Shown here: piece after piece, positions 1 to 46,431 of the stretch
Numbering within the stretch: position 1 is the stretch's first letter
How the letters are laid out: every line of letters begins with the position of its first letter
DNA from: an uncultured Alphaproteobacteria bacterium
GTDB taxonomy: Bacteria > Pseudomonadota > Alphaproteobacteria > HIMB59
DNA length: 46,431 bases
Assembly (NCBI GenBank): GCA_902591315.1
Contig: CACJAI010000008.1
Span: 1-46,431, forward strand
Reading direction: 5' to 3'
Made by a program: the position numbers and the translations under genes
Notes under the pieces: generated by a model
Databases searched by the model: none
Told to the model about the DNA's origin: nothing
Seen by the model: only the letters and a program-made list of their open reading frames with translations

Positions 1-213
1 TACATTAAATTTTTGTTCTAAATTCTTGGAATGCAAATGAAGAGTTTTGTTTAACCACCATTGACCAGCATCTCCTGTGGCTTTCTTTTCAATGTCATCA
101 TAAATATAAACAAGTAATGCTGGGGATTTTTGTTTCGATATAAATTCCAGACAAGGATTATCAGTAATCCTAAAGTCTCTTCTCAGCCAATATAAAGTTC
201 TATTTTCGATGAT
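1..213 (-). CDS. phrB: Deoxyribodipyrimidine photolyase family protein, N-terminal fragment
   Basis: The reverse complement reads ...LYWLRRDFRITDNPCLEF... and continues to the window edge in one open frame. This is the N-terminal signature of class I DNA photolyases/cryptochromes (usual form xxWFRRDLRLxDNPAL), followed by a Rossmann-like strand (ALLVYIYDD) and a GDAGQWWLNKTL helix that is also typical of the family. Photolyases use FAD and light to reverse cyclobutane pyrimidine dimers. Only about 70 residues are present; the rest lies left of base 1. The frame is the same as that of the L33 gene, whose TAA (229-231) directly precedes it, and there is no ATG, GTG or TTG between that stop and the conserved motif. 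The best candidates are ATC codons at 211-213 or 208-210, so the start is uncertain. Confidence 0.85.
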   Translation of the reverse strand, partial: MIENRTLYWLRRDFRITDNPCLEFISKQKSPALLVYIYDDIEKKATGDAGQWWLNKTLHLHSKNLEQKFNV

Positions 214-228
214 AAAATAATAACAAAA

Positions 229-423
229 TTATTTACTATGAGGAGGCATTTTCTTTTCCACAAACCAAACATGCTGTTTCAAAACAGGGTCATACTTTCT
301 CTGGCGAAGTTTGTCAGAAACTTTCAATCCTTTAGTGGGTTTACGAACAATATATTTTGTGCCAGTTTCAGGTTTTTCTTCAGGTATTAACTGTTTAAGT
401 TGGTATGTAGACTTTTTAGCCAT
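229..423 (-). CDS. rpmG: 50S ribosomal protein L33
   Basis: A 64-residue basic protein starting MAKKSTYQLKQ. Its C-terminal half, DKLRQRKYDPVLKQHVWFVE, matches the L33 core (E. coli: EKLELKKFDPVVRQHV). L33 is a small protein of the large ribosomal subunit near the E site. The protein lacks the CXXC pairs of zinc-binding L33, so it is the zinc-independent form. It is about nine residues longer than the usual 55, with extra residues in the loop after LIPEEKP and at the C-terminus (MPPHSK). It starts with ATG and sits 52 bp downstream of the trhO stop codon side, on the same strand, with the photolyase frame immediately after its stop. Confidence 0.93.
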   Translation of the reverse strand: MAKKSTYQLKQLIPEEKPETGTKYIVRKPTKGLKVSDKLRQRKYDPVLKQHVWFVEKKMPPHSK

Positions 424-475
424 TGGCGTAAACTAAACTAATTTTGAATTTGGTCAACATTGATATTTAATGAAA

Positions 476-1339
476 TTAAAGAACTTTTTTCCAATGTTCT
501 CGCTTATCTTTGAGAGAACGTCTCTTTTTTTCTGTCATATTATCAAAACAGATGGAACATGAATATCCTTCTTCATATTTAGGAGATTTTCTCTCTCTTG
601 GAGTTAAAGGCATGTTACACCCGTAACAAAGCTTACTCGTACCTTGAGAAAGTTGCTTGTTCAAAGATACTCTGTAGTCAAAAACAAAGCATTCACCCTT
701 CCATGAGTCAGCAGATGTGGTTTCAAAATATTTTAATATTCCTCCTTTAAGTTGATATGTCTCAATACCATATTTTTCCATTAAAGGTCCTGCTTTTTCA
801 CATCTAATACCACCTGTACAATAGATACCAACTTTTTTATTCTGAAATTTTTCTTTGTTATTCTTTATATAATTTTTAAAATCTTTAAATGTTTCAATTT
901 TAGGGTTGATAGCATTTTTATAATGACCAATTTTAAATTCATAATCATTTCTTGTATCAAGAATTTCTACATTTTTATCATTGGCAAATCTATCCCAATC
1001 TCTTGGTTCAATAAACTTAGATTTTTTAATGTCTGAAATTTTTAATCCAAAATCAGATGTAACTATTTCCTTTTTAAGTTTAATTTTAAACTCGTTAAAA
1101 ATTCTTTGGCCTTTAAAGTCTGATAATTTTATATTTTCTTTAGTGACTCCTAAAGACATTAAATAGTCGATAATTTTTTTTTCTAATTTTGAAGAGACTG
1201 CTATTGTACCATTTAAACCTTCCTCACTGACAATAATCGAACCTTTTATTTGTTTTAAAAGAAAGTGTAAATTTAACCTCTCTTTTAATAATCTGGGATT
1301 GGATACGTTAAAGAAACTATAAAACGCAATGACTCTCAT
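476..1339 (-). CDS. trhO: tRNA uridine(34) hydroxylase TrhO (rhodanese-like)
   Basis: 287 residues. The N-terminal acylphosphatase-like domain carries the family motif SEEGLNGTIA (about 38-47). The central rhodanese domain has the active-site loop CTGGIRC (174-180), with Cys174 the presumed catalytic residue. The C-terminal region has two cysteine pairs, CYGC (238-241) and CSIC (261-264), likely a zinc knuckle, and a basic tail. TrhO (YceA family) makes 5-hydroxyuridine at position 34 of certain tRNAs in the cytoplasm using O2. Length and motif order fit the family. It starts with ATG 44 bp after the hemA stop and is probably co-transcribed with hemA on the minus strand. Confidence 0.93.
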   Translation of the reverse strand: MRVIAFYSFFNVSNPRLLKERLNLHFLLKQIKGSIIVSEEGLNGTIAVSSKLEKKIIDYLMSLGVTKENIKLSDFKGQRIFNEFKIKLKKEIVTSDFGLKISDIKKSKFIEPRDWDRFANDKNVEILDTRNDYEFKIGHYKNAINPKIETFKDFKNYIKNNKEKFQNKKVGIYCTGGIRCEKAGPLMEKYGIETYQLKGGILKYFETTSADSWKGECFVFDYRVSLNKQLSQGTSKLCYGCNMPLTPRERKSPKYEEGYSCSICFDNMTEKKRRSLKDKREHWKKVL

Positions 1340-1383
1340 TAGTATGTTTTATAACAAATGTATAGATTGATCAAATAAGGCGT

Positions 1384-2652
1384 TTAAATTACTTTGATTT
1401 TATTAGTAAATTGATTTTCAAATTTAACTAACTGAGGCATAAATTTAAACCAAGCATCTTTCAAAGCTTCTACAAATTTTTCAGTAGACTCTGGATCATG
1501 ACATGGAGTAGGAGTTATTCTTATTCTCTCAGTTCCTTTTGGGACTGTTGGATAATTAATAGGCTGAACATAAACATGGTGCTCATTTAAAAGAAAATCA
1601 CTAATCTCTTTGCACAATTTGCTATCTCCAATTAATACTGGGATTATATGTGAACCTGAGTCTAAAAAAGGAATACCTGCGGTTCGTAGTTCTTTTTTAA
1701 CGAAATCAACATTCTCAAAGAATGAAGATCGAATTTCATCGTTTTTCTTTACTTGTCTAATACTCTCTAGACTTCCAGCAGCTACTGCTGGGCACATGGA
1801 TGTTGTGAAAATAAATCCTTTTGAAAAACTTCTAACAAAATCAATTATTGTCTCAGTCGAGGCTATGTAACCTCCAGCTAGACCAAATGCTTTTGCCAAT
1901 GTTCCATTGATAATATCAATATGCTCAGATAATCCTTTTTGATCTGCTACACCTGCTGCATTGGGACCGTATAAACCTACAGCATGAACTTCATCTAAGT
2001 ATATTAATGCTCCATTATCCTGAGCAACCTGAATAATGTCTTCTAGTGGTGCAAAATCAGCTTCCATTGAATAGACAGACTCCAGGACGATAATTTTTGG
2101 TCGAGAAAAATCTACTCCCTTTAGAATGTCCTTTAGGTGTTTTACATCATTATGACGATAAATAGCTTTTTCTTTTTTACTTGTACGAATTCCTTCTATA
2201 AGTGATGCGTGATTTAGTTCATCACTTAAAACTAAACAATTATCAAAAGCAGATATAATAGACTTTAGTGCAGACTCATTAGCACTATATCCAGAATTAA
2301 ATGCTAGAGCTCTTTCTTTTTTATGTAAGAGTGCGATTTCTTTTTCGAGTTGAATATGGAAATTAGTAGTACCTGATATATTCCTTGTTCCTCCGCTTCC
2401 CGCTCCTAACTTTTCAGCAGCAGATTGCATTGCGGAAATAACTTCTTTGTTCTGGCTCATGCCTAAGTAATCATTTGAACACCAGACATCAATCTCTTCG
2501 GTTTGACCATTACTATGTCTTGTAGCTTTGGGATACTGTCCGGCTTTTCTTTCTATGTTGTTAAATACTCTGTAGTGGCCTTCATCCTTAATTTTATCAA
2601 TTTCAGATTGAAGAGTGCTTAAATAATTAGATTTCCAATTATGATTTTTCAC
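1384..2652 (-). CDS. hemA: 5-aminolevulinate synthase
   Basis: 422 residues; a PLP enzyme of the alpha-oxoamine synthase family that condenses glycine with succinyl-CoA to 5-aminolevulinate, the first step of haem synthesis in alphaproteobacteria. Visible motifs: SNDYLGM (59-65), GSGGTRNISGTT (85-96), DEVHAVGLYGP (220-230, the ALAS form rather than the AKB ligase or serine palmitoyltransferase form) and the PLP lysine in TLAKAFGLAGG (Lys254). The start codon is GTG at 2652-2650; no in-frame ATG gives a better N-terminus. It lies 63 bp downstream of an LLM oxidoreductase and about 1.9 kb from the divergent hemC-J run, so the haem pathway is split over two transcripts. Confidence 0.95.
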   Translation of the reverse strand: MKNHNWKSNYLSTLQSEIDKIKDEGHYRVFNNIERKAGQYPKATRHSNGQTEEIDVWCSNDYLGMSQNKEVISAMQSAAEKLGAGSGGTRNISGTTNFHIQLEKEIALLHKKERALAFNSGYSANESALKSIISAFDNCLVLSDELNHASLIEGIRTSKKEKAIYRHNDVKHLKDILKGVDFSRPKIIVLESVYSMEADFAPLEDIIQVAQDNGALIYLDEVHAVGLYGPNAAGVADQKGLSEHIDIINGTLAKAFGLAGGYIASTETIIDFVRSFSKGFIFTTSMCPAVAAGSLESIRQVKKNDEIRSSFFENVDFVKKELRTAGIPFLDSGSHIIPVLIGDSKLCKEISDFLLNEHHVYVQPINYPTVPKGTERIRITPTPCHDPESTEKFVEALKDAWFKFMPQLVKFENQFTNKIKVI

Positions 2653-2704
2653 AAATATTAATTTATTTTTTACTAATCTAAAAGATACTGCAATAAAGAC
2701 GCAT

Positions 2705-2726
2705 AAAGCCTCTAATTAGGGGCTTT
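2705..2726. terminator. Possible intrinsic terminator hairpin between the LLM gene and hemA
   Basis: The inverted repeat AAAGCCTCTAATTAGGGGCTTT pairs over about nine positions with one G-T wobble and a tiny loop. It overlaps the LLM oxidoreductase stop codon (2716-2718). The T run is better on the plus strand (five T) than on the minus strand (TTTAT), so it may be a weak terminator or a processing site for the minus-strand transcript. Confidence 0.45.
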
Positions 2727-3735
2727 TTGTCCTATTTATCCTAGGAATTACTTCTTTGCCAATCAGTTCAATAGATTTGATTAAATTTTCATGGGTAATA
2801 TCAGCTATATCCATTTGAAATTGGAATCTATCAATGCCTCCAAGGGCTTGACTGTGTCTGATAATCTTTTCAGCGACCTGATCAGGATCGCCTAAAACTA
2901 TAGCTCCTAATGGACCAATTTGATTGTCAAATTGGTCTCTCGTCACAGGACCCCAACCTCTTTCTTTTCCAATTTTTGTGAACATTTTATGATAACCCTC
3001 ATAATACAAATCTATTGCTTCATCCATACTATTTGCGACATATCCCAGTGAATGAAGTCCTACGGAGAGTTTTTCTGGGGGATGTCCTGCTTCTTTACCC
3101 GCCTGTCGATAAATATCTACCAAAGGCCTAAAGCGATGAGTATTGCCTCCAATTATGGCAATCATTAGAGGTAATCCCATTGAACCTGCTCTTGCAAAAG
3201 ATTGAGGTGTGCCACCAACACCTAACCAAATTGGGACAAGGTTTTGAATAGGCCTTGGATAAATAGGTAAATTATTTATCGAAGGTCTAAATTTACCAGA
3301 CCAACTAACAAATTCATTTTCTCTAATTTTTAAAAGCAAACCAAGCTTTTCAATAAACAATTCATCATAATCTTTGAAATCCAAACCAAACAATGGAAAG
3401 GCCTCAGAAAATGATCCTCTACCAGCTACCATTTCTGCTCTACCTCCGGATATCAGATCAAGAGTAGACAAGTTTTGAAATACACGAACAGGATCTGCTG
3501 CGCTTAAAACAGTTACAGCACTTATTAGCTTAATATTTTTTGTTTGTGCTGCAGCTGCAGCTAAAATCATAAATGGTGCTGAGTCTAAAAATTCTTTTCT
3601 ATGATGCTCTCCTATCCCAAATGAATTTAATCCAACTTCATCTGCAAAAATAATTCTATCAATAACATTATTGATGGCTTTAACACTATCTGAGCCCTCT
3701 CTTTTATCTGCAAAACTGTCTATACCGATTTCCAA
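2716..3735 (-). CDS. LLM class flavin-dependent oxidoreductase
   Basis: 339 residues with the luciferase-like (TIM barrel, F420/FMN-dependent) family pattern: MEIGIDSFAD at the start, GLNSFGIGEHHRKEF (about 35-49), LISAVTVLSAADPVRVFQNLSTLD, and SGGRAEMVAGRGSFSEAFPLFG. The region around LVPIWLGVGGTPQSFARAG and AIIGG is also typical. Such enzymes are flavin monooxygenases or reductases of small organic substrates; the substrate cannot be told from sequence. The start is TTG at 3735, only nine bases after the stop of the upstream SDR gene, suggesting one operon. No ATG allows the conserved IGIDSF strand to be kept. Confidence 0.88.
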   Translation of the reverse strand: MEIGIDSFADKREGSDSVKAINNVIDRIIFADEVGLNSFGIGEHHRKEFLDSAPFMILAAAAAQTKNIKLISAVTVLSAADPVRVFQNLSTLDLISGGRAEMVAGRGSFSEAFPLFGLDFKDYDELFIEKLGLLLKIRENEFVSWSGKFRPSINNLPIYPRPIQNLVPIWLGVGGTPQSFARAGSMGLPLMIAIIGGNTHRFRPLVDIYRQAGKEAGHPPEKLSVGLHSLGYVANSMDEAIDLYYEGYHKMFTKIGKERGWGPVTRDQFDNQIGPLGAIVLGDPDQVAEKIIRHSQALGGIDRFQFQMDIADITHENLIKSIELIGKEVIPRINRTKSP

Positions 3736-3744
3736 GGTGTTCTT

Positions 3745-4422
3745 CTAAAATTTTTCAGTGTTTGTTCTAATTTCAATTTCCCATGACCAAGCTTTTTTAT
3801 CCTGTAAATAAAAATTTACGTATTGTTTTGCAATTTCATCAGGGTGTATCATTTGATAATTTCCAACTGGTTCTTTACCTATTCCTCCATCTATGACGAA
3901 ATGACCTATATGAATATTTTGTGGGTGCAGCTCTCTTGCCAAAGATTGTGCTAAGCCTCTCAAACCAAACTTTCCCATAGCAAAAGACGCAGATTTGGCA
4001 AAACCCTTTACACTTGCAGATGATCCAGTGAAAAAAATATTACCTTTTCCTATTTTTAACATTCTTTTTACTGATTCATGCGCTACTAGAAAAGCCCCAA
4101 AACTATTTACTTTTATTGATTGAAGCATTTCATCAGGATCGTATTCAATAAAAGGTTTTACAATTCTAAGAGATGGATTATAGATAACAATTTCTGGAGT
4201 GCCTATAATTGAGTCAGTCTGCAAAAATAAATTTTGAACACTTTTATTTTCCGTTGAGTCACACTTAAAAACTAAAGCGTCGATCTCTTTTTTTAAACTG
4301 TCAAGTTTGTCTATGTTTCTGGCAGCAAGTACGATTTTCATCCCCTTTGAATTAAATGCTCTAGCCAAAGAAGCACTTAAACCTGATCCTGCACCGACAA
4401 TTAAAACTGCTTTTTGTGTCAT
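3745..4422 (-). CDS. SDR family oxidoreductase with Phe in place of the catalytic Tyr
   Basis: 225 residues. The Rossmann nucleotide-binding motif VGAGSGLSASLA (9-20) and the SDR core, including IFFTGSSASVKG (129-140) with the Ser position, are clear. The usual YxxxK is FAMGK (Phe147, Lys151), so the general-acid tyrosine is missing. I recall a bacterial SDR subgroup with a similar FAxxK segment followed by F(A/G)LRGLAQSLARE, so this is probably a lineage trait rather than decay, but activity as a classical dehydrogenase is doubtful. It is the first gene of a probable SDR-LLM operon, divergent from hemC with about 80 bp between. Confidence 0.82.
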   Translation of the reverse strand: MTQKAVLIVGAGSGLSASLARAFNSKGMKIVLAARNIDKLDSLKKEIDALVFKCDSTENKSVQNLFLQTDSIIGTPEIVIYNPSLRIVKPFIEYDPDEMLQSIKVNSFGAFLVAHESVKRMLKIGKGNIFFTGSSASVKGFAKSASFAMGKFGLRGLAQSLARELHPQNIHIGHFVIDGGIGKEPVGNYQMIHPDEIAKQYVNFYLQDKKAWSWEIEIRTNTEKF

Positions 4423-4469
4423 AATTTCAAACGTTATTTAGCTATAACATATTTTGAAATAAGTACATA

Positions 4470-4499
4470 TTGACCAATAAGTCTCGCTTAAATTGTATT
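4470..4499 (+). promoter_or_regulatory. Putative sigma70-type promoter for the hemC-J run
   Basis: TTGACC (4470-4475) and TGTATT (4494-4499) are spaced by 18 bp in the divergent intergenic region upstream of hemC. If used, transcription would start near 4506, which rules out the TTG at 4504 as a translation start and favours ATG 4525 or 4540. The -10 match is only partial. Confidence 0.35.
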
Positions 4500-4539
4500 A
4501 GCGTTGTTTATTTGTTATTTCTTAATGTCATCAATAGTT

Positions 4540-6018
4540 ATGAAAAAAATTGTTTTATTATCAAGAAAAAGTTTTCTCGCTAAAATTCAGACTCACATTG
4601 CGGAAATAGAAATTAATAAAATACAAAAAAATATAATTGATAAACATTACTCATCAAGCGTTGGTGACACGGACATGTCAGCTAAAGCTTGGGAACAACA
4701 TGGATTTGGAATATTTACAAATTCACTCTCAAAAAAATTAATCTTAAAAGATGCAGATGTGGTAGTTCATTCATTCAAAGATCTTCCTGTTAAAAATCTT
4801 AATAAGACTTCTTTTATTTGTCTCAAAAGAGATGATCCAAGAGATGTTATTCTTATTAAAAAGACTTCATTAAATAAAAAAAAATTAGTTATAGGGACAT
4901 CCTCTCCTAGAAGAAAATATTATTTAAAAAAATTAAGAAAGTTTTTACCCTTTGAAGAATTGAAGCCATTCGACATTAGAGGAAACGTACCATCTAGGCT
5001 GGAAAAAATATTAAATTCCTCAAAAGAGGACGGGGTGTTTATGGCTAAAGCTGCTATAGATAGAATTTTTAAATATGGAGAGAAAATTAATAAAAAAGAT
5101 TATAGAAATTTTAAATTGAAATTTAAAAAGTTTGAGAAAATAATTTTACCAATTTCTGAATTTCCTAGTGCGGCAGCACAAGGATGCATTGCTTTGGAAT
5201 ATAGGAGAGATGATCGAAAAACAGAAAAAATATTGAAAAAAATTAATCATTTCCCTTCGTTAGATGATTGTCAAAGAGAGAGAAAATATTTATACAAATG
5301 GGGAGGTGGTTGCAATTTAGATGTAGGTGTAACTATTGAAAATATTCTAAATGAAAAAATCTTATTTGCACTAGGGAAAGATAATCAAACAAAAAAATAT
5401 TTTAAAGAAAAAAAATATCTAAATAATAAAAAAGTTAAAAAAGTTAAAAATATATTTCCTTCAAGCTTATTAAAATATCAAATGTTTCAGAGAAATTTGC
5501 ATGAATTTAATAAAACAGTAAAAAATAAAAATGTTTTGGCCACAAGATCAGAATTTAAAGAGTTTAAATCTTTGAAAAGTGTATCAAATCTTATAACTTC
5601 CGGCGTAAGTTCTTGGAAAAAAATAAGTAAAATGGGCATTCTTGTAAATTCTTCTCTCGATAGTTTTGGTGAAAATTATCGAGAAACTGAAAATTTTTAT
5701 AAAGATAATCAAAAACCTACTTATAAACTTACATATGAAGGAAATATGCTAAATAAAAAATTCCCTGTTATATCACACTATAGTTTAGTCCCTTTGATTA
5801 ATGACGATACGATTGATAATTTGTTTGTAGCGGAGAGTTTTTATTGGATGAGCTTCTCTGCATTTAAATTAGCTATACAACTAAGACCAGAAATACTAAA
5901 TAAGCGTAATTCGTGTGGACCTGGTCAAACGTATCTTCAAATTTCTAAATTTATTCCTAAAAATCGATTAAATGTATATCTTACTTATGATGATTTTAAA
6001 AATTTTGAACTTAAATGA
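4540..6018 (+). CDS. hemC: Hydroxymethylbilane synthase with C-terminal extension (possible uroporphyrinogen-III synthase domain)
   Basis: 492 residues from ATG 4540 (MKKIVLLSRKS, the usual HemC N-terminus); a TTG at 4504 and ATG 4525 are in frame but less likely. The HemC part has VHSFKDLP, GTSSPRR, FDIRGNVPSRLEK, the SAAAQGCIALE segment and the cofactor-binding cysteine in GGGCNLDVG (Cys258). It polymerises four porphobilinogen units into hydroxymethylbilane. A normal HemC is about 310 residues; here a further 160 follow, starting near NVLATRSEF and ending with a GPGQT segment, which loosely recall the start (VLVTRP) and the GPTTA segment of HemD. No separate hemD is seen, so a divergent HemD domain is my inference. 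The gene overlaps hemB by four bases (ATGA). Confidence 0.88.
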   Translation: MKKIVLLSRKSFLAKIQTHIAEIEINKIQKNIIDKHYSSSVGDTDMSAKAWEQHGFGIFTNSLSKKLILKDADVVVHSFKDLPVKNLNKTSFICLKRDDPRDVILIKKTSLNKKKLVIGTSSPRRKYYLKKLRKFLPFEELKPFDIRGNVPSRLEKILNSSKEDGVFMAKAAIDRIFKYGEKINKKDYRNFKLKFKKFEKIILPISEFPSAAAQGCIALEYRRDDRKTEKILKKINHFPSLDDCQRERKYLYKWGGGCNLDVGVTIENILNEKILFALGKDNQTKKYFKEKKYLNNKKVKKVKNIFPSSLLKYQMFQRNLHEFNKTVKNKNVLATRSEFKEFKSLKSVSNLITSGVSSWKKISKMGILVNSSLDSFGENYRETENFYKDNQKPTYKLTYEGNMLNKKFPVISHYSLVPLINDDTIDNLFVAESFYWMSFSAFKLAIQLRPEILNKRNSCGPGQTYLQISKFIPKNRLNVYLTYDDFKNFELK

Positions 6019-6938
6019 TTAAAAATTATTTCCCTATTGATCAGTCTAAATCTCTTAAAAAGAAAATTTTAATTCAACCTTTATTTGTGGATCAAAAGGT
6101 AAAAAATTCAAAGGAAATTAAAGGATTAGGTGATAATAAGAGTTGGTCATCTTCATCTATAATTAAGGCAATTGAAAAGGATTTAAAAAAAGGTATCAAT
6201 AATTTTCTACTTTTTATCGTTCCAAATAAAAAACAAAAAAATCCGGAGGATTTTAGCTTTCACTATGAAGTTATAAGAAAAATTAAAAATTATTTTGGAA
6301 AAGATATAGTTTTACTTATAGATACATGCTTATGCTCAATAACTGTTGATGGGCATTGTGGAGTTACTCATAAAAAATCAATTGATCTTAATAAGACACA
6401 TTACTCTTTAGGATTAGCGGCAAATACATATCTTGAGGCGGGAGCTGATATAATTGCACCAAGTGACATGATGAAAAATACGACTAAATATTTGAGAAAA
6501 ATATTTGTTCAAAATGGTTTTTCAAATTCTCAAATAATGAGTTACTCAACAAAATTTAAAAGTCACTTCTACGGCCCTTTTAGAGATGTTGCAAAATCAT
6601 CACCACAGGGATTTGATCGGTCATCATATCAATTACCTGTCGAAGACAAAGCAAAGGCGATTAAAAGCTCAATTAGTAATGCAGCTCAAGGTGCAAATTA
6701 TTTAATGGTTAAGCCTGGAATGACCTCAATAGATTTAATAAGAGATATAAAAAAGGAGACACTGCTTCCCACGGGTGCGTACCAAGTAAGTGGTGAGTAT
6801 GCTAGTCTACAAATGCTCAGCAAAGCTAAATTTGGCAATTATGTTGATTTGCTCATAGAGTCTTTAACGGTACTCAAAAGAGCTCAAGCAGATTTTATTA
6901 TTACTTATGGAGCTAGAGATATTGCAAAATACCTATAA
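6015..6938 (+). CDS. hemB: Porphobilinogen synthase (5-aminolevulinate dehydratase), zinc-type
   Basis: 307 residues. HemB joins two aminolevulinate molecules into porphobilinogen. The Schiff-base lysines are visible in YSTKFKSHFYGPFRD (Lys180) and LMVKPGM (Lys233), and the C-terminal YQVSGEYA is present. The metal segment is DTCLCSITVDGHCGV, with Cys105, Cys107 and Cys115 in the CxCx7C pattern of zinc enzymes; many alphaproteobacterial HemB proteins have Asp-rich, magnesium-type segments there. The start ATG lies within the hemC stop (ATGA), implying translational coupling. At 307 residues it is slightly shorter than the usual 320-340. Confidence 0.95.
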   Translation: MIKNYFPIDQSKSLKKKILIQPLFVDQKVKNSKEIKGLGDNKSWSSSSIIKAIEKDLKKGINNFLLFIVPNKKQKNPEDFSFHYEVIRKIKNYFGKDIVLLIDTCLCSITVDGHCGVTHKKSIDLNKTHYSLGLAANTYLEAGADIIAPSDMMKNTTKYLRKIFVQNGFSNSQIMSYSTKFKSHFYGPFRDVAKSSPQGFDRSSYQLPVEDKAKAIKSSISNAAQGANYLMVKPGMTSIDLIRDIKKETLLPTGAYQVSGEYASLQMLSKAKFGNYVDLLIESLTVLKRAQADFIITYGARDIAKYL

Positions 6939-7923
6939 CAAAAATTTTTTTAATGCCTTAAATAAAGTTGAACAAAAAATTCCTCCAATTTGGTTTATGA
7001 GACAGGCTGGTCGATATCATCAGCATTACAGAAAATTAAAAGAAAAATATTCTTTTGAACAATTATGTAAAGAGCCTGAGCTTGCTTGTGAGGTAACTCT
7101 TGGACCTATTGTTGAATTCGATTTTGATGCTGCAATATTGTTTAGTGATATTCTTTTTCCTTTAGATTATTTAGGTATGAGTTTGAAGTTTAATCCTGGA
7201 CCAATATTTGAAAAAAATTTAAGTTCAAAAATGATATCCGAATTTAATATTGATGAATTTGAAAGTTTTATAGATTTTCAGAATATATCTCTAAAACATA
7301 TTAGAAATGAACTTTCAAATGATAAATCCTTAATTGGATTTACTGGTGGACCTGTAACCTTATACCATTTTGCAACAAGGAATAATCCTGTATCACAAAC
7401 ACTATTTCAACAAACCCTGCCCGTTTTAGAAATGTTAATACAAAAAAATATACAAATTCAGTTACAAAATGACATTGATTTGTTAATGATATTTGATACT
7501 GAAGCTAATAAACTAAATGATAAGGATTTTGATGAATTCGTTATTCCTTTTTTAGTTAAAATTTCAAATAGTTATCCAAATAAAATTGGATATTTCACTA
7601 AAGAAATTTCTCAAACTAAATTTAATAAATTACAAAATTTAAAAAATTTAAAACTTACAGTTTTAGGAACTAATTTGGAGGTTTTCACTGAATTACCAAA
7701 GACACATTTATCTTTACAGGGGAATTTTTCAAATGATTTATTAGCTATGGAGGACACTAAATCCTTTTCTGATTATATTGATAAATATATTGAGGAATGC
7801 TTACAAAGTGAGTCATCTCATAGATCTGGGTGGATTGCTAGCCTCGATCACGGTGTAAAAAAAACTACTCCTGAGGCTAATGTTCATTTATTCATAGAAA
7901 AGATAAGAACTAAGTTATCATAA
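6907..7923 (+). CDS. hemE: Uroporphyrinogen decarboxylase
   Basis: 338 residues. The family signature PIWFMRQAGRYHQHYR lies near residues 27-42, followed by VEFDFDAAILFSDILFPLDYLGM, with the catalytic Asp in SDILFP. The enzyme removes four acetate carboxylates from uroporphyrinogen III to give coproporphyrinogen III in the cytoplasm. The ATG at 6907 overlaps the end of hemB by 32 bases, the largest overlap in the run; no later ATG keeps the conserved N-terminus. Nothing in it looks degenerate. Confidence 0.95.
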   Translation: MELEILQNTYNKNFFNALNKVEQKIPPIWFMRQAGRYHQHYRKLKEKYSFEQLCKEPELACEVTLGPIVEFDFDAAILFSDILFPLDYLGMSLKFNPGPIFEKNLSSKMISEFNIDEFESFIDFQNISLKHIRNELSNDKSLIGFTGGPVTLYHFATRNNPVSQTLFQQTLPVLEMLIQKNIQIQLQNDIDLLMIFDTEANKLNDKDFDEFVIPFLVKISNSYPNKIGYFTKEISQTKFNKLQNLKNLKLTVLGTNLEVFTELPKTHLSLQGNFSNDLLAMEDTKSFSDYIDKYIEECLQSESSHRSGWIASLDHGVKKTTPEANVHLFIEKIRTKLS

Positions 7924-7941
7924 AAATCGTAATGTTTTTCA

Positions 7942-8964
7942 ATGGCTTCATTTAAAGGTAATAAACTCTACGTTCATGGCTCTGGTCTTAAGACAGGTAT
8001 TTTGATCACAAATTTAGGAACACCAGATGAACCAACTAAGTCGTCTTTAAAGACTTATCTAAAGCAATTTCTATCAGATGAACGTGTCATAGAAACTCCA
8101 AAAGCTATTTGGTGGCCTATTCTTAATGGAATAGTTTTAAATACTCGACCAGCGAAGTCAGCTAAAAATTACAAATCTGTTTGGACAGAGGAAGGTTCAC
8201 CTCTTCTATTCCACACAAAAAACCAATTATTGAAAATAAAAGAATTTATTAATAAGAAATATCAAAATATCGTATTTGATATTGGAATGCGTTATGGGAA
8301 TCCTAGCATCTCTAAGGGTTTAAATAATCTTAGAAATCAAAATTGTGATCGTATTATTATTTTACCTTTATACCCTCAATATTGTGCGGCTACAACGGGC
8401 TCAACGTTTGATGCTGTTGCAGAAGAATTAAAAAATTGGCGTTGGGTACCATCTCTTCGTTTTATTGGAGGATATTACGAAAATGAACTTTATATTAAAG
8501 CTCTTAAAAATAGCATTGAAGAATTTTGGACTAAAAATTCAAAACCAAAAAAAATCATATTTAGCTATCATGGTGTTCCAAAAAAATATTTAGATAAAGG
8601 GGATCCGTATCATTGTTTTTGCAGAAAAACTACTAGGCTGGTGGCAGAGACCATGGGCTTACCAGAGGAAAGTTATATGACCACATTTCAATCTAGATTT
8701 GGACCAGCAGAATGGCTTCAACCTTACACAGATAAAACTATAGAGAGCTTAGCAAAAAATGGTACAGACCACATTCATGTTATAAGTCCTGCTTTTTCCT
8801 CAGATTGTCTCGAGACAATTGAAGAACTTAACGAGGAAAATAGAGAAATATTCATGGAAAATGGTGGAAAGGAATTTGGATATATTCCTTGTCTAAATGA
8901 TCGAGAAGATCATATACTCCTACTCACTTCGTTGATAGAAAACGAACTACATGGGTGGGTATGA
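7942..8964 (+). CDS. hemH: Ferrochelatase
   Basis: 340 residues. Motifs: GILITNLGTPDEP (N-terminal), YLKQFLSDERVIE, VWTEEGSPL, the catalytic-histidine segment FSYHGVPKKYLDKGDPYHC, and TTFQSRFGPAEWLQPYTD near the C-terminal third. It inserts Fe2+ into protoporphyrin IX, the final step to protoheme. The CFC in YHCFCRKTTRLV is the common bacterial pattern and not by itself an Fe-S cluster site. It starts at ATG 7942, 18 bases after hemE, and overlaps hemF by four bases. Confidence 0.95.
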   Translation: MASFKGNKLYVHGSGLKTGILITNLGTPDEPTKSSLKTYLKQFLSDERVIETPKAIWWPILNGIVLNTRPAKSAKNYKSVWTEEGSPLLFHTKNQLLKIKEFINKKYQNIVFDIGMRYGNPSISKGLNNLRNQNCDRIIILPLYPQYCAATTGSTFDAVAEELKNWRWVPSLRFIGGYYENELYIKALKNSIEEFWTKNSKPKKIIFSYHGVPKKYLDKGDPYHCFCRKTTRLVAETMGLPEESYMTTFQSRFGPAEWLQPYTDKTIESLAKNGTDHIHVISPAFSSDCLETIEELNEENREIFMENGGKEFGYIPCLNDREDHILLLTSLIENELHGWV

Positions 8965-9776
8965 GTGATCAAATAAAAAATCAACAAACTAAAGCAGAAA
9001 AGTGGTTTCGAGAACTTCGAAATCAAATGGTTGGATCAATACAAAATCTTGATGGGTCTAAATTTATAGAAAAAGAGTGGCAAAGACCTGGTGGTGGTGG
9101 AGGTTTGATGTCCTTACTAAAAGGAGAAATATTTGAAAAAGTAGGAGTAAACATTTCAACTGTGCATGGCAATTTTAGTGAAGAATTTAAAAAATCAATG
9201 CCGGGAACTGAAGAGGATCCAAGCTTTTGGGCCAGTGGTATCTCAGTCGTAGCTCACATGAAAAACCCGAAAATTGCTGCAGCTCATTTTAACACTCGGT
9301 ACATAACCACTAAAGGAAAACAATGGTTTGGTGGTGGTTGTGATTTAACCCCTGCAATACCTGAAAAATTAGAAACAGATAATTTTCATCAAGGTCTCCA
9401 ACGAACATGTGATCAACATAATTCAACTTATTATGAAAAATTTAAAAAACAATGTGATGAATACTTTTATTTAGAGCATCGAAAAGAAAGTAGAGGTATA
9501 GGAGGGATTTTTTTTGATTATATCAATACAGACTTTGATAATGACTTATCTTTCATAAAAGATGTTGGGCAATTCTTTGTTAATTTTGTAATTGAAAACT
9601 CAAAAAGAAAAAAAGATTTTAACTTTAATCAAGATGACTTAGATGCTCTCTCAAAAAAAAGATCTCGTTACGTAGAATTTAATTTGCTTTATGATAGAGG
9701 GACATTATTTGGATTAAAAACCGGTGGTAATATTGATGCTATATTAATGTCAATGCCTCCAGAGGCTAAATGGTAA
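8961..9776 (+). CDS. hemF: Oxygen-dependent coproporphyrinogen III oxidase
   Basis: 271 residues from ATG 8961, which overlaps the hemH stop as ATGA; a GTG at 8955 is in frame but less likely. Motifs of the aerobic HemF family: FIEKEWQRPGGGGGLMSLLKG-type segment, GNFSEEF, VVAHMKNPKIAAAHFNTRY, WFGGGCDLTP and YVEFNLLYDRGTLFGLKTGG. It decarboxylates coproporphyrinogen III using O2. The protein ends at MPPEAKW, about 20-25 residues earlier than E. coli HemF; I believe a short tail is common in alphaproteobacteria. Use of the O2-dependent enzyme fits an aerobic lifestyle. Confidence 0.95.
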   Translation: MSDQIKNQQTKAEKWFRELRNQMVGSIQNLDGSKFIEKEWQRPGGGGGLMSLLKGEIFEKVGVNISTVHGNFSEEFKKSMPGTEEDPSFWASGISVVAHMKNPKIAAAHFNTRYITTKGKQWFGGGCDLTPAIPEKLETDNFHQGLQRTCDQHNSTYYEKFKKQCDEYFYLEHRKESRGIGGIFFDYINTDFDNDLSFIKDVGQFFVNFVIENSKRKKDFNFNQDDLDALSKKRSRYVEFNLLYDRGTLFGLKTGGNIDAILMSMPPEAKW

Positions 9777-9780
9777 CAAA

Positions 9781-10197
9781 ATGTATGAGTTATTAAAAAT
9801 TTTACATATCATATCTTTTGTATCATGGTTTGCTGGGTTATTTTATTTACCAAGACTTTTTGTTTATCATGTAGAAAACATAACCAATCCTGAAATGAAT
9901 AGTGTATTTCAAAAAATGGAATATAAATTGCTAAAAATTATAATGAACCCAGCAATGATATTGACTTGGGTATTTGGTTTAGCCCTTATCCATTATGTAG
10001 GTTTTGAATTATGGCTTTTTTTGAAAATTATATTAGTTCTTATTCTCTCTGCATTTCATATGTATTTAAGTAAAATTAGAAAAAGTCTAGAGAGTAATTT
10101 TAGAGACTATACCTCAAAATATCTAAGAATAATCAATGAAGTGCCTACTGTTCTTCTAATTTTAATTGTAATACTTGTAGTTGTAAGACCTTTTTAA
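9781..10197 (+). CDS. hemJ: Protoporphyrinogen oxidase HemJ
   Basis: 138 residues with four predicted membrane segments. The N-terminus MYELLKILHIISFVSWFAGL followed by YLPRLFVYH matches the UPF0093/HemJ family, including the conserved His9 in the first helix and the arginine in LPRLFVYH. HemJ is the membrane protoporphyrinogen IX oxidase found in most alphaproteobacteria lacking HemG and HemY. It starts four bases after hemF and is the last haem gene in the run; a MATE gene follows five bases later. Confidence 0.93.
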   Translation: MYELLKILHIISFVSWFAGLFYLPRLFVYHVENITNPEMNSVFQKMEYKLLKIIMNPAMILTWVFGLALIHYVGFELWLFLKIILVLILSAFHMYLSKIRKSLESNFRDYTSKYLRIINEVPTVLLILIVILVVVRPF

Positions 10198-10201
10198 TTT
10201 T

Positions 10202-11548
10202 ATGGATCTTACCCAAGGGGATATAAAAAAACAATTAATCGGTATGGCTGTTCCAGCAGGAACAGGTCTTTTGTTTTATACTCTGTACAATGTAGTAGAT
10301 ACTTTTTATGCAGGTCTCATAAGCACAGAGGCTATTGCAGGCTTATCAATATCTTACCCCTTGTATTTTATTTTATTAGCCTTCGCTGTAGGTTTTGGAC
10401 AAGGTACCACAGCTCTTGTTTCAATAGCTATTGGCAAAAAAAAATTTAATGAGGCAATTAAGATACATACTCAAGCTTTAGTTATCACTTTATTGGTTTC
10501 AATAGCCATAGGGCTAACAACGTTTCTATTATCTAGACCAGTATTTTTATATTTTGGGGCAGAAGGTATTTTTCTTAACAATGGTCTAAGATACATAAAA
10601 ATACTCTCAATTGGTGCTCCAATTTTTATTGTTTCTTTTGTTGTTAATTCTCTTTTATATGCACAAGGAGATACAAAAAAAAATAGAAATGCATTAATCA
10701 TAAGCTTTTTTATTAATTTAATATTTAGTCCTTTCTTATCTTTAGGTTATGGTCCTTTTCCTGCATTGGGAACTCTCGGCATAGCTCTTGCAACAGTCAT
10801 ATCTCAACTATTTCATTTTTTCTTTTTAAGCTATTATGCTATTCGCAGTCCTTTGTTTAATTATTTCAATTACAATTATATTTGGTTAGAAGCTAAATTC
10901 GTATTAAGAATTCTAAGACAATCTATACCCTCTAGTATGAATATGTTCATGATTGCAGTTGGTTTCTTCATAATGCAAAAATTTGTTACAAGTTATGGTG
11001 CCTCAGCTAGTGCAGCTTATGGTATAGCTTTAAGAATTGAGCAAATTATTTTATTACCTGCCATAGGATTTAGTAGTGCTTTATTAAGTATGGTAGGACA
11101 AAATTTTGGTTCGAAGAATTTTGATAGAATTTATGAAGCTTTTTTAATTTCATTAAGGTTATCTATGACAATGATGATTTTTGGAGCATTAGTGCTTATA
11201 TTTGCGGGAGAAAGGATTGCTAGTTTTTTTTCAAGAGACAGTGAAGTGATAATTATTGCTGGTAGTTACTTGTTTATGGTAGCTTTTTTGGCTTTTATAT
11301 ATCAAGTTATTGATAGGTGTGATTCTGTACTTTCTGGTTTAAGAAAACCCTCTGTAAATGTGTTCTACACTTTTATTAGATTGGTATTTCTTCCCCCATT
11401 TGTAATTTATTTATTTTCTGAGACTCTTGAAAAAGGCCTAATTGGTATTTGGTGGGCTATATTTTTTACAAATTTACTAGGCTCAGTGTTTGTTTTTTTT
11501 CATATGAAATATTTATTTAAAAAAGAATCCAGTATCTTAATAAATTAA
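10202..11548 (+). CDS. MATE family efflux transporter
   Basis: 448 residues, about 12 hydrophobic segments in two repeats. The N-terminal part (DIKKQLIGMAVPAGTGLLFYTLYNVVDTFYAG) and the conserved GFGQGTTALVSIAIGKK segment are typical MATE features, as is LLSMVGQNFGSKNFDRI after the central loop. MATE proteins export organic cations or drugs against Na+ or H+. It starts five bases after hemJ, so it is likely co-transcribed with the haem genes; a role in porphyrin or intermediate export is possible but not shown by sequence. Its stop shares the tetranucleotide TTAA with the convergent DUF2721 gene. Confidence 0.9.
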   Translation: MDLTQGDIKKQLIGMAVPAGTGLLFYTLYNVVDTFYAGLISTEAIAGLSISYPLYFILLAFAVGFGQGTTALVSIAIGKKKFNEAIKIHTQALVITLLVSIAIGLTTFLLSRPVFLYFGAEGIFLNNGLRYIKILSIGAPIFIVSFVVNSLLYAQGDTKKNRNALIISFFINLIFSPFLSLGYGPFPALGTLGIALATVISQLFHFFFLSYYAIRSPLFNYFNYNYIWLEAKFVLRILRQSIPSSMNMFMIAVGFFIMQKFVTSYGASASAAYGIALRIEQIILLPAIGFSSALLSMVGQNFGSKNFDRIYEAFLISLRLSMTMMIFGALVLIFAGERIASFFSRDSEVIIIAGSYLFMVAFLAFIYQVIDRCDSVLSGLRKPSVNVFYTFIRLVFLPPFVIYLFSETLEKGLIGIWWAIFFTNLLGSVFVFFHMKYLFKKESSILIN

Positions 11549-11958
11549 CTAAAATCTTTCAGGTCTTCCAAATGCTTACTAAGAGCTTTGGTAGATAATT
11601 GTATCTCATAGATAAATAACATTATAGCTATTGAAAATATCAATATCCCTAAACCAAAAAAGTTTAAAGCTAAGTCATAAATCTTGATATAGCTAAAAAA
11701 AATAGATATTAAATTCAGCAAAAAGCTGATCCCAGATAGAGTTTGAACTGACCTAACTAATGTTAAACGGGTTGTAAGTACTTTAATTTGATCTAAGTGA
11801 TGTTGAACCACATTGCTAGTTGGTCTATTTGTAATTATTGTGTCATGGATCTTTCTGATTAATGAAGCAAGAGAAGTATATCTATTACCAAACGATATCA
11901 TCATTAAAGGTATAGCTGGAAACAAAAGTGCTGGATAAAGTGTTGTGAAACTTGGCAT
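11545..11958 (-). CDS. DUF2721 family membrane protein
   Basis: 137 residues. Three hydrophobic stretches: LYPALLFPAIPLMMISFGN near the N-terminus, and LSGISFLLNLISIFFSYIK and LALNFFGLGILIFSIAIMLFIYE near the C-terminus. The NRYTSLASLIRKIHD segment after the first helix and the overall layout (helix, amphipathic linker with HHLDQIKVL, two helices) fit DUF2721, a small membrane family of unknown function. It is monocistronic as far as visible; the region upstream to 12152 would hold its promoter. Confidence 0.75.
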   Translation of the reverse strand: MPSFTTLYPALLFPAIPLMMISFGNRYTSLASLIRKIHDTIITNRPTSNVVQHHLDQIKVLTTRLTLVRSVQTLSGISFLLNLISIFFSYIKIYDLALNFFGLGILIFSIAIMLFIYEIQLSTKALSKHLEDLKDFS

Positions 11959-12093
11959 ACTATTAATGGAGCAGTTTGTTATAACTAGGAGGGAATAACT
12001 AAGTATCTATGTCAACACGGAGTTAAATGAAACTTTTAAAAACTGCTCCTATTAAATTTATACATAATAATCAGAAAAAAACTCTTGTTATGA

Positions 12094-12112
12094 TTGCATA
12101 ACAACTATGCAA
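12094..12112. promoter_or_regulatory. Perfect inverted repeat upstream of the DUF2721 gene
   Basis: TTGCATA-ACAAC-TATGCAA is a perfect 7-bp inverted repeat with a 5-base spacer in the 194-bp gap between the DUF2721 start and the ArgO stop. There is no T run, so an operator is more likely than a terminator. Regulator unknown. Confidence 0.3.
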
Positions 12113-12152
12113 CTTACAGACAGCTAATGAAATTTTAAAATAAATGTAATTG

Positions 12153-12764
12153 TCAAATTATTTCCAAGAAAACAATCGATAAAGTAAGTATAAGCAAATA
12201 AAGAATAATTATTATATTAACTAATTTCCAAACTTGTTTATTTAAAAAAAATAATCTCAGTGATTGAGCACCATAGCCTAAAAAATAAAAAAAAATAAAT
12301 GATGCTAGACTTGCACCTAATCCAAATAAAATCTTATCAGAAATTATTAGAAAATTTTTTGATAAATTTCCTAAAATAAAAACTGTGTCTGAGTAAACAT
12401 GTGGGTTCAAAAAAGTAAAGGCAAGTGTCTGAAGGGCTACTTTTGACTTAGATGTTTGTGTATGTGTTTGTGAAAAGACAATATCATTCTTAAATGTTTT
12501 TATCTTCGACCATATAAAATTTAAAAGAAAGAGAACAAGCCCAATTGATAACAATAAATTAATTAGATCATTGATGAAATTTTTAATAAAGTGAAATATG
12601 AAAATTCCAAAAAAAATCAATAAGAAATCACCAACTATACATATTGAAGTGACTAAAAAAATATTATTTTTTTTTATACCTTGCTCTATAACAAATAAAT
12701 TTTGTGCACCTATAGCGAGTATTAAACTTAAACCTGTTGAAAAACCAAAAATAAACTCGTTCAT
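12153..12764 (-). CDS. LysE/ArgO family amino-acid exporter
   Basis: 203 residues with about six hydrophobic segments. The N-terminus STGLSLILAIGAQNLFVIEQGI carries the LysE/ArgO signature (GxQNxFVxxQG), and the second half begins with the family-typical LAFTFLNPHVYSDTVFILG. Members export lysine or arginine (or analogues) across the inner membrane. Substrate is not certain. It is on the minus strand downstream of the TAXI-like gene with a gap of about 130 bases; a regulator of the ArgP/LysG type is not next to it. Confidence 0.88.
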   Translation of the reverse strand: MNEFIFGFSTGLSLILAIGAQNLFVIEQGIKKNNIFLVTSICIVGDFLLIFFGIFIFHFIKNFINDLINLLLSIGLVLFLLNFIWSKIKTFKNDIVFSQTHTQTSKSKVALQTLAFTFLNPHVYSDTVFILGNLSKNFLIISDKILFGLGASLASFIFFYFLGYGAQSLRLFFLNKQVWKLVNIIIILYLLILTLSIVFLEII

Positions 12765-12822
12765 GACAATTTTGCACAGTTTATATACTTTACACCTAAA
12801 ATCTATTTAGTAAGTTTGTGTG

Positions 12823-12912
12823 ATGAAAGTATTTGTTGGTGGGGTATTTTTTGCTTTAATATTTATTTTTGTCGTAACTGATGGTTTTGTAAAAATTAGT
12901 CTACCTCTGTAA
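12823..12912 (+). CDS. Possible 29-residue single-span membrane peptide
   Basis: ATG at 12823 opens a 29-codon frame, MKVFVGGVFFALIFIFVVTD followed by GFVKISLPL, ending TAA at 12912. It would be one transmembrane helix with a short tail. No clear ribosome binding site is seen, and it overlaps the 3' end of the convergent TAXI-like gene by 17 bases. It could be a chance frame; kept because the composition is that of a real small membrane protein. Confidence 0.22.
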   Translation: MKVFVGGVFFALIFIFVVTDGFVKISLPL

Positions 12913-13477
12913 ACCCTCTTCTTTTACCACTACTCCACTCATCACTAAATTTTAAAGTCCCTAAGTGTAATGGTATTTTTTCTTTAACAATTAAATTATT
13001 TTCCGAAAATTCAAAAAAAGATTTATGAAGATAGCGAAACTCAAGCAAATGATTCATAATTCCAAAGTTTATATCCTTAATCACATTAGGATCTACATTC
13101 TGGTTTGAAATAAAAACATAATCATTATCTGCGGGAAAATTTAAAATTGAACGAAGCGATAAATTAGAGGGACGATTGATTAAATCTGATTTTTTAATAA
13201 TTGCATATTGAAATTGATTTTGTTCAATTTTTTTAATTATTTCATCAACGCTATCATCGAGGCGTGTATTGCATTCTAAAGTGTTAGAACCACCATAACT
13301 ATGAGATATTTCAAGTTCCCTGTCCAATACTTTGCAAATACTTTTAGCTAGAATATATTCTGTTCCCAATGTAGAACGAACCATGATTGTTATAGAAATA
13401 TCTTGAGAAAGAGCAAACAATAAATTCGTTTTAAGAAATAATATTACAATAAAAGAAAATATTACTTTTAAATACAT
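12896..13477 (-). CDS. Orphan TAXI-like periplasmic binding protein (short)
   Basis: 193 residues with a likely Sec signal peptide (MYLKVIFSFIVILFLKTNLL, cleavage near ALS). The mature N-terminus, ISITIMVRSTLGTEYILAKS then LECNTRLDDSVDEIIKKIEQ and FQYAIIKKSD, resembles TAXI-family TRAP solute receptors (gG..GtyY.lg..ic.l.n....C.v.sTgGS..Ni..l..Ge.dfaivQsD). It is much shorter than the usual 310-330 residues, covering roughly the first lobe, and no TRAP permease gene is nearby. It may be a reduced sensor or binding protein, or a remnant. Identification is from motif resemblance only. Confidence 0.5.
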   Translation of the reverse strand: MYLKVIFSFIVILFLKTNLLFALSQDISITIMVRSTLGTEYILAKSICKVLDRELEISHSYGGSNTLECNTRLDDSVDEIIKKIEQNQFQYAIIKKSDLINRPSNLSLRSILNFPADNDYVFISNQNVDPNVIKDINFGIMNHLLEFRYLHKSFFEFSENNLIVKEKIPLHLGTLKFSDEWSSGKRRGFTEVD

Positions 13478-13523
13478 AGATTACTTTTAACATAAAACAT
13501 TCTAAATTGTTTAATAGAATTAA

Positions 13524-14237
13524 ATGCCAAATTTTTCAACTATTGCATTAATAGCTTGTTTTGCATACGTCATTGAAAGTATTTTTGGTTTTGGTGGTAC
13601 GATAATCTTTCTGGGAATTAGTGGATTTTTCTTTGACTTTAATTCTTTATTAAAGCTTGCAATGATTGTTGGGCTATCCTCCGGTTTAGCTGTTTTAATT
13701 CAATCATACAAATATGTCTCTTTAAATCATCTGATCAAAATTTTAATTTATACAATTCCTGGTGCATTAATTGGAACATATTTTATCAGTTATTTTGCAT
13801 CAGATATTTTAATAAAAATATTTGCAATAATTTTAATTATTTACGGATGTTTCAACTTATTCTTTCCTGATATCAAGTTTCCTCAATTCTTGAAAAATTT
13901 TTTTGTAATTCTAGGTGGATTTATTCAAGGAATTTATACTATTGGAGGACCATTTGTATTAATGGGGTATAAAGATTATTTCTCCTCAAAACAAGAGTTG
14001 CGATCAACTATGGCTGGATATTTTTTTATTATAAACTCTTTGAGAGCAATATTTTTTATGTATTTAGGAGGAAGCTATTTAGAGATAGTGAAAATATACT
14101 ATCCAATAGCTCTTTTAGTTATGATGAGTGTTTGGCTGGGTTATTTTATACATAAACAAATACCAGAAATCCTATTTAAAAAACTTATTATTATTGCTAT
14201 CACTTTGATAGGAGTATTGATTTTATTTACAAAATGA
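13524..14237 (+). CDS. TSUP (TauE/SafE) family permease
   Basis: 237 residues, about eight hydrophobic segments. The N-terminus ALIACFAYVIESIFGFGGT and the second repeat FFVILGGFIQGIYTIGGPFVLMGYKD carry the paired G-F/I-G-G motifs of the sulfite exporter TauE/SafE family. Members move sulfite, sulfoacetate or other organic anions. The last four bases overlap the DUF3445 gene (ATGA), a sign of co-translation and perhaps of a transporter supplying the substrate, or exporting the product, of that protein. Confidence 0.85.
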   Translation: MPNFSTIALIACFAYVIESIFGFGGTIIFLGISGFFFDFNSLLKLAMIVGLSSGLAVLIQSYKYVSLNHLIKILIYTIPGALIGTYFISYFASDILIKIFAIILIIYGCFNLFFPDIKFPQFLKNFFVILGGFIQGIYTIGGPFVLMGYKDYFSSKQELRSTMAGYFFIINSLRAIFFMYLGGSYLEIVKIYYPIALLVMMSVWLGYFIHKQIPEILFKKLIIIAITLIGVLILFTK

Positions 14238-14947
14238 TCGACTGGGAACCATATGGACCTATTTACTCTGTAGCTCCTGGAATAAAAAAAATAAAAGACC
14301 TTCCAATTATTGAATATGATGAGCATGAAGAAAGATATTTAAGTTTGAAACAAAAATGTAAAGAAAATATTTTTATTGATGATTATTTTACAAAAGAAAT
14401 TGATATAGCTGTATGCGAGAAGTTAAATTCTATAATAAAAAAAGAATACCCATCTAAAAATTCTAACTTTAATGACTTTGTAGAACTTGGTTATAATCTT
14501 CAAGAGGATATAGCTATTTTTCACAGATGTAACAAACTTATAGCTTTACATGTTTCATTTCCATCTGTTTGGGTGCCTAAAGAAAAAATTGGTCTTAGTT
14601 TTGCTCAAATCCATCAACCTGTACCAGGTATGGAAAATTTTTTAAAAAATGAGGATAAATATGTTCAGATGATGGTTGAAGCAACAACTCCTATTATAAG
14701 ATATGTTTGGGGAGAGCATTATGGTTATTATTTATGTGAGCACGAACCTTTGCAAGAAAGTGTAAAAGTGATGCACACAGAAAGACAGACTTTTATTGGA
14801 ATTCCAGAGAGTGATATTGGTATTTTCTTAATTCGAAAGAAAGTGATGTTTTATGAAGACACATCAAATGATTTTAAGGAATGGTATAAAAGGCAAGTCA
14901 GATCTATGACAGAGGATCAAAAAATTTATAAGATAAAAAGAATCTGA
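14234..14947 (+). CDS. DUF3445 / haem-dependent oxidative N-demethylase-like protein
   Basis: 237 residues. Conserved DUF3445 blocks are seen: NLQEDIAIF (88-96), LIALHVSFPSVWVPKEKIG (102-120), the AQIHQPVPGME segment (124-134), and TERQTFIGIPESDIGIFLIR near the C-terminus. Characterised relatives are the haem-binding, PAS-fold alpha subunit of dimethylamine N-demethylase (HODM). Here only that subunit is present; the flavin and other subunits of HODM are not adjacent. The substrate is unknown. Coupling by a four-base overlap to a TSUP permease is the main clue. It lies 4 kb from a haem biosynthesis run. Confidence 0.75.
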   Translation: MIDWEPYGPIYSVAPGIKKIKDLPIIEYDEHEERYLSLKQKCKENIFIDDYFTKEIDIAVCEKLNSIIKKEYPSKNSNFNDFVELGYNLQEDIAIFHRCNKLIALHVSFPSVWVPKEKIGLSFAQIHQPVPGMENFLKNEDKYVQMMVEATTPIIRYVWGEHYGYYLCEHEPLQESVKVMHTERQTFIGIPESDIGIFLIRKKVMFYEDTSNDFKEWYKRQVRSMTEDQKIYKIKRI

Positions 14948-14994
14948 GTCGATACTAGCGATCGAAAAAATTAATATATTTGAGGGTAATCAGA

Positions 14995-15180
14995 TTACTG
15001 TTCCTGATTTCCCTGAGCTGGAGCATTTGGATCTGTAAGGCGCTCTAATTCAGCTAACTCTTCTGCTTCTCTTTTTGCTTCTCTTTTAGCCTTTTTAGCG
15101 GCAAGTTTTTCTTGGCGCTTACGCTCTTTCTCCATAGCTCTTTCACCAGCTTTTGATTTATAGTCAAAGTGAAGTCCCAT
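14995..15180 (-). CDS. Small, highly charged conserved-type protein of unknown function
   Basis: 61 residues, MGLHFDYKSKAGERAMEKER then alternating Lys/Arg/Ala/Glu in a long predicted helix or coiled coil, ending with a Pro/Gln-rich tail (DPNAPAQGNQEQ). The start MG(L/F)xFDxKSKAGER looks familiar from small alphaproteobacterial hypothetical proteins, but I cannot name a family. Codon use is less AT-biased than in neighbours, which supports real coding. It is convergent with the DUF3445 gene and lies 56 bases downstream of the dipeptidase start-to-stop block on the same side. Function not known. Confidence 0.65.
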   Translation of the reverse strand: MGLHFDYKSKAGERAMEKERKRQEKLAAKKAKREAKREAEELAELERLTDPNAPAQGNQEQ

Positions 15181-15236
15181 ATAAAGATTATATCAGAATT
15201 TTTTTGATACTAAAGTTTCACTTCATTGAATATTTA

Positions 15237-16313
15237 TTAATTTAAAACTCTTTTTAAAAGATTAATCCAATTTAAATGTGAAATTTTAATCATTAAGTTT
15301 TCATTAAAACCCTGTGAAATTAATAAATCGATTAATTTATGCATACCTAGAACACTATTTAGATCTTTTGGCATCATTGCACCGTCGAAATCTGAGCCAA
15401 ATCCAACTTTATCATCTCCCATATAGTCAATAAGGTACTTAAAATGATCAACTATTATTTGTAAATCTGTATCAGAAACCATTTTTCCATCTTTCCTTAA
15501 AAAAGCTGGGGCAAAGTTAACCCCAACCATCCCTTGAGTTTCTTTGATTGCATCTAATTGCTTATTTGTAAGGTTTCTAGAGTGTGGGCAAATCTGATGA
15601 GCATTGCTATGCGTCGCTACTAGGGGCGAATTTGAATATTTTGCTATATCCCAAAAGCCTTTTTCATTTAAATGAGAGGTGTCAATTAACATATTTAGTG
15701 AATTACAATTTTTTATAAGTTCTATTCCTATTTCGGTTAAACCATCTCCAATATCTGGTGAAGTTGGAAAAGCAAAGGGAACGCCCTCTGCAAAAATAGT
15801 AGGTCTTGACCAAACTGGCCCAATTGATCTAAGACCAGCTCGAAATAAAGTTTCGAGATTATAAAAATTTTTATCTATACATTCTGCACCCTCTATATGC
15901 ATTACTACAGATAATTGATCATCATGTTTAAACGAGGTTTCCAAATCCTTGCCAGATAAACAAATCTTAACTTTATTTTTTGAGTTTCTTTCAATTTTTG
16001 AAAGGATAGACAATTGATTTAAAACAATTGGTAATGCATCATTTACTTCTACGGGTCTTGGAAGTGGTAATAAATACTCATCTTTCTCCATATCTTTATA
16101 GTTGACCAACTTATCAGAGTCAGAGATATCTTGTTCTGGGGTAGGAACATATATGGCGCATAAGCCTCCTTTAAAATTAGCTTGGTTCATTCGAGGAAGA
16201 TCTAAATGTCCCTCATTATCTCCATCGATAAAATCAAGATAGGAGTCAGGTTTGTTCTTTAAAAATAGTCTAAATAATACATCATTATGGCCATCAAAAA
16301 TTTTATAATCCAT
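15237..16313 (-). CDS. Membrane dipeptidase-like zinc peptidase (M19)
   Basis: 358 residues. Metal ligands of the renal dipeptidase family are all visible: DGHND (His9, Asp11), MHIEGAE (Glu141), DTSHLNEKGFWDI (His214), ATHSNAH (His235) and GFGSDFDG (Asp near 308). The CPHSRNL segment after the fourth site is also typical. M19 enzymes hydrolyse dipeptides, often with a D-residue at the C-terminal side, and some act on other amides. No signal peptide is seen, so it is probably cytoplasmic. The ATG start at 16313 is divergent from two small plus-strand genes with 160 bp between. Confidence 0.92.
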   Translation of the reverse strand: MDYKIFDGHNDVLFRLFLKNKPDSYLDFIDGDNEGHLDLPRMNQANFKGGLCAIYVPTPEQDISDSDKLVNYKDMEKDEYLLPLPRPVEVNDALPIVLNQLSILSKIERNSKNKVKICLSGKDLETSFKHDDQLSVVMHIEGAECIDKNFYNLETLFRAGLRSIGPVWSRPTIFAEGVPFAFPTSPDIGDGLTEIGIELIKNCNSLNMLIDTSHLNEKGFWDIAKYSNSPLVATHSNAHQICPHSRNLTNKQLDAIKETQGMVGVNFAPAFLRKDGKMVSDTDLQIIVDHFKYLIDYMGDDKVGFGSDFDGAMMPKDLNSVLGMHKLIDLLISQGFNENLMIKISHLNWINLLKRVLN

Positions 16314-16394
16314 GTCATAAATTTATCATTTTTTTTGTTACTTAGACTACATGCAAATTAAAAATATTTAATGAATTTGTTTGAAGTCTCATAA

Positions 16395-16413
16395 ATAGAC
16401 ATCAGCTGTCTAT
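16395..16413. promoter_or_regulatory. Inverted repeat in the divergent dipeptidase / small-gene promoter region
   Basis: ATAGACA-TCAGC-TGTCTAT is a perfect 7-bp inverted repeat with a 5-base centre, located 60-80 bp upstream of the small gene at 16474 and about 80 bp upstream of the dipeptidase start. Position and symmetry suggest an operator that could serve both directions. No cognate regulator is recognised in the window. Confidence 0.35.
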
Positions 16414-16473
16414 ATTTAGCAAAAGTAAAACTTCTTTTTAAAACTATATATATGTAAGAAAGGAAATAAAATT

Positions 16474-16653
16474 ATGAATAAAATTTTTGGATTTACAGAA
16501 AGATCTTTAAAGTTCTGGTTATCTCTTTTTAGTAAAAAAGAAGACAGTATTATAAATTTTTGTAAGGTTGAGTATGGCACAGATTGGCAATGGGCTTACT
16601 CCGAGTACCAAAGAAATCAGTCATTTCCAAATAGCTTAAAAGAGGCTGCCTAA
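16474..16653 (+). CDS. Small protein of unknown function, coupled to a DUF3563-like gene
   Basis: 59 residues beginning MNKIFGFTERSLKFWLSLFS and containing the aromatic segment YGTDWQWAYSEYQ. A good ribosome binding site (AAGGAA, 16459-16464 region) precedes the ATG by a suitable distance. The stop TAA shares its last A with the ATG of the next gene, so translation is likely coupled. I do not recognise a family. The strong ribosome binding site, the coupling and the shared downstream terminator make it a credible gene despite its size. Confidence 0.6.
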   Translation: MNKIFGFTERSLKFWLSLFSKKEDSIINFCKVEYGTDWQWAYSEYQRNQSFPNSLKEAA

Positions 16654-16817
16654 TGAGCAATCTATTTAAATCTATTAGAAAAATAATTATTAATGGAAAA
16701 AATGACCAAAAATCAAAGTCTTACAAAGAAGAGGTATATTTATCTCAAGCTATCGACATGATTGATCTTGAAAGAAGACAAAAAGAGATAGATAGAAGAT
16801 TTATTAGAAAATTTTAA
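16653..16817 (+). CDS. DUF3563-like small protein
   Basis: 54 residues. The C-terminal part YKEEVYLSQAIDMIDLERRQ followed by KEIDRR matches the DUF3563 pattern (xxxEEAYLAQAxDxxDLERRMRxLD), a family of small proteobacterial proteins of unknown function. The N-terminal 20 residues are basic (SNLFKSIRKIIINGKNDQK). It starts by a one-base overlap with the upstream small gene and ends directly at a strong terminator. Confidence 0.6.
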   Translation: MSNLFKSIRKIIINGKNDQKSKSYKEEVYLSQAIDMIDLERRQKEIDRRFIRKF

Positions 16818-16839
16818 AAAGCCCTATCTAGGGCTTTTT
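16816..16839. terminator. Bidirectional intrinsic terminator
   Basis: AAAAAGCCCTA-TC-TAGGGCTTTTT is a perfect 11-bp inverted repeat with a T run on both strands. It lies exactly between the convergent DUF3563-like gene (stop 16815-16817) and the RhtB exporter gene (stop 16842-16844) and should terminate both. Confidence 0.85.
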
Positions 16840-16841
16840 AC

Positions 16842-17468
16842 CTAGCCTAACACCCAAATTTCAATAGCTACAAAAATAAAAAGTCCAGCAAATATTAAAT
16901 TGACAATATTTTTAGGTTTATTGAAGTAATTTGAAAACTTTTTTATACCAAAAAAGTGGCCGATAATTGAATAATTCATTGCTGAAATAAAAAAACTACC
17001 TGTTGCAAAAATTAGAGCAATACTAAAATTTAGGTTTTCACTGAATTGTAAAGTTGCTAGAGCAGACCAAAATGCGAAAGCTTTGGGATTGGTATAAGCA
17101 ACAATTATTGCTTTCTTCATACTGTTTAAAAAATTTCTTTCATTGGATAGTTTTATGAGTTGATTTTCAGAGCTAAAGTATTGGCTGCCAATTTGATATG
17201 CTAAATAAATCATATAAAGACTAGCTAAGATCTTTAAAACAATAAAACCCCAGCCCATTAAATTTGAAATTAGAAAAGAAATACCTGTTGTAGCAAGTAA
17301 GCACCAAGTAAAAGAACCAATAGCAGTACCAACTGCAGCACCCCAAATTTGTTTTTTCTGTCCACTAATTCCAACGGATGCCACAAAAAAAGTATTAGGT
17401 CCTGGCAAAAATACAGCAAAATAAAATATTATCCATCCGGATAATAAAGCCATTACAACTTCATTCAT
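16842..17468 (-). CDS. LysE/RhtB family translocator
   Basis: 208 residues with six predicted helices. The N-terminal helix carries the RhtB-type pattern GPNTFFVASVGISGQKKQ with GAAVGTAIGSF after it, and the mid-protein AYTNPKAFAFWSAL is the usual start of the second half. Members export amino acids such as homoserine, threonine or other small zwitterions. It begins 11 bases after the aapP stop on the same strand, so it may be transcribed with the amino-acid uptake operon and relieve overload; that link is inference. Confidence 0.9.
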   Translation of the reverse strand: MNEVVMALLSGWIIFYFAVFLPGPNTFFVASVGISGQKKQIWGAAVGTAIGSFTWCLLATTGISFLISNLMGWGFIVLKILASLYMIYLAYQIGSQYFSSENQLIKLSNERNFLNSMKKAIIVAYTNPKAFAFWSALATLQFSENLNFSIALIFATGSFFISAMNYSIIGHFFGIKKFSNYFNKPKNIVNLIFAGLFIFVAIEIWVLG

Positions 17469-17479
17469 CTAATACTTCT

Positions 17480-18223
17480 TTAATGATTAAGAATTTGACT
17501 TAAGAAAAGTTTAGTTCGATCACTTTTTGGGTTATTAAAGAATTCATCTGGGGATGCTTGTTCAACAATTCTTCCCTCATCCATAAAAATCATTTGATCA
17601 GCAACAGTTTTTGCAAATCCCATCTCATGAGTAACAACTAACATAGTCATACCCTCTTCCGCTAATTGTATCATCACATCCAAAACCTCTTTGATCATTT
17701 CTGGGTCTAGAGCTGATGTTGGTTCATCAAACAACATAATGTCAGGGTTCATAGCTAATGATCTAGCAATAGCAACGCGTTGCTGTTGACCTCCGGAGAG
17801 CTGACCAGGAAATTTTTGAGCCTGCTCAGGAATTTTAACTTTTTCTAAATAGGACATTGCAATATCTTCGGCTTCATTTTTTGGCATTTTTTTCACCCAA
17901 ATTGGCGCTAAGGAAATATTGTCTAATACAGAGAGGTGCGGAAAAAGATTGAATTGCTGGAAAACCATACCGACATTTTTCCTAATTAAATCAATGTTTT
18001 TAAGATCATTTGTAAGTTCTGTTCCGTGAACAACTATTGTCCCTTTTTGATGAGCCTCTAGACGATTTATACATCTAATCATTGTTGACTTACCAGAGCC
18101 ACTAGGGCCACAGATAACGATTTTTTGCCCTTTATTAACAATTAAATCAATATCTTTTAAAACATGAAAATCATCATACCATTTGTTTACTTTTTCTAAA
18201 TGTATTACCTGATCTGTGCTCAT
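17480..18223 (-). CDS. aapP: General L-amino acid ABC transporter ATPase
   Basis: 247 residues. Walker [10 protein letters not shown] (about 38-46), Q-loop in [14 protein letters not shown], signature [19 protein letters not shown], Walker [15 protein letters not shown] and the switch His in VVTHEMGFA are all intact. It is the energising subunit of the polar amino-acid (HAAT) class; the neighbouring JQM genes identify it as AapP/BztD. It starts at the last base of the aapM stop region (one-base overlap). Confidence 0.95.
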
Positions 18224-19335
18224 TAACTGTTATCCGTTTTTAGTTTTTTTTCTAAATATAAACTATAGCGTGACATACCAAAGCAAAATATGAAAAATAC
18301 AAGTGAAATAAAAACATAAACCTCATAATAAAGTTTAGTCCATGTCATATCAGCTAAAGCTGCTCTGCCAATACCTAATAAATCAAATAATCCTATAATT
18401 AAAACTAAAGATGTATCTTTAAATAATCCAATACAGGTATTAACTATTGGTGGAATAGCTATCTTTAGAGCTTGTGGTAAAACTATTTTGCGAGTGGTTT
18501 GCCAATAACTTAATCCTAAAGACTGCGCAGCTTCAACTTGCCCCCTTGGAATGGCTTGCAAGCCACCTCTAATTGCTTCAGCCATATAGGCTGATTGAAA
18601 TAAAGTAACTGCTACTAAAGCACGTAAAAGATTATCTGGATTTACTCCATCAGGTAAAAATAAAGGTAACATCACATTAGCTGTAAATAACAATGTTATA
18701 AGAGGGACACCTCTAATGAATTCAATAAAAACTACACACAATGATTTTATGATAGGCATTTTAGATCTTCTACCTAAGGCTAAAAGAATGCTTAAAGGAA
18801 ACGCTAAACCTATCCCAGTAACTCCTAAGAAAAGTGTTACTAATAGCCCTCCCCATTTATTTGTACCGACAACACTTAATCCTGGTCCTCCATAAAGCAT
18901 GAAGTAAGCCAAGAATGGGAATATAAAAGTAAAATAAATAAAATATCTACGAAATGGAATTTTATCAAAAAGAATTCCAATAATTGCTAAAGGTAAAAGA
19001 GCATAGATTAAGTTTACCCTCCATGCTTCTTCAATAGGATAAAGTCCATACATAAATTGGTTCCATCGTGCAAAAATAATTGCCCAACAGGCACCATATT
19101 CACCGGGCATAATATTTTTAGAGCAAAATCCGCGATCAATAATTAATTCACCTTGAAAATTATATCTAAAATCAGCATCAAAAATTGCCCAATTCAAAAA
19201 GAAACTTCCAACCTGATATACGAATATTAGCGCAATAACAGTAAGTATTGTGTTTACCCAAGAGGAAAATAAATTTTTTACTAACCAGTTGTAATACTTA
19301 CTGCGTGAAATAATTTGAATGGCAGTAGAGCTCAT
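18223..19335 (-). CDS. aapM: General L-amino acid ABC transporter permease AapM
   Basis: 370 residues. A long N-terminal region with three or so hydrophobic segments precedes the conserved permease core, which contains the EAA-type loop [27 protein letters not shown]. The C-terminal [17 protein letters not shown] is typical of HAAT permeases. It forms a heteromeric channel with AapQ. The four-base overlap with aapQ (19332-19335) and the contact with aapP mark one operon. Confidence 0.94.
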
Positions 19336-20501
19336 GCGTTACCCTTAAATTGTACAGACTTATTATATAAATTCATAAAAAAAGAAATGGTTAAACTAAT
19401 TGTCAAATAAGTAAGCATAACCATCATCATAATCTCTATGGCTCTTCCTGTTTGATTTAAAGATATACCTCCAAATCCGTGAACTAAATCGGCATAACCT
19501 ATTGCGATTCCGAGAGAGGAGTTTTTTGTTAAATTTAAATATTGAGAGGTAAGAGGTGGAATGATAACTCTTAGTGCTTGAGGAATAATAATCAGCCTCA
19601 TTATAAAATTACTTTTTAAACCTAAAGCTTGAGATGCCTCCCTTTGTCCCTTTGATACTGATATAATACCAGATCGAACAGTCTCAGAGATAAATGCAGC
19701 AGTATAAATAGATAAACCAAATAGCATTCCTAAAAATTCTGGGCGAATTACCATACCTCCTTTAAAATTAAATCCCTTTAAAACTGGACTATCAAACTCT
19801 AAAGGCATACCCATGATGTAATAAAAAATAATTGGGGTAAAAATAATAATTGCACTGTTTATCATAAAAGTTGGATATTGTTTTCCGGTTTCTTCTTGTT
19901 TTTTCTTTAAAAATCTTTTTAAGAAAAAAGTAAATATAATTGCAATTACTAAGCTCCAAGCAACAATTGAAAAACCGTCTTTAAATATTGGAGAGGGGGA
20001 AAAGAAACCTCGATTAGTTAAATAAAAATTATCAAAAATTACTATTGCTTGCTTGATTTTAGGTAAGTTTAAGAGAATGCTGTAGTAAAGAATTATTTGA
20101 ACAAGAACTGGGACGTTTCTTGTAAACTCAACGTAAACATAAGCGATATTACGAAATAGCCAATTGCTTGATAGGCGAATAATTCCGACTAAAAATCCAA
20201 TTATGGTTGCTAAAAAACACCCACAAACAGCAATCATCAATGTATTTAATAATCCAACAAAATAAGCTCTTAAGTGAGTGTCCTCACTTGTAAATGGAAT
20301 TAAACGGATGCTTATATCGTAACCTGCTGAGATATGTAAGAAATCAAAACCTGAGCTAATTCCTCTTTTTTCTAAATTATAGGCTGTTTGCTGGGTTATG
20401 AGATAAATAAATAAAGCAAAAAGACCAATTACCAGTGTTTGAATTAGAAGGGATCTTGATTTTTCATCAAATATTATTTTTCTGAAAAAATTGGTCTGCA
20501 T
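19332..20501 (-). CDS. aapQ: General L-amino acid ABC transporter permease AapQ
   Basis: 389 residues. N-terminal helix, then a large periplasmic/linker region with SAGYDISIRLIPFTSEDTHL, which is characteristic of AapQ/BztB, and the permease core with the EAA loop ISVSKGQREASQALGL. The segment NSSLGIAIGYADLVHGFGG near the C-terminus is also diagnostic. It lies 60 bases after aapJ, and the gap contains a strong hairpin. Confidence 0.94.
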   Translation of the reverse strand: MQTNFFRKIIFDEKSRSLLIQTLVIGLFALFIYLITQQTAYNLEKRGISSGFDFLHISAGYDISIRLIPFTSEDTHLRAYFVGLLNTLMIAVCGCFLATIIGFLVGIIRLSSNWLFRNIAYVYVEFTRNVPVLVQIILYYSILLNLPKIKQAIVIFDNFYLTNRGFFSPSPIFKDGFSIVAWSLVIAIIFTFFLKRFLKKKQEETGKQYPTFMINSAIIIFTPIIFYYIMGMPLEFDSPVLKGFNFKGGMVIRPEFLGMLFGLSIYTAAFISETVRSGIISVSKGQREASQALGLKSNFIMRLIIIPQALRVIIPPLTSQYLNLTKNSSLGIAIGYADLVHGFGGISLNQTGRAIEIMMMVMLTYLTISLTISFFMNLYNKSVQFKGNA

Positions 20502-20524
20502 AAATTTTGAAATCCGTAAATTTT

Positions 20525-20549
20525 GGGTACGGGCTGAAAGCCCATACCC
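20525..20549 (-). promoter_or_regulatory. Intra-operon hairpin between aapJ and aapQ
   Basis: GGGTA-C-GGGCT-GAA-AGCCC-A-TACCC folds into a ten-pair stem with one mismatch and a three-base loop. It is far more GC-rich than its surroundings and has no long T run. In ABC transporter operons such hairpins after the binding-protein gene stabilise that message or partly terminate transcription, giving more binding protein than permease; that role is inferred. Confidence 0.7.
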
Positions 20550-20561
20550 TTATTTTATTTT

Positions 20562-21587
20562 TTATCTAAATGGAGGTGCGTATAAAATACCGCCATCTTT
20601 ATAAAGAGCGTTTAAGCCTCTTTGAATGTTAATTGGTGTATTTGGACCAATATGCTTTTCAAAGCTCTCTGAATAGTTTCCAACTTGACTTAAGATATTA
20701 TAAGCCCAGTCGTCAGAAAGACCTAACATAGCTCCGTAACCAGCATCAACACCTAATAGTCTTAAAACCTCAGGGTTTTTTGAGCTCTTCATTTCATCAA
20801 CATTAGCTGATGTAATACCTAGCTCTTCACCAATGATCATTGCATTAAGAGACCATCTTACGATATCAGCCCACTCACTATCACCGTGTCTAACTGCAGG
20901 GCCTAAAGGCTCTTTAGATACTATTTCTGGTAACACAACGTGAGCAGATGGGTCTGGATAACCAGCTCTACTTGCATATAAACCAGATGCGTCTGTTGTG
21001 TAAACGTCACAACGACCAGCTGTGTATGCAGCATCAGCTTCTGAGTTAGTCTCAACAGGAACTGACTCATAGCTCATACCGTTTGCTTTGAAGAAATCAG
21101 CAAGGTTCATTTCAGTTGTTGTACCAACCTGGATACATACAGATGCGCCATCTAATTCCATAGCACTTGACACACCAAGACTTTTGTTAACCATAAAGCC
21201 TTGACCATCATAGTAGTTAACACCAACAAATTCTAAACCAAGATCAACGTCTCTTGATAAAGTCCATGTAGTATTTCTTGATAGCATATCAATTTCACCT
21301 GACTGAAGAACTGTGAAACGTACTTTTGATGTTGTAGGTACATATTCAACTTTAGAAGCATCGCCAAAAACAGCAGCTGCTACAGCTCTACATACATCAA
21401 CATCAATGCCTTCCCAAACACCAGCGTCATTTGGAGCACCAAAGCCCGCTAATCCAGTGTTGGAACCGCACATTAATTTTCCTCTTTCTTTAACAAGATC
21501 ATGGGTGCTTCCGTGACTTCCAGCTATTGCTGTAGAAACACCTAGAGTTAAAACAAGAGAAATAAACAACGATTTAATTTTTGTCAT
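20562..21587 (-). CDS. aapJ: General L-amino acid periplasmic binding protein AapJ
   Basis: 341 residues with a Sec signal peptide (cleavage near ...STAIAGSHG). The mature protein matches the AapJ/BztA subgroup: ERGKLMCGSNTGLAGFGAPN, WEGIDVDVCRAVAAAVFGD, FTVLQSGEIDMLSRNTTWTL, and VYTTDASGLYASR. It captures a broad range of L-amino acids in the periplasm. A very good ribosome binding site (AAGGAGG, minus strand, 21591-21599 region) precedes the ATG, and codon use is richer in GC than in most of the window. Both fit a highly expressed gene, as is usual for marine oligotrophs. Confidence 0.96.
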   Translation of the reverse strand: MTKIKSLFISLVLTLGVSTAIAGSHGSTHDLVKERGKLMCGSNTGLAGFGAPNDAGVWEGIDVDVCRAVAAAVFGDASKVEYVPTTSKVRFTVLQSGEIDMLSRNTTWTLSRDVDLGLEFVGVNYYDGQGFMVNKSLGVSSAMELDGASVCIQVGTTTEMNLADFFKANGMSYESVPVETNSEADAAYTAGRCDVYTTDASGLYASRAGYPDPSAHVVLPEIVSKEPLGPAVRHGDSEWADIVRWSLNAMIIGEELGITSANVDEMKSSKNPEVLRLLGVDAGYGAMLGLSDDWAYNILSQVGNYSESFEKHIGPNTPINIQRGLNALYKDGGILYAPPFR

Positions 21588-21711
21588 CGTTTCCTCCTTA
21601 TATATATAAGCCTCGGCAGTATAGACCTATCTGATGCGAAACTAAAATATAAAAATACTATGTATTTCCAATGTTTTTTGGATAAATTTAGAAAAAATAT
21701 TAATCTTTTAC

Positions 21712-22881
21712 TTAATCTTGGTTAAACAAGTCTCTAGTAAATATCTTGTCTTGTACATCATCTAGCTCTGGATGGCTTCTATTGCAAAGAATTAAATCAG
21801 CATCTTTTTTGAATAATTCTAAATCTTTATAAACCTCTGAATTGAAAAATTGTTTATCTTTAATTAAAGGTTCGTAAACTATCATCCTTATACCTTTAGC
21901 TTTAACTCTTTTCATAATGCCTTGCATACTTGACTCTCTTATATTGTCAGATCCCTCTTTCATAATGAGTTTATAGATACCAACTGTTTTAGGTTTTAAT
22001 TTTGCAATCTCTAATACCACGAAATCTTTTCGCATTGAATTTGACTCTATGATTGCCTCCATAATTTTTTGAGGGACTGTATCAAAGTTTGCTAATAATT
22101 GTTTTGTATCTTTGGGTAAACAGTATCCACCGTATCCAAATGAGGGGTTATTATAAAAATCCCCTATCCTAGGATCTAGACTTACAGCTTTAATAATTTC
22201 TTTAGTATTTAAACCTTTTGACATTGCAAATGAGTCTAGTTCATTAAAGAATGTTACTCGCATTGCTAAATAGGCATTAGAAAATAATTTTGATGACTCT
22301 GCTTCTGTAGAATTTGTGTAAATAGTTTGAACATCTGTATTTAGCGATGCCTCCATCAATAATTTTGCAAACTCTTTTCCTTTCTCAGAATGCGAGCCTA
22401 TTACAATTCTTGAAGGATAAAGACTATCATTTAAAGCTCTTCCCTCTCTTAAAAATTCAGGCGCAAAAATAATTTCAAGATCAGGGAATTTTTTTTGTAC
22501 TATATTCACATAACCAACTGGAACTGTAGATCGAATAATAACTGTTGGATTTGATTTAGAATTTTGAATACTTTCTAATGTTTGTTCTATTGAAGAAGTA
22601 TTAAATTTATTTGTCTCAATATCATAATTTGTTGATGTGGCTATGATTACAAAGTCAAAATTATCAATTTCAGAAGGAAAGCTCTCTGCTGATTTCAAAT
22701 TTAATGTTTTTGATGATAAATATTCAGATACAACTTTATCCTCTATAGGTGAAATACCATTTATTAAGTTATTTGATTTTGTGACGTCTAGATCGAAGCA
22801 CGTAACTTCATTATGTTGTGATAAAAGGACAGCATTTGCGGTACCCACATAACCAAGCCCTACTACTAATATTTTCAACAT
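21712..22881 (-). CDS. ugd: UDP-glucose 6-dehydrogenase
   Basis: 389 residues, the length of E. coli Ugd. Rossmann motif VVGLGYVGTANAVLLSQ (6-22), the IRSTVPVGY loop (116-124), EFLREGRAL (142-150), the conserved lysine in EAESSKLFSNAYLAMRV, and the catalytic cysteine in GYGGYCLPKDTK (Cys254). It oxidises UDP-glucose twice to UDP-glucuronate, feeding surface polysaccharides. It is not adjacent to the sugar island at 28 kb but may supply it. It starts with ATG and has no partner in the operon apart from aapJ downstream, which has its own leader. Confidence 0.93.
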   Translation of the reverse strand: MLKILVVGLGYVGTANAVLLSQHNEVTCFDLDVTKSNNLINGISPIEDKVVSEYLSSKTLNLKSAESFPSEIDNFDFVIIATSTNYDIETNKFNTSSIEQTLESIQNSKSNPTVIIRSTVPVGYVNIVQKKFPDLEIIFAPEFLREGRALNDSLYPSRIVIGSHSEKGKEFAKLLMEASLNTDVQTIYTNSTEAESSKLFSNAYLAMRVTFFNELDSFAMSKGLNTKEIIKAVSLDPRIGDFYNNPSFGYGGYCLPKDTKQLLANFDTVPQKIMEAIIESNSMRKDFVVLEIAKLKPKTVGIYKLIMKEGSDNIRESSMQGIMKRVKAKGIRMIVYEPLIKDKQFFNSEVYKDLELFKKDADLILCNRSHPELDDVQDKIFTRDLFNQD

Positions 22882-23017
22882 TTTTAAACTATTATAAATT
22901 TATTATTGAACAATGACTTTTTTATTAAATAAATTTTCTAATGCGACACATAGGCTTAAAAATAATAGAGAAATTCTAATTTTTTTATCTTAAATAGCTT
23001 AAAATTTAAAAAGATAT

Positions 23018-23034
23018 TGGTATATTGTATACCA
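23018..23034. promoter_or_regulatory. 17-bp palindrome upstream of fhs (possible GntR-type operator)
   Basis: TGGTATA-TTG-TATACCA is a perfect 7-bp inverted repeat with a three-base centre, 29 bp upstream of the fhs start. TGGTATACCA-like half-sites are bound by several GntR-family regulators. It overlaps the region where a -10 box or early transcript would be. No GntR gene is in the window. Confidence 0.45.
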
Positions 23035-23062
23035 GATTTTTTGGGAAAGGATCCAGAGTTAG

Positions 23063-24733
23063 ATGTCAGATATTGAGATAGCAAGAGCTGCTAAAAAAAT
23101 TCACATAAGAGATGTTGCTGCTAAAGTAAATATTCCTGAGGAAAATCTTATTCCTTATGGCCATGATGCAGCGAAAATAAATTTTGATTTTATTGAAAAA
23201 AGTAAGTCTAATCCTGATGGAAAATTAATATTAGTAACCGCAATTAATCCAACACCAGCTGGTGAAGGCAAAACAACTACGTCTGTTGGCTTAAATGATG
23301 GTCTTAATAAAATTGGAAAAAAATCAATTGTTTGTCTTAGAGAACCTAGCCTTGGTCCATGTTTTGGTATGAAGGGTGGTGCTGCTGGAGGTGGATATGC
23401 TCAAGTTGTGCCAATGGAGGAAATTAATCTTCACTTTACAGGTGACTTTCACGCAATCACCGCAGCTCACAATCTATTATCTTCATTAATTGATAATCAT
23501 ATTTATTGGGGAAATGAATTACAAATAGACCAAAGAAGAATTACATGGGGTCGAGTTGTTGATCTGGGTGATAGGTCTCTAAGAAAAGTAAATGTCAATC
23601 TTGGAGGAGTTTCAAATGGATTTCCAAGAGAAGATAAATTCGACATAACGGTTGCAAGTGAAATCATGGCTATTTTTTGTTTAGCGAATGATATTAACGA
23701 TCTTCAGAAAAGAATTGGTGATATTATAATCGCATATAAAAGAGATAAATCTCCGATATATGCACGTGATGTAAAAGCTGATGGACCAATGACGGTATTA
23801 TTAAAAAATGCTTTAATGCCAAATTTAGTTCAAACGCTTGAAAATAATCCAGCAATTATTCACGGAGGCCCTTTTGCCAATATTGCACATGGATGTAATA
23901 CGGTTATAGCAACTAAAACAGGTTTAAAATTAGCTGATTATGTTGTAACGGAAGCTGGTTTTGGTGCAGACTTAGGTGCTGAAAAATTTTTAGATATCAA
24001 ATGTCGTAAGGCAGGATTGACTCCTAGTGTAGTTGTTATTGTTGCTACTGTAAGAGCATTGAAATCACACGGGGGCGTTGAAAAAGCTGACCTTAATAAT
24101 GAAAATGTTTCTGCAGTTGAAAAAGGCTTTGAGAATTTACAACGCCATATTGAAAACATTCAATCTTTTGGACTTCAACCAATCGTAGCTATTAATAGCT
24201 TCACTCTTGATACTGAGGCTGAGGGTAAAGTAATTTCAGATGGATGCAAAAAATTAGGAGTTAAGGCAATCCTCTGTTCACACTGGGCAAATGGTGGTGA
24301 TGGTACCTTAGAGTTAGCCGAGGAAGTAGTAAAAATTTGTAAGTCAAGCGATCCATCTAAATTTAAGTTTATGTACGAGGACAATGAATCGTTAGAGGAA
24401 AAAATTCGTTCCGTAGCTAAAAAAATATATAGAGCTGATGATATTGTTATTGATAAATCTGTTAGCGATCAACTAAAAGGTTTTGAAGAGAGTGGTTATA
24501 ACGATCTTCCGATTTGTATTGCAAAGACACAATATAGTTTTTCAACTAACCCCTCTTTAAGAGGTGCACCAAATGGTTTTACTGTCCCAATAAGAGAAGT
24601 AAGATTGTCCGCTGGAGCTGGTTTTATAGTTGTAGTGACAGGACAAATTATGACAATGCCAGGTTTGCCTAAAGTTCCTAGTGCAAATTCTATAAAGTTA
24701 GATGAAAAAGGTTTAATTCAAGGGCTTTTCTAA
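23063..24733 (+). CDS. fhs: Formate-tetrahydrofolate ligase
   Basis: 556 residues, the normal length. The N-terminus has the ATP-binding loop TPAGEGKTT (64-72) within [21 protein letters not shown], followed by [19 protein letters not shown] and the [15 protein letters not shown] segment. Near the C-terminus are [13 protein letters not shown] and [19 protein letters not shown]. It makes 10-formyl-THF from formate, THF and ATP, and in marine alphaproteobacteria serves C1 oxidation or assimilation. A ribosome binding site (GGGAAAGGA) lies at about 23042-23050. It stands alone, 180 bp from the divergent ugd. Confidence 0.97.
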
Positions 24734-24782
24734 TTTATCAATTTAATTTTCTATATCTGATTTATGGGATATAATCTATTTA

Positions 24783-25175
24783 ATGTATTCTAAGACAACT
24801 AATGGGATTACTGTTAAGGTAACTCCATATTTTTTGGATGATCAATCCTCACCGCAAGATAGTCATTTTGTTTGGGCTTACCAAGTGAATATTACTAATT
24901 CAGGAAATTCCTCAATAAAGTTAGATCACAGAAACTGGTTAATTATTGATGCAAATGGTAAAATAATGAATATTCGAGGTGAGGGAGTAGTAGGTGAATT
25001 TCCAATCATCAAACCTGGTGAGTCTTTTGAATATACAAGTGGAACTCCTTTAAAAACAAATAATGGTATCATGCAAGGTTTTTATCTTGTCTCTCAAAAA
25101 AATGGTGAGAAATTTAAAATAGATATTCCCGCGTTTTCTCTAGATAGCCCCTACAATAAAAAAAACTTTCATTAA
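24783..25175 (+). CDS. apaG: ApaG domain protein
   Basis: 130 residues forming an all-beta, fibronectin-like fold. Motifs: TNGITVKVTPYFL, HFVWAYQVNITNSG, LDHRNWLIIDANG, EGVVGEFPIIKPGESFEYTSG and MQGFYLV, all typical of ApaG (called CorD in Salmonella, linked to Co2+ resistance and Mg2+ efflux). The molecular function is not settled. It lies 15 bases before trkH. A TATAAT-like box occurs at about 24769-24775 just upstream of the ATG. Confidence 0.93.
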   Translation: MYSKTTNGITVKVTPYFLDDQSSPQDSHFVWAYQVNITNSGNSSIKLDHRNWLIIDANGKIMNIRGEGVVGEFPIIKPGESFEYTSGTPLKTNNGIMQGFYLVSQKNGEKFKIDIPAFSLDSPYNKKNFH

Positions 25176-25190
25176 TTATTAATTATCAAA

Positions 25191-26639
25191 ATGTTTAAAC
25201 TTAAACCAATAGCGCTGGTGAGTGGCACTGTTATTTGTGCTGTTGGTTTTTTTTTATTTATACCATTAATAACTGAGTTGCTATATGGAACTTCTCTTTG
25301 GCAATCATATGTAGTTCCAATACTTATCTATTTGATTGTTGGAGGCTCACTTGTAATTGTAAATAAAAGTGTAGAGTTGAAAATTACAATCAAAGAAGCA
25401 TTCCTGATAACTGTGATGTCATGGTTGTTGGTATCAATTCTTTGTGCAGTGCCATTCGTTTATGGAGATACAAAACTTAGCATTATAGACTCTCTATTTG
25501 AGTCAATGAGTGGTATTACTACAACGGGAGCAACAATTTTAAGTAATATAGAAGAATTACCCAAAGGTTTATTAATTTGGAGGGCATTTTTACAATGGCT
25601 GGGTGGGATAGGTATTGTGGTAATTGCTTTAATTATTCTGCCCTTTCTAAGAATAGGTGGAATGCAACTATTTCACCTAGAGGGAGATGATCCATACGAG
25701 AAATTTCTTCCAAAAATATCCTCTGTAATATCTAAAATTCTTACAATATACATTTCCTTAACTTTACTTTTATTCACGTTGTATTATTTAAATGATATGA
25801 GTTTATTTGACTCAATAGCTCATAGCTTTACAACTATTTCAACTGGTGGTTTTTCTACTCATAATGAGTCTTTTGCTTACTTTGATAACTATATGATTTT
25901 ATTTATTGCTGTAATTTTTATGATAATAGGAAGTGTTCCTTTCCTTGTAATTGCTCAAACTTCACTAAATAATCTATTTTCTATTTTTAAAGACCATCAA
26001 GTTAGAATTTTTTTATTAATTTTGTTATTTTCTGTAACTATTATATTTTATTTTGCCAATCAATATGTTGAGGGTAATATTATTGAAAAATTTATATCTA
26101 TTTCATTTAATACAATATCAATTATCTCTGGGACAGGATTTATAAGCGAAAATTTTGAAAATTGGGGTAATTATGCATCAGTATTATTTTTGTTGTTAAT
26201 GTTTATTGGGGGCTGTGCTGGATCTACTACAGGAGGTCTAAAGGTTTTTCGTTTTCAGATATTAATAAAGTATATTAATTTGAGTTTAAAAAAAATTCTT
26301 CAACCAAATGCTGTTTTTGCCAGTCATTTTAATGGCAAAAGAATTCATGACTCTACATATGAGTCAGTAATGAGTTTCTTTTTTCTTTATATACTAACGT
26401 TTGCATTTTCAGCATTATTACTATCATTTAGTGGACTAGATTTTTTAACTTGTATTTCAGCATCCGCCTCTGCAATTTCAAATGTTGGGCCTGGCTTAGG
26501 TGAAGTTATTGGGCCTAATGGAAATTATAGTTCTATGACTGACTACTCTAAACTTGTTTTGATATGCACTATGTTTTTAGGAAGGCTCGAGATGCTCACC
26601 ATATTAATTTTATTTATTCCATCTTTTTACAAAAATTAA
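25191..26639 (+). CDS. trkH: TrkH family potassium uptake protein
   Basis: 482 residues, about ten or more helices in the four-fold M1-P-M2 layout. Filter-region motifs are visible: SMSGITTTGATIL in the first repeat, FTTISTGGFSTHN in the second, SGTGFIS in the third and AISNVGPGLGEV in the fourth, plus GGCAGSTTGGLKVFR. It is the K+-translocating subunit of the Trk system; the NAD-binding partner TrkA is not in the window. Its stop codon and that of the convergent lipoprotein share a TTAA. Confidence 0.93.
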   Translation: MFKLKPIALVSGTVICAVGFFLFIPLITELLYGTSLWQSYVVPILIYLIVGGSLVIVNKSVELKITIKEAFLITVMSWLLVSILCAVPFVYGDTKLSIIDSLFESMSGITTTGATILSNIEELPKGLLIWRAFLQWLGGIGIVVIALIILPFLRIGGMQLFHLEGDDPYEKFLPKISSVISKILTIYISLTLLLFTLYYLNDMSLFDSIAHSFTTISTGGFSTHNESFAYFDNYMILFIAVIFMIIGSVPFLVIAQTSLNNLFSIFKDHQVRIFLLILLFSVTIIFYFANQYVEGNIIEKFISISFNTISIISGTGFISENFENWGNYASVLFLLLMFIGGCAGSTTGGLKVFRFQILIKYINLSLKKILQPNAVFASHFNGKRIHDSTYESVMSFFFLYILTFAFSALLLSFSGLDFLTCISASASAISNVGPGLGEVIGPNGNYSSMTDYSKLVLICTMFLGRLEMLTILILFIPSFYKN

Positions 26640-27121
26640 ATTTTAGAACCTAAATCTCTACTTAAACGCAAAATAACATCAATCTGAGTTTTTCGGATTA
26701 TTTCGTCAAAATCACTCATAGAGAATGAACCCTCAATTGCACCATAAGATTTAACTTCTCCATCAATAAATTTTTTTTTTGACAACGTTGGTTTTTCTAT
26801 TAAAGCTGAAAATTTAAGTGAAATATCTATTCTTTTACCATCAGAAATTGTAGTTATTTTCTCATTGTAATCTGTTATTTTAAAAGAAATCTTACCATCT
26901 ATACCGTTTATTTTAACTTTTTCATTAAACCATTTATTTAACATGTATGACACATCGGGTGGAATTTCTTTATCTATTTGAAGGTTTTTTTCTACAACAT
27001 CAAAACTTATTATATTTAATTGTGGAATTTTAATTGATTTTTTTTTTGCATCCAATTGATTACAAGACGATAACAAAATTATCAAAAGAAAATAAAAATA
27101 ATTAATAATTTTAATAATCAT
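26636..27121 (-). CDS. Putative lipoprotein of unknown function
   Basis: 161 residues. The N-terminus MIIKIINYFYFLLIILLSSC is a lipoprotein signal peptide with lipobox LSSC (Cys20). The mature part contains PPDVSYMLNKWFNEKVKING and alternating strand-like segments, suggesting a small beta-rich or alpha/beta periplasmic domain. I do not recognise the family with certainty. It starts nine bases after the argF stop and is likely in one transcript with it. It ends in a four-base overlap with trkH on the other strand. Confidence 0.65.
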   Translation of the reverse strand: MIIKIINYFYFLLIILLSSCNQLDAKKKSIKIPQLNIISFDVVEKNLQIDKEIPPDVSYMLNKWFNEKVKINGIDGKISFKITDYNEKITTISDGKRIDISLKFSALIEKPTLSKKKFIDGEVKSYGAIEGSFSMSDFDEIIRKTQIDVILRLSRDLGSKI

Positions 27122-27130
27122 TAAAGTAAT

Positions 27131-27995
27131 TTACCAATTGATACTTTGTAGTATTTTTTTTTGTGTAATCATTTTATTTTTCGCTTGATGCCAGACAATA
27201 GATTTTGGTCCATTTAATACATCTTCAGTTACTTCAAAACCAACTTTAGCTGGTAAACAATGCATAAAAATACATTTATCATTAGTTTTATCCATAATTG
27301 CACTATTAACTTGGTAAGATTTTAAATTTTCTATCTTTTTTGTCGTTGTCTTTATCATTCATAGATATAAATACATCTGTCATTACACAATCACATTCGC
27401 CAAAATCAAAATTCTTCAAGTCATCTATAAATTTAACGTTATCCGAAATTTTCCAACTACAGTTAGATATGAAGTCTTTATGTGAACATACAGTAATTTT
27501 TAATTCTTTAATAAAATGAGCGGCTTCGATTAGACTAAAACAAACATTACTCAAATCACCCATCCAAAGTAGATTTAGGTTTAATTTCCCAAAATGTTCA
27601 TTGAGAGTGTATATATCACTTATAGCTTGACATGGATGAGATCTCTCACTTAATGCATTTATTATAGGTTTTTTGAAAAATTTTGATGCGACTTCTAAAT
27701 TTTTATGTTGAGATGTTCTATATATCAAACCGTCTAAATAACAATTTAAAGCTTTAAAAGTATCCTGAAATGTTTCACTCCTTGAAAAATTTAAGTCATC
27801 AAACTTTATATCTATTGCATTTCCACCGAGCTGATTAATTCCAACTAAAAAAGATATTCTTGTTCTTGTAGAAGGCTTCTCAAATAATAATCCTATATTT
27901 TTATTATTCAAATTTTTTGGCAAATTTTTTTTAAACAAAACTTGCTTAAATGTTTCATGATTAATGTCAGAAAAATCTAAAAATCTATTAAACAT
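27131..27995 (-). pseudogene. argF: Ornithine carbamoyltransferase with an internal frameshift
   Basis: Two minus-strand frames together give a nearly full ArgF. The first starts at ATG 27995 (MFNRFLDFSDINHETFK) and has EKPSTRTRISF (carbamoyl-phosphate loop), SERSHPCQAISD and the DVFISMND segment. The second supplies SYQVNSAIM, MHCLPAKVGFEVTEDVL and the C-terminus ending SINW. The frame changes at a run of six T (six A on the coding strand) at 27336-27341; removing one A gives NDKKIENLKSYQVN, matching the family. The repaired protein would have 287 residues. It could be a sequencing indel, a recent mutation or slippage. The enzyme makes citrulline for arginine synthesis. Confidence 0.88.
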
Positions 27996-28065
27996 TTGGT
28001 AATAGTATTTAACTTTTATATAGAAAAAAACTATTAAAAATATATGTTTCTTGGTAACAGGATTT

Positions 28066-28788
28066 ATGGAAAATATTAGCGTTTTAGATGGTTTGAAGAT
28101 TTCAGTTTTTCTGGATGGGGCTAATCTCCAAGACATAGCAGAGTACAGTGAATATAGTCAGATAAAAGGTTTTACTTCCAATCCAACTCTTATGGCTAAA
28201 GCAGGGATAAGTGATTATTCTACTTTTATAATTGAATGTTTAAAGGTTTTAAATGGTAAACCAATATCTTTTGAAGTTGTCTCAGATGATATAGATGAAA
28301 TGTACGAACAAGCTGTAAGAATCTCAAGCTTCGCTAAAAATATTTATGTTAAAATACCGATTACTAACTCTAAAGGTCATGATACAAGTAAAATAATTCA
28401 AAAATTAACTGATAATAATATCAAATTAAATATCACTGCTATTACTCATTTATCTCAAATAGATCTAATTTCAAAAAATGTTTTACCAAAAAATGAAATA
28501 ATTTTATCTATATTCTCAGGCAGGATAGCTGATACTGGTATAAATCCAGAATTGATATATTCATCTTTAAATAAATTGAATTTGGATCAAAATTTTAAAA
28601 CATTATGGGCCAGTCCAAGAGAAATTTACAATTTATATCAGGCAAATGAATGTAATGTTGATATTATTACTATTACTAAAGATTTGTTAGTAAAAATTAA
28701 ATTACACAATAAAGATCTTTTAGAATATAGCAAAGAAACTGTACAAATGTTTTACGAAGATGGCTTAAAAAATAAATTATCCATATAA
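28066..28788 (+). CDS. Transaldolase family protein
   Basis: 240 residues from ATG 28066 (MENISVLDGLKISVFLDGAN); a TTG at 28051 would add five residues. The fold signature is clear: KGFTSNPTLMAKAGI, the Schiff-base lysine in YVKIPITNSKG (near residue 95), INITAIT-like strand LNITAITHL, and LWASPREIYN. The size fits the small fructose-6-phosphate aldolase/TalC type. It would shuttle three-carbon units between sugar phosphates, which can yield sedoheptulose 7-phosphate. It is the first gene of the plus-strand sugar operon, divergent from argF with 70 bp between. Confidence 0.88.
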   Translation: MENISVLDGLKISVFLDGANLQDIAEYSEYSQIKGFTSNPTLMAKAGISDYSTFIIECLKVLNGKPISFEVVSDDIDEMYEQAVRISSFAKNIYVKIPITNSKGHDTSKIIQKLTDNNIKLNITAITHLSQIDLISKNVLPKNEIILSIFSGRIADTGINPELIYSSLNKLNLDQNFKTLWASPREIYNLYQANECNVDIITITKDLLVKIKLHNKDLLEYSKETVQMFYEDGLKNKLSI

Positions 28789-28804
28789 ATTAGGAGTAAA
28801 AAAA

Positions 28805-29806
28805 ATGAAAAAAATATTGATTACAGGTGGTGCTGGATACGTAGGATCATTGTTAAGTAAAAAACTTGTAGACCAGGGCAATAAAGTTGTTATTTATGAC
28901 ACTTGTTATTACGGTCAAAATCATATCAAAGAAAATGATGACCTTAAATTAATAAAAGCTGACATAAGAGATAAAAATACTTTTAGTTCTGCCATTGAAG
29001 GAATAGATATTGTCATACACTTAGCTTGTATTTCTAATGACCCAAGCTTTGCTTTAAATGAAGAATTAAGTAAATCAATAAATTATGATTGTTTTGAAGA
29101 TTTAGTTTCAATTTCAAAAAAAAATGGGGTGTCTAGATTTGTATATGCATCAAGTAGCTCGGTATATGGATTTTCCGAGGATGAAAATGTTACTGAGGAT
29201 CACCCTCTTGTTCCTCTTACTTTGTATAATAAATTTAAAGGATTATGTGAACCGATTTTATCAAGATATTTGGATGAGAAGTTTGTTGGAACAATTATAA
29301 GACCAGCAACTTTATGTGGCTATGCCCCAAGATGCAGGCTAGATTTGTCAGTAAATATTCTGACCAATCATGCGGTTAATTCAAAAAAAATTTTAGTTTT
29401 AGGTGGTGGCGAACAAAAAAGACCAAATTTGCATGTCGAAGATATGTGCAGAGCTTATGAAAATATAATTCAAGCAGACTCTGATAAGATTAATAATGAA
29501 GTATTTAATGTAAGTTATGAAAATAAAAAAATAATTGAATTGGCTGATTTGGTGAAAAAAAATGTTGAAAATTTTTATAATATTAGGGACATTGAAATAG
29601 AGGTTAATACTGAAACAAATGATAAAAGATCATACCATGTCAATTCAGAAAAAATAACCCGAGTTCTGGGTTTTAGACCAAAATTTTCTATCGATGATGC
29701 TGTAATTTCTCTTTGTCAAGCTTTCAAAAATAAATTGTTAGTTAACACAATGGATAGTATTGAATACTCTAATGTAGAAATTCTAAAGAAAAATGAAATC
29801 ATCTAA
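28805..29806 (+). CDS. NAD-dependent epimerase/dehydratase (extended SDR) 1
   Basis: 333 residues. NAD-binding motif ITGGAGYVGSLL (6-17), the SSSSVYGFSED serine segment, catalytic Tyr141 and Lys145 (YNKFK), and a sugar-binding C-terminal part with RPATLCGYAPRCRLD and GGGEQKRPNLHVEDMCRAY. It likely epimerises, dehydrates or reduces a nucleotide sugar. The exact reaction is not readable. A ribosome binding site AGGAG (28791-28796) precedes the ATG. It overlaps the next epimerase by 14 bases. Confidence 0.88.
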   Translation: MKKILITGGAGYVGSLLSKKLVDQGNKVVIYDTCYYGQNHIKENDDLKLIKADIRDKNTFSSAIEGIDIVIHLACISNDPSFALNEELSKSINYDCFEDLVSISKKNGVSRFVYASSSSVYGFSEDENVTEDHPLVPLTLYNKFKGLCEPILSRYLDEKFVGTIIRPATLCGYAPRCRLDLSVNILTNHAVNSKKILVLGGGEQKRPNLHVEDMCRAYENIIQADSDKINNEVFNVSYENKKIIELADLVKKNVENFYNIRDIEIEVNTETNDKRSYHVNSEKITRVLGFRPKFSIDDAVISLCQAFKNKLLVNTMDSIEYSNVEILKKNEII

Positions 29807-30812
29807 TAAGAAATCAACTGTTCTTATAACAGGTGGTGCAGGATTTATAGGAAGCCATACTACAGATCTTTTTCTTAGTAAAGGTTTCAAGGTAAAAGTA
29901 ATAGATAATCTATCTGGTGGGAATTTACATAATATAAAACACTTATCAAATAATAGAAATTTTAAATTTCTCAAAGCAGACTTAACTAAATTTGATAAAA
30001 AATTATCAAATTTTTTAAGTAATGTAGAATATGTTATACATTTTGCAGGTATTGGAGACATTGTTCCATCTATAAAATACCCAGAAAAATATTTTGAAAA
30101 TAATGTACAAGGCACTGTTAATTTATTGTCCAAACTTAAAATCGATAAGATTAAGAAGTTTGTTTATGCGGCTTCCTCTTCTTGCTATGGAATAGCTAAA
30201 ACTCCTACAACAGAAAATCATATTATAAAACCTTTATATCCATATGCTTCATCAAAATATCTAGCAGAAGAAATATGTCTACACTGGCATAAAGTTTACA
30301 ACCTTAATTTTAATTCAATTAGAATTTTCAACGCATATGGCACTAGATCAAGAACGTCTGGTGCATATGGTGCTGTATTTGGTGTTTTTTTAAAACAAAT
30401 TATTGAGAATAAACCTCTTACTGTTGTAGGAAATGGAAAACAAAAAAGAGATTTTTTATATGTGACTGATGTAGCAAACGCTTTTTACAAAGCAGCAGTT
30501 ACTAATTTAAATGGAAAAATATGGAACTTGGGAAGTGGGAAGCCTAAATCAATAAATTATTTAATTAAATTATTGAATAAAGAAAAAGATGTCACCTATA
30601 TTCCTGAAAGACCTGGGGAACCTAGAGTAACTCATGCCAATATTAACAAAATAGCATCTGATTTAAAGTGGAGTCCAAAAGTTTCTTTTGAAACAGGTGT
30701 TAATAATATACTAGAAAATATAGATTATTGGAGGAATGCTCCTCTTTGGAATAAAAAAAATATATCTAAGGAAACTGAGTTATGGTTTAAATTTATGAAA
30801 AAATATTCATGA
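29793..30812 (+). CDS. NAD-dependent epimerase (UDP-sugar 4-epimerase-like, extended SDR) 2
   Basis: 339 residues. Motifs: VLITGGAGFIGSHTTDLFL (10-28), AASSSCYGIAK, catalytic YASSK (Tyr151, Lys155) and FNAYGTRSRTSGAYGAVFGVFL, then VVGNGKQKRDFLYVTDVANAF. The pattern is that of UDP-glucose/UDP-GlcNAc 4-epimerases and GDP-mannose dehydratase relatives. It overlaps the upstream epimerase by 14 bases and the downstream fusion gene by four (ATGA), so all three are translationally linked. Confidence 0.9.
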   Translation: MKSSNKKSTVLITGGAGFIGSHTTDLFLSKGFKVKVIDNLSGGNLHNIKHLSNNRNFKFLKADLTKFDKKLSNFLSNVEYVIHFAGIGDIVPSIKYPEKYFENNVQGTVNLLSKLKIDKIKKFVYAASSSCYGIAKTPTTENHIIKPLYPYASSKYLAEEICLHWHKVYNLNFNSIRIFNAYGTRSRTSGAYGAVFGVFLKQIIENKPLTVVGNGKQKRDFLYVTDVANAFYKAAVTNLNGKIWNLGSGKPKSINYLIKLLNKEKDVTYIPERPGEPRVTHANINKIASDLKWSPKVSFETGVNNILENIDYWRNAPLWNKKNISKETELWFKFMKKYS

Positions 30813-32353
30813 AAAAAAATTATTTAGATAAAATTGTTACTCTTTCACAACTTACAAAAAAAGTTGGTAAATTTCCAAGAAAGGACAAGATTGCTATGTG
30901 TCATGGTGTTTTTGATTTAGTGCATCCAGGGCACATAAGGCATTTAGTATTTGCAAAATCAAAAACAAATAAGTTAATTGTTAGTATAACTTCAGATTTT
31001 CATATTAAAAAATCATCTCATAGACCATATGTACCTCAACAACTTCGTGCAGAAAATCTAGCTGCTCTCGAATTTGTAGATTATGTATTAATTGATACTA
31101 AAGAGAAACCTCTTCAAAATATCTTAAAAATTAAACCTGATCTTTTTGTTAAAGGATATGAGTATATCAGTGGACAAGTTAACCCAAATACCCAAGAAGA
31201 AATAAATTTAATAAATAGTTATGGTGGGGAATTCTTATATACCCCTGGAGATTATGTACTTTCCTCCTCAAAAATAATTGAAAATGAAAAACCAGATTTG
31301 TCTTTAGTCAAACTAAAAAGTTTATTAGATGGTGAAAATATCAAATTTGATAAGATATATAAATCTCTTGCAAACTTTAAAAATATTAAAGTACTAGTAG
31401 TTGGAGATACTATCATTGACTCCTATGTGAAAACCTCTCTTATAGGTAGTAATGCCAAAACTCCAACATTTTCAGTTAAATTTTTAGATGAAACTAATTA
31501 TTTAGGTGGAGCTGGTGTTGTAGCTATGCATATGAAAGCAGCTGGAGCAAATGTTTCTTTTTGTTCAACTATAGGTGATGATAGATTAGGAAAATTTGTA
31601 AAAATACAGTTAAAAAAAAATAAAATAAATGATTTAACTCTTAGGTCTAATAAACCCACAACAGAAAAAAAATATTTTATCGCAGATAATTATCGATTGC
31701 TTAAAGTTGATACTGTTGATAACAGTCCAGAGTCTAACTTACTACAAGGTGAAATAACTAAAATTATAAAAAATTTTAAAAATGGTATTGTTATTTTTAG
31801 TGATTTTAGGCATGGTATTTTCAATAAAGAAAGTATACCTAATTATATTAAAGCTCTTAATAAGAATGTGCTTAAAGTTGCTGATAGTCAGGTTGCGAGC
31901 AGATGGGGTAATATTCTTGATTTTAGTGGCTTCGATTTAATTACTCCAAATGAAAAAGAAGCTAGGTTTTCAATGGCTGATCAGGACTCATCAGTTAGGC
32001 CTTTAGCATCTGCTTTATATGAAAAAGCAAAATGTAAATATTTAATATTAAAATTAGGTTCAAGAGGTATTATTACTCTAAGAAGAAAAATTAAACCGAA
32101 TGACTACAGATCTTTTTTTGTTATCGATGCTTTAGAAAATAATGCTATTGATCCTGTTGGATGTGGAGATGGCTTATTAGCATATTCCTCATTGGGACTT
32201 TACAGCTCTAAAGATCCTCTAGTTGCATCAATGTTAGGTTCAGTAAGTTCTGCTTTAGTCAGTAAAACTGATGGTAATAATCCTGTAAGTTATAAGAAAG
32301 TAATCGAAGAACTGAAATTGATTGAAGATAAGCTAAATTTAATCAGTAACTAA
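30809..32353 (+). CDS. Nucleotidyltransferase-PfkB kinase fusion (HldE-like, reversed domain order)
   Basis: 514 residues. The N-terminal 1-170 is a cytidylyltransferase-fold domain with CHGVFDLVHPGHIRHL (HxGH at 39-42) and the SSSKII end motif, as in the adenylyltransferase half of HldE. Residues from about 190 are a PfkB/ribokinase domain with VVGDTIIDSYV, NYLGGAGVVA, a TIGDD segment and the catalytic DPVGCGDG loop near 447-455. In E. coli HldE the kinase comes first and the nucleotidyltransferase second, so the order here is reversed. It probably phosphorylates a heptose phosphate or similar sugar and forms an NDP-sugar. GmhA-like and transaldolase genes in the cluster support a C7 substrate. 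Confidence 0.85.
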   Translation: MKKNYLDKIVTLSQLTKKVGKFPRKDKIAMCHGVFDLVHPGHIRHLVFAKSKTNKLIVSITSDFHIKKSSHRPYVPQQLRAENLAALEFVDYVLIDTKEKPLQNILKIKPDLFVKGYEYISGQVNPNTQEEINLINSYGGEFLYTPGDYVLSSSKIIENEKPDLSLVKLKSLLDGENIKFDKIYKSLANFKNIKVLVVGDTIIDSYVKTSLIGSNAKTPTFSVKFLDETNYLGGAGVVAMHMKAAGANVSFCSTIGDDRLGKFVKIQLKKNKINDLTLRSNKPTTEKKYFIADNYRLLKVDTVDNSPESNLLQGEITKIIKNFKNGIVIFSDFRHGIFNKESIPNYIKALNKNVLKVADSQVASRWGNILDFSGFDLITPNEKEARFSMADQDSSVRPLASALYEKAKCKYLILKLGSRGIITLRRKIKPNDYRSFFVIDALENNAIDPVGCGDGLLAYSSLGLYSSKDPLVASMLGSVSSALVSKTDGNNPVSYKKVIEELKLIEDKLNLISN

Positions 32354-32358
32354 TTCAG

Positions 32359-33255
32359 ATGAAATCGCTTATTATTGGTTTAGGGACACAAGGATATAAA
32401 AGAAAGCTTAATATCTCTAATCAAAAAATAGAAACGGTAGATCTATTAAATAAAGAGGCTGATTTCAAACAATATAAAAATTTGAATCCAATGGATTACT
32501 CACATGTATATATTTGTTTACCTGAGGAAGAAAAATTTGAAGCTATTAATTTTTTTTTAAAGAAAAATAAAAAAATTCTTGTTGAGAAACCCTTAATACT
32601 AAGCACCAAAAACTATAAATATTTGATTGAAAAAGCCAAAAGATATAATGCATGTATTTACACAGCTTACAATCATAGGTTTGAGCCACATATTATGAAT
32701 CTAAAAAAAGAATTGAGATTATCTAATCAAAAAATTTATAATTTGGATATGATGTACGGCAATGGAACAATTGGCCTATGGAAAAATTCATGGAGATCAA
32801 AAGATAAAAATTCTATTATCTTCGATCTGGGCGTACATCTACTTGATACTTTTCTTTTTCTTTTTGAATTTCTCCCCAAAAAATATGACTATTTTTTTGG
32901 AAAAAAAAATGAACTTAATTGCTATGATTATGTAAAGTTTGGCTCAAATGAAAGATTTTCATCTCATTTCACAATTTCAACTATTAACTGGAGAAATCAC
33001 TTTGAAACTAATTTAATTACAAAAACAAATAGTTATCACATTTACTCTTTATGCAAATGGGGGCCTAGTACCTTTATAAAAAGAAAAAGAAAATTACCAT
33101 CTGGTAAACCTCTTGAAAAATCTAAAGTAATTGAAAAAAATGATCCTACATGGAAACTTGAGGAAAAATATTTTAGAAAATTAAATCCTGGATATACAAA
33201 CTTGAATAATGATCAGTTAATAAGCAAAGTATTAAAAAATATTTTAATTAAATGA
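32359..33255 (+). CDS. Gfo/Idh/MocA family oxidoreductase
   Basis: 298 residues. The N-terminus has the Rossmann start SLIIGLGTQGYKR, then VYICLPEEEKF, the conserved KKILVEKPLILS (EKP motif) and YTAYNHRFEPHI, all typical of the family. The C-terminal part has IIFDLGVHLLDTFLFLF, containing the usual (D/N)xGxHxxD motif. Enzymes of this type oxidise or reduce hydroxyls of sugars or nucleotide sugars with NAD(P). It begins six bases after the fusion gene and overlaps the next gene by ATGA. Confidence 0.85.
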   Translation: MKSLIIGLGTQGYKRKLNISNQKIETVDLLNKEADFKQYKNLNPMDYSHVYICLPEEEKFEAINFFLKKNKKILVEKPLILSTKNYKYLIEKAKRYNACIYTAYNHRFEPHIMNLKKELRLSNQKIYNLDMMYGNGTIGLWKNSWRSKDKNSIIFDLGVHLLDTFLFLFEFLPKKYDYFFGKKNELNCYDYVKFGSNERFSSHFTISTINWRNHFETNLITKTNSYHIYSLCKWGPSTFIKRKRKLPSGKPLEKSKVIEKNDPTWKLEEKYFRKLNPGYTNLNNDQLISKVLKNILIK

Positions 33256-34460
33256 TTGTATTTGTTGGGCTTTCACATTTATCTTTGTGCTATTCAGCTT
33301 CTGCTTTAATTAAAGGAAAAAAAATAGTAATTTTAGATTTTGAAGAGATAATTGATAAATACAAAAATAAAGAATTTAATATTTATGAAAATGGATTAGA
33401 GAGAATCCAAAAGAAATTTTCCAAAAACTTATCATACTCATCAAATTTTGAACTTTTAAAAAAGGCAGAGATGATCTTTCTTGCAAAAGATACAGAAACT
33501 AATAATAAAAATGAGTATAAATTAAAATATGTAGATAAATTAGTAAGAAAGATAGAAAAATATAAATCAAGAGTGCCATTAGTAATTATGAACCAAGTTC
33601 CAGTTGGTTATACAAGAAAAGTTAAGTGGTATGATAGCTATAAATACCATTTTATTGAAACCTTGATTTTTGGAAATGCTATCGAAAGGGCCGTGTATCC
33701 TGAAAGAATTATTCTAGGTAAACCTAATTTAAATACCAAAATAAACCAAAAGCTATTGAATTTTCTTAAAAAATATAACTGTCCAATTTTTGAAATGTTA
33801 TATGAGGAGTCAGAATTAAATAAAATGTTTATTAATTTAATTTTAGCATCACAAGTATCTCTAACAAACTATATGAATGAAATTTGTATAAAAAACAATT
33901 TAAACTGGGATACAATTAAAAGCTCTCTTCAAAAAGATAAAAGAATAGGAAACAAATCATACTTATCACCAGGGCTTGGAATTTCAGGTGGAAATATAGA
34001 AAGAGATTTAGAAAATCTATCTAAGATTACAATTGATAAAAAAATTAACTTTCCAAAACTTTTTTTAAAATTTAGTGATTTTAAAAAAGATAAACTTCTT
34101 AACTGTCTTAATTATAATTTTGTTTTAAAAAAGCATACAAATGTATGTATTTTGGGGCTACGTTATAAGAATGACTCATTATCTATTAAAAATTCGCCCT
34201 CATTAAGGTACAAAAAATATCTCGAAAAAAAATGTAATTTATTAATTAATGATAGAAAGTTAGAAAGCATGTCAAAAAAATTGAAAATTAATATGCATGA
34301 TTTAAGTTATGTTCAAAAAAATTCTGATATTGTAATTTTAATGAATGATGATTATACAAAAAATGAGATTAAAAATTTTAAGAAATGTAAATTAATAATT
34401 GATCCATTCAAAATTTTATATAATTTGAAATTGAAGAATACTAAGATAGTTCATATATGA
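33252..34460 (+). CDS. UDP-glucose/GDP-mannose dehydrogenase homologue lacking the catalytic Cys
   Basis: 402 residues. The family is evident from IVFVGLSHLSLCYSASAL at the N-terminus, MNQVPVGYTRKV (113-124), RAVYPERIILG and the helix ELNKMFINLILASQVSLTNYMNE with its lysine (Lys191). The catalytic GxGGxCxPKD loop reads GLGISGGNIERD (241-252), so the nucleophilic cysteine is Asn248 by alignment and PK is ER. A four-electron oxidation by the normal thiohemiacetal route should be impossible. It may have a changed reaction, such as single oxidation, or a structural role. ATGA overlaps link it to both neighbours. Confidence 0.82.
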   Translation: MIVFVGLSHLSLCYSASALIKGKKIVILDFEEIIDKYKNKEFNIYENGLERIQKKFSKNLSYSSNFELLKKAEMIFLAKDTETNNKNEYKLKYVDKLVRKIEKYKSRVPLVIMNQVPVGYTRKVKWYDSYKYHFIETLIFGNAIERAVYPERIILGKPNLNTKINQKLLNFLKKYNCPIFEMLYEESELNKMFINLILASQVSLTNYMNEICIKNNLNWDTIKSSLQKDKRIGNKSYLSPGLGISGGNIERDLENLSKITIDKKINFPKLFLKFSDFKKDKLLNCLNYNFVLKKHTNVCILGLRYKNDSLSIKNSPSLRYKKYLEKKCNLLINDRKLESMSKKLKINMHDLSYVQKNSDIVILMNDDYTKNEIKNFKKCKLIIDPFKILYNLKLKNTKIVHI

Positions 34461-35320
34461 AAAAAATTTATTTAGTTTTTGGAAAAAGTGGGTTTATTGC
34501 AAGTTGTTTGAGAGAGCAACTTAATTTAAATAATTTAAAACTGAAATTTATATCATCCAAAGATATAGACTTATCTAAATCGAGCTCAAAAATTAAACTC
34601 AATAATCTTTTTAAAAAATATAAACAAATTAATATTTTGTTTTTATCTGCCTTGACACCTGACAAAGGAAAAGGTTTAGATACATTTGAATTAAATTTGA
34701 ATATGATAATCAATTTATGCCAATCTATTCCAAGCGAAAAATTAAATCATTTTATTTATTTTAGCTCTGATGCAGTTTTTTCTCTTGGAAATAAGTTAAT
34801 AACAGATAAATCTATCCCCTTACCAGAGGATTTATACGGGCTGATGCATTTCACAAGAGAAAAGATTTGTTTGAACACAATAGATCCTCAAAAACTTTTA
34901 ATTCTTAGGCCAACAATTATTTATGGATATGGTGATACTCATAATTCTTATGGACCAAATAGATTTATTAAAAGTGCATTTGAAGATAAAGAAATCAAAA
35001 TATTTAATAATGGTAAAGATATAAGAAATCACCTTTATATTAATGATCTGATTAGCTACATAAGGTTAGCAATGTCAAAAAAAATCATAGGAGCTTTTAA
35101 TCTAGCCTCATCCTTCTCAGTATCGTTTAATGATATTGCAAAAATTATTCAAAAAGAATTTATGAAGACAAATATTAAAATCAAAATTACAAATATAAAA
35201 ACTGGTTCAAGAAAAACTGAAAGATATTTTTCAAATTTAACTCTAGCAAAAAAACTACCTAAAAAGCATGAAAATATCGAAAAAAATATAAAAAATTATG
35301 TTAAAAGGATACTTGGATAA
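34457..35320 (+). CDS. RmlD-like NAD(P)-dependent sugar reductase/epimerase
   Basis: 287 residues. N-terminal glycine motif VFGKSGFIASCL (7-18), IYFSSDAVFSLG, the YGLMH segment (Tyr127, His131 in the place of the usual Lys), RPTIIYGYGD and FNNGKDIRNHLYINDLISYI. Overall resembles dTDP-4-dehydrorhamnose reductase-type SDRs. I recall YGxMHxxRE in some of these, so His may be a subfamily feature. It ends one base into the methyltransferase start (TAATG). Confidence 0.8.
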   Translation: MKKIYLVFGKSGFIASCLREQLNLNNLKLKFISSKDIDLSKSSSKIKLNNLFKKYKQINILFLSALTPDKGKGLDTFELNLNMIINLCQSIPSEKLNHFIYFSSDAVFSLGNKLITDKSIPLPEDLYGLMHFTREKICLNTIDPQKLLILRPTIIYGYGDTHNSYGPNRFIKSAFEDKEIKIFNNGKDIRNHLYINDLISYIRLAMSKKIIGAFNLASSFSVSFNDIAKIIQKEFMKTNIKIKITNIKTGSRKTERYFSNLTLAKKLPKKHENIEKNIKNYVKRILG

Positions 35321-36132
35321 TGAGTACTGAGGATATTAGAAAAACTACTGTCAAAAACTTCGGTGATCAATTTCATATATTTGACGAGGCTAATGATCCT
35401 TATTGGGCAGGAAATGAACATGTTTCTGATTTACTAGGCGATGTATTTGATTTCAATGAAATAAAAGATAAAGAAATAGCGGAAGTAGGTTCTGGATCAG
35501 GACGAATTGTTAAGATTTTATGCAATCATAATCCAAAATATTTTTATAGCATAGAGCCCTCCAATTCTATTGATGTAATAAAAAAAAATAATTCATTTAA
35601 AAACTTGAGTATTATCAATAAGGACGGTGCTTCATTCAAACTTGATAAAAAAATAGATTTTTTTTTCTCTTTGGGAGTCATTCATCATATTAAAGATCCA
35701 AGAGATGTCCTGGAAAATATTTTTAATCATCTTAAAGATAATGGGATATTTTTATGCTCTGTCTATGCAAGAGAAAATAATAAATTTTTGATGCTGATGC
35801 TAAAATTATTGAGATTCTGTTCTAAACTTGATGATAAAATATTAATGTTTATTTCATCTTTCATTAATTATTCTTTGATACCTTATATGTTCATTTGTAA
35901 AATTTTACCCTTTAATTTACCTATGAAAGAGTATCTTTTAAAAAGGTTTTCAAGAAATAATTTTCTTAATAGAAAACAAATTATTTTTGATCAGTTAAAT
36001 CCTCTTTATGCAAAATTTTATTCAAAAAAAGAAATAATAAGCGAGATTGAGTCTGTTGGTTTCAAAGTCGAAAAAACTTATGATAGTGCAGGTAATAATT
36101 GGGGTATTAGGGCAAAAAAACTATCCAAATAA
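35320..36132 (+). CDS. Class I SAM-dependent methyltransferase
   Basis: 270 residues. SAM-binding motif I is AEVGSGSGRIVKIL (about 53-66), with the acidic YSIEPSN strand end and FFFSLGVIHHIKDPRDVLENI (motif IV and post-motif). A middle insertion is hydrophobic (LMLMLKLLRFC, LMFISSFINYSLIPYMFI), so it may contact the membrane or a lipid-linked sugar. Likely methylates a sugar hydroxyl or carboxyl. It ends the plus-strand operon and overlaps the convergent membrane-protein gene by 12 bases. Confidence 0.85.
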   Translation: MSTEDIRKTTVKNFGDQFHIFDEANDPYWAGNEHVSDLLGDVFDFNEIKDKEIAEVGSGSGRIVKILCNHNPKYFYSIEPSNSIDVIKKNNSFKNLSIINKDGASFKLDKKIDFFFSLGVIHHIKDPRDVLENIFNHLKDNGIFLCSVYARENNKFLMLMLKLLRFCSKLDDKILMFISSFINYSLIPYMFICKILPFNLPMKEYLLKRFSRNNFLNRKQIIFDQLNPLYAKFYSKKEIISEIESVGFKVEKTYDSAGNNWGIRAKKLSK

Positions 36133-37119
36133 AAAAGAACCAATATTTTTTCTTATGTGAGGATTTGAAAACTTCCAAATAAACATATCAGCATAAAAAT
36201 GTATGTTATGCATTATAAACGGAATAAAATATAAAAAATTAAGACCACTTGCGAAGAATTCATCACTACTAGCTGTGTGATCTCTTCCAAAATACAAAAG
36301 CATTCCCATGATCAATATATAAAATAAAATGAATACACTAATAACAATCAAATTGTTTGCAACTCTGTCATATATCCCCTCATATGATATTGTTTTCCTT
36401 TTTCTAAAAAAAATAATCATTTGAAGTGTAATATATTGTATGTAGTGCATTCCTATCCCCATTGCTCCTGCTTGAATAAAAGAAATATCCAATAAGAAAG
36501 GTGCATAGAGAACACTTCCTGTTATTGTGGAAAAACATAGATTTGAATATTTTTTGAAATTTAAAGAAAGAATAAGTAGTGAAGCAATTATAGAAATGAT
36601 TAATATTGATAAAGTTATGAAGAAGACCAAATCAACAAAGTGAAGATTGATAAAGTCAATATTTATATATTTTAAAAAACCATAAAATAATGGCATAAAA
36701 GAATTAACATAAACAACAATCTGCGGAATTTTTCTTGTGAAGGAGTCAGAGGCATATAGTTTAGTAATACCTACACTTTGTCTAGTTACATGAAATATAT
36801 TAAATAGAGTTGATAAAAAAAAAGCAATAAATGGACTTATGAAGAACCAAGTAGATACAAAAAATATAATCATTAATATGGGTACTGTGTAGGCATAAAA
36901 AAAGTGCTCTCTCATAAAATTTCTATTAGATTTATCAATTAAAAAAACCCAAGTTGCTCCAAAATGAAATTCTCCTAATACAAAAAAAATAAAATACAAA
37001 TAAAGTAATTCATAAGCGGGGAATTCGCTTAAGAGGAAATAATAGAGAAAAGGTATCCATATGGGGAAAGATACCAAAGTTGCCTCCAAAAAATTCGATT
37101 TAGTTGTTAATCTATTCAT
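36121..37119 (-). CDS. Polytopic His-rich membrane protein of unknown function
   Basis: 332 residues with about eight or nine hydrophobic segments. Several histidines sit at helix ends: GEFHFGATW (His52), FNIFHVTRQSVGITKLY (His110), MGIGMHYIQYITLQM (His225) and FIMHNIHFYADMFIWKF (His304, His307). The HxxHFYxDxFIWxxxNPxIR ending recalls uncharacterised bacterial membrane proteins and, loosely, membrane di-iron enzymes; I cannot assign a family. It is last in the minus-strand sugar operon, overlapping the AroE-like gene by eight bases, which suggests a role at the membrane on the same product. Confidence 0.7.
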   Translation of the reverse strand: MNRLTTKSNFLEATLVSFPIWIPFLYYFLLSEFPAYELLYLYFIFFVLGEFHFGATWVFLIDKSNRNFMREHFFYAYTVPILMIIFFVSTWFFISPFIAFFLSTLFNIFHVTRQSVGITKLYASDSFTRKIPQIVVYVNSFMPLFYGFLKYINIDFINLHFVDLVFFITLSILIISIIASLLILSLNFKKYSNLCFSTITGSVLYAPFLLDISFIQAGAMGIGMHYIQYITLQMIIFFRKRKTISYEGIYDRVANNLIVISVFILFYILIMGMLLYFGRDHTASSDEFFASGLNFLYFIPFIMHNIHFYADMFIWKFSNPHIRKNIGSFLFG

Positions 37120-37903
37120 CTTTCGTTAATGATTTATTTAAATTACTATAAATTTCGTACTGTTTATCAGCTTGCAAACTAGCAAATTTCTTACCACCAA
37201 TGTATTTTATCCGATTTTTTTTAGCAAACTCACATAAATTTGTCACATCTGGCAAAGCTACCACATCTAAAATCTGATGGCTTTTATCAAAATTGAATTG
37301 GTTTATAGGGAATATTGGATATTTTATCATTCCTAATGGTGTTGCATTAATAAATAAATCACAATCGATATCTTTTTTCTTCTTCCAATCTATAAAAGAG
37401 ATTCTTTTTTTATTATAAAATTTATAATTATTTTTTTTAATTGATCTTGAGGTTAAATAAATTGAATTTACAAACTTTGAATGTGAAAGGTAATGAACAA
37501 AAACTCTTGCCATAGCACCATTTCCTACAATAAGCACTCTTTGATTTTTTTTTTTAAGAACACCTTTTAAAATTGTTGAGATACTGTATGCATCTGTATT
37601 ATATCCAATTAATTTTCCATTTTTTTGGACTATTGTGTTTACGGACTGAAGTTTCTTTGCGACTTTTTCAACATTATCTAAAATAGAAATAACTTTTTTT
37701 TTATAAGGCATTGAAACACTACATCCCTTTATATTTAAAAACTTAAGTGTACTTTTTAAGTTTTTAATATTGGAATTAGGTTTAATTGGTAAATAAATAG
37801 AGTTTAGTGAATTAGTTTTAAATTTTTTATTATAAAAATTTGCTCCTATGTTACCTGGGTTAGCTGCGATAGAAATGTAAAGATTTGTATTTTTATTTAT
37901 CAA
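37112..37903 (-). CDS. Shikimate dehydrogenase-like oxidoreductase in the sugar cluster
   Basis: 263 residues. AroE-type features: CSVSMPYKKKV (catalytic Lys68), SVNTIVQKNGKLIGYNTDAY (Asp104), GNGAMARVFVHYL as NADP loop, and INATPLGM. The N-terminal substrate motif, normally GxPIxHSxSPxxHN, reads SIAANPGNIGANFYNKKF, so the two shikimate-carboxylate serines are absent (GNIGA in place of HSxSP). That points to a different, perhaps sugar-like, substrate. Its position between a heptose isomerase-like gene and a membrane gene, away from other aro genes, agrees. Being the only AroE of the genome cannot be excluded. Confidence 0.8.
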   Translation of the reverse strand: MINKNTNLYISIAANPGNIGANFYNKKFKTNSLNSIYLPIKPNSNIKNLKSTLKFLNIKGCSVSMPYKKKVISILDNVEKVAKKLQSVNTIVQKNGKLIGYNTDAYSISTILKGVLKKKNQRVLIVGNGAMARVFVHYLSHSKFVNSIYLTSRSIKKNNYKFYNKKRISFIDWKKKKDIDCDLFINATPLGMIKYPIFPINQFNFDKSHQILDVVALPDVTNLCEFAKKNRIKYIGGKKFASLQADKQYEIYSNLNKSLTKDE

Positions 37904-37912
37904 AATAAATTT

Positions 37913-38551
37913 TTATTTTTCAACATGTTGTCTCAACATTCCAGTAAGGATGTGAGTTATTGAAACTTGAAAGTCTTCGATGTGAAAGTTATTATCGTTT
38001 TTTCCTGTTTGGCCAGGAAAATTTGATGTTCCTTGAACAATAACACTTAAATCAGCAATATCTTTTAATTTACCTCCACCCCTACCTGAAATACATCCAG
38101 TAAATACAGAATATTCTTTTACATAATTAATAGCATTAATAATGTTTTTAGAATTTCCTGATCCTGAAAAAGCTATTACCATATCGTTTTTGTTTATTTC
38201 AGATGACCTCATAAAATTTTTTAATTGTTCTGAGAATATAAAATCATAACCTATATCATTTGAAATTCCGGTTAGTGCTCCTGAGGACTCTGTGAGTGCA
38301 ACAACTTTCAATCTTCTAATATTTGTTGTTTCTGATTTATCGTCTAAAACAAATGGATGTGTTCTTAAATCTGTTGCAAAACCCTCTGCTGCTGATGCAC
38401 CACCTCCATTAGCCATCACAAAGACTGTTCCATCATTATCGTATGTATCTAATAATTTTTCACATAGAGTGTTGATTGCTTCAATGTCAATATTATTTGC
38501 TATAGATGCTTTTTCATCAAAATAAAGCTTTATTAAGTCTCGACTATTCAT
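37913..38551 (-). CDS. GmhA-like phosphoheptose isomerase (SIS domain)
   Basis: 212 residues. SIS-domain motifs: FVMANGGGASAAEGFATDLR (about 43-62), VIAFSGSGNSKNIINAI and VQGTSN, with a C-terminal HIEDFQVSITHIL helix as in GmhA. It likely isomerises sedoheptulose 7-phosphate to D-glycero-D-manno-heptose 7-phosphate. It lies five bases downstream of the nucleotidyltransferase-kinase fusion and nine upstream of the AroE-like gene. The heptose route is supported by the HldE-like fusion at 30.8 kb. Confidence 0.85.
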   Translation of the reverse strand: MNSRDLIKLYFDEKASIANNIDIEAINTLCEKLLDTYDNDGTVFVMANGGGASAAEGFATDLRTHPFVLDDKSETTNIRRLKVVALTESSGALTGISNDIGYDFIFSEQLKNFMRSSEINKNDMVIAFSGSGNSKNIINAINYVKEYSVFTGCISGRGGGKLKDIADLSVIVQGTSNFPGQTGKNDNNFHIEDFQVSITHILTGMLRQHVEK

Positions 38552-38556
38552 TTATT

Positions 38557-40167
38557 TTAAATTCTATTTTTGACAAAAGTATCATTATTGTTAAGGACTT
38601 GAAATAATTTTAATTTTCCATGGTGAAATAGCAGTTCTGAGTATGGATAATGATGTAAAGGGGCAATATTTAGTAAAACCAATGCACTTAATATTCTAAC
38701 TTTCGTTACGTCAAAACCATTATCACAAATGAAATTTTCAAATATTTTTAAATTTCTTATTAAATGTGGTCGAATATCGAAGTAATACTCAACCTCTTTC
38801 TCATTAATTTTTACATCATATTTATTTGCCCTTATGACTTTTCCTGTAATCTCTAATGCATGATGGAGTTTTGCAAAATCATAATATATATCTCCGTATA
38901 TTTTAGAAGCTCCAAAATTTTCTCTCCAATCAAGTAAAATAAATTTTTTTTTAAAGTTATAAATAATATTCTCTGGCTGAAGATCACCATGAAATAAAAT
39001 TGGAAAAGAGTCAAAAATATTATCCCATTTAATTTTTTGTAAAATATCTGAAATTTTTGGTACTTTTATTTTGTTAATAATTTGAGATCTATCTTGAAAA
39101 GAGGCTCTTTTAAAATACATTGATAGTCTTGAGTAAGTTTTTTCTTTATAGAAATTCTTACAGGCATTATCGACTATTTTTTTTTGACTTTTATTACTCT
39201 TTAACCAAAAATTTTTATTCACAAAATTTAAAAAACTTAGAAAAACTTTTTTGTCTTTAATTTCGGATAAAAGATCCCCTTTTTCGTAATGATAAGCAAG
39301 AAAGTTGCCATCACTTTTAATCATTTTAGGTATATAATTTTTTAAAAATTTAGATTTTTTAATTCTTTCTATAGCTTTTGATTTATCTTGAAAATATTTT
39401 ATAACGATATTCTTTTGAAGATAAAAATACTCATCAGGTTTTGGTAAAACCTTATTATTTCCGTAAAAATTAAGAGCTTTTACATAGTTAAATTCATTAC
39501 CTGTATCAAACCACTTAAATTCAATACATTTTAAATTTTTATTTTTAAGACCCTCCAAACCATTAGAGACTTGGTATTCGCCACTATTTAATTCTTTATT
39601 TTTCTTTAATGAGTTCCAAAAAATTTTAGTATTATAAACACCAGCAAGTCCAATAAAACAATTGCAATCATAATTTTTATATCCGTTCCAATATAGAAAA
39701 TTGCTACTTTTTTTGTCAAAGAAACGGGTGACTTTATCTGATTTATCTTTTTCTATAACCAAGTATGGTTCAGGATCTGAAATTGTAGATATTCCAATCC
39801 AATTTTTATTAGGTGGAGGAATCTTGCCTTCAACTAGAGTATCACAAGCAATAAATATGAATGGGCTTTTTAAATATTTTTCACATTGAAGCATTGTAAA
39901 ACCTGGACCACTTCCTTTTCCTTGATAATTTTTTACCTCAACTATTTTTATTTTTCTGTTTTTATGTGCAATATTTAAAAAATTTACAATTTTTTCCTTC
40001 TGATATCCAACAGCTATGACAAATTCAACATTTTTTGGAAATTTATCAATTATTTTTGAAATAATACTACCTTGATTAATTGGTAATAGAGCTTTGTTAA
40101 TGTTTGAAATTGATGAAATCCTAGAACCAAGACCGGCAGCTGTAATACATACTTTGTAATTACGCAT
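38557..40167 (-). CDS. Sugar nucleotidyltransferase fused to an APH-type kinase
   Basis: 536 residues. N-terminal 1-230 is an NTP_transferase domain: CITAAGLGSRIS, SNINKALLPI (GxGxR...K...LPI signature) and the metal aspartate in FIACDTLVEG. The C-terminal half is an aminoglycoside-phosphotransferase/choline kinase fold with FHGDLQPENIIYN (near residue 393) and LDWRENFG. This pairing mirrors the separate AmgK kinase and MurU uridylyltransferase that activate free N-acetylmuramate, so one protein may convert a free sugar to sugar-1-phosphate and then to NDP-sugar. The true substrate is unknown. It is 17 bases after the cupin gene. Confidence 0.85.
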   Translation of the reverse strand: MRNYKVCITAAGLGSRISSISNINKALLPINQGSIISKIIDKFPKNVEFVIAVGYQKEKIVNFLNIAHKNRKIKIVEVKNYQGKGSGPGFTMLQCEKYLKSPFIFIACDTLVEGKIPPPNKNWIGISTISDPEPYLVIEKDKSDKVTRFFDKKSSNFLYWNGYKNYDCNCFIGLAGVYNTKIFWNSLKKNKELNSGEYQVSNGLEGLKNKNLKCIEFKWFDTGNEFNYVKALNFYGNNKVLPKPDEYFYLQKNIVIKYFQDKSKAIERIKKSKFLKNYIPKMIKSDGNFLAYHYEKGDLLSEIKDKKVFLSFLNFVNKNFWLKSNKSQKKIVDNACKNFYKEKTYSRLSMYFKRASFQDRSQIINKIKVPKISDILQKIKWDNIFDSFPILFHGDLQPENIIYNFKKKFILLDWRENFGASKIYGDIYYDFAKLHHALEITGKVIRANKYDVKINEKEVEYYFDIRPHLIRNLKIFENFICDNGFDVTKVRILSALVLLNIAPLHHYPYSELLFHHGKLKLFQVLNNNDTFVKNRI

Positions 40168-40184
40168 AATATTATTATATCTTA

Positions 40185-40649
40185 TTATCTATGTTCGGAG
40201 TCTATTTTTCCATGACCCCTGTTAGAATCGTCTTGTATTCTAAATACATCATCAAGTTCTAAAGTTGAGGCCTCTATCATCAATAAGTCTGTGAGAGCTA
40301 TAACTCTATGAATGTAACCAGGCTTAATATGAAATACTACGCCTTTTGATAACTCAATAGACTCTAAAGAACTTACAATTAAACTGAGATCTTCTTTGCT
40401 ATATCCGTCACTTTTAAACTTTTTTATATCTATTGGATCTTTTGATAGCATCAGTAATCCAGTTCCAGACTGGATGTAATTTGTTTCTTCTTTAGCTTCA
40501 TGAAATTGTATACTTGATTTGTGCGGGGCTTTTATAAGTATCTCTTTAAGCGCATACTTACTATCATTGTAATATGAAGCAAGCCATATTTCATGTCCCC
40601 AAGGTTTATCTATTTTTTGAACGTTACTTATATTTTCAACTTTAGACAT
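40185..40649 (-). CDS. Cupin protein (type II phosphomannose isomerase-like)
   Basis: 154 residues. KPWGHEIWLASYYND near the N-terminus and the metal-binding cupin motif in SSIQFHEAKEETNYIQSGTG, with a second motif in VVFHIKPGYIHRVIAL, resemble the mannose-6-phosphate isomerase domain of GDP-mannose pyrophosphorylase fusions. Such stand-alone cupins in polysaccharide clusters may isomerise or epimerise sugars. Specificity cannot be read. It is on the minus strand, 27 bases after the asparagine synthase-like gene. Confidence 0.82.
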   Translation of the reverse strand: MSKVENISNVQKIDKPWGHEIWLASYYNDSKYALKEILIKAPHKSSIQFHEAKEETNYIQSGTGLLMLSKDPIDIKKFKSDGYSKEDLSLIVSSLESIELSKGVVFHIKPGYIHRVIALTDLLMIEASTLELDDVFRIQDDSNRGHGKIDSEHR

Positions 40650-40676
40650 TATTACTGTTTAAACTATTTTTATTAC

Positions 40677-42551
40677 TTATTCAAATTTAATATTGTATTG
40701 ATTCATCCAACTACTTAAACAGGTAATAATCCAAACTTTATAACTTTCGTTTGAAGACATTTTTTCGAAACGATTATAGAGATCAAATAAATATTGTTCT
40801 TTGAAAATTCCTTTAGGTAATGAAAAATATATTTCTTTAAAAAATTTTTTATTTTCGTTAGAGGTAAGCCAATCTCTAACAGGTACACTAAATCCCTTTT
40901 TAGGAAAATTTATAATTTCTGTTGGCAGCTTAGACTCAAAAGTTTTTCTAAGTAATAATTTTTTTCCAATTTTGGAAAATCTTATTTTATCTGGTATTTT
41001 TATTAAATTATTCTTTAGTTCTAAATCAAGAAATGGAACCCTAATTTCAATGGAATGAGCCATACCAGCTTTATCCCAAAGGGCCAAAGCATGGTCTATT
41101 AACCAGGTATTAAGATCAATCTCTGATAATAAACGATCGAAATTAGAATAATCTTTTTCAAATTTATCATAATAATAAATTTGATTTTTAAAAATTTTTT
41201 CATAATCACCATTAAAAAATTCTATTTCATTGAAGTCTTTCCTACTTAAGATATTTCTCCAAAAAAAATGAAAATATTTATCACTGAGACTAGAACCTTC
41301 TAAAAATCTGTAAATTTTTTCATAATTACTCAGATGAATACCTTGATCTTTAAACTTATAAAAACTTTTAATTAAATTAAATACACTCTTATTAAATGGC
41401 AGTCTTTTTCTTATGTGAGATGCTAAATAAGTGGGATATCCAGAAAAAAGCTCATCACCCCCAGCACCAGCTAACAAAACTTTATGATTTGTCCCTGCTA
41501 ATTTACAAACCTGATACTTTGATGCAAATACTGGTATAAAATCAAAATTATCAAATGTTGAAATCATTTTATGAAAATCTTCTCTTATGTGCGAGTTTTC
41601 AATTTTTATTGATTGATTCTTGATATTCCAAATTTTACATAAATTCTCTACTAATATATTCTCGCTAAAATCTTTATTAGGATAATAAGCAGTATAAGAA
41701 GTTAAATTTTCAGATTTTCCTAAATCTCTAACTATTGAAAGTAAACCCATGGAGTCCATTCCTGAAGATAATAAAAGACCTATGGGAACATCTGAGATTA
41801 ACTGTCTATTCACAGCATCCTTTATGATTGAATATAAATACTCCTCAAAATTCTTAAAATTAGCATAATCAAAATTGCCATTTTCGCTAGGTTCATAGAT
41901 AATTTTATTTTTTGTAATAGTCAGATCATTACTGATCAAAATAATTTCAGAGGGATTGACTTGAAAACAATTTTTTAAAGCACTTGATGGATGGTGGATG
42001 TAACCTGAAGTAAAAAGCTGTAGAAGACCATCTTTATTAACTTTTTTTGAAATATTATTTTGAATAAAAGTTTTAATCTCAGATGAAAAAAAAATTTTGT
42101 CTTCTTTTTTAAGATAATATAAAGGTTTTATTCCTGATGGATCTCTAGTTAGAATTAAATTCTTTTTTAAATCATCCCAAATAGCAATAGCAAAAATACC
42201 GTTAAGCTTATTTAAAAAATTTAAACCATATTTTCTATATCCGTGAAGTATTACCTCTCCATCAGAATTTGTTTTAAAGGAAATATCTGCTAAATATCTT
42301 TTTTTTAAATACTGAAAATTGTATATTTCACCATTAAATATAACGGTTACTTTTTTATCATCACTAATAAAAGGTTGATCACCATTTTCCAAATCAATTA
42401 TTGATAGGCGGTTCATACCTATCAATAAATTTTCATTTTTATAAACTCCCCTACTATCTGGCCCTCTGTGATTTATAGAATTTAATAAATCATTAATTAG
42501 TTCGTGATTGATTAATTTTGATGAAGATAAATAACCAACTATCCCACACAT
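40677..42551 (-). CDS. Asparagine synthase-like glutamine amidotransferase
   Basis: 624 residues. N-terminal glutaminase with nucleophile Cys2 (MCGIVGYLSS), NHRGPDSRGVY and VIFNGEIYNF; C-terminal synthetase domain with the PPi loop LLSSGMDSMGL (near 260; usual SGGxDS) and IRVPFLDLEL. Genuine AsnB makes asparagine; many paralogues in polysaccharide clusters amidate uronic acids. Its place between a GMC oxidoreductase and a sugar cupin favours the second. Expected substrate would be a carboxylated sugar made nearby; this is inference. Confidence 0.88.
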   Translation of the reverse strand: MCGIVGYLSSSKLINHELINDLLNSINHRGPDSRGVYKNENLLIGMNRLSIIDLENGDQPFISDDKKVTVIFNGEIYNFQYLKKRYLADISFKTNSDGEVILHGYRKYGLNFLNKLNGIFAIAIWDDLKKNLILTRDPSGIKPLYYLKKEDKIFFSSEIKTFIQNNISKKVNKDGLLQLFTSGYIHHPSSALKNCFQVNPSEIILISNDLTITKNKIIYEPSENGNFDYANFKNFEEYLYSIIKDAVNRQLISDVPIGLLLSSGMDSMGLLSIVRDLGKSENLTSYTAYYPNKDFSENILVENLCKIWNIKNQSIKIENSHIREDFHKMISTFDNFDFIPVFASKYQVCKLAGTNHKVLLAGAGGDELFSGYPTYLASHIRKRLPFNKSVFNLIKSFYKFKDQGIHLSNYEKIYRFLEGSSLSDKYFHFFWRNILSRKDFNEIEFFNGDYEKIFKNQIYYYDKFEKDYSNFDRLLSEIDLNTWLIDHALALWDKAGMAHSIEIRVPFLDLELKNNLIKIPDKIRFSKIGKKLLLRKTFESKLPTEIINFPKKGFSVPVRDWLTSNENKKFFKEIYFSLPKGIFKEQYLFDLYNRFEKMSSNESYKVWIITCLSSWMNQYNIKFE

Positions 42552-42555
42552 TGAA

Positions 42556-44127
42556 TTAATCTTTCATTCTTTTATCTAAAATTTCAGATAGTCTAAAAGA
42601 TAAAGCTAGTATTGTTAAAGTAGGATTTACAGATCCAGATGTAGGAAAAACAGAACTTCCATTAATATAAAGATTATTATAACCAAAAACCTTATGATCA
42701 GAATTAACTACTCCATCTTTATCGCTATAAGACATTCTAGTTGTACCCATATGATGACCTACCCCGAAAATAATATCACTCTGATGTTTTTCAATTCTAT
42801 CAACAATATTATTTTTTAAAAGATAACTTGAGAGATACCTCTCATTGACATCAATAGTTTTTTTATCTCTACTGTTTAGAGTCCATTTTAATATTGGGAT
42901 ATTTTTATTAAATATATTTTTATTTTGAGATAACTCTACTCTATTAGACACTGTTGGTTCTTGTTCTATTCTTATAATGCTGTAATTATTAAAATTATTA
43001 TCTAATTTAAATTTTATTAAATTAAATAAATCGAGTATTGCGAAAGGAGTTTCATTTATTAATTTTTTGATGTAACTCAAAAATTTTATTGGGAATACCT
43101 TTGAAACAAAAGAATACCTGGCAATTACTGCTGAGGATACCTCCAATAAATTATGATTTGAAAATACAGTAATAGCATTATTGATAGACTCTTTTTCTTG
43201 TATCTCATAATTCAATACTAACCCAGCAAGCCTAGAAACTTCAGGTTTATTTGCAATGTTCATTTTTTCAAAATTTTTAAAATATTTTTTGGCACTTACA
43301 TGATTTTTTGAAATAGTAATATGTGGATGTTCCATAAAGTATTTGCCCACAAGAGAGTTTCTGTTACCTATTCCATTTGATTCCTGAGTATTACTATTTA
43401 ATAAAAGTGAGGCATTTTCAATGCCACCGCAACATAATACAAAAATCTTAGACTTAATTTGAATTTGTTCGTTATTAAAATTCGAACAATTGATATTTTG
43501 AATAGTTTTTAAATCATTATCTAAAATTAATTCATTACAATTTAAATTATAAAAAATTTTAACATTTTTATATTTTTCAAATTTATTTAGAATTTTTTTT
43601 CTAAAATTTAGAGGCTCTTTATAAAATTGCCAATAATGTACTAAAAAATTATCTATCTGATTATGATTGTTGTTTTTTATGAAATTCAGTAATGTATCAA
43701 AGTATTCGTATTCTGCTAACTTTAGATAGTCATTTGCTTTTAAAAAATATTTGTTGAATTCATCGTAAGTTATTGGCCAACCACTATTCTCAATCCAATG
43801 TCTTTTTTCAAAATCAAATTTATTTAATGGACTACTCCATCCAGCCCAAACATTTGAGGTACCTCCTATTTGTCTCAATCTTCCATAATTAGTTGAGTAA
43901 TTTTCATGAGGATAATTGCCAAGAAAAGGATTTTGACCTTCATTCAATTTTATATGTTCATTTTTGATTTTAAAATCACCAGACTCAATTACACAAATAC
44001 TTTTATTTTTATCTTTAGATAATTGCTCTAATAAAATAGATCCTGATGGACCTGTGCCAATAATGCAAATATCAAAGAACTCATCAAAAATTGAACCTAG
44101 ACTTTTATTATTTGAATCTATAAACAT
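42556..44127 (-). CDS. GMC family oxidoreductase
   Basis: 523 residues. FAD-binding DICIIGTGPSGSILLEQL (about 20-37), RLRQIGGTSNVWAGWSSPL and WPITYDEFNKYF in the first part, and the GMC C-terminal block GVGHHMGTTRMSY (near 455) with SSVFPTSGSVNPTLTILALSFR. The His and Asn expected at the active site are present. Family members oxidise alcohols, including sugars, with FAD. It is first in the minus-strand operon, four bases before AsnB, and only 24 bp separate its start from the divergent transketolase gene. Confidence 0.9.
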   Translation of the reverse strand: MFIDSNNKSLGSIFDEFFDICIIGTGPSGSILLEQLSKDKNKSICVIESGDFKIKNEHIKLNEGQNPFLGNYPHENYSTNYGRLRQIGGTSNVWAGWSSPLNKFDFEKRHWIENSGWPITYDEFNKYFLKANDYLKLAEYEYFDTLLNFIKNNNHNQIDNFLVHYWQFYKEPLNFRKKILNKFEKYKNVKIFYNLNCNELILDNDLKTIQNINCSNFNNEQIQIKSKIFVLCCGGIENASLLLNSNTQESNGIGNRNSLVGKYFMEHPHITISKNHVSAKKYFKNFEKMNIANKPEVSRLAGLVLNYEIQEKESINNAITVFSNHNLLEVSSAVIARYSFVSKVFPIKFLSYIKKLINETPFAILDLFNLIKFKLDNNFNNYSIIRIEQEPTVSNRVELSQNKNIFNKNIPILKWTLNSRDKKTIDVNERYLSSYLLKNNIVDRIEKHQSDIIFGVGHHMGTTRMSYSDKDGVVNSDHKVFGYNNLYINGSSVFPTSGSVNPTLTILALSFRLSEILDKRMKD

Positions 44128-44151
44128 GTAACTAACTTAGCAAATAAGGTT

Positions 44152-44925
44152 ATGAGTATTAATCAATTTAATGTAGATTGCAAAAAAATTAGAAAAAATA
44201 CCTTAGAATGTGTTTTTAAAGCTGGCTCAGGTCATATTGGGCCTTCTTTCTCGATTATTGAATTAACTCATTTTATCCATAAATATGAAAGAGATTTCAA
44301 TTTTATTTTATCAAAAGGCCATGCTGCCCCAGGTTTATATGCTTGCCTTTATCAAAATCAACTTTTATCTAAAAAAGAGTTTTTCAACTTAAGAAAAATA
44401 GGGTCCAAGACACAAGGTCATCCTGATAGACTTTTATTTAAAAAAATTGATTGCAGTACCGGAGCACTAGGACAAGGTCTTTCAGTTGCTATAGGATATG
44501 CAATTGGAGATAAACACTTAAATAAAAGCAAGAAAACATTTTGCATTCTCGGCGATGGTGAAATGCAGGAGGGTCAAATATGGGAGTCTCTTTTATTTTT
44601 GGGAAATAACTACTTAAGAAATTTAATAACAATAATTGATTATAATAAATATCAAAATGAGATGTCTGTTAAAGATACTTTGGATTTGGGAAATTTAAAG
44701 AAGAAACTATCTAGTTTTAATTTAGAAGTCATTGAGATAAACGGGCATGACTTTAAAGATATAAAAAAAGCTTTTAAAATAAAAAAGTTAAATAAAAATT
44801 TAGTTGTCATTGCTCATACGATTAAAGGTAAAGGAATAAGTTTTATGGAAAACGACAATCACTGGCACTCTGCAAAATTAAACAAAGATAACTACTTAAA
44901 AGCCATAGAGGAACTAAATATATGA
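44152..44925 (+). CDS. Transketolase, N-terminal (TPP-binding) subunit
   Basis: 257 residues. GSGHIGPSFSIIELTHFI, LSKGHAAPGLYA, STGALGQGLSVAIGYAIGD and the TPP motif GDGEMQEGQIWES (near 133) with IIDYNKYQ are clear. It is the first half of a split transketolase, whose C-terminal half follows with a four-base overlap. Split forms are common in bacterial polysaccharide clusters. It transfers two-carbon ketol units between sugar phosphates, or onto a nucleotide sugar ketone. Confidence 0.93.
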   Translation: MSINQFNVDCKKIRKNTLECVFKAGSGHIGPSFSIIELTHFIHKYERDFNFILSKGHAAPGLYACLYQNQLLSKKEFFNLRKIGSKTQGHPDRLLFKKIDCSTGALGQGLSVAIGYAIGDKHLNKSKKTFCILGDGEMQEGQIWESLLFLGNNYLRNLITIIDYNKYQNEMSVKDTLDLGNLKKKLSSFNLEVIEINGHDFKDIKKAFKIKKLNKNLVVIAHTIKGKGISFMENDNHWHSAKLNKDNYLKAIEELNI

Positions 44926-45848
44926 AAAACTTAGCTATCAGGGATGTTTTTGGCTTAACTCTTAGAGATCTAGGTAAAAAAAATAAAAAAATTTTTGCAG
45001 TTTCTCCTGATTTAAAAGCTGCAACAAAACTAAGCTATTTCTTTAAAGAATTTCCCGAGCGTTCTATTGAAACAGGAATAGCAGAGGCTAATGCTATCGG
45101 AATATCAGCAGGTCTAGCTCTTGCTGGATTAAAACCAGTCGTATCAAGTTTTGGTGCCTTTCTAACAGGTAAAAATGTCGAAATTAGAACATCTATCTCA
45201 TTCAATAATGCAAATGTTATAATAGCAGGAACACATGGAGGTTTAATAGGTCCAGATGGACCTAGTCAAGCTGGGCTTCAAGATATAGCAGTTATGCGGT
45301 CTATTCCTAATATGTCTGTTTATCAACCAGCCACTGCTATTGAAACTAGAAAAATATTAGAATACTCAATAAAAGCAAATAAACCTATTTATATAAGAAT
45401 TTCAAGACAGGCTAATAAAGAATTTTTTACCTCCAGTTATAAATTTACTGAGGGAAATCCAGTGACATTAAATAAAAACTTTCAAGATGGTATTGTAATT
45501 TCTTCAGGCAATACACTTCAAAATTGTTATGAAGCTGTAGAAAAATTTAAAAAATTAGGAAAAAAAATAGGTCTAATTAATATTCCATCTATAAAACCCT
45601 TAAATAAATCAAAAATTAAAAATTTATTAAGAAAAACTAATAAAGTATTTACTATTGAAGACCATAATATTTATGGTGGATTAGGCTCAGTAATTCTTGA
45701 GTCACTATCTGATTTAGATAAAAAACCAAAAATTTTTATGCATGGATTAAAGGATGTTTTTATACAAAGCGATGAAGTTGAAAATCTATATAAATATTAT
45801 GGCTTAGATTCCAAAGGAATTTTTAAATTTATAAATAAAAATATATAA
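44922..45848 (+). CDS. Transketolase, C-terminal subunit
   Basis: 308 residues. SPDLKAATKL, IETGIAEANAIGISAGLALAG with the catalytic glutamate (IAEAN), HGGLIGPDGPSQAG, AVMRSIPNMSVYQPA and a C-terminal IEDHNIYGGLGSVI segment. It supplies the pyrimidine-binding and C-terminal domains missing from the upstream protein. Coupled to it by ATGA overlap, and one base precedes the next gene. Confidence 0.93.
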   Translation: MKNLAIRDVFGLTLRDLGKKNKKIFAVSPDLKAATKLSYFFKEFPERSIETGIAEANAIGISAGLALAGLKPVVSSFGAFLTGKNVEIRTSISFNNANVIIAGTHGGLIGPDGPSQAGLQDIAVMRSIPNMSVYQPATAIETRKILEYSIKANKPIYIRISRQANKEFFTSSYKFTEGNPVTLNKNFQDGIVISSGNTLQNCYEAVEKFKKLGKKIGLINIPSIKPLNKSKIKNLLRKTNKVFTIEDHNIYGGLGSVILESLSDLDKKPKIFMHGLKDVFIQSDEVENLYKYYGLDSKGIFKFINKNI

Positions 45849-45849
45849 A

Positions 45850-46338
45850 TTGAGAAATATTAAAAATTTTATTCTAGATGTTGATGGTGTCATGACATCA
45901 GGAAAATTTTTATACTCTACAAAAGGAAAAATTTATAAAGAATTCGGTGCTCATGATAGTGATGGTCTGAAAATTTTATCTAAATACATAAATATTGAGT
46001 TTATAACAGCTGACAAGAGAGGACTGGGTATATCAAAGTCTAGGATATCTAAAGATATGGGTTTTAAATTGACTTTAGTCCCTGAAGAAAATAGATATGA
46101 ATTTTTTAAAGCCAAATTTGGTTTTAAAAATACCATATACATGGCAGATGGAATTTATGATGCTAAAATCTTAAAAGAATGTCATTTTAGTATAACACCT
46201 AATAATGCCAGAAAAGAGGCTAAAAAATATTCTGATTATATAACGCCTTCTAACTCCGCAGAAGGTGCTGTGCTAGATGCGTGTATTAAAATTATGAAAA
46301 GGTTTTTTAAATATGAAACTTATAAGTACCCTTTCTAG
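45850..46338 (+). CDS. KdsC-like HAD phosphatase
   Basis: 162 residues from TTG 45850 (MRNIKNFILDVDGVMTSGKF); the only later Met would remove the DxD motif (Asp10, Asp12). The pattern LDVDGVxTxGKxxYxxxGKxxKxFxxxDxDGLKIL is that of the KDO-8-phosphate phosphatase family (type C0 HAD without cap, tetrameric). Near the C-terminus, YMADGIYDAKIL and ITPNNARKEAKK agree. It could dephosphorylate KDO-8-P or another higher sugar acid, or a heptose bisphosphate. It follows transketolase with a one-base gap. Confidence 0.87.
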   Translation: MRNIKNFILDVDGVMTSGKFLYSTKGKIYKEFGAHDSDGLKILSKYINIEFITADKRGLGISKSRISKDMGFKLTLVPEENRYEFFKAKFGFKNTIYMADGIYDAKILKECHFSITPNNARKEAKKYSDYITPSNSAEGAVLDACIKIMKRFFKYETYKYPF

Positions 46339-46431
46339 TTACAAATATTATTTAATCTTAATAATTTTTGCATGTTTATTTTATTTATTTAAAAAAGATT
46401 TTTGGGGAGGTGTTGATACATTTGATTTATT
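46313..46431 (+). CDS. Membrane protein, N-terminal fragment
   Basis: An ATG at 46313 opens a frame that runs off the window end. It begins MKLISTLSSYKYYLILIIFA and continues CLFYLFKKDFWGGVDTFDL, so it has one transmembrane helix near the N-terminus and no match I recognise. The start lies 26 bases inside the KdsC-like gene in another frame. Only about 39 residues are visible. It could be a glycosyltransferase anchor or an export protein of the sugar cluster, but nothing shows this. Confidence 0.5.
   Translation, partial: MKLISTLSSYKYYLILIIFACLFYLFKKDFWGGVDTFDL

Follow-up and report, generated by a model that had tools for sequence, protein, structure and literature searches.

Does an island crowded with genes for sugar-nucleotide synthesis encode one pathway or more than one? 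The question is raised by a stretch of 46,431 nucleotides from an uncultured HIMB59 alphaproteobacterium (hereafter the window), where 18 proteins are encoded with tight spacing in one 18-kb stretch (28051-46338). An initial annotation had read these genes as a single pathway to one oxidised, amidated and methylated heptose or octulosonate-like sugar. Here, we propose, at a probability of roughly 0.6, that the region comprises two independent, separately inherited sugar-nucleotide cassettes lying side by side: cassette A (28051-36132) for an NDP-heptose derivative and cassette B (36121-46338) for another NDP-sugar. The window spans an entire contig of a genome that is 65% complete, and so the island may be truncated at position 46431.

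The genes named in the initial annotation are all present, and our family searches agree with their assignments. They lie, as described there, in three tight operons, one on the plus strand (28051-36132), one on the minus strand (36121-44127) and one again on the plus strand (44152-46338), with internal gaps of -14 to 27 bases, and the greater AT-richness of the island was confirmed (26.75% GC at 28051-46431 vs 30.86% at 1-27300).

Cassette A and its relatives

All genes of cassette A lie on the plus strand. The first encodes a transaldolase/FSA-type protein (TAL; 28051..28788, with a possible start at 28066) that matches PF00923 and TIGR02134 (5e-76; 255 bits, below the cut-off of 282) and carries a KIP lysine motif, which we presume to play its usual role. 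TAL is followed by SDR1 (28805..29806; PF01370), of the NDP-sugar epimerase/dehydratase family, SDR2 (29793..30812; PF01370 at 1e-56, YASSK motif), a GalE/TviC-like NDP-sugar epimerase, and an HldE-like fusion of a nucleotidyltransferase and a PfkB kinase (30809..32353). Next come the Gfo/Idh/MocA dehydrogenase GFO (32359..33255; PF01408 at 4e-7, EKP motif), a UGD-family protein (33252..34460; TIGR03026, 141/190 bits), SDR3 (34457..35320; PF01370 at 4e-18) and, at the end of the operon, a class I SAM methyltransferase (35320..36132; PF13489/PF08241). In the fusion, the transferase (24-159) precedes the kinase (187-502), an inversion of what we take to be the order of NF008454/E. coli-type HldE, kinase first and transferase second; its scores fall under three NCBIfam cut-offs (NF008454, 151/521 bits; TIGR02198, 136/345; TIGR02199, 92.8/181.5). 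The UGD-family protein is indeed Cys-less, as had been noted: the catalytic Cys, presumably to be expected in a GG.C..KD-type motif, is replaced by Asn both in the window (GGNIERD) and in 5/5 relatives. SDR3 lacks YxxxK, the site of which reads HG[LI]MH in four relatives. The missing canonical catalytic residues of SDR3 and UGD make any role of these two proteins in cassette A tentative, a point counted against our reading.

The order TAL-SDR1-SDR2-HldE-GFO-UGD is kept in all five relatives (L033-L037), whose HldE-like proteins are 47-51% identical to that of the window; SDR3 comes next in four, and the fifth contig ends in UGD. At the place of the methyltransferase, L036 and L037 carry a 215-aa gene with no BLAST match to it. 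The relatives additionally have a GmhA-like SIS isomerase at the cassette (5/5), a split transketolase (3/5) and a GmhB-like HAD (two, with a HAD fragment in a third). The window's cassette A is devoid of these accompanying GmhA and GmhB genes, and a search of its own genome returned only the SIS of cassette B and a 317-aa SIS-domain protein; this counts against our reading, with the reservation that the genome is 65% complete.

Cassette A is probably a self-supplied NDP-heptose pathway. Transketolase and transaldolase would supply sedoheptulose 7-phosphate, a GmhA-type isomerase would form heptose 7-phosphate, the HldE-like fusion and a phosphatase would activate it, and SDR1, SDR2, GFO, UGD and SDR3 may rework the ring. 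The ADP-heptose pathway runs through GmhA, HldE and GmhB. Cassette A shares with it the HldE-like fusion, to which the relatives add the GmhA-like SIS and some the GmhB-like HAD, but departs from it in the inverted domain order, in scores below the curated cut-offs and in having, where that pathway has HldD alone, five additional genes of dehydrogenase/epimerase families.

The genes of cassette B

The core of cassette B is NTAPH (38557..40167, minus strand), a fusion of a nucleotidyltransferase with an APH-type kinase. Both Pfam matches of the window protein are just under cut-off. The APH model PF01636 is matched by 39/43 family members at E 0.01; the window member is not among them, which counts against our reading, and its kinase half is recognised only through its relatives; H393, G394, D395, N400 and D413, which include the HGD motif, are invariant in 43/43. 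In the predicted structure, the N-terminal domain adopts the GalU/RmlA/LicC fold (Z 23-27), a GlmU/RmlA-type transferase fold, and its closest structures include LicC, a CTP:phosphocholine cytidylyltransferase, and HddC (5xhw). Because this domain took up the whole of the Foldseek and VIA-align lists, structural comparison gave no placement for the kinase domain. The family thus combines an APH kinase bearing HGD with a GlmU/RmlA-fold transferase, the AmgK/MurU-type domains, and by analogy NTAPH is predicted to act as an anomeric-carbon kinase on a free sugar.

At lower coordinates on the same strand lie a 332-aa membrane protein, hydrophobic by eye (36121..37119; matched by neither Pfam nor NCBIfam at E 0.001, weak relatives in 2/149 related genomes), an AroE/HI0607-like dehydrogenase (37112..37903) and a divergent GmhA-like SIS isomerase (37913..38551). 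The AroE-like protein scores under the cut-offs of three AroE models (PRK12550, 169/306 bits; others, 138/252 and 126/200), has 1npy as its best PDB match, and retains K68 and D104, invariant in 10/10. The SIS protein is likewise under cut-off (TIGR00441, 77.2/209.45 bits) and weakly matches KdsD (9.5e-5); relative to the catalytic Glu65/His180 pair of GmhA, it has Asp61 at the Glu position and retains the His as His200, both residues being invariant in 12/12. A cyclitol pathway through a dehydroquinate-synthase-like enzyme, at which the AroE-like protein might hint, was rejected; none of the 19 window and ten neighbour proteins scanned matched such an enzyme.

Beyond NTAPH, the minus strand encodes a cupin (40185..40649; PF01050 at 6e-4, below cut-off), an AsnB-like glutamine amidotransferase (40677..42551; TIGR01536 at 2e-113, above cut-off, with an N-terminal Cys in MCG) and a GMC oxidoreductase (42556..44127; PF05199, PF00732). 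The PDB held no informative match for the cupin; its metal-site residues Q48, H50, E55 and H114, invariant in 11/11, form a site that we take to resemble that of type-II mannose-phosphate isomerase. The plus-strand operon encodes the N (44152..44925; PF00456 at 1e-30) and C (44922..45848; PF02779) subunits of a split transketolase and a KdsC-like HAD phosphatase (45850..46338; TIGR01670, 57.7/106.95 bits, under cut-off; PDB 2p9j, 4um5) that ends 93 bases before the contig does. The two transketolase subunits bear the sequence signatures of thiamine binding and of transketolase: they match PF00456, PF02779 and PF02780 above cut-off and carry the motifs SKGHA, GDGE (in the N subunit) and GIAEAN. 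The nearest PDB entry is 6yaj, a split transketolase of solved structure (C subunit, E 2e-55). The window's transketolase resembles the Carboxydothermus hydrogenoformans enzyme (6yaj, 6yak) in being encoded by two genes and differs in lying in a sugar-nucleotide gene cluster. A pyruvate-dehydrogenase-like pair making a branched-chain sugar was rejected, the C subunit being nearest to split transketolase and the transketolase motifs being kept. The self-supplied sugar-nucleotide capacity claimed for the island therefore stands, through TAL, HldE-like protein and SIS in the relatives of cassette A and through split transketolase and SIS in cassette B.

Distribution of NTAPH and its alternative front ends

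NTAPH has homologues in several bacterial phyla, in DPANN and ammonia-oxidising archaea and on many phage contigs; a large share of the loci come from binned metagenome or single-cell assemblies, so host names rest on record titles. At 65 genome loci we found 66 NTAPH genes, which within six genes have a KbaZ-like protein alone (38), a transketolase alone (11), both (2) or neither (15); both front ends meet at only one locus, L123, with a tandem NTAPH pair. This alternation is significant by Fisher's test (p 3e-4), with the reservation that the rows are related. A cupin lies near 33/38 KbaZ-type and 10/11 transketolase-type genes, and a SIS protein near 1/38 vs 10/11. Most of the cassette B core genes are kept at 11 loci from several phyla, which, like the conserved order of cassette A in five relatives, goes beyond chance. 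The cassette closest to that of the window, L122 (58% NTAPH identity), counts against the pattern in having no SIS within its 21.6 kb. HAD lies near 33/38 KbaZ-type and 6/11 transketolase-type genes, and AroE near 2/38 and 6/11; that each is near only 6/11 of the latter was counted against our reading of cassette B.

The viral loci compared are the 80 best of 128, and there 73/81 NTAPH genes have a KbaZ-like gene nearby. With a neighbourhood of seven genes around NTAPH at 83 loci (these 80 plus L010-L012, with the window's own pseudo-locus excluded), we counted KbaZ-like (76), cupin (68), AroE (20) and HAD (14). Three pairs of loci are apparently duplicate contigs, to judge by matching lengths (L123/L010, L179/L012, L180/L011) and, for L123, also by gene content. 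Retrieval independent of NTAPH gave a consistent picture: of 149 relatives (150 genomes with the window's own), four have a KbaZ-like gene, which in three of them shares its contig with a full-length NTAPH, and no others of the 149 have full-length NTAPH. A class-wide sample of 385 genomes, again including the window's own, yielded NTAPH (E 1e-50) in two others and KbaZ-like (E 1e-20) in two; the one genome with both has them on different contigs. This result counts against our reading. An NTAPH tree was drawn from 85 of the 146 sequences, namely every genome row with at least 400 aa, every sixth viral row and the viral rows with transketolase or no front end. In it, 10/12 transketolase-type members, including the window's, fall in one 97% group with one 'both' and one 'neither' row, and the front-end label needs two changes; the tree was built by a quick method and has two very long branches.

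The KbaZ-like enzyme of these relatives, absent from the window, matches PF08013 in 16/27 members at E 0.001, and its model superposes best on GatZ (2fiq; Z 37.2, 362 residues, rmsd 2.9), indicating a GatZ/KbaZ fold. Most relatives of NTAPH have this KbaZ/GatZ-like protein, a putative aldolase or ketose epimerase, where the window has the transketolase-SIS front end. Further matches of the model are to tagatose 4-epimerase and UxaE, at Z values of up to 27.0, and to class II aldolases, at up to 24.9. It is conceivable, if rather unlikely, that the protein is a ketose 4-epimerase and that NTAPH modules activate rare hexoses, in which case the product of cassette B would not have to be a C7 sugar. 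The transketolase-type module speaks against this, for it pairs a transketolase with a GmhA-like isomerase, and transketolase and GmhA-type isomerase are the usual makers of C7 sugars.

One pathway or two

That all three operons form the one pathway of the initial annotation can be argued from their tight spacing within 18 kb, and from the window's cassette A having no GmhA-type isomerase or transketolase of its own, both of which cassette B could supply. We nevertheless think it improbable, as the cassettes recur separately in the 225 loci compared: none of at least 6 kb joins at least three A genes with at least five B genes (BLAST, E 1e-20, 35% identity; flanks up to 10 kb per side). Full-length NTAPH is moreover missing from four of the five cassette A genomes, and in the fifth (G060) it is KbaZ-type and on another contig. 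The SIS and transketolase of A and B also belong to different subfamilies (24-28% and 30-35% identity, respectively), which argues for parallel pathways. Neighbour conservation, which had been suggested as a check, holds within each cassette but fails for the whole island among the loci compared. Against separate cassettes, 2/4 UGD matches in genome loci lie within two genes of NTAPH.

The single product fared no better. AsnB and GMC occur together at only one of the 65 genome loci, L122, so an oxidised, amidated product is at most tentative. An octulosonate-like product is not indicated: family searches of the window proteins gave no match resembling KDO-8-phosphate synthase or CMP-KDO synthetase, and the KdsC-like HAD scores under its model's cut-off.

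Proposed pathway of cassette B and known systems

On the reading of two separate cassettes, we infer for cassette B a reaction order, substrate, chain length, nucleotide and product as follows. The split transketolase would build a ketose phosphate, which the GmhA-like SIS would convert to an aldose phosphate; HAD would remove the terminal phosphate, NTAPH would phosphorylate the anomeric carbon and then couple the nucleotide, and the cupin and AroE-like reductase may adjust the carbon skeleton. In the window's branch, GMC may oxidise and AsnB may amidate.

AmgK, which we take to be of the APH family, and its partners offer the nearest precedent, the MupP-AmgK-MurU families matching HAD and NTAPH. 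As outlined in PMC5371407, a HAD phosphatase, an anomeric kinase and a GlmU-like nucleotidyltransferase act there in series from a sugar 6-phosphate to an NDP-sugar. There, each activity has its own enzyme and the route serves to recycle peptidoglycan, whereas cassette B has kinase and transferase in one protein, NTAPH, which is accompanied by a cupin and by either a KbaZ-like enzyme or transketolase/SIS. In the GDP-heptose pathway (GmhA-HddA-GmhB-HddC), HddA is a GHMP-type kinase and GmhB presumably the phosphatase. Cassette B parallels this pathway in its isomerase, C1 kinase, phosphatase and nucleotidyltransferase for a heptose phosphate, but has an APH-type kinase, a KdsC-like instead of a GmhB-like HAD, a divergent SIS and its own transketolase. 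PMC10918830 names GmhA, HddA and HddC of this pathway.

Alternatively, the product of cassette B might be a CDP-linked polyol or open-chain sugar, for which the transferase would activate a ketose at its primary phosphate and the AroE-like protein would reduce the ketone, by analogy with CDP-6-glucitol of C. jejuni HS:5, for which a cytidylyltransferase and an SDR reductase act in turn on fructose 6-phosphate (outlined in PMC10918830). The shared transferase and ketose-reductase logic, the match of the AroE-like protein to 5-ketofructose reductase (7cok) and the presence of LicC among the closest transferase structures all fit. We consider this unlikely, since it leaves no role for the kinase domain or the SIS isomerase, and AroE is near NTAPH only at the loci counted above (6/11 and 2/38). 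The C. jejuni route further differs in comprising two enzymes, with no part described for a transketolase, SIS or kinase in the relevant part of PMC10918830. It is very improbable that the island is an ordinary, already characterised O-antigen or capsule locus, even though the order HIMB59 has a variable LPS O-chain island (as summarised in PMC10734472), for family profile searches of its 18 proteins found no glycosyltransferase or export family and the literature matches listed include no description of the gene set.

Novelty and significance

The published literature that we searched contains, among the matches listed, no description of cassette B, and its pathway is apparently undescribed while recurring in very different bacteria, archaea and phages. 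We put at even odds the broader proposal that NTAPH marks an undescribed, widely shared module, with a core of fusion, cupin and KdsC-like phosphatase and two front ends, that builds a rare surface or virion sugar in marine tailed phages, many bacterial phyla and DPANN/ammonia-oxidising archaea, the window representing the less common of the two forms, which is fed by transketolase and here further elaborated by oxidation and amidation. Surface use would have to be supposed, because the family searches gave the island no glycosyltransferase or export protein. Phage-host recognition in the sea depends on surface sugars, and a cassette with its own skeleton enzymes and activating fusion would, if the proposal is true, imply a common rare sugar missed by structural glycobiology. 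The alternation of front ends predicts that each form feeds its NTAPH.

PHROGs returned only unknown families or generic names for ten queries, nine from cassette B and one KbaZ-like, and plasmids gave two weak NTAPH matches. Two separate searches matched NTAPH to five and eight named phage records, all below 60% identity.

Organization of the island

The island at 28051-46338 comprises 18 genes in three operons, with intergenic gaps of -14 to 27 bases; its GC content is 26.8% (30.9% in positions 1-27300). The source genome, of which the window is one entire contig, is 990 kb long and 65% complete. Searches of Pfam and NCBIfam bore out the gene list of the initial annotation, and the genes fall into two sets, here termed cassette A (28051-36132) and cassette B (36121-46338). 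Beside the island, an ornithine carbamoyltransferase gene (27306-28136, reverse strand) is split, its C-terminal part lying in another frame past an early stop; the gene is therefore either a pseudogene or misassembled. A 332-aa membrane protein encoded at 36121-37119 (reverse strand) has several His motifs recognizable by eye and no family match in Pfam or NCBIfam; among 149 related genomes, two encode weakly similar proteins.

Cassette B and its two front ends

The core of cassette B is a fusion of a nucleotidyltransferase with an APH-type kinase (NTAPH; 38557-40167, reverse strand), for which searches recovered 65 loci from a collection of 84,980 species' genomes and, from viral contigs, 128 loci, the best 80 of which were considered. 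Within six genes of the 66 NTAPH genes at the genome loci, 38 have a KbaZ/GatZ-like enzyme alone and 11 a split transketolase alone; both front ends accompany only 2, the tandem pair of a single locus (L123), and neither accompanies 15, several of them near a contig end. The alternation gives a Fisher p of 3e-4 on rows that are related to one another. At the same loci, the cupin is found near 33/38 KbaZ-type and 10/11 transketolase-type NTAPH genes and the KdsC-like phosphatase (HAD) near 33/38 and 6/11, whereas the GmhA-like isomerase (SIS) is near 10/11 transketolase-type vs 1/38 KbaZ-type genes and the AroE-like gene near 6/11 vs 2/38. Since the NTAPH proteins of the transketolase type fall mainly (10 of 12) in one supported tree group, the data suggest that substrates differ somewhat between the two forms.

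By the names in the database records, the 11 transketolase loci belong to three Pelagibacteraceae, Omnitrophica, a Flavobacteriales MAG, bacterium TMED198 and Zambryskibacteria among bacteria, the rest coming from two Pacearchaeota, another archaeon and Nitrosopelagicus. Pelagibacteraceae AG-365-I20 (L122) retains the divergent layout of the window, HAD and the two transketolase subunits (HAD-TKC-TKN) against GMC-AsnB-cupin-NTAPH-AroE, at 39-68% identity, with SIS absent from the locus. On one Pacearchaeota contig (L169), two split-transketolase pairs surround a single NTAPH gene. A 274-aa protein lacking a Pfam match (L010:9901-10725) has homologues within six genes of 13/38 KbaZ-type and 0/11 transketolase-type NTAPH genes.

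Predicted enzymes and a proposed pathway

The predicted NTAPH model (pLDDT 92) has in its N-terminal half a GalU/RmlA/GlmU/LicC fold (Z 23-27), with HddC among the Foldseek matches to the model. An APH kinase family match was obtained for 39 of the 43 aligned members and none for the window protein itself; the HGD motif, N400 and D413 are invariant in all 43. The nearest PDB match of the transketolase C subunit is a solved split transketolase. Distantly related to GmhA, the SIS protein carries Asp where GmhA has its catalytic Glu; this Asp and an HPFV..DK segment are invariant in 12/12 members, and the segment was not seen in three GmhA alignments. A Q-H-E-H metal site in the cupin resembles that of type-II mannose-phosphate isomerases, and the AroE-like protein, nearest HI0607 and with 5-ketofructose reductase also among its relatives, retains a Lys and an Asp whose role we presume. 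For the KbaZ-like model, GatZ is the best structural match (Z 37.2); scores reach Z 27.0 for tagatose 4-epimerase and UxaE and Z 24.9 for class II aldolases. Because all of these folds match, the enzyme could act either as an aldolase or as an epimerase.

Cassette B is best read as a supply-and-activate module for a sugar nucleotide. In heptose pathways the kinase step precedes the phosphatase step. In cassette B, a ketose phosphate would be made and isomerised, then dephosphorylated and phosphorylated at C1, with either the phosphatase or the kinase acting first, before a nucleotide would be added. In the transketolase form the substrate could plausibly be a C7 sugar, and at two loci GMC and AsnB could generate a carboxamide. 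The last three proposed steps follow the logic of MupP-AmgK-MurU, in which a phosphatase, an anomeric kinase and a nucleotidyltransferase act in series (PMC5371407). The finding belongs to sugar-nucleotide biosynthesis, a known kind of pathway, whose parts here are unfamiliar and whose carriers are unusually varied; a search of openly available literature, passages of PMC10918830, PMC10734472 and PMC5371407 included, found no description of a cassette B-type module.

Linkage within cassette B

At the genome loci, the cupin lies within two genes of NTAPH in 49/53 cases and within five in 51/53; corresponding values are 11/13 and 12/13 for SIS, 18/40 and 38/40 for the KbaZ-like gene, and 18/49 and 46/49 for HAD. 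SDR2-type genes, which are common in polysaccharide islands and served as the control at these loci, have no tie to NTAPH (0/16 within two genes, 6/16 within five); contrary to this control, 2/4 UDP-glucose dehydrogenase family (UGD) genes lie within two genes of it.

In a reverse search, the KbaZ-like profile detected the gene in 4 of 149 relatives. In three of these, a full-length NTAPH lies on the contig that holds the KbaZ-like gene; no other relative has a full-length NTAPH. The close SIS subfamily (E < 1e-90; next match 1e-33) occurs only in the window's own genome and in one relative (G083), the two with a transketolase-type NTAPH. Among 385 genomes of the class, two have a KbaZ-like gene (E 1e-20) and two besides our own a full-length NTAPH (E 1e-50); the single genome with both has them on separate contigs, which counts against linkage.

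Cassette A as a probable separate unit

Of the loci retrieved (225 overall), none among those of at least 6 kb carries cassettes A and B jointly. Full-length NTAPH is absent from four of five cassette A genomes, and the fifth (G060) has a KbaZ-type NTAPH on a different contig from cassette A.

A search of 150 genomes, our own included, with the HldE-like fusion, whose domain order is transferase then kinase, gave matches in 55 at E 0.001, many of them weak or partial. Five relatives (L033-L037) have it at full length and 47-51% identity, and all five keep the window's gene order TAL-SDR1-SDR2-HldE-GFO-UGD; SDR3 follows UGD in four, the fifth contig stopping within UGD. A GmhA-like SIS gene adjoins the run in 5/5 relatives, a split transketolase accompanies it in L033, L036 and L037, and a HAD gene, GmhB-like by eye from the start of its sequence, is present in L033 and L036, with an apparent fragment in L037. 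From gene content, there is a good case that cassette A is a self-supplied NDP-heptose cassette.

SIS and HAD are both missing from the cassette A copy in the window. Because the only matches of a SIS profile in the window's own genome (65% complete) were the cassette B SIS and one SIS-domain protein of 317 aa, either both cassettes may draw on cassette B, or the missing genes may lie in the unsequenced third.

In the UGD active-site motif, Asn replaces Cys in the window and in all five relatives, and the window SDR3 lacks YxxxK. SDR3 of four cassette A relatives has HG[LI]MH in place of the expected YxxxK; in the relatives, the two enzymes may be a pair catalysing other than the textbook reaction.

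Carriage by phages

On IMG/VR contigs, KbaZ-like genes lie near 73 of 81 NTAPH genes (best 80 of 128 viral loci). On one contig (L096:10001-21548), an NTAPH and KbaZ-like pair and one small gene precede three baseplate wedge subunit genes (PHROGs), whose families are also found at L092, L095 and L097-L099, all on marine phage contigs, the first two recurring at 9 and 6 loci. From these adjoining families and their recurrence, at least the L096 group is truly phage. Of six neighbour proteins scanned at two other viral loci (L042 and L102), one belongs to phage families of DNA helicases, and none of the others is phage-specific. A 186-kb viral contig (L088) has two split-transketolase pairs flanking one NTAPH gene.

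Enterococcus phage 9183 and cyanophage S-SRM01 carry distant NTAPH homologues, that of the cyanophage adjoining a SIS-domain gene. In phage 9183, the gene preceding the homologue (gp046; L187:5645-5989) is annotated as a phosphoheptose isomerase with a note that says polynucleotide kinase, and the annotated name may be wrong.
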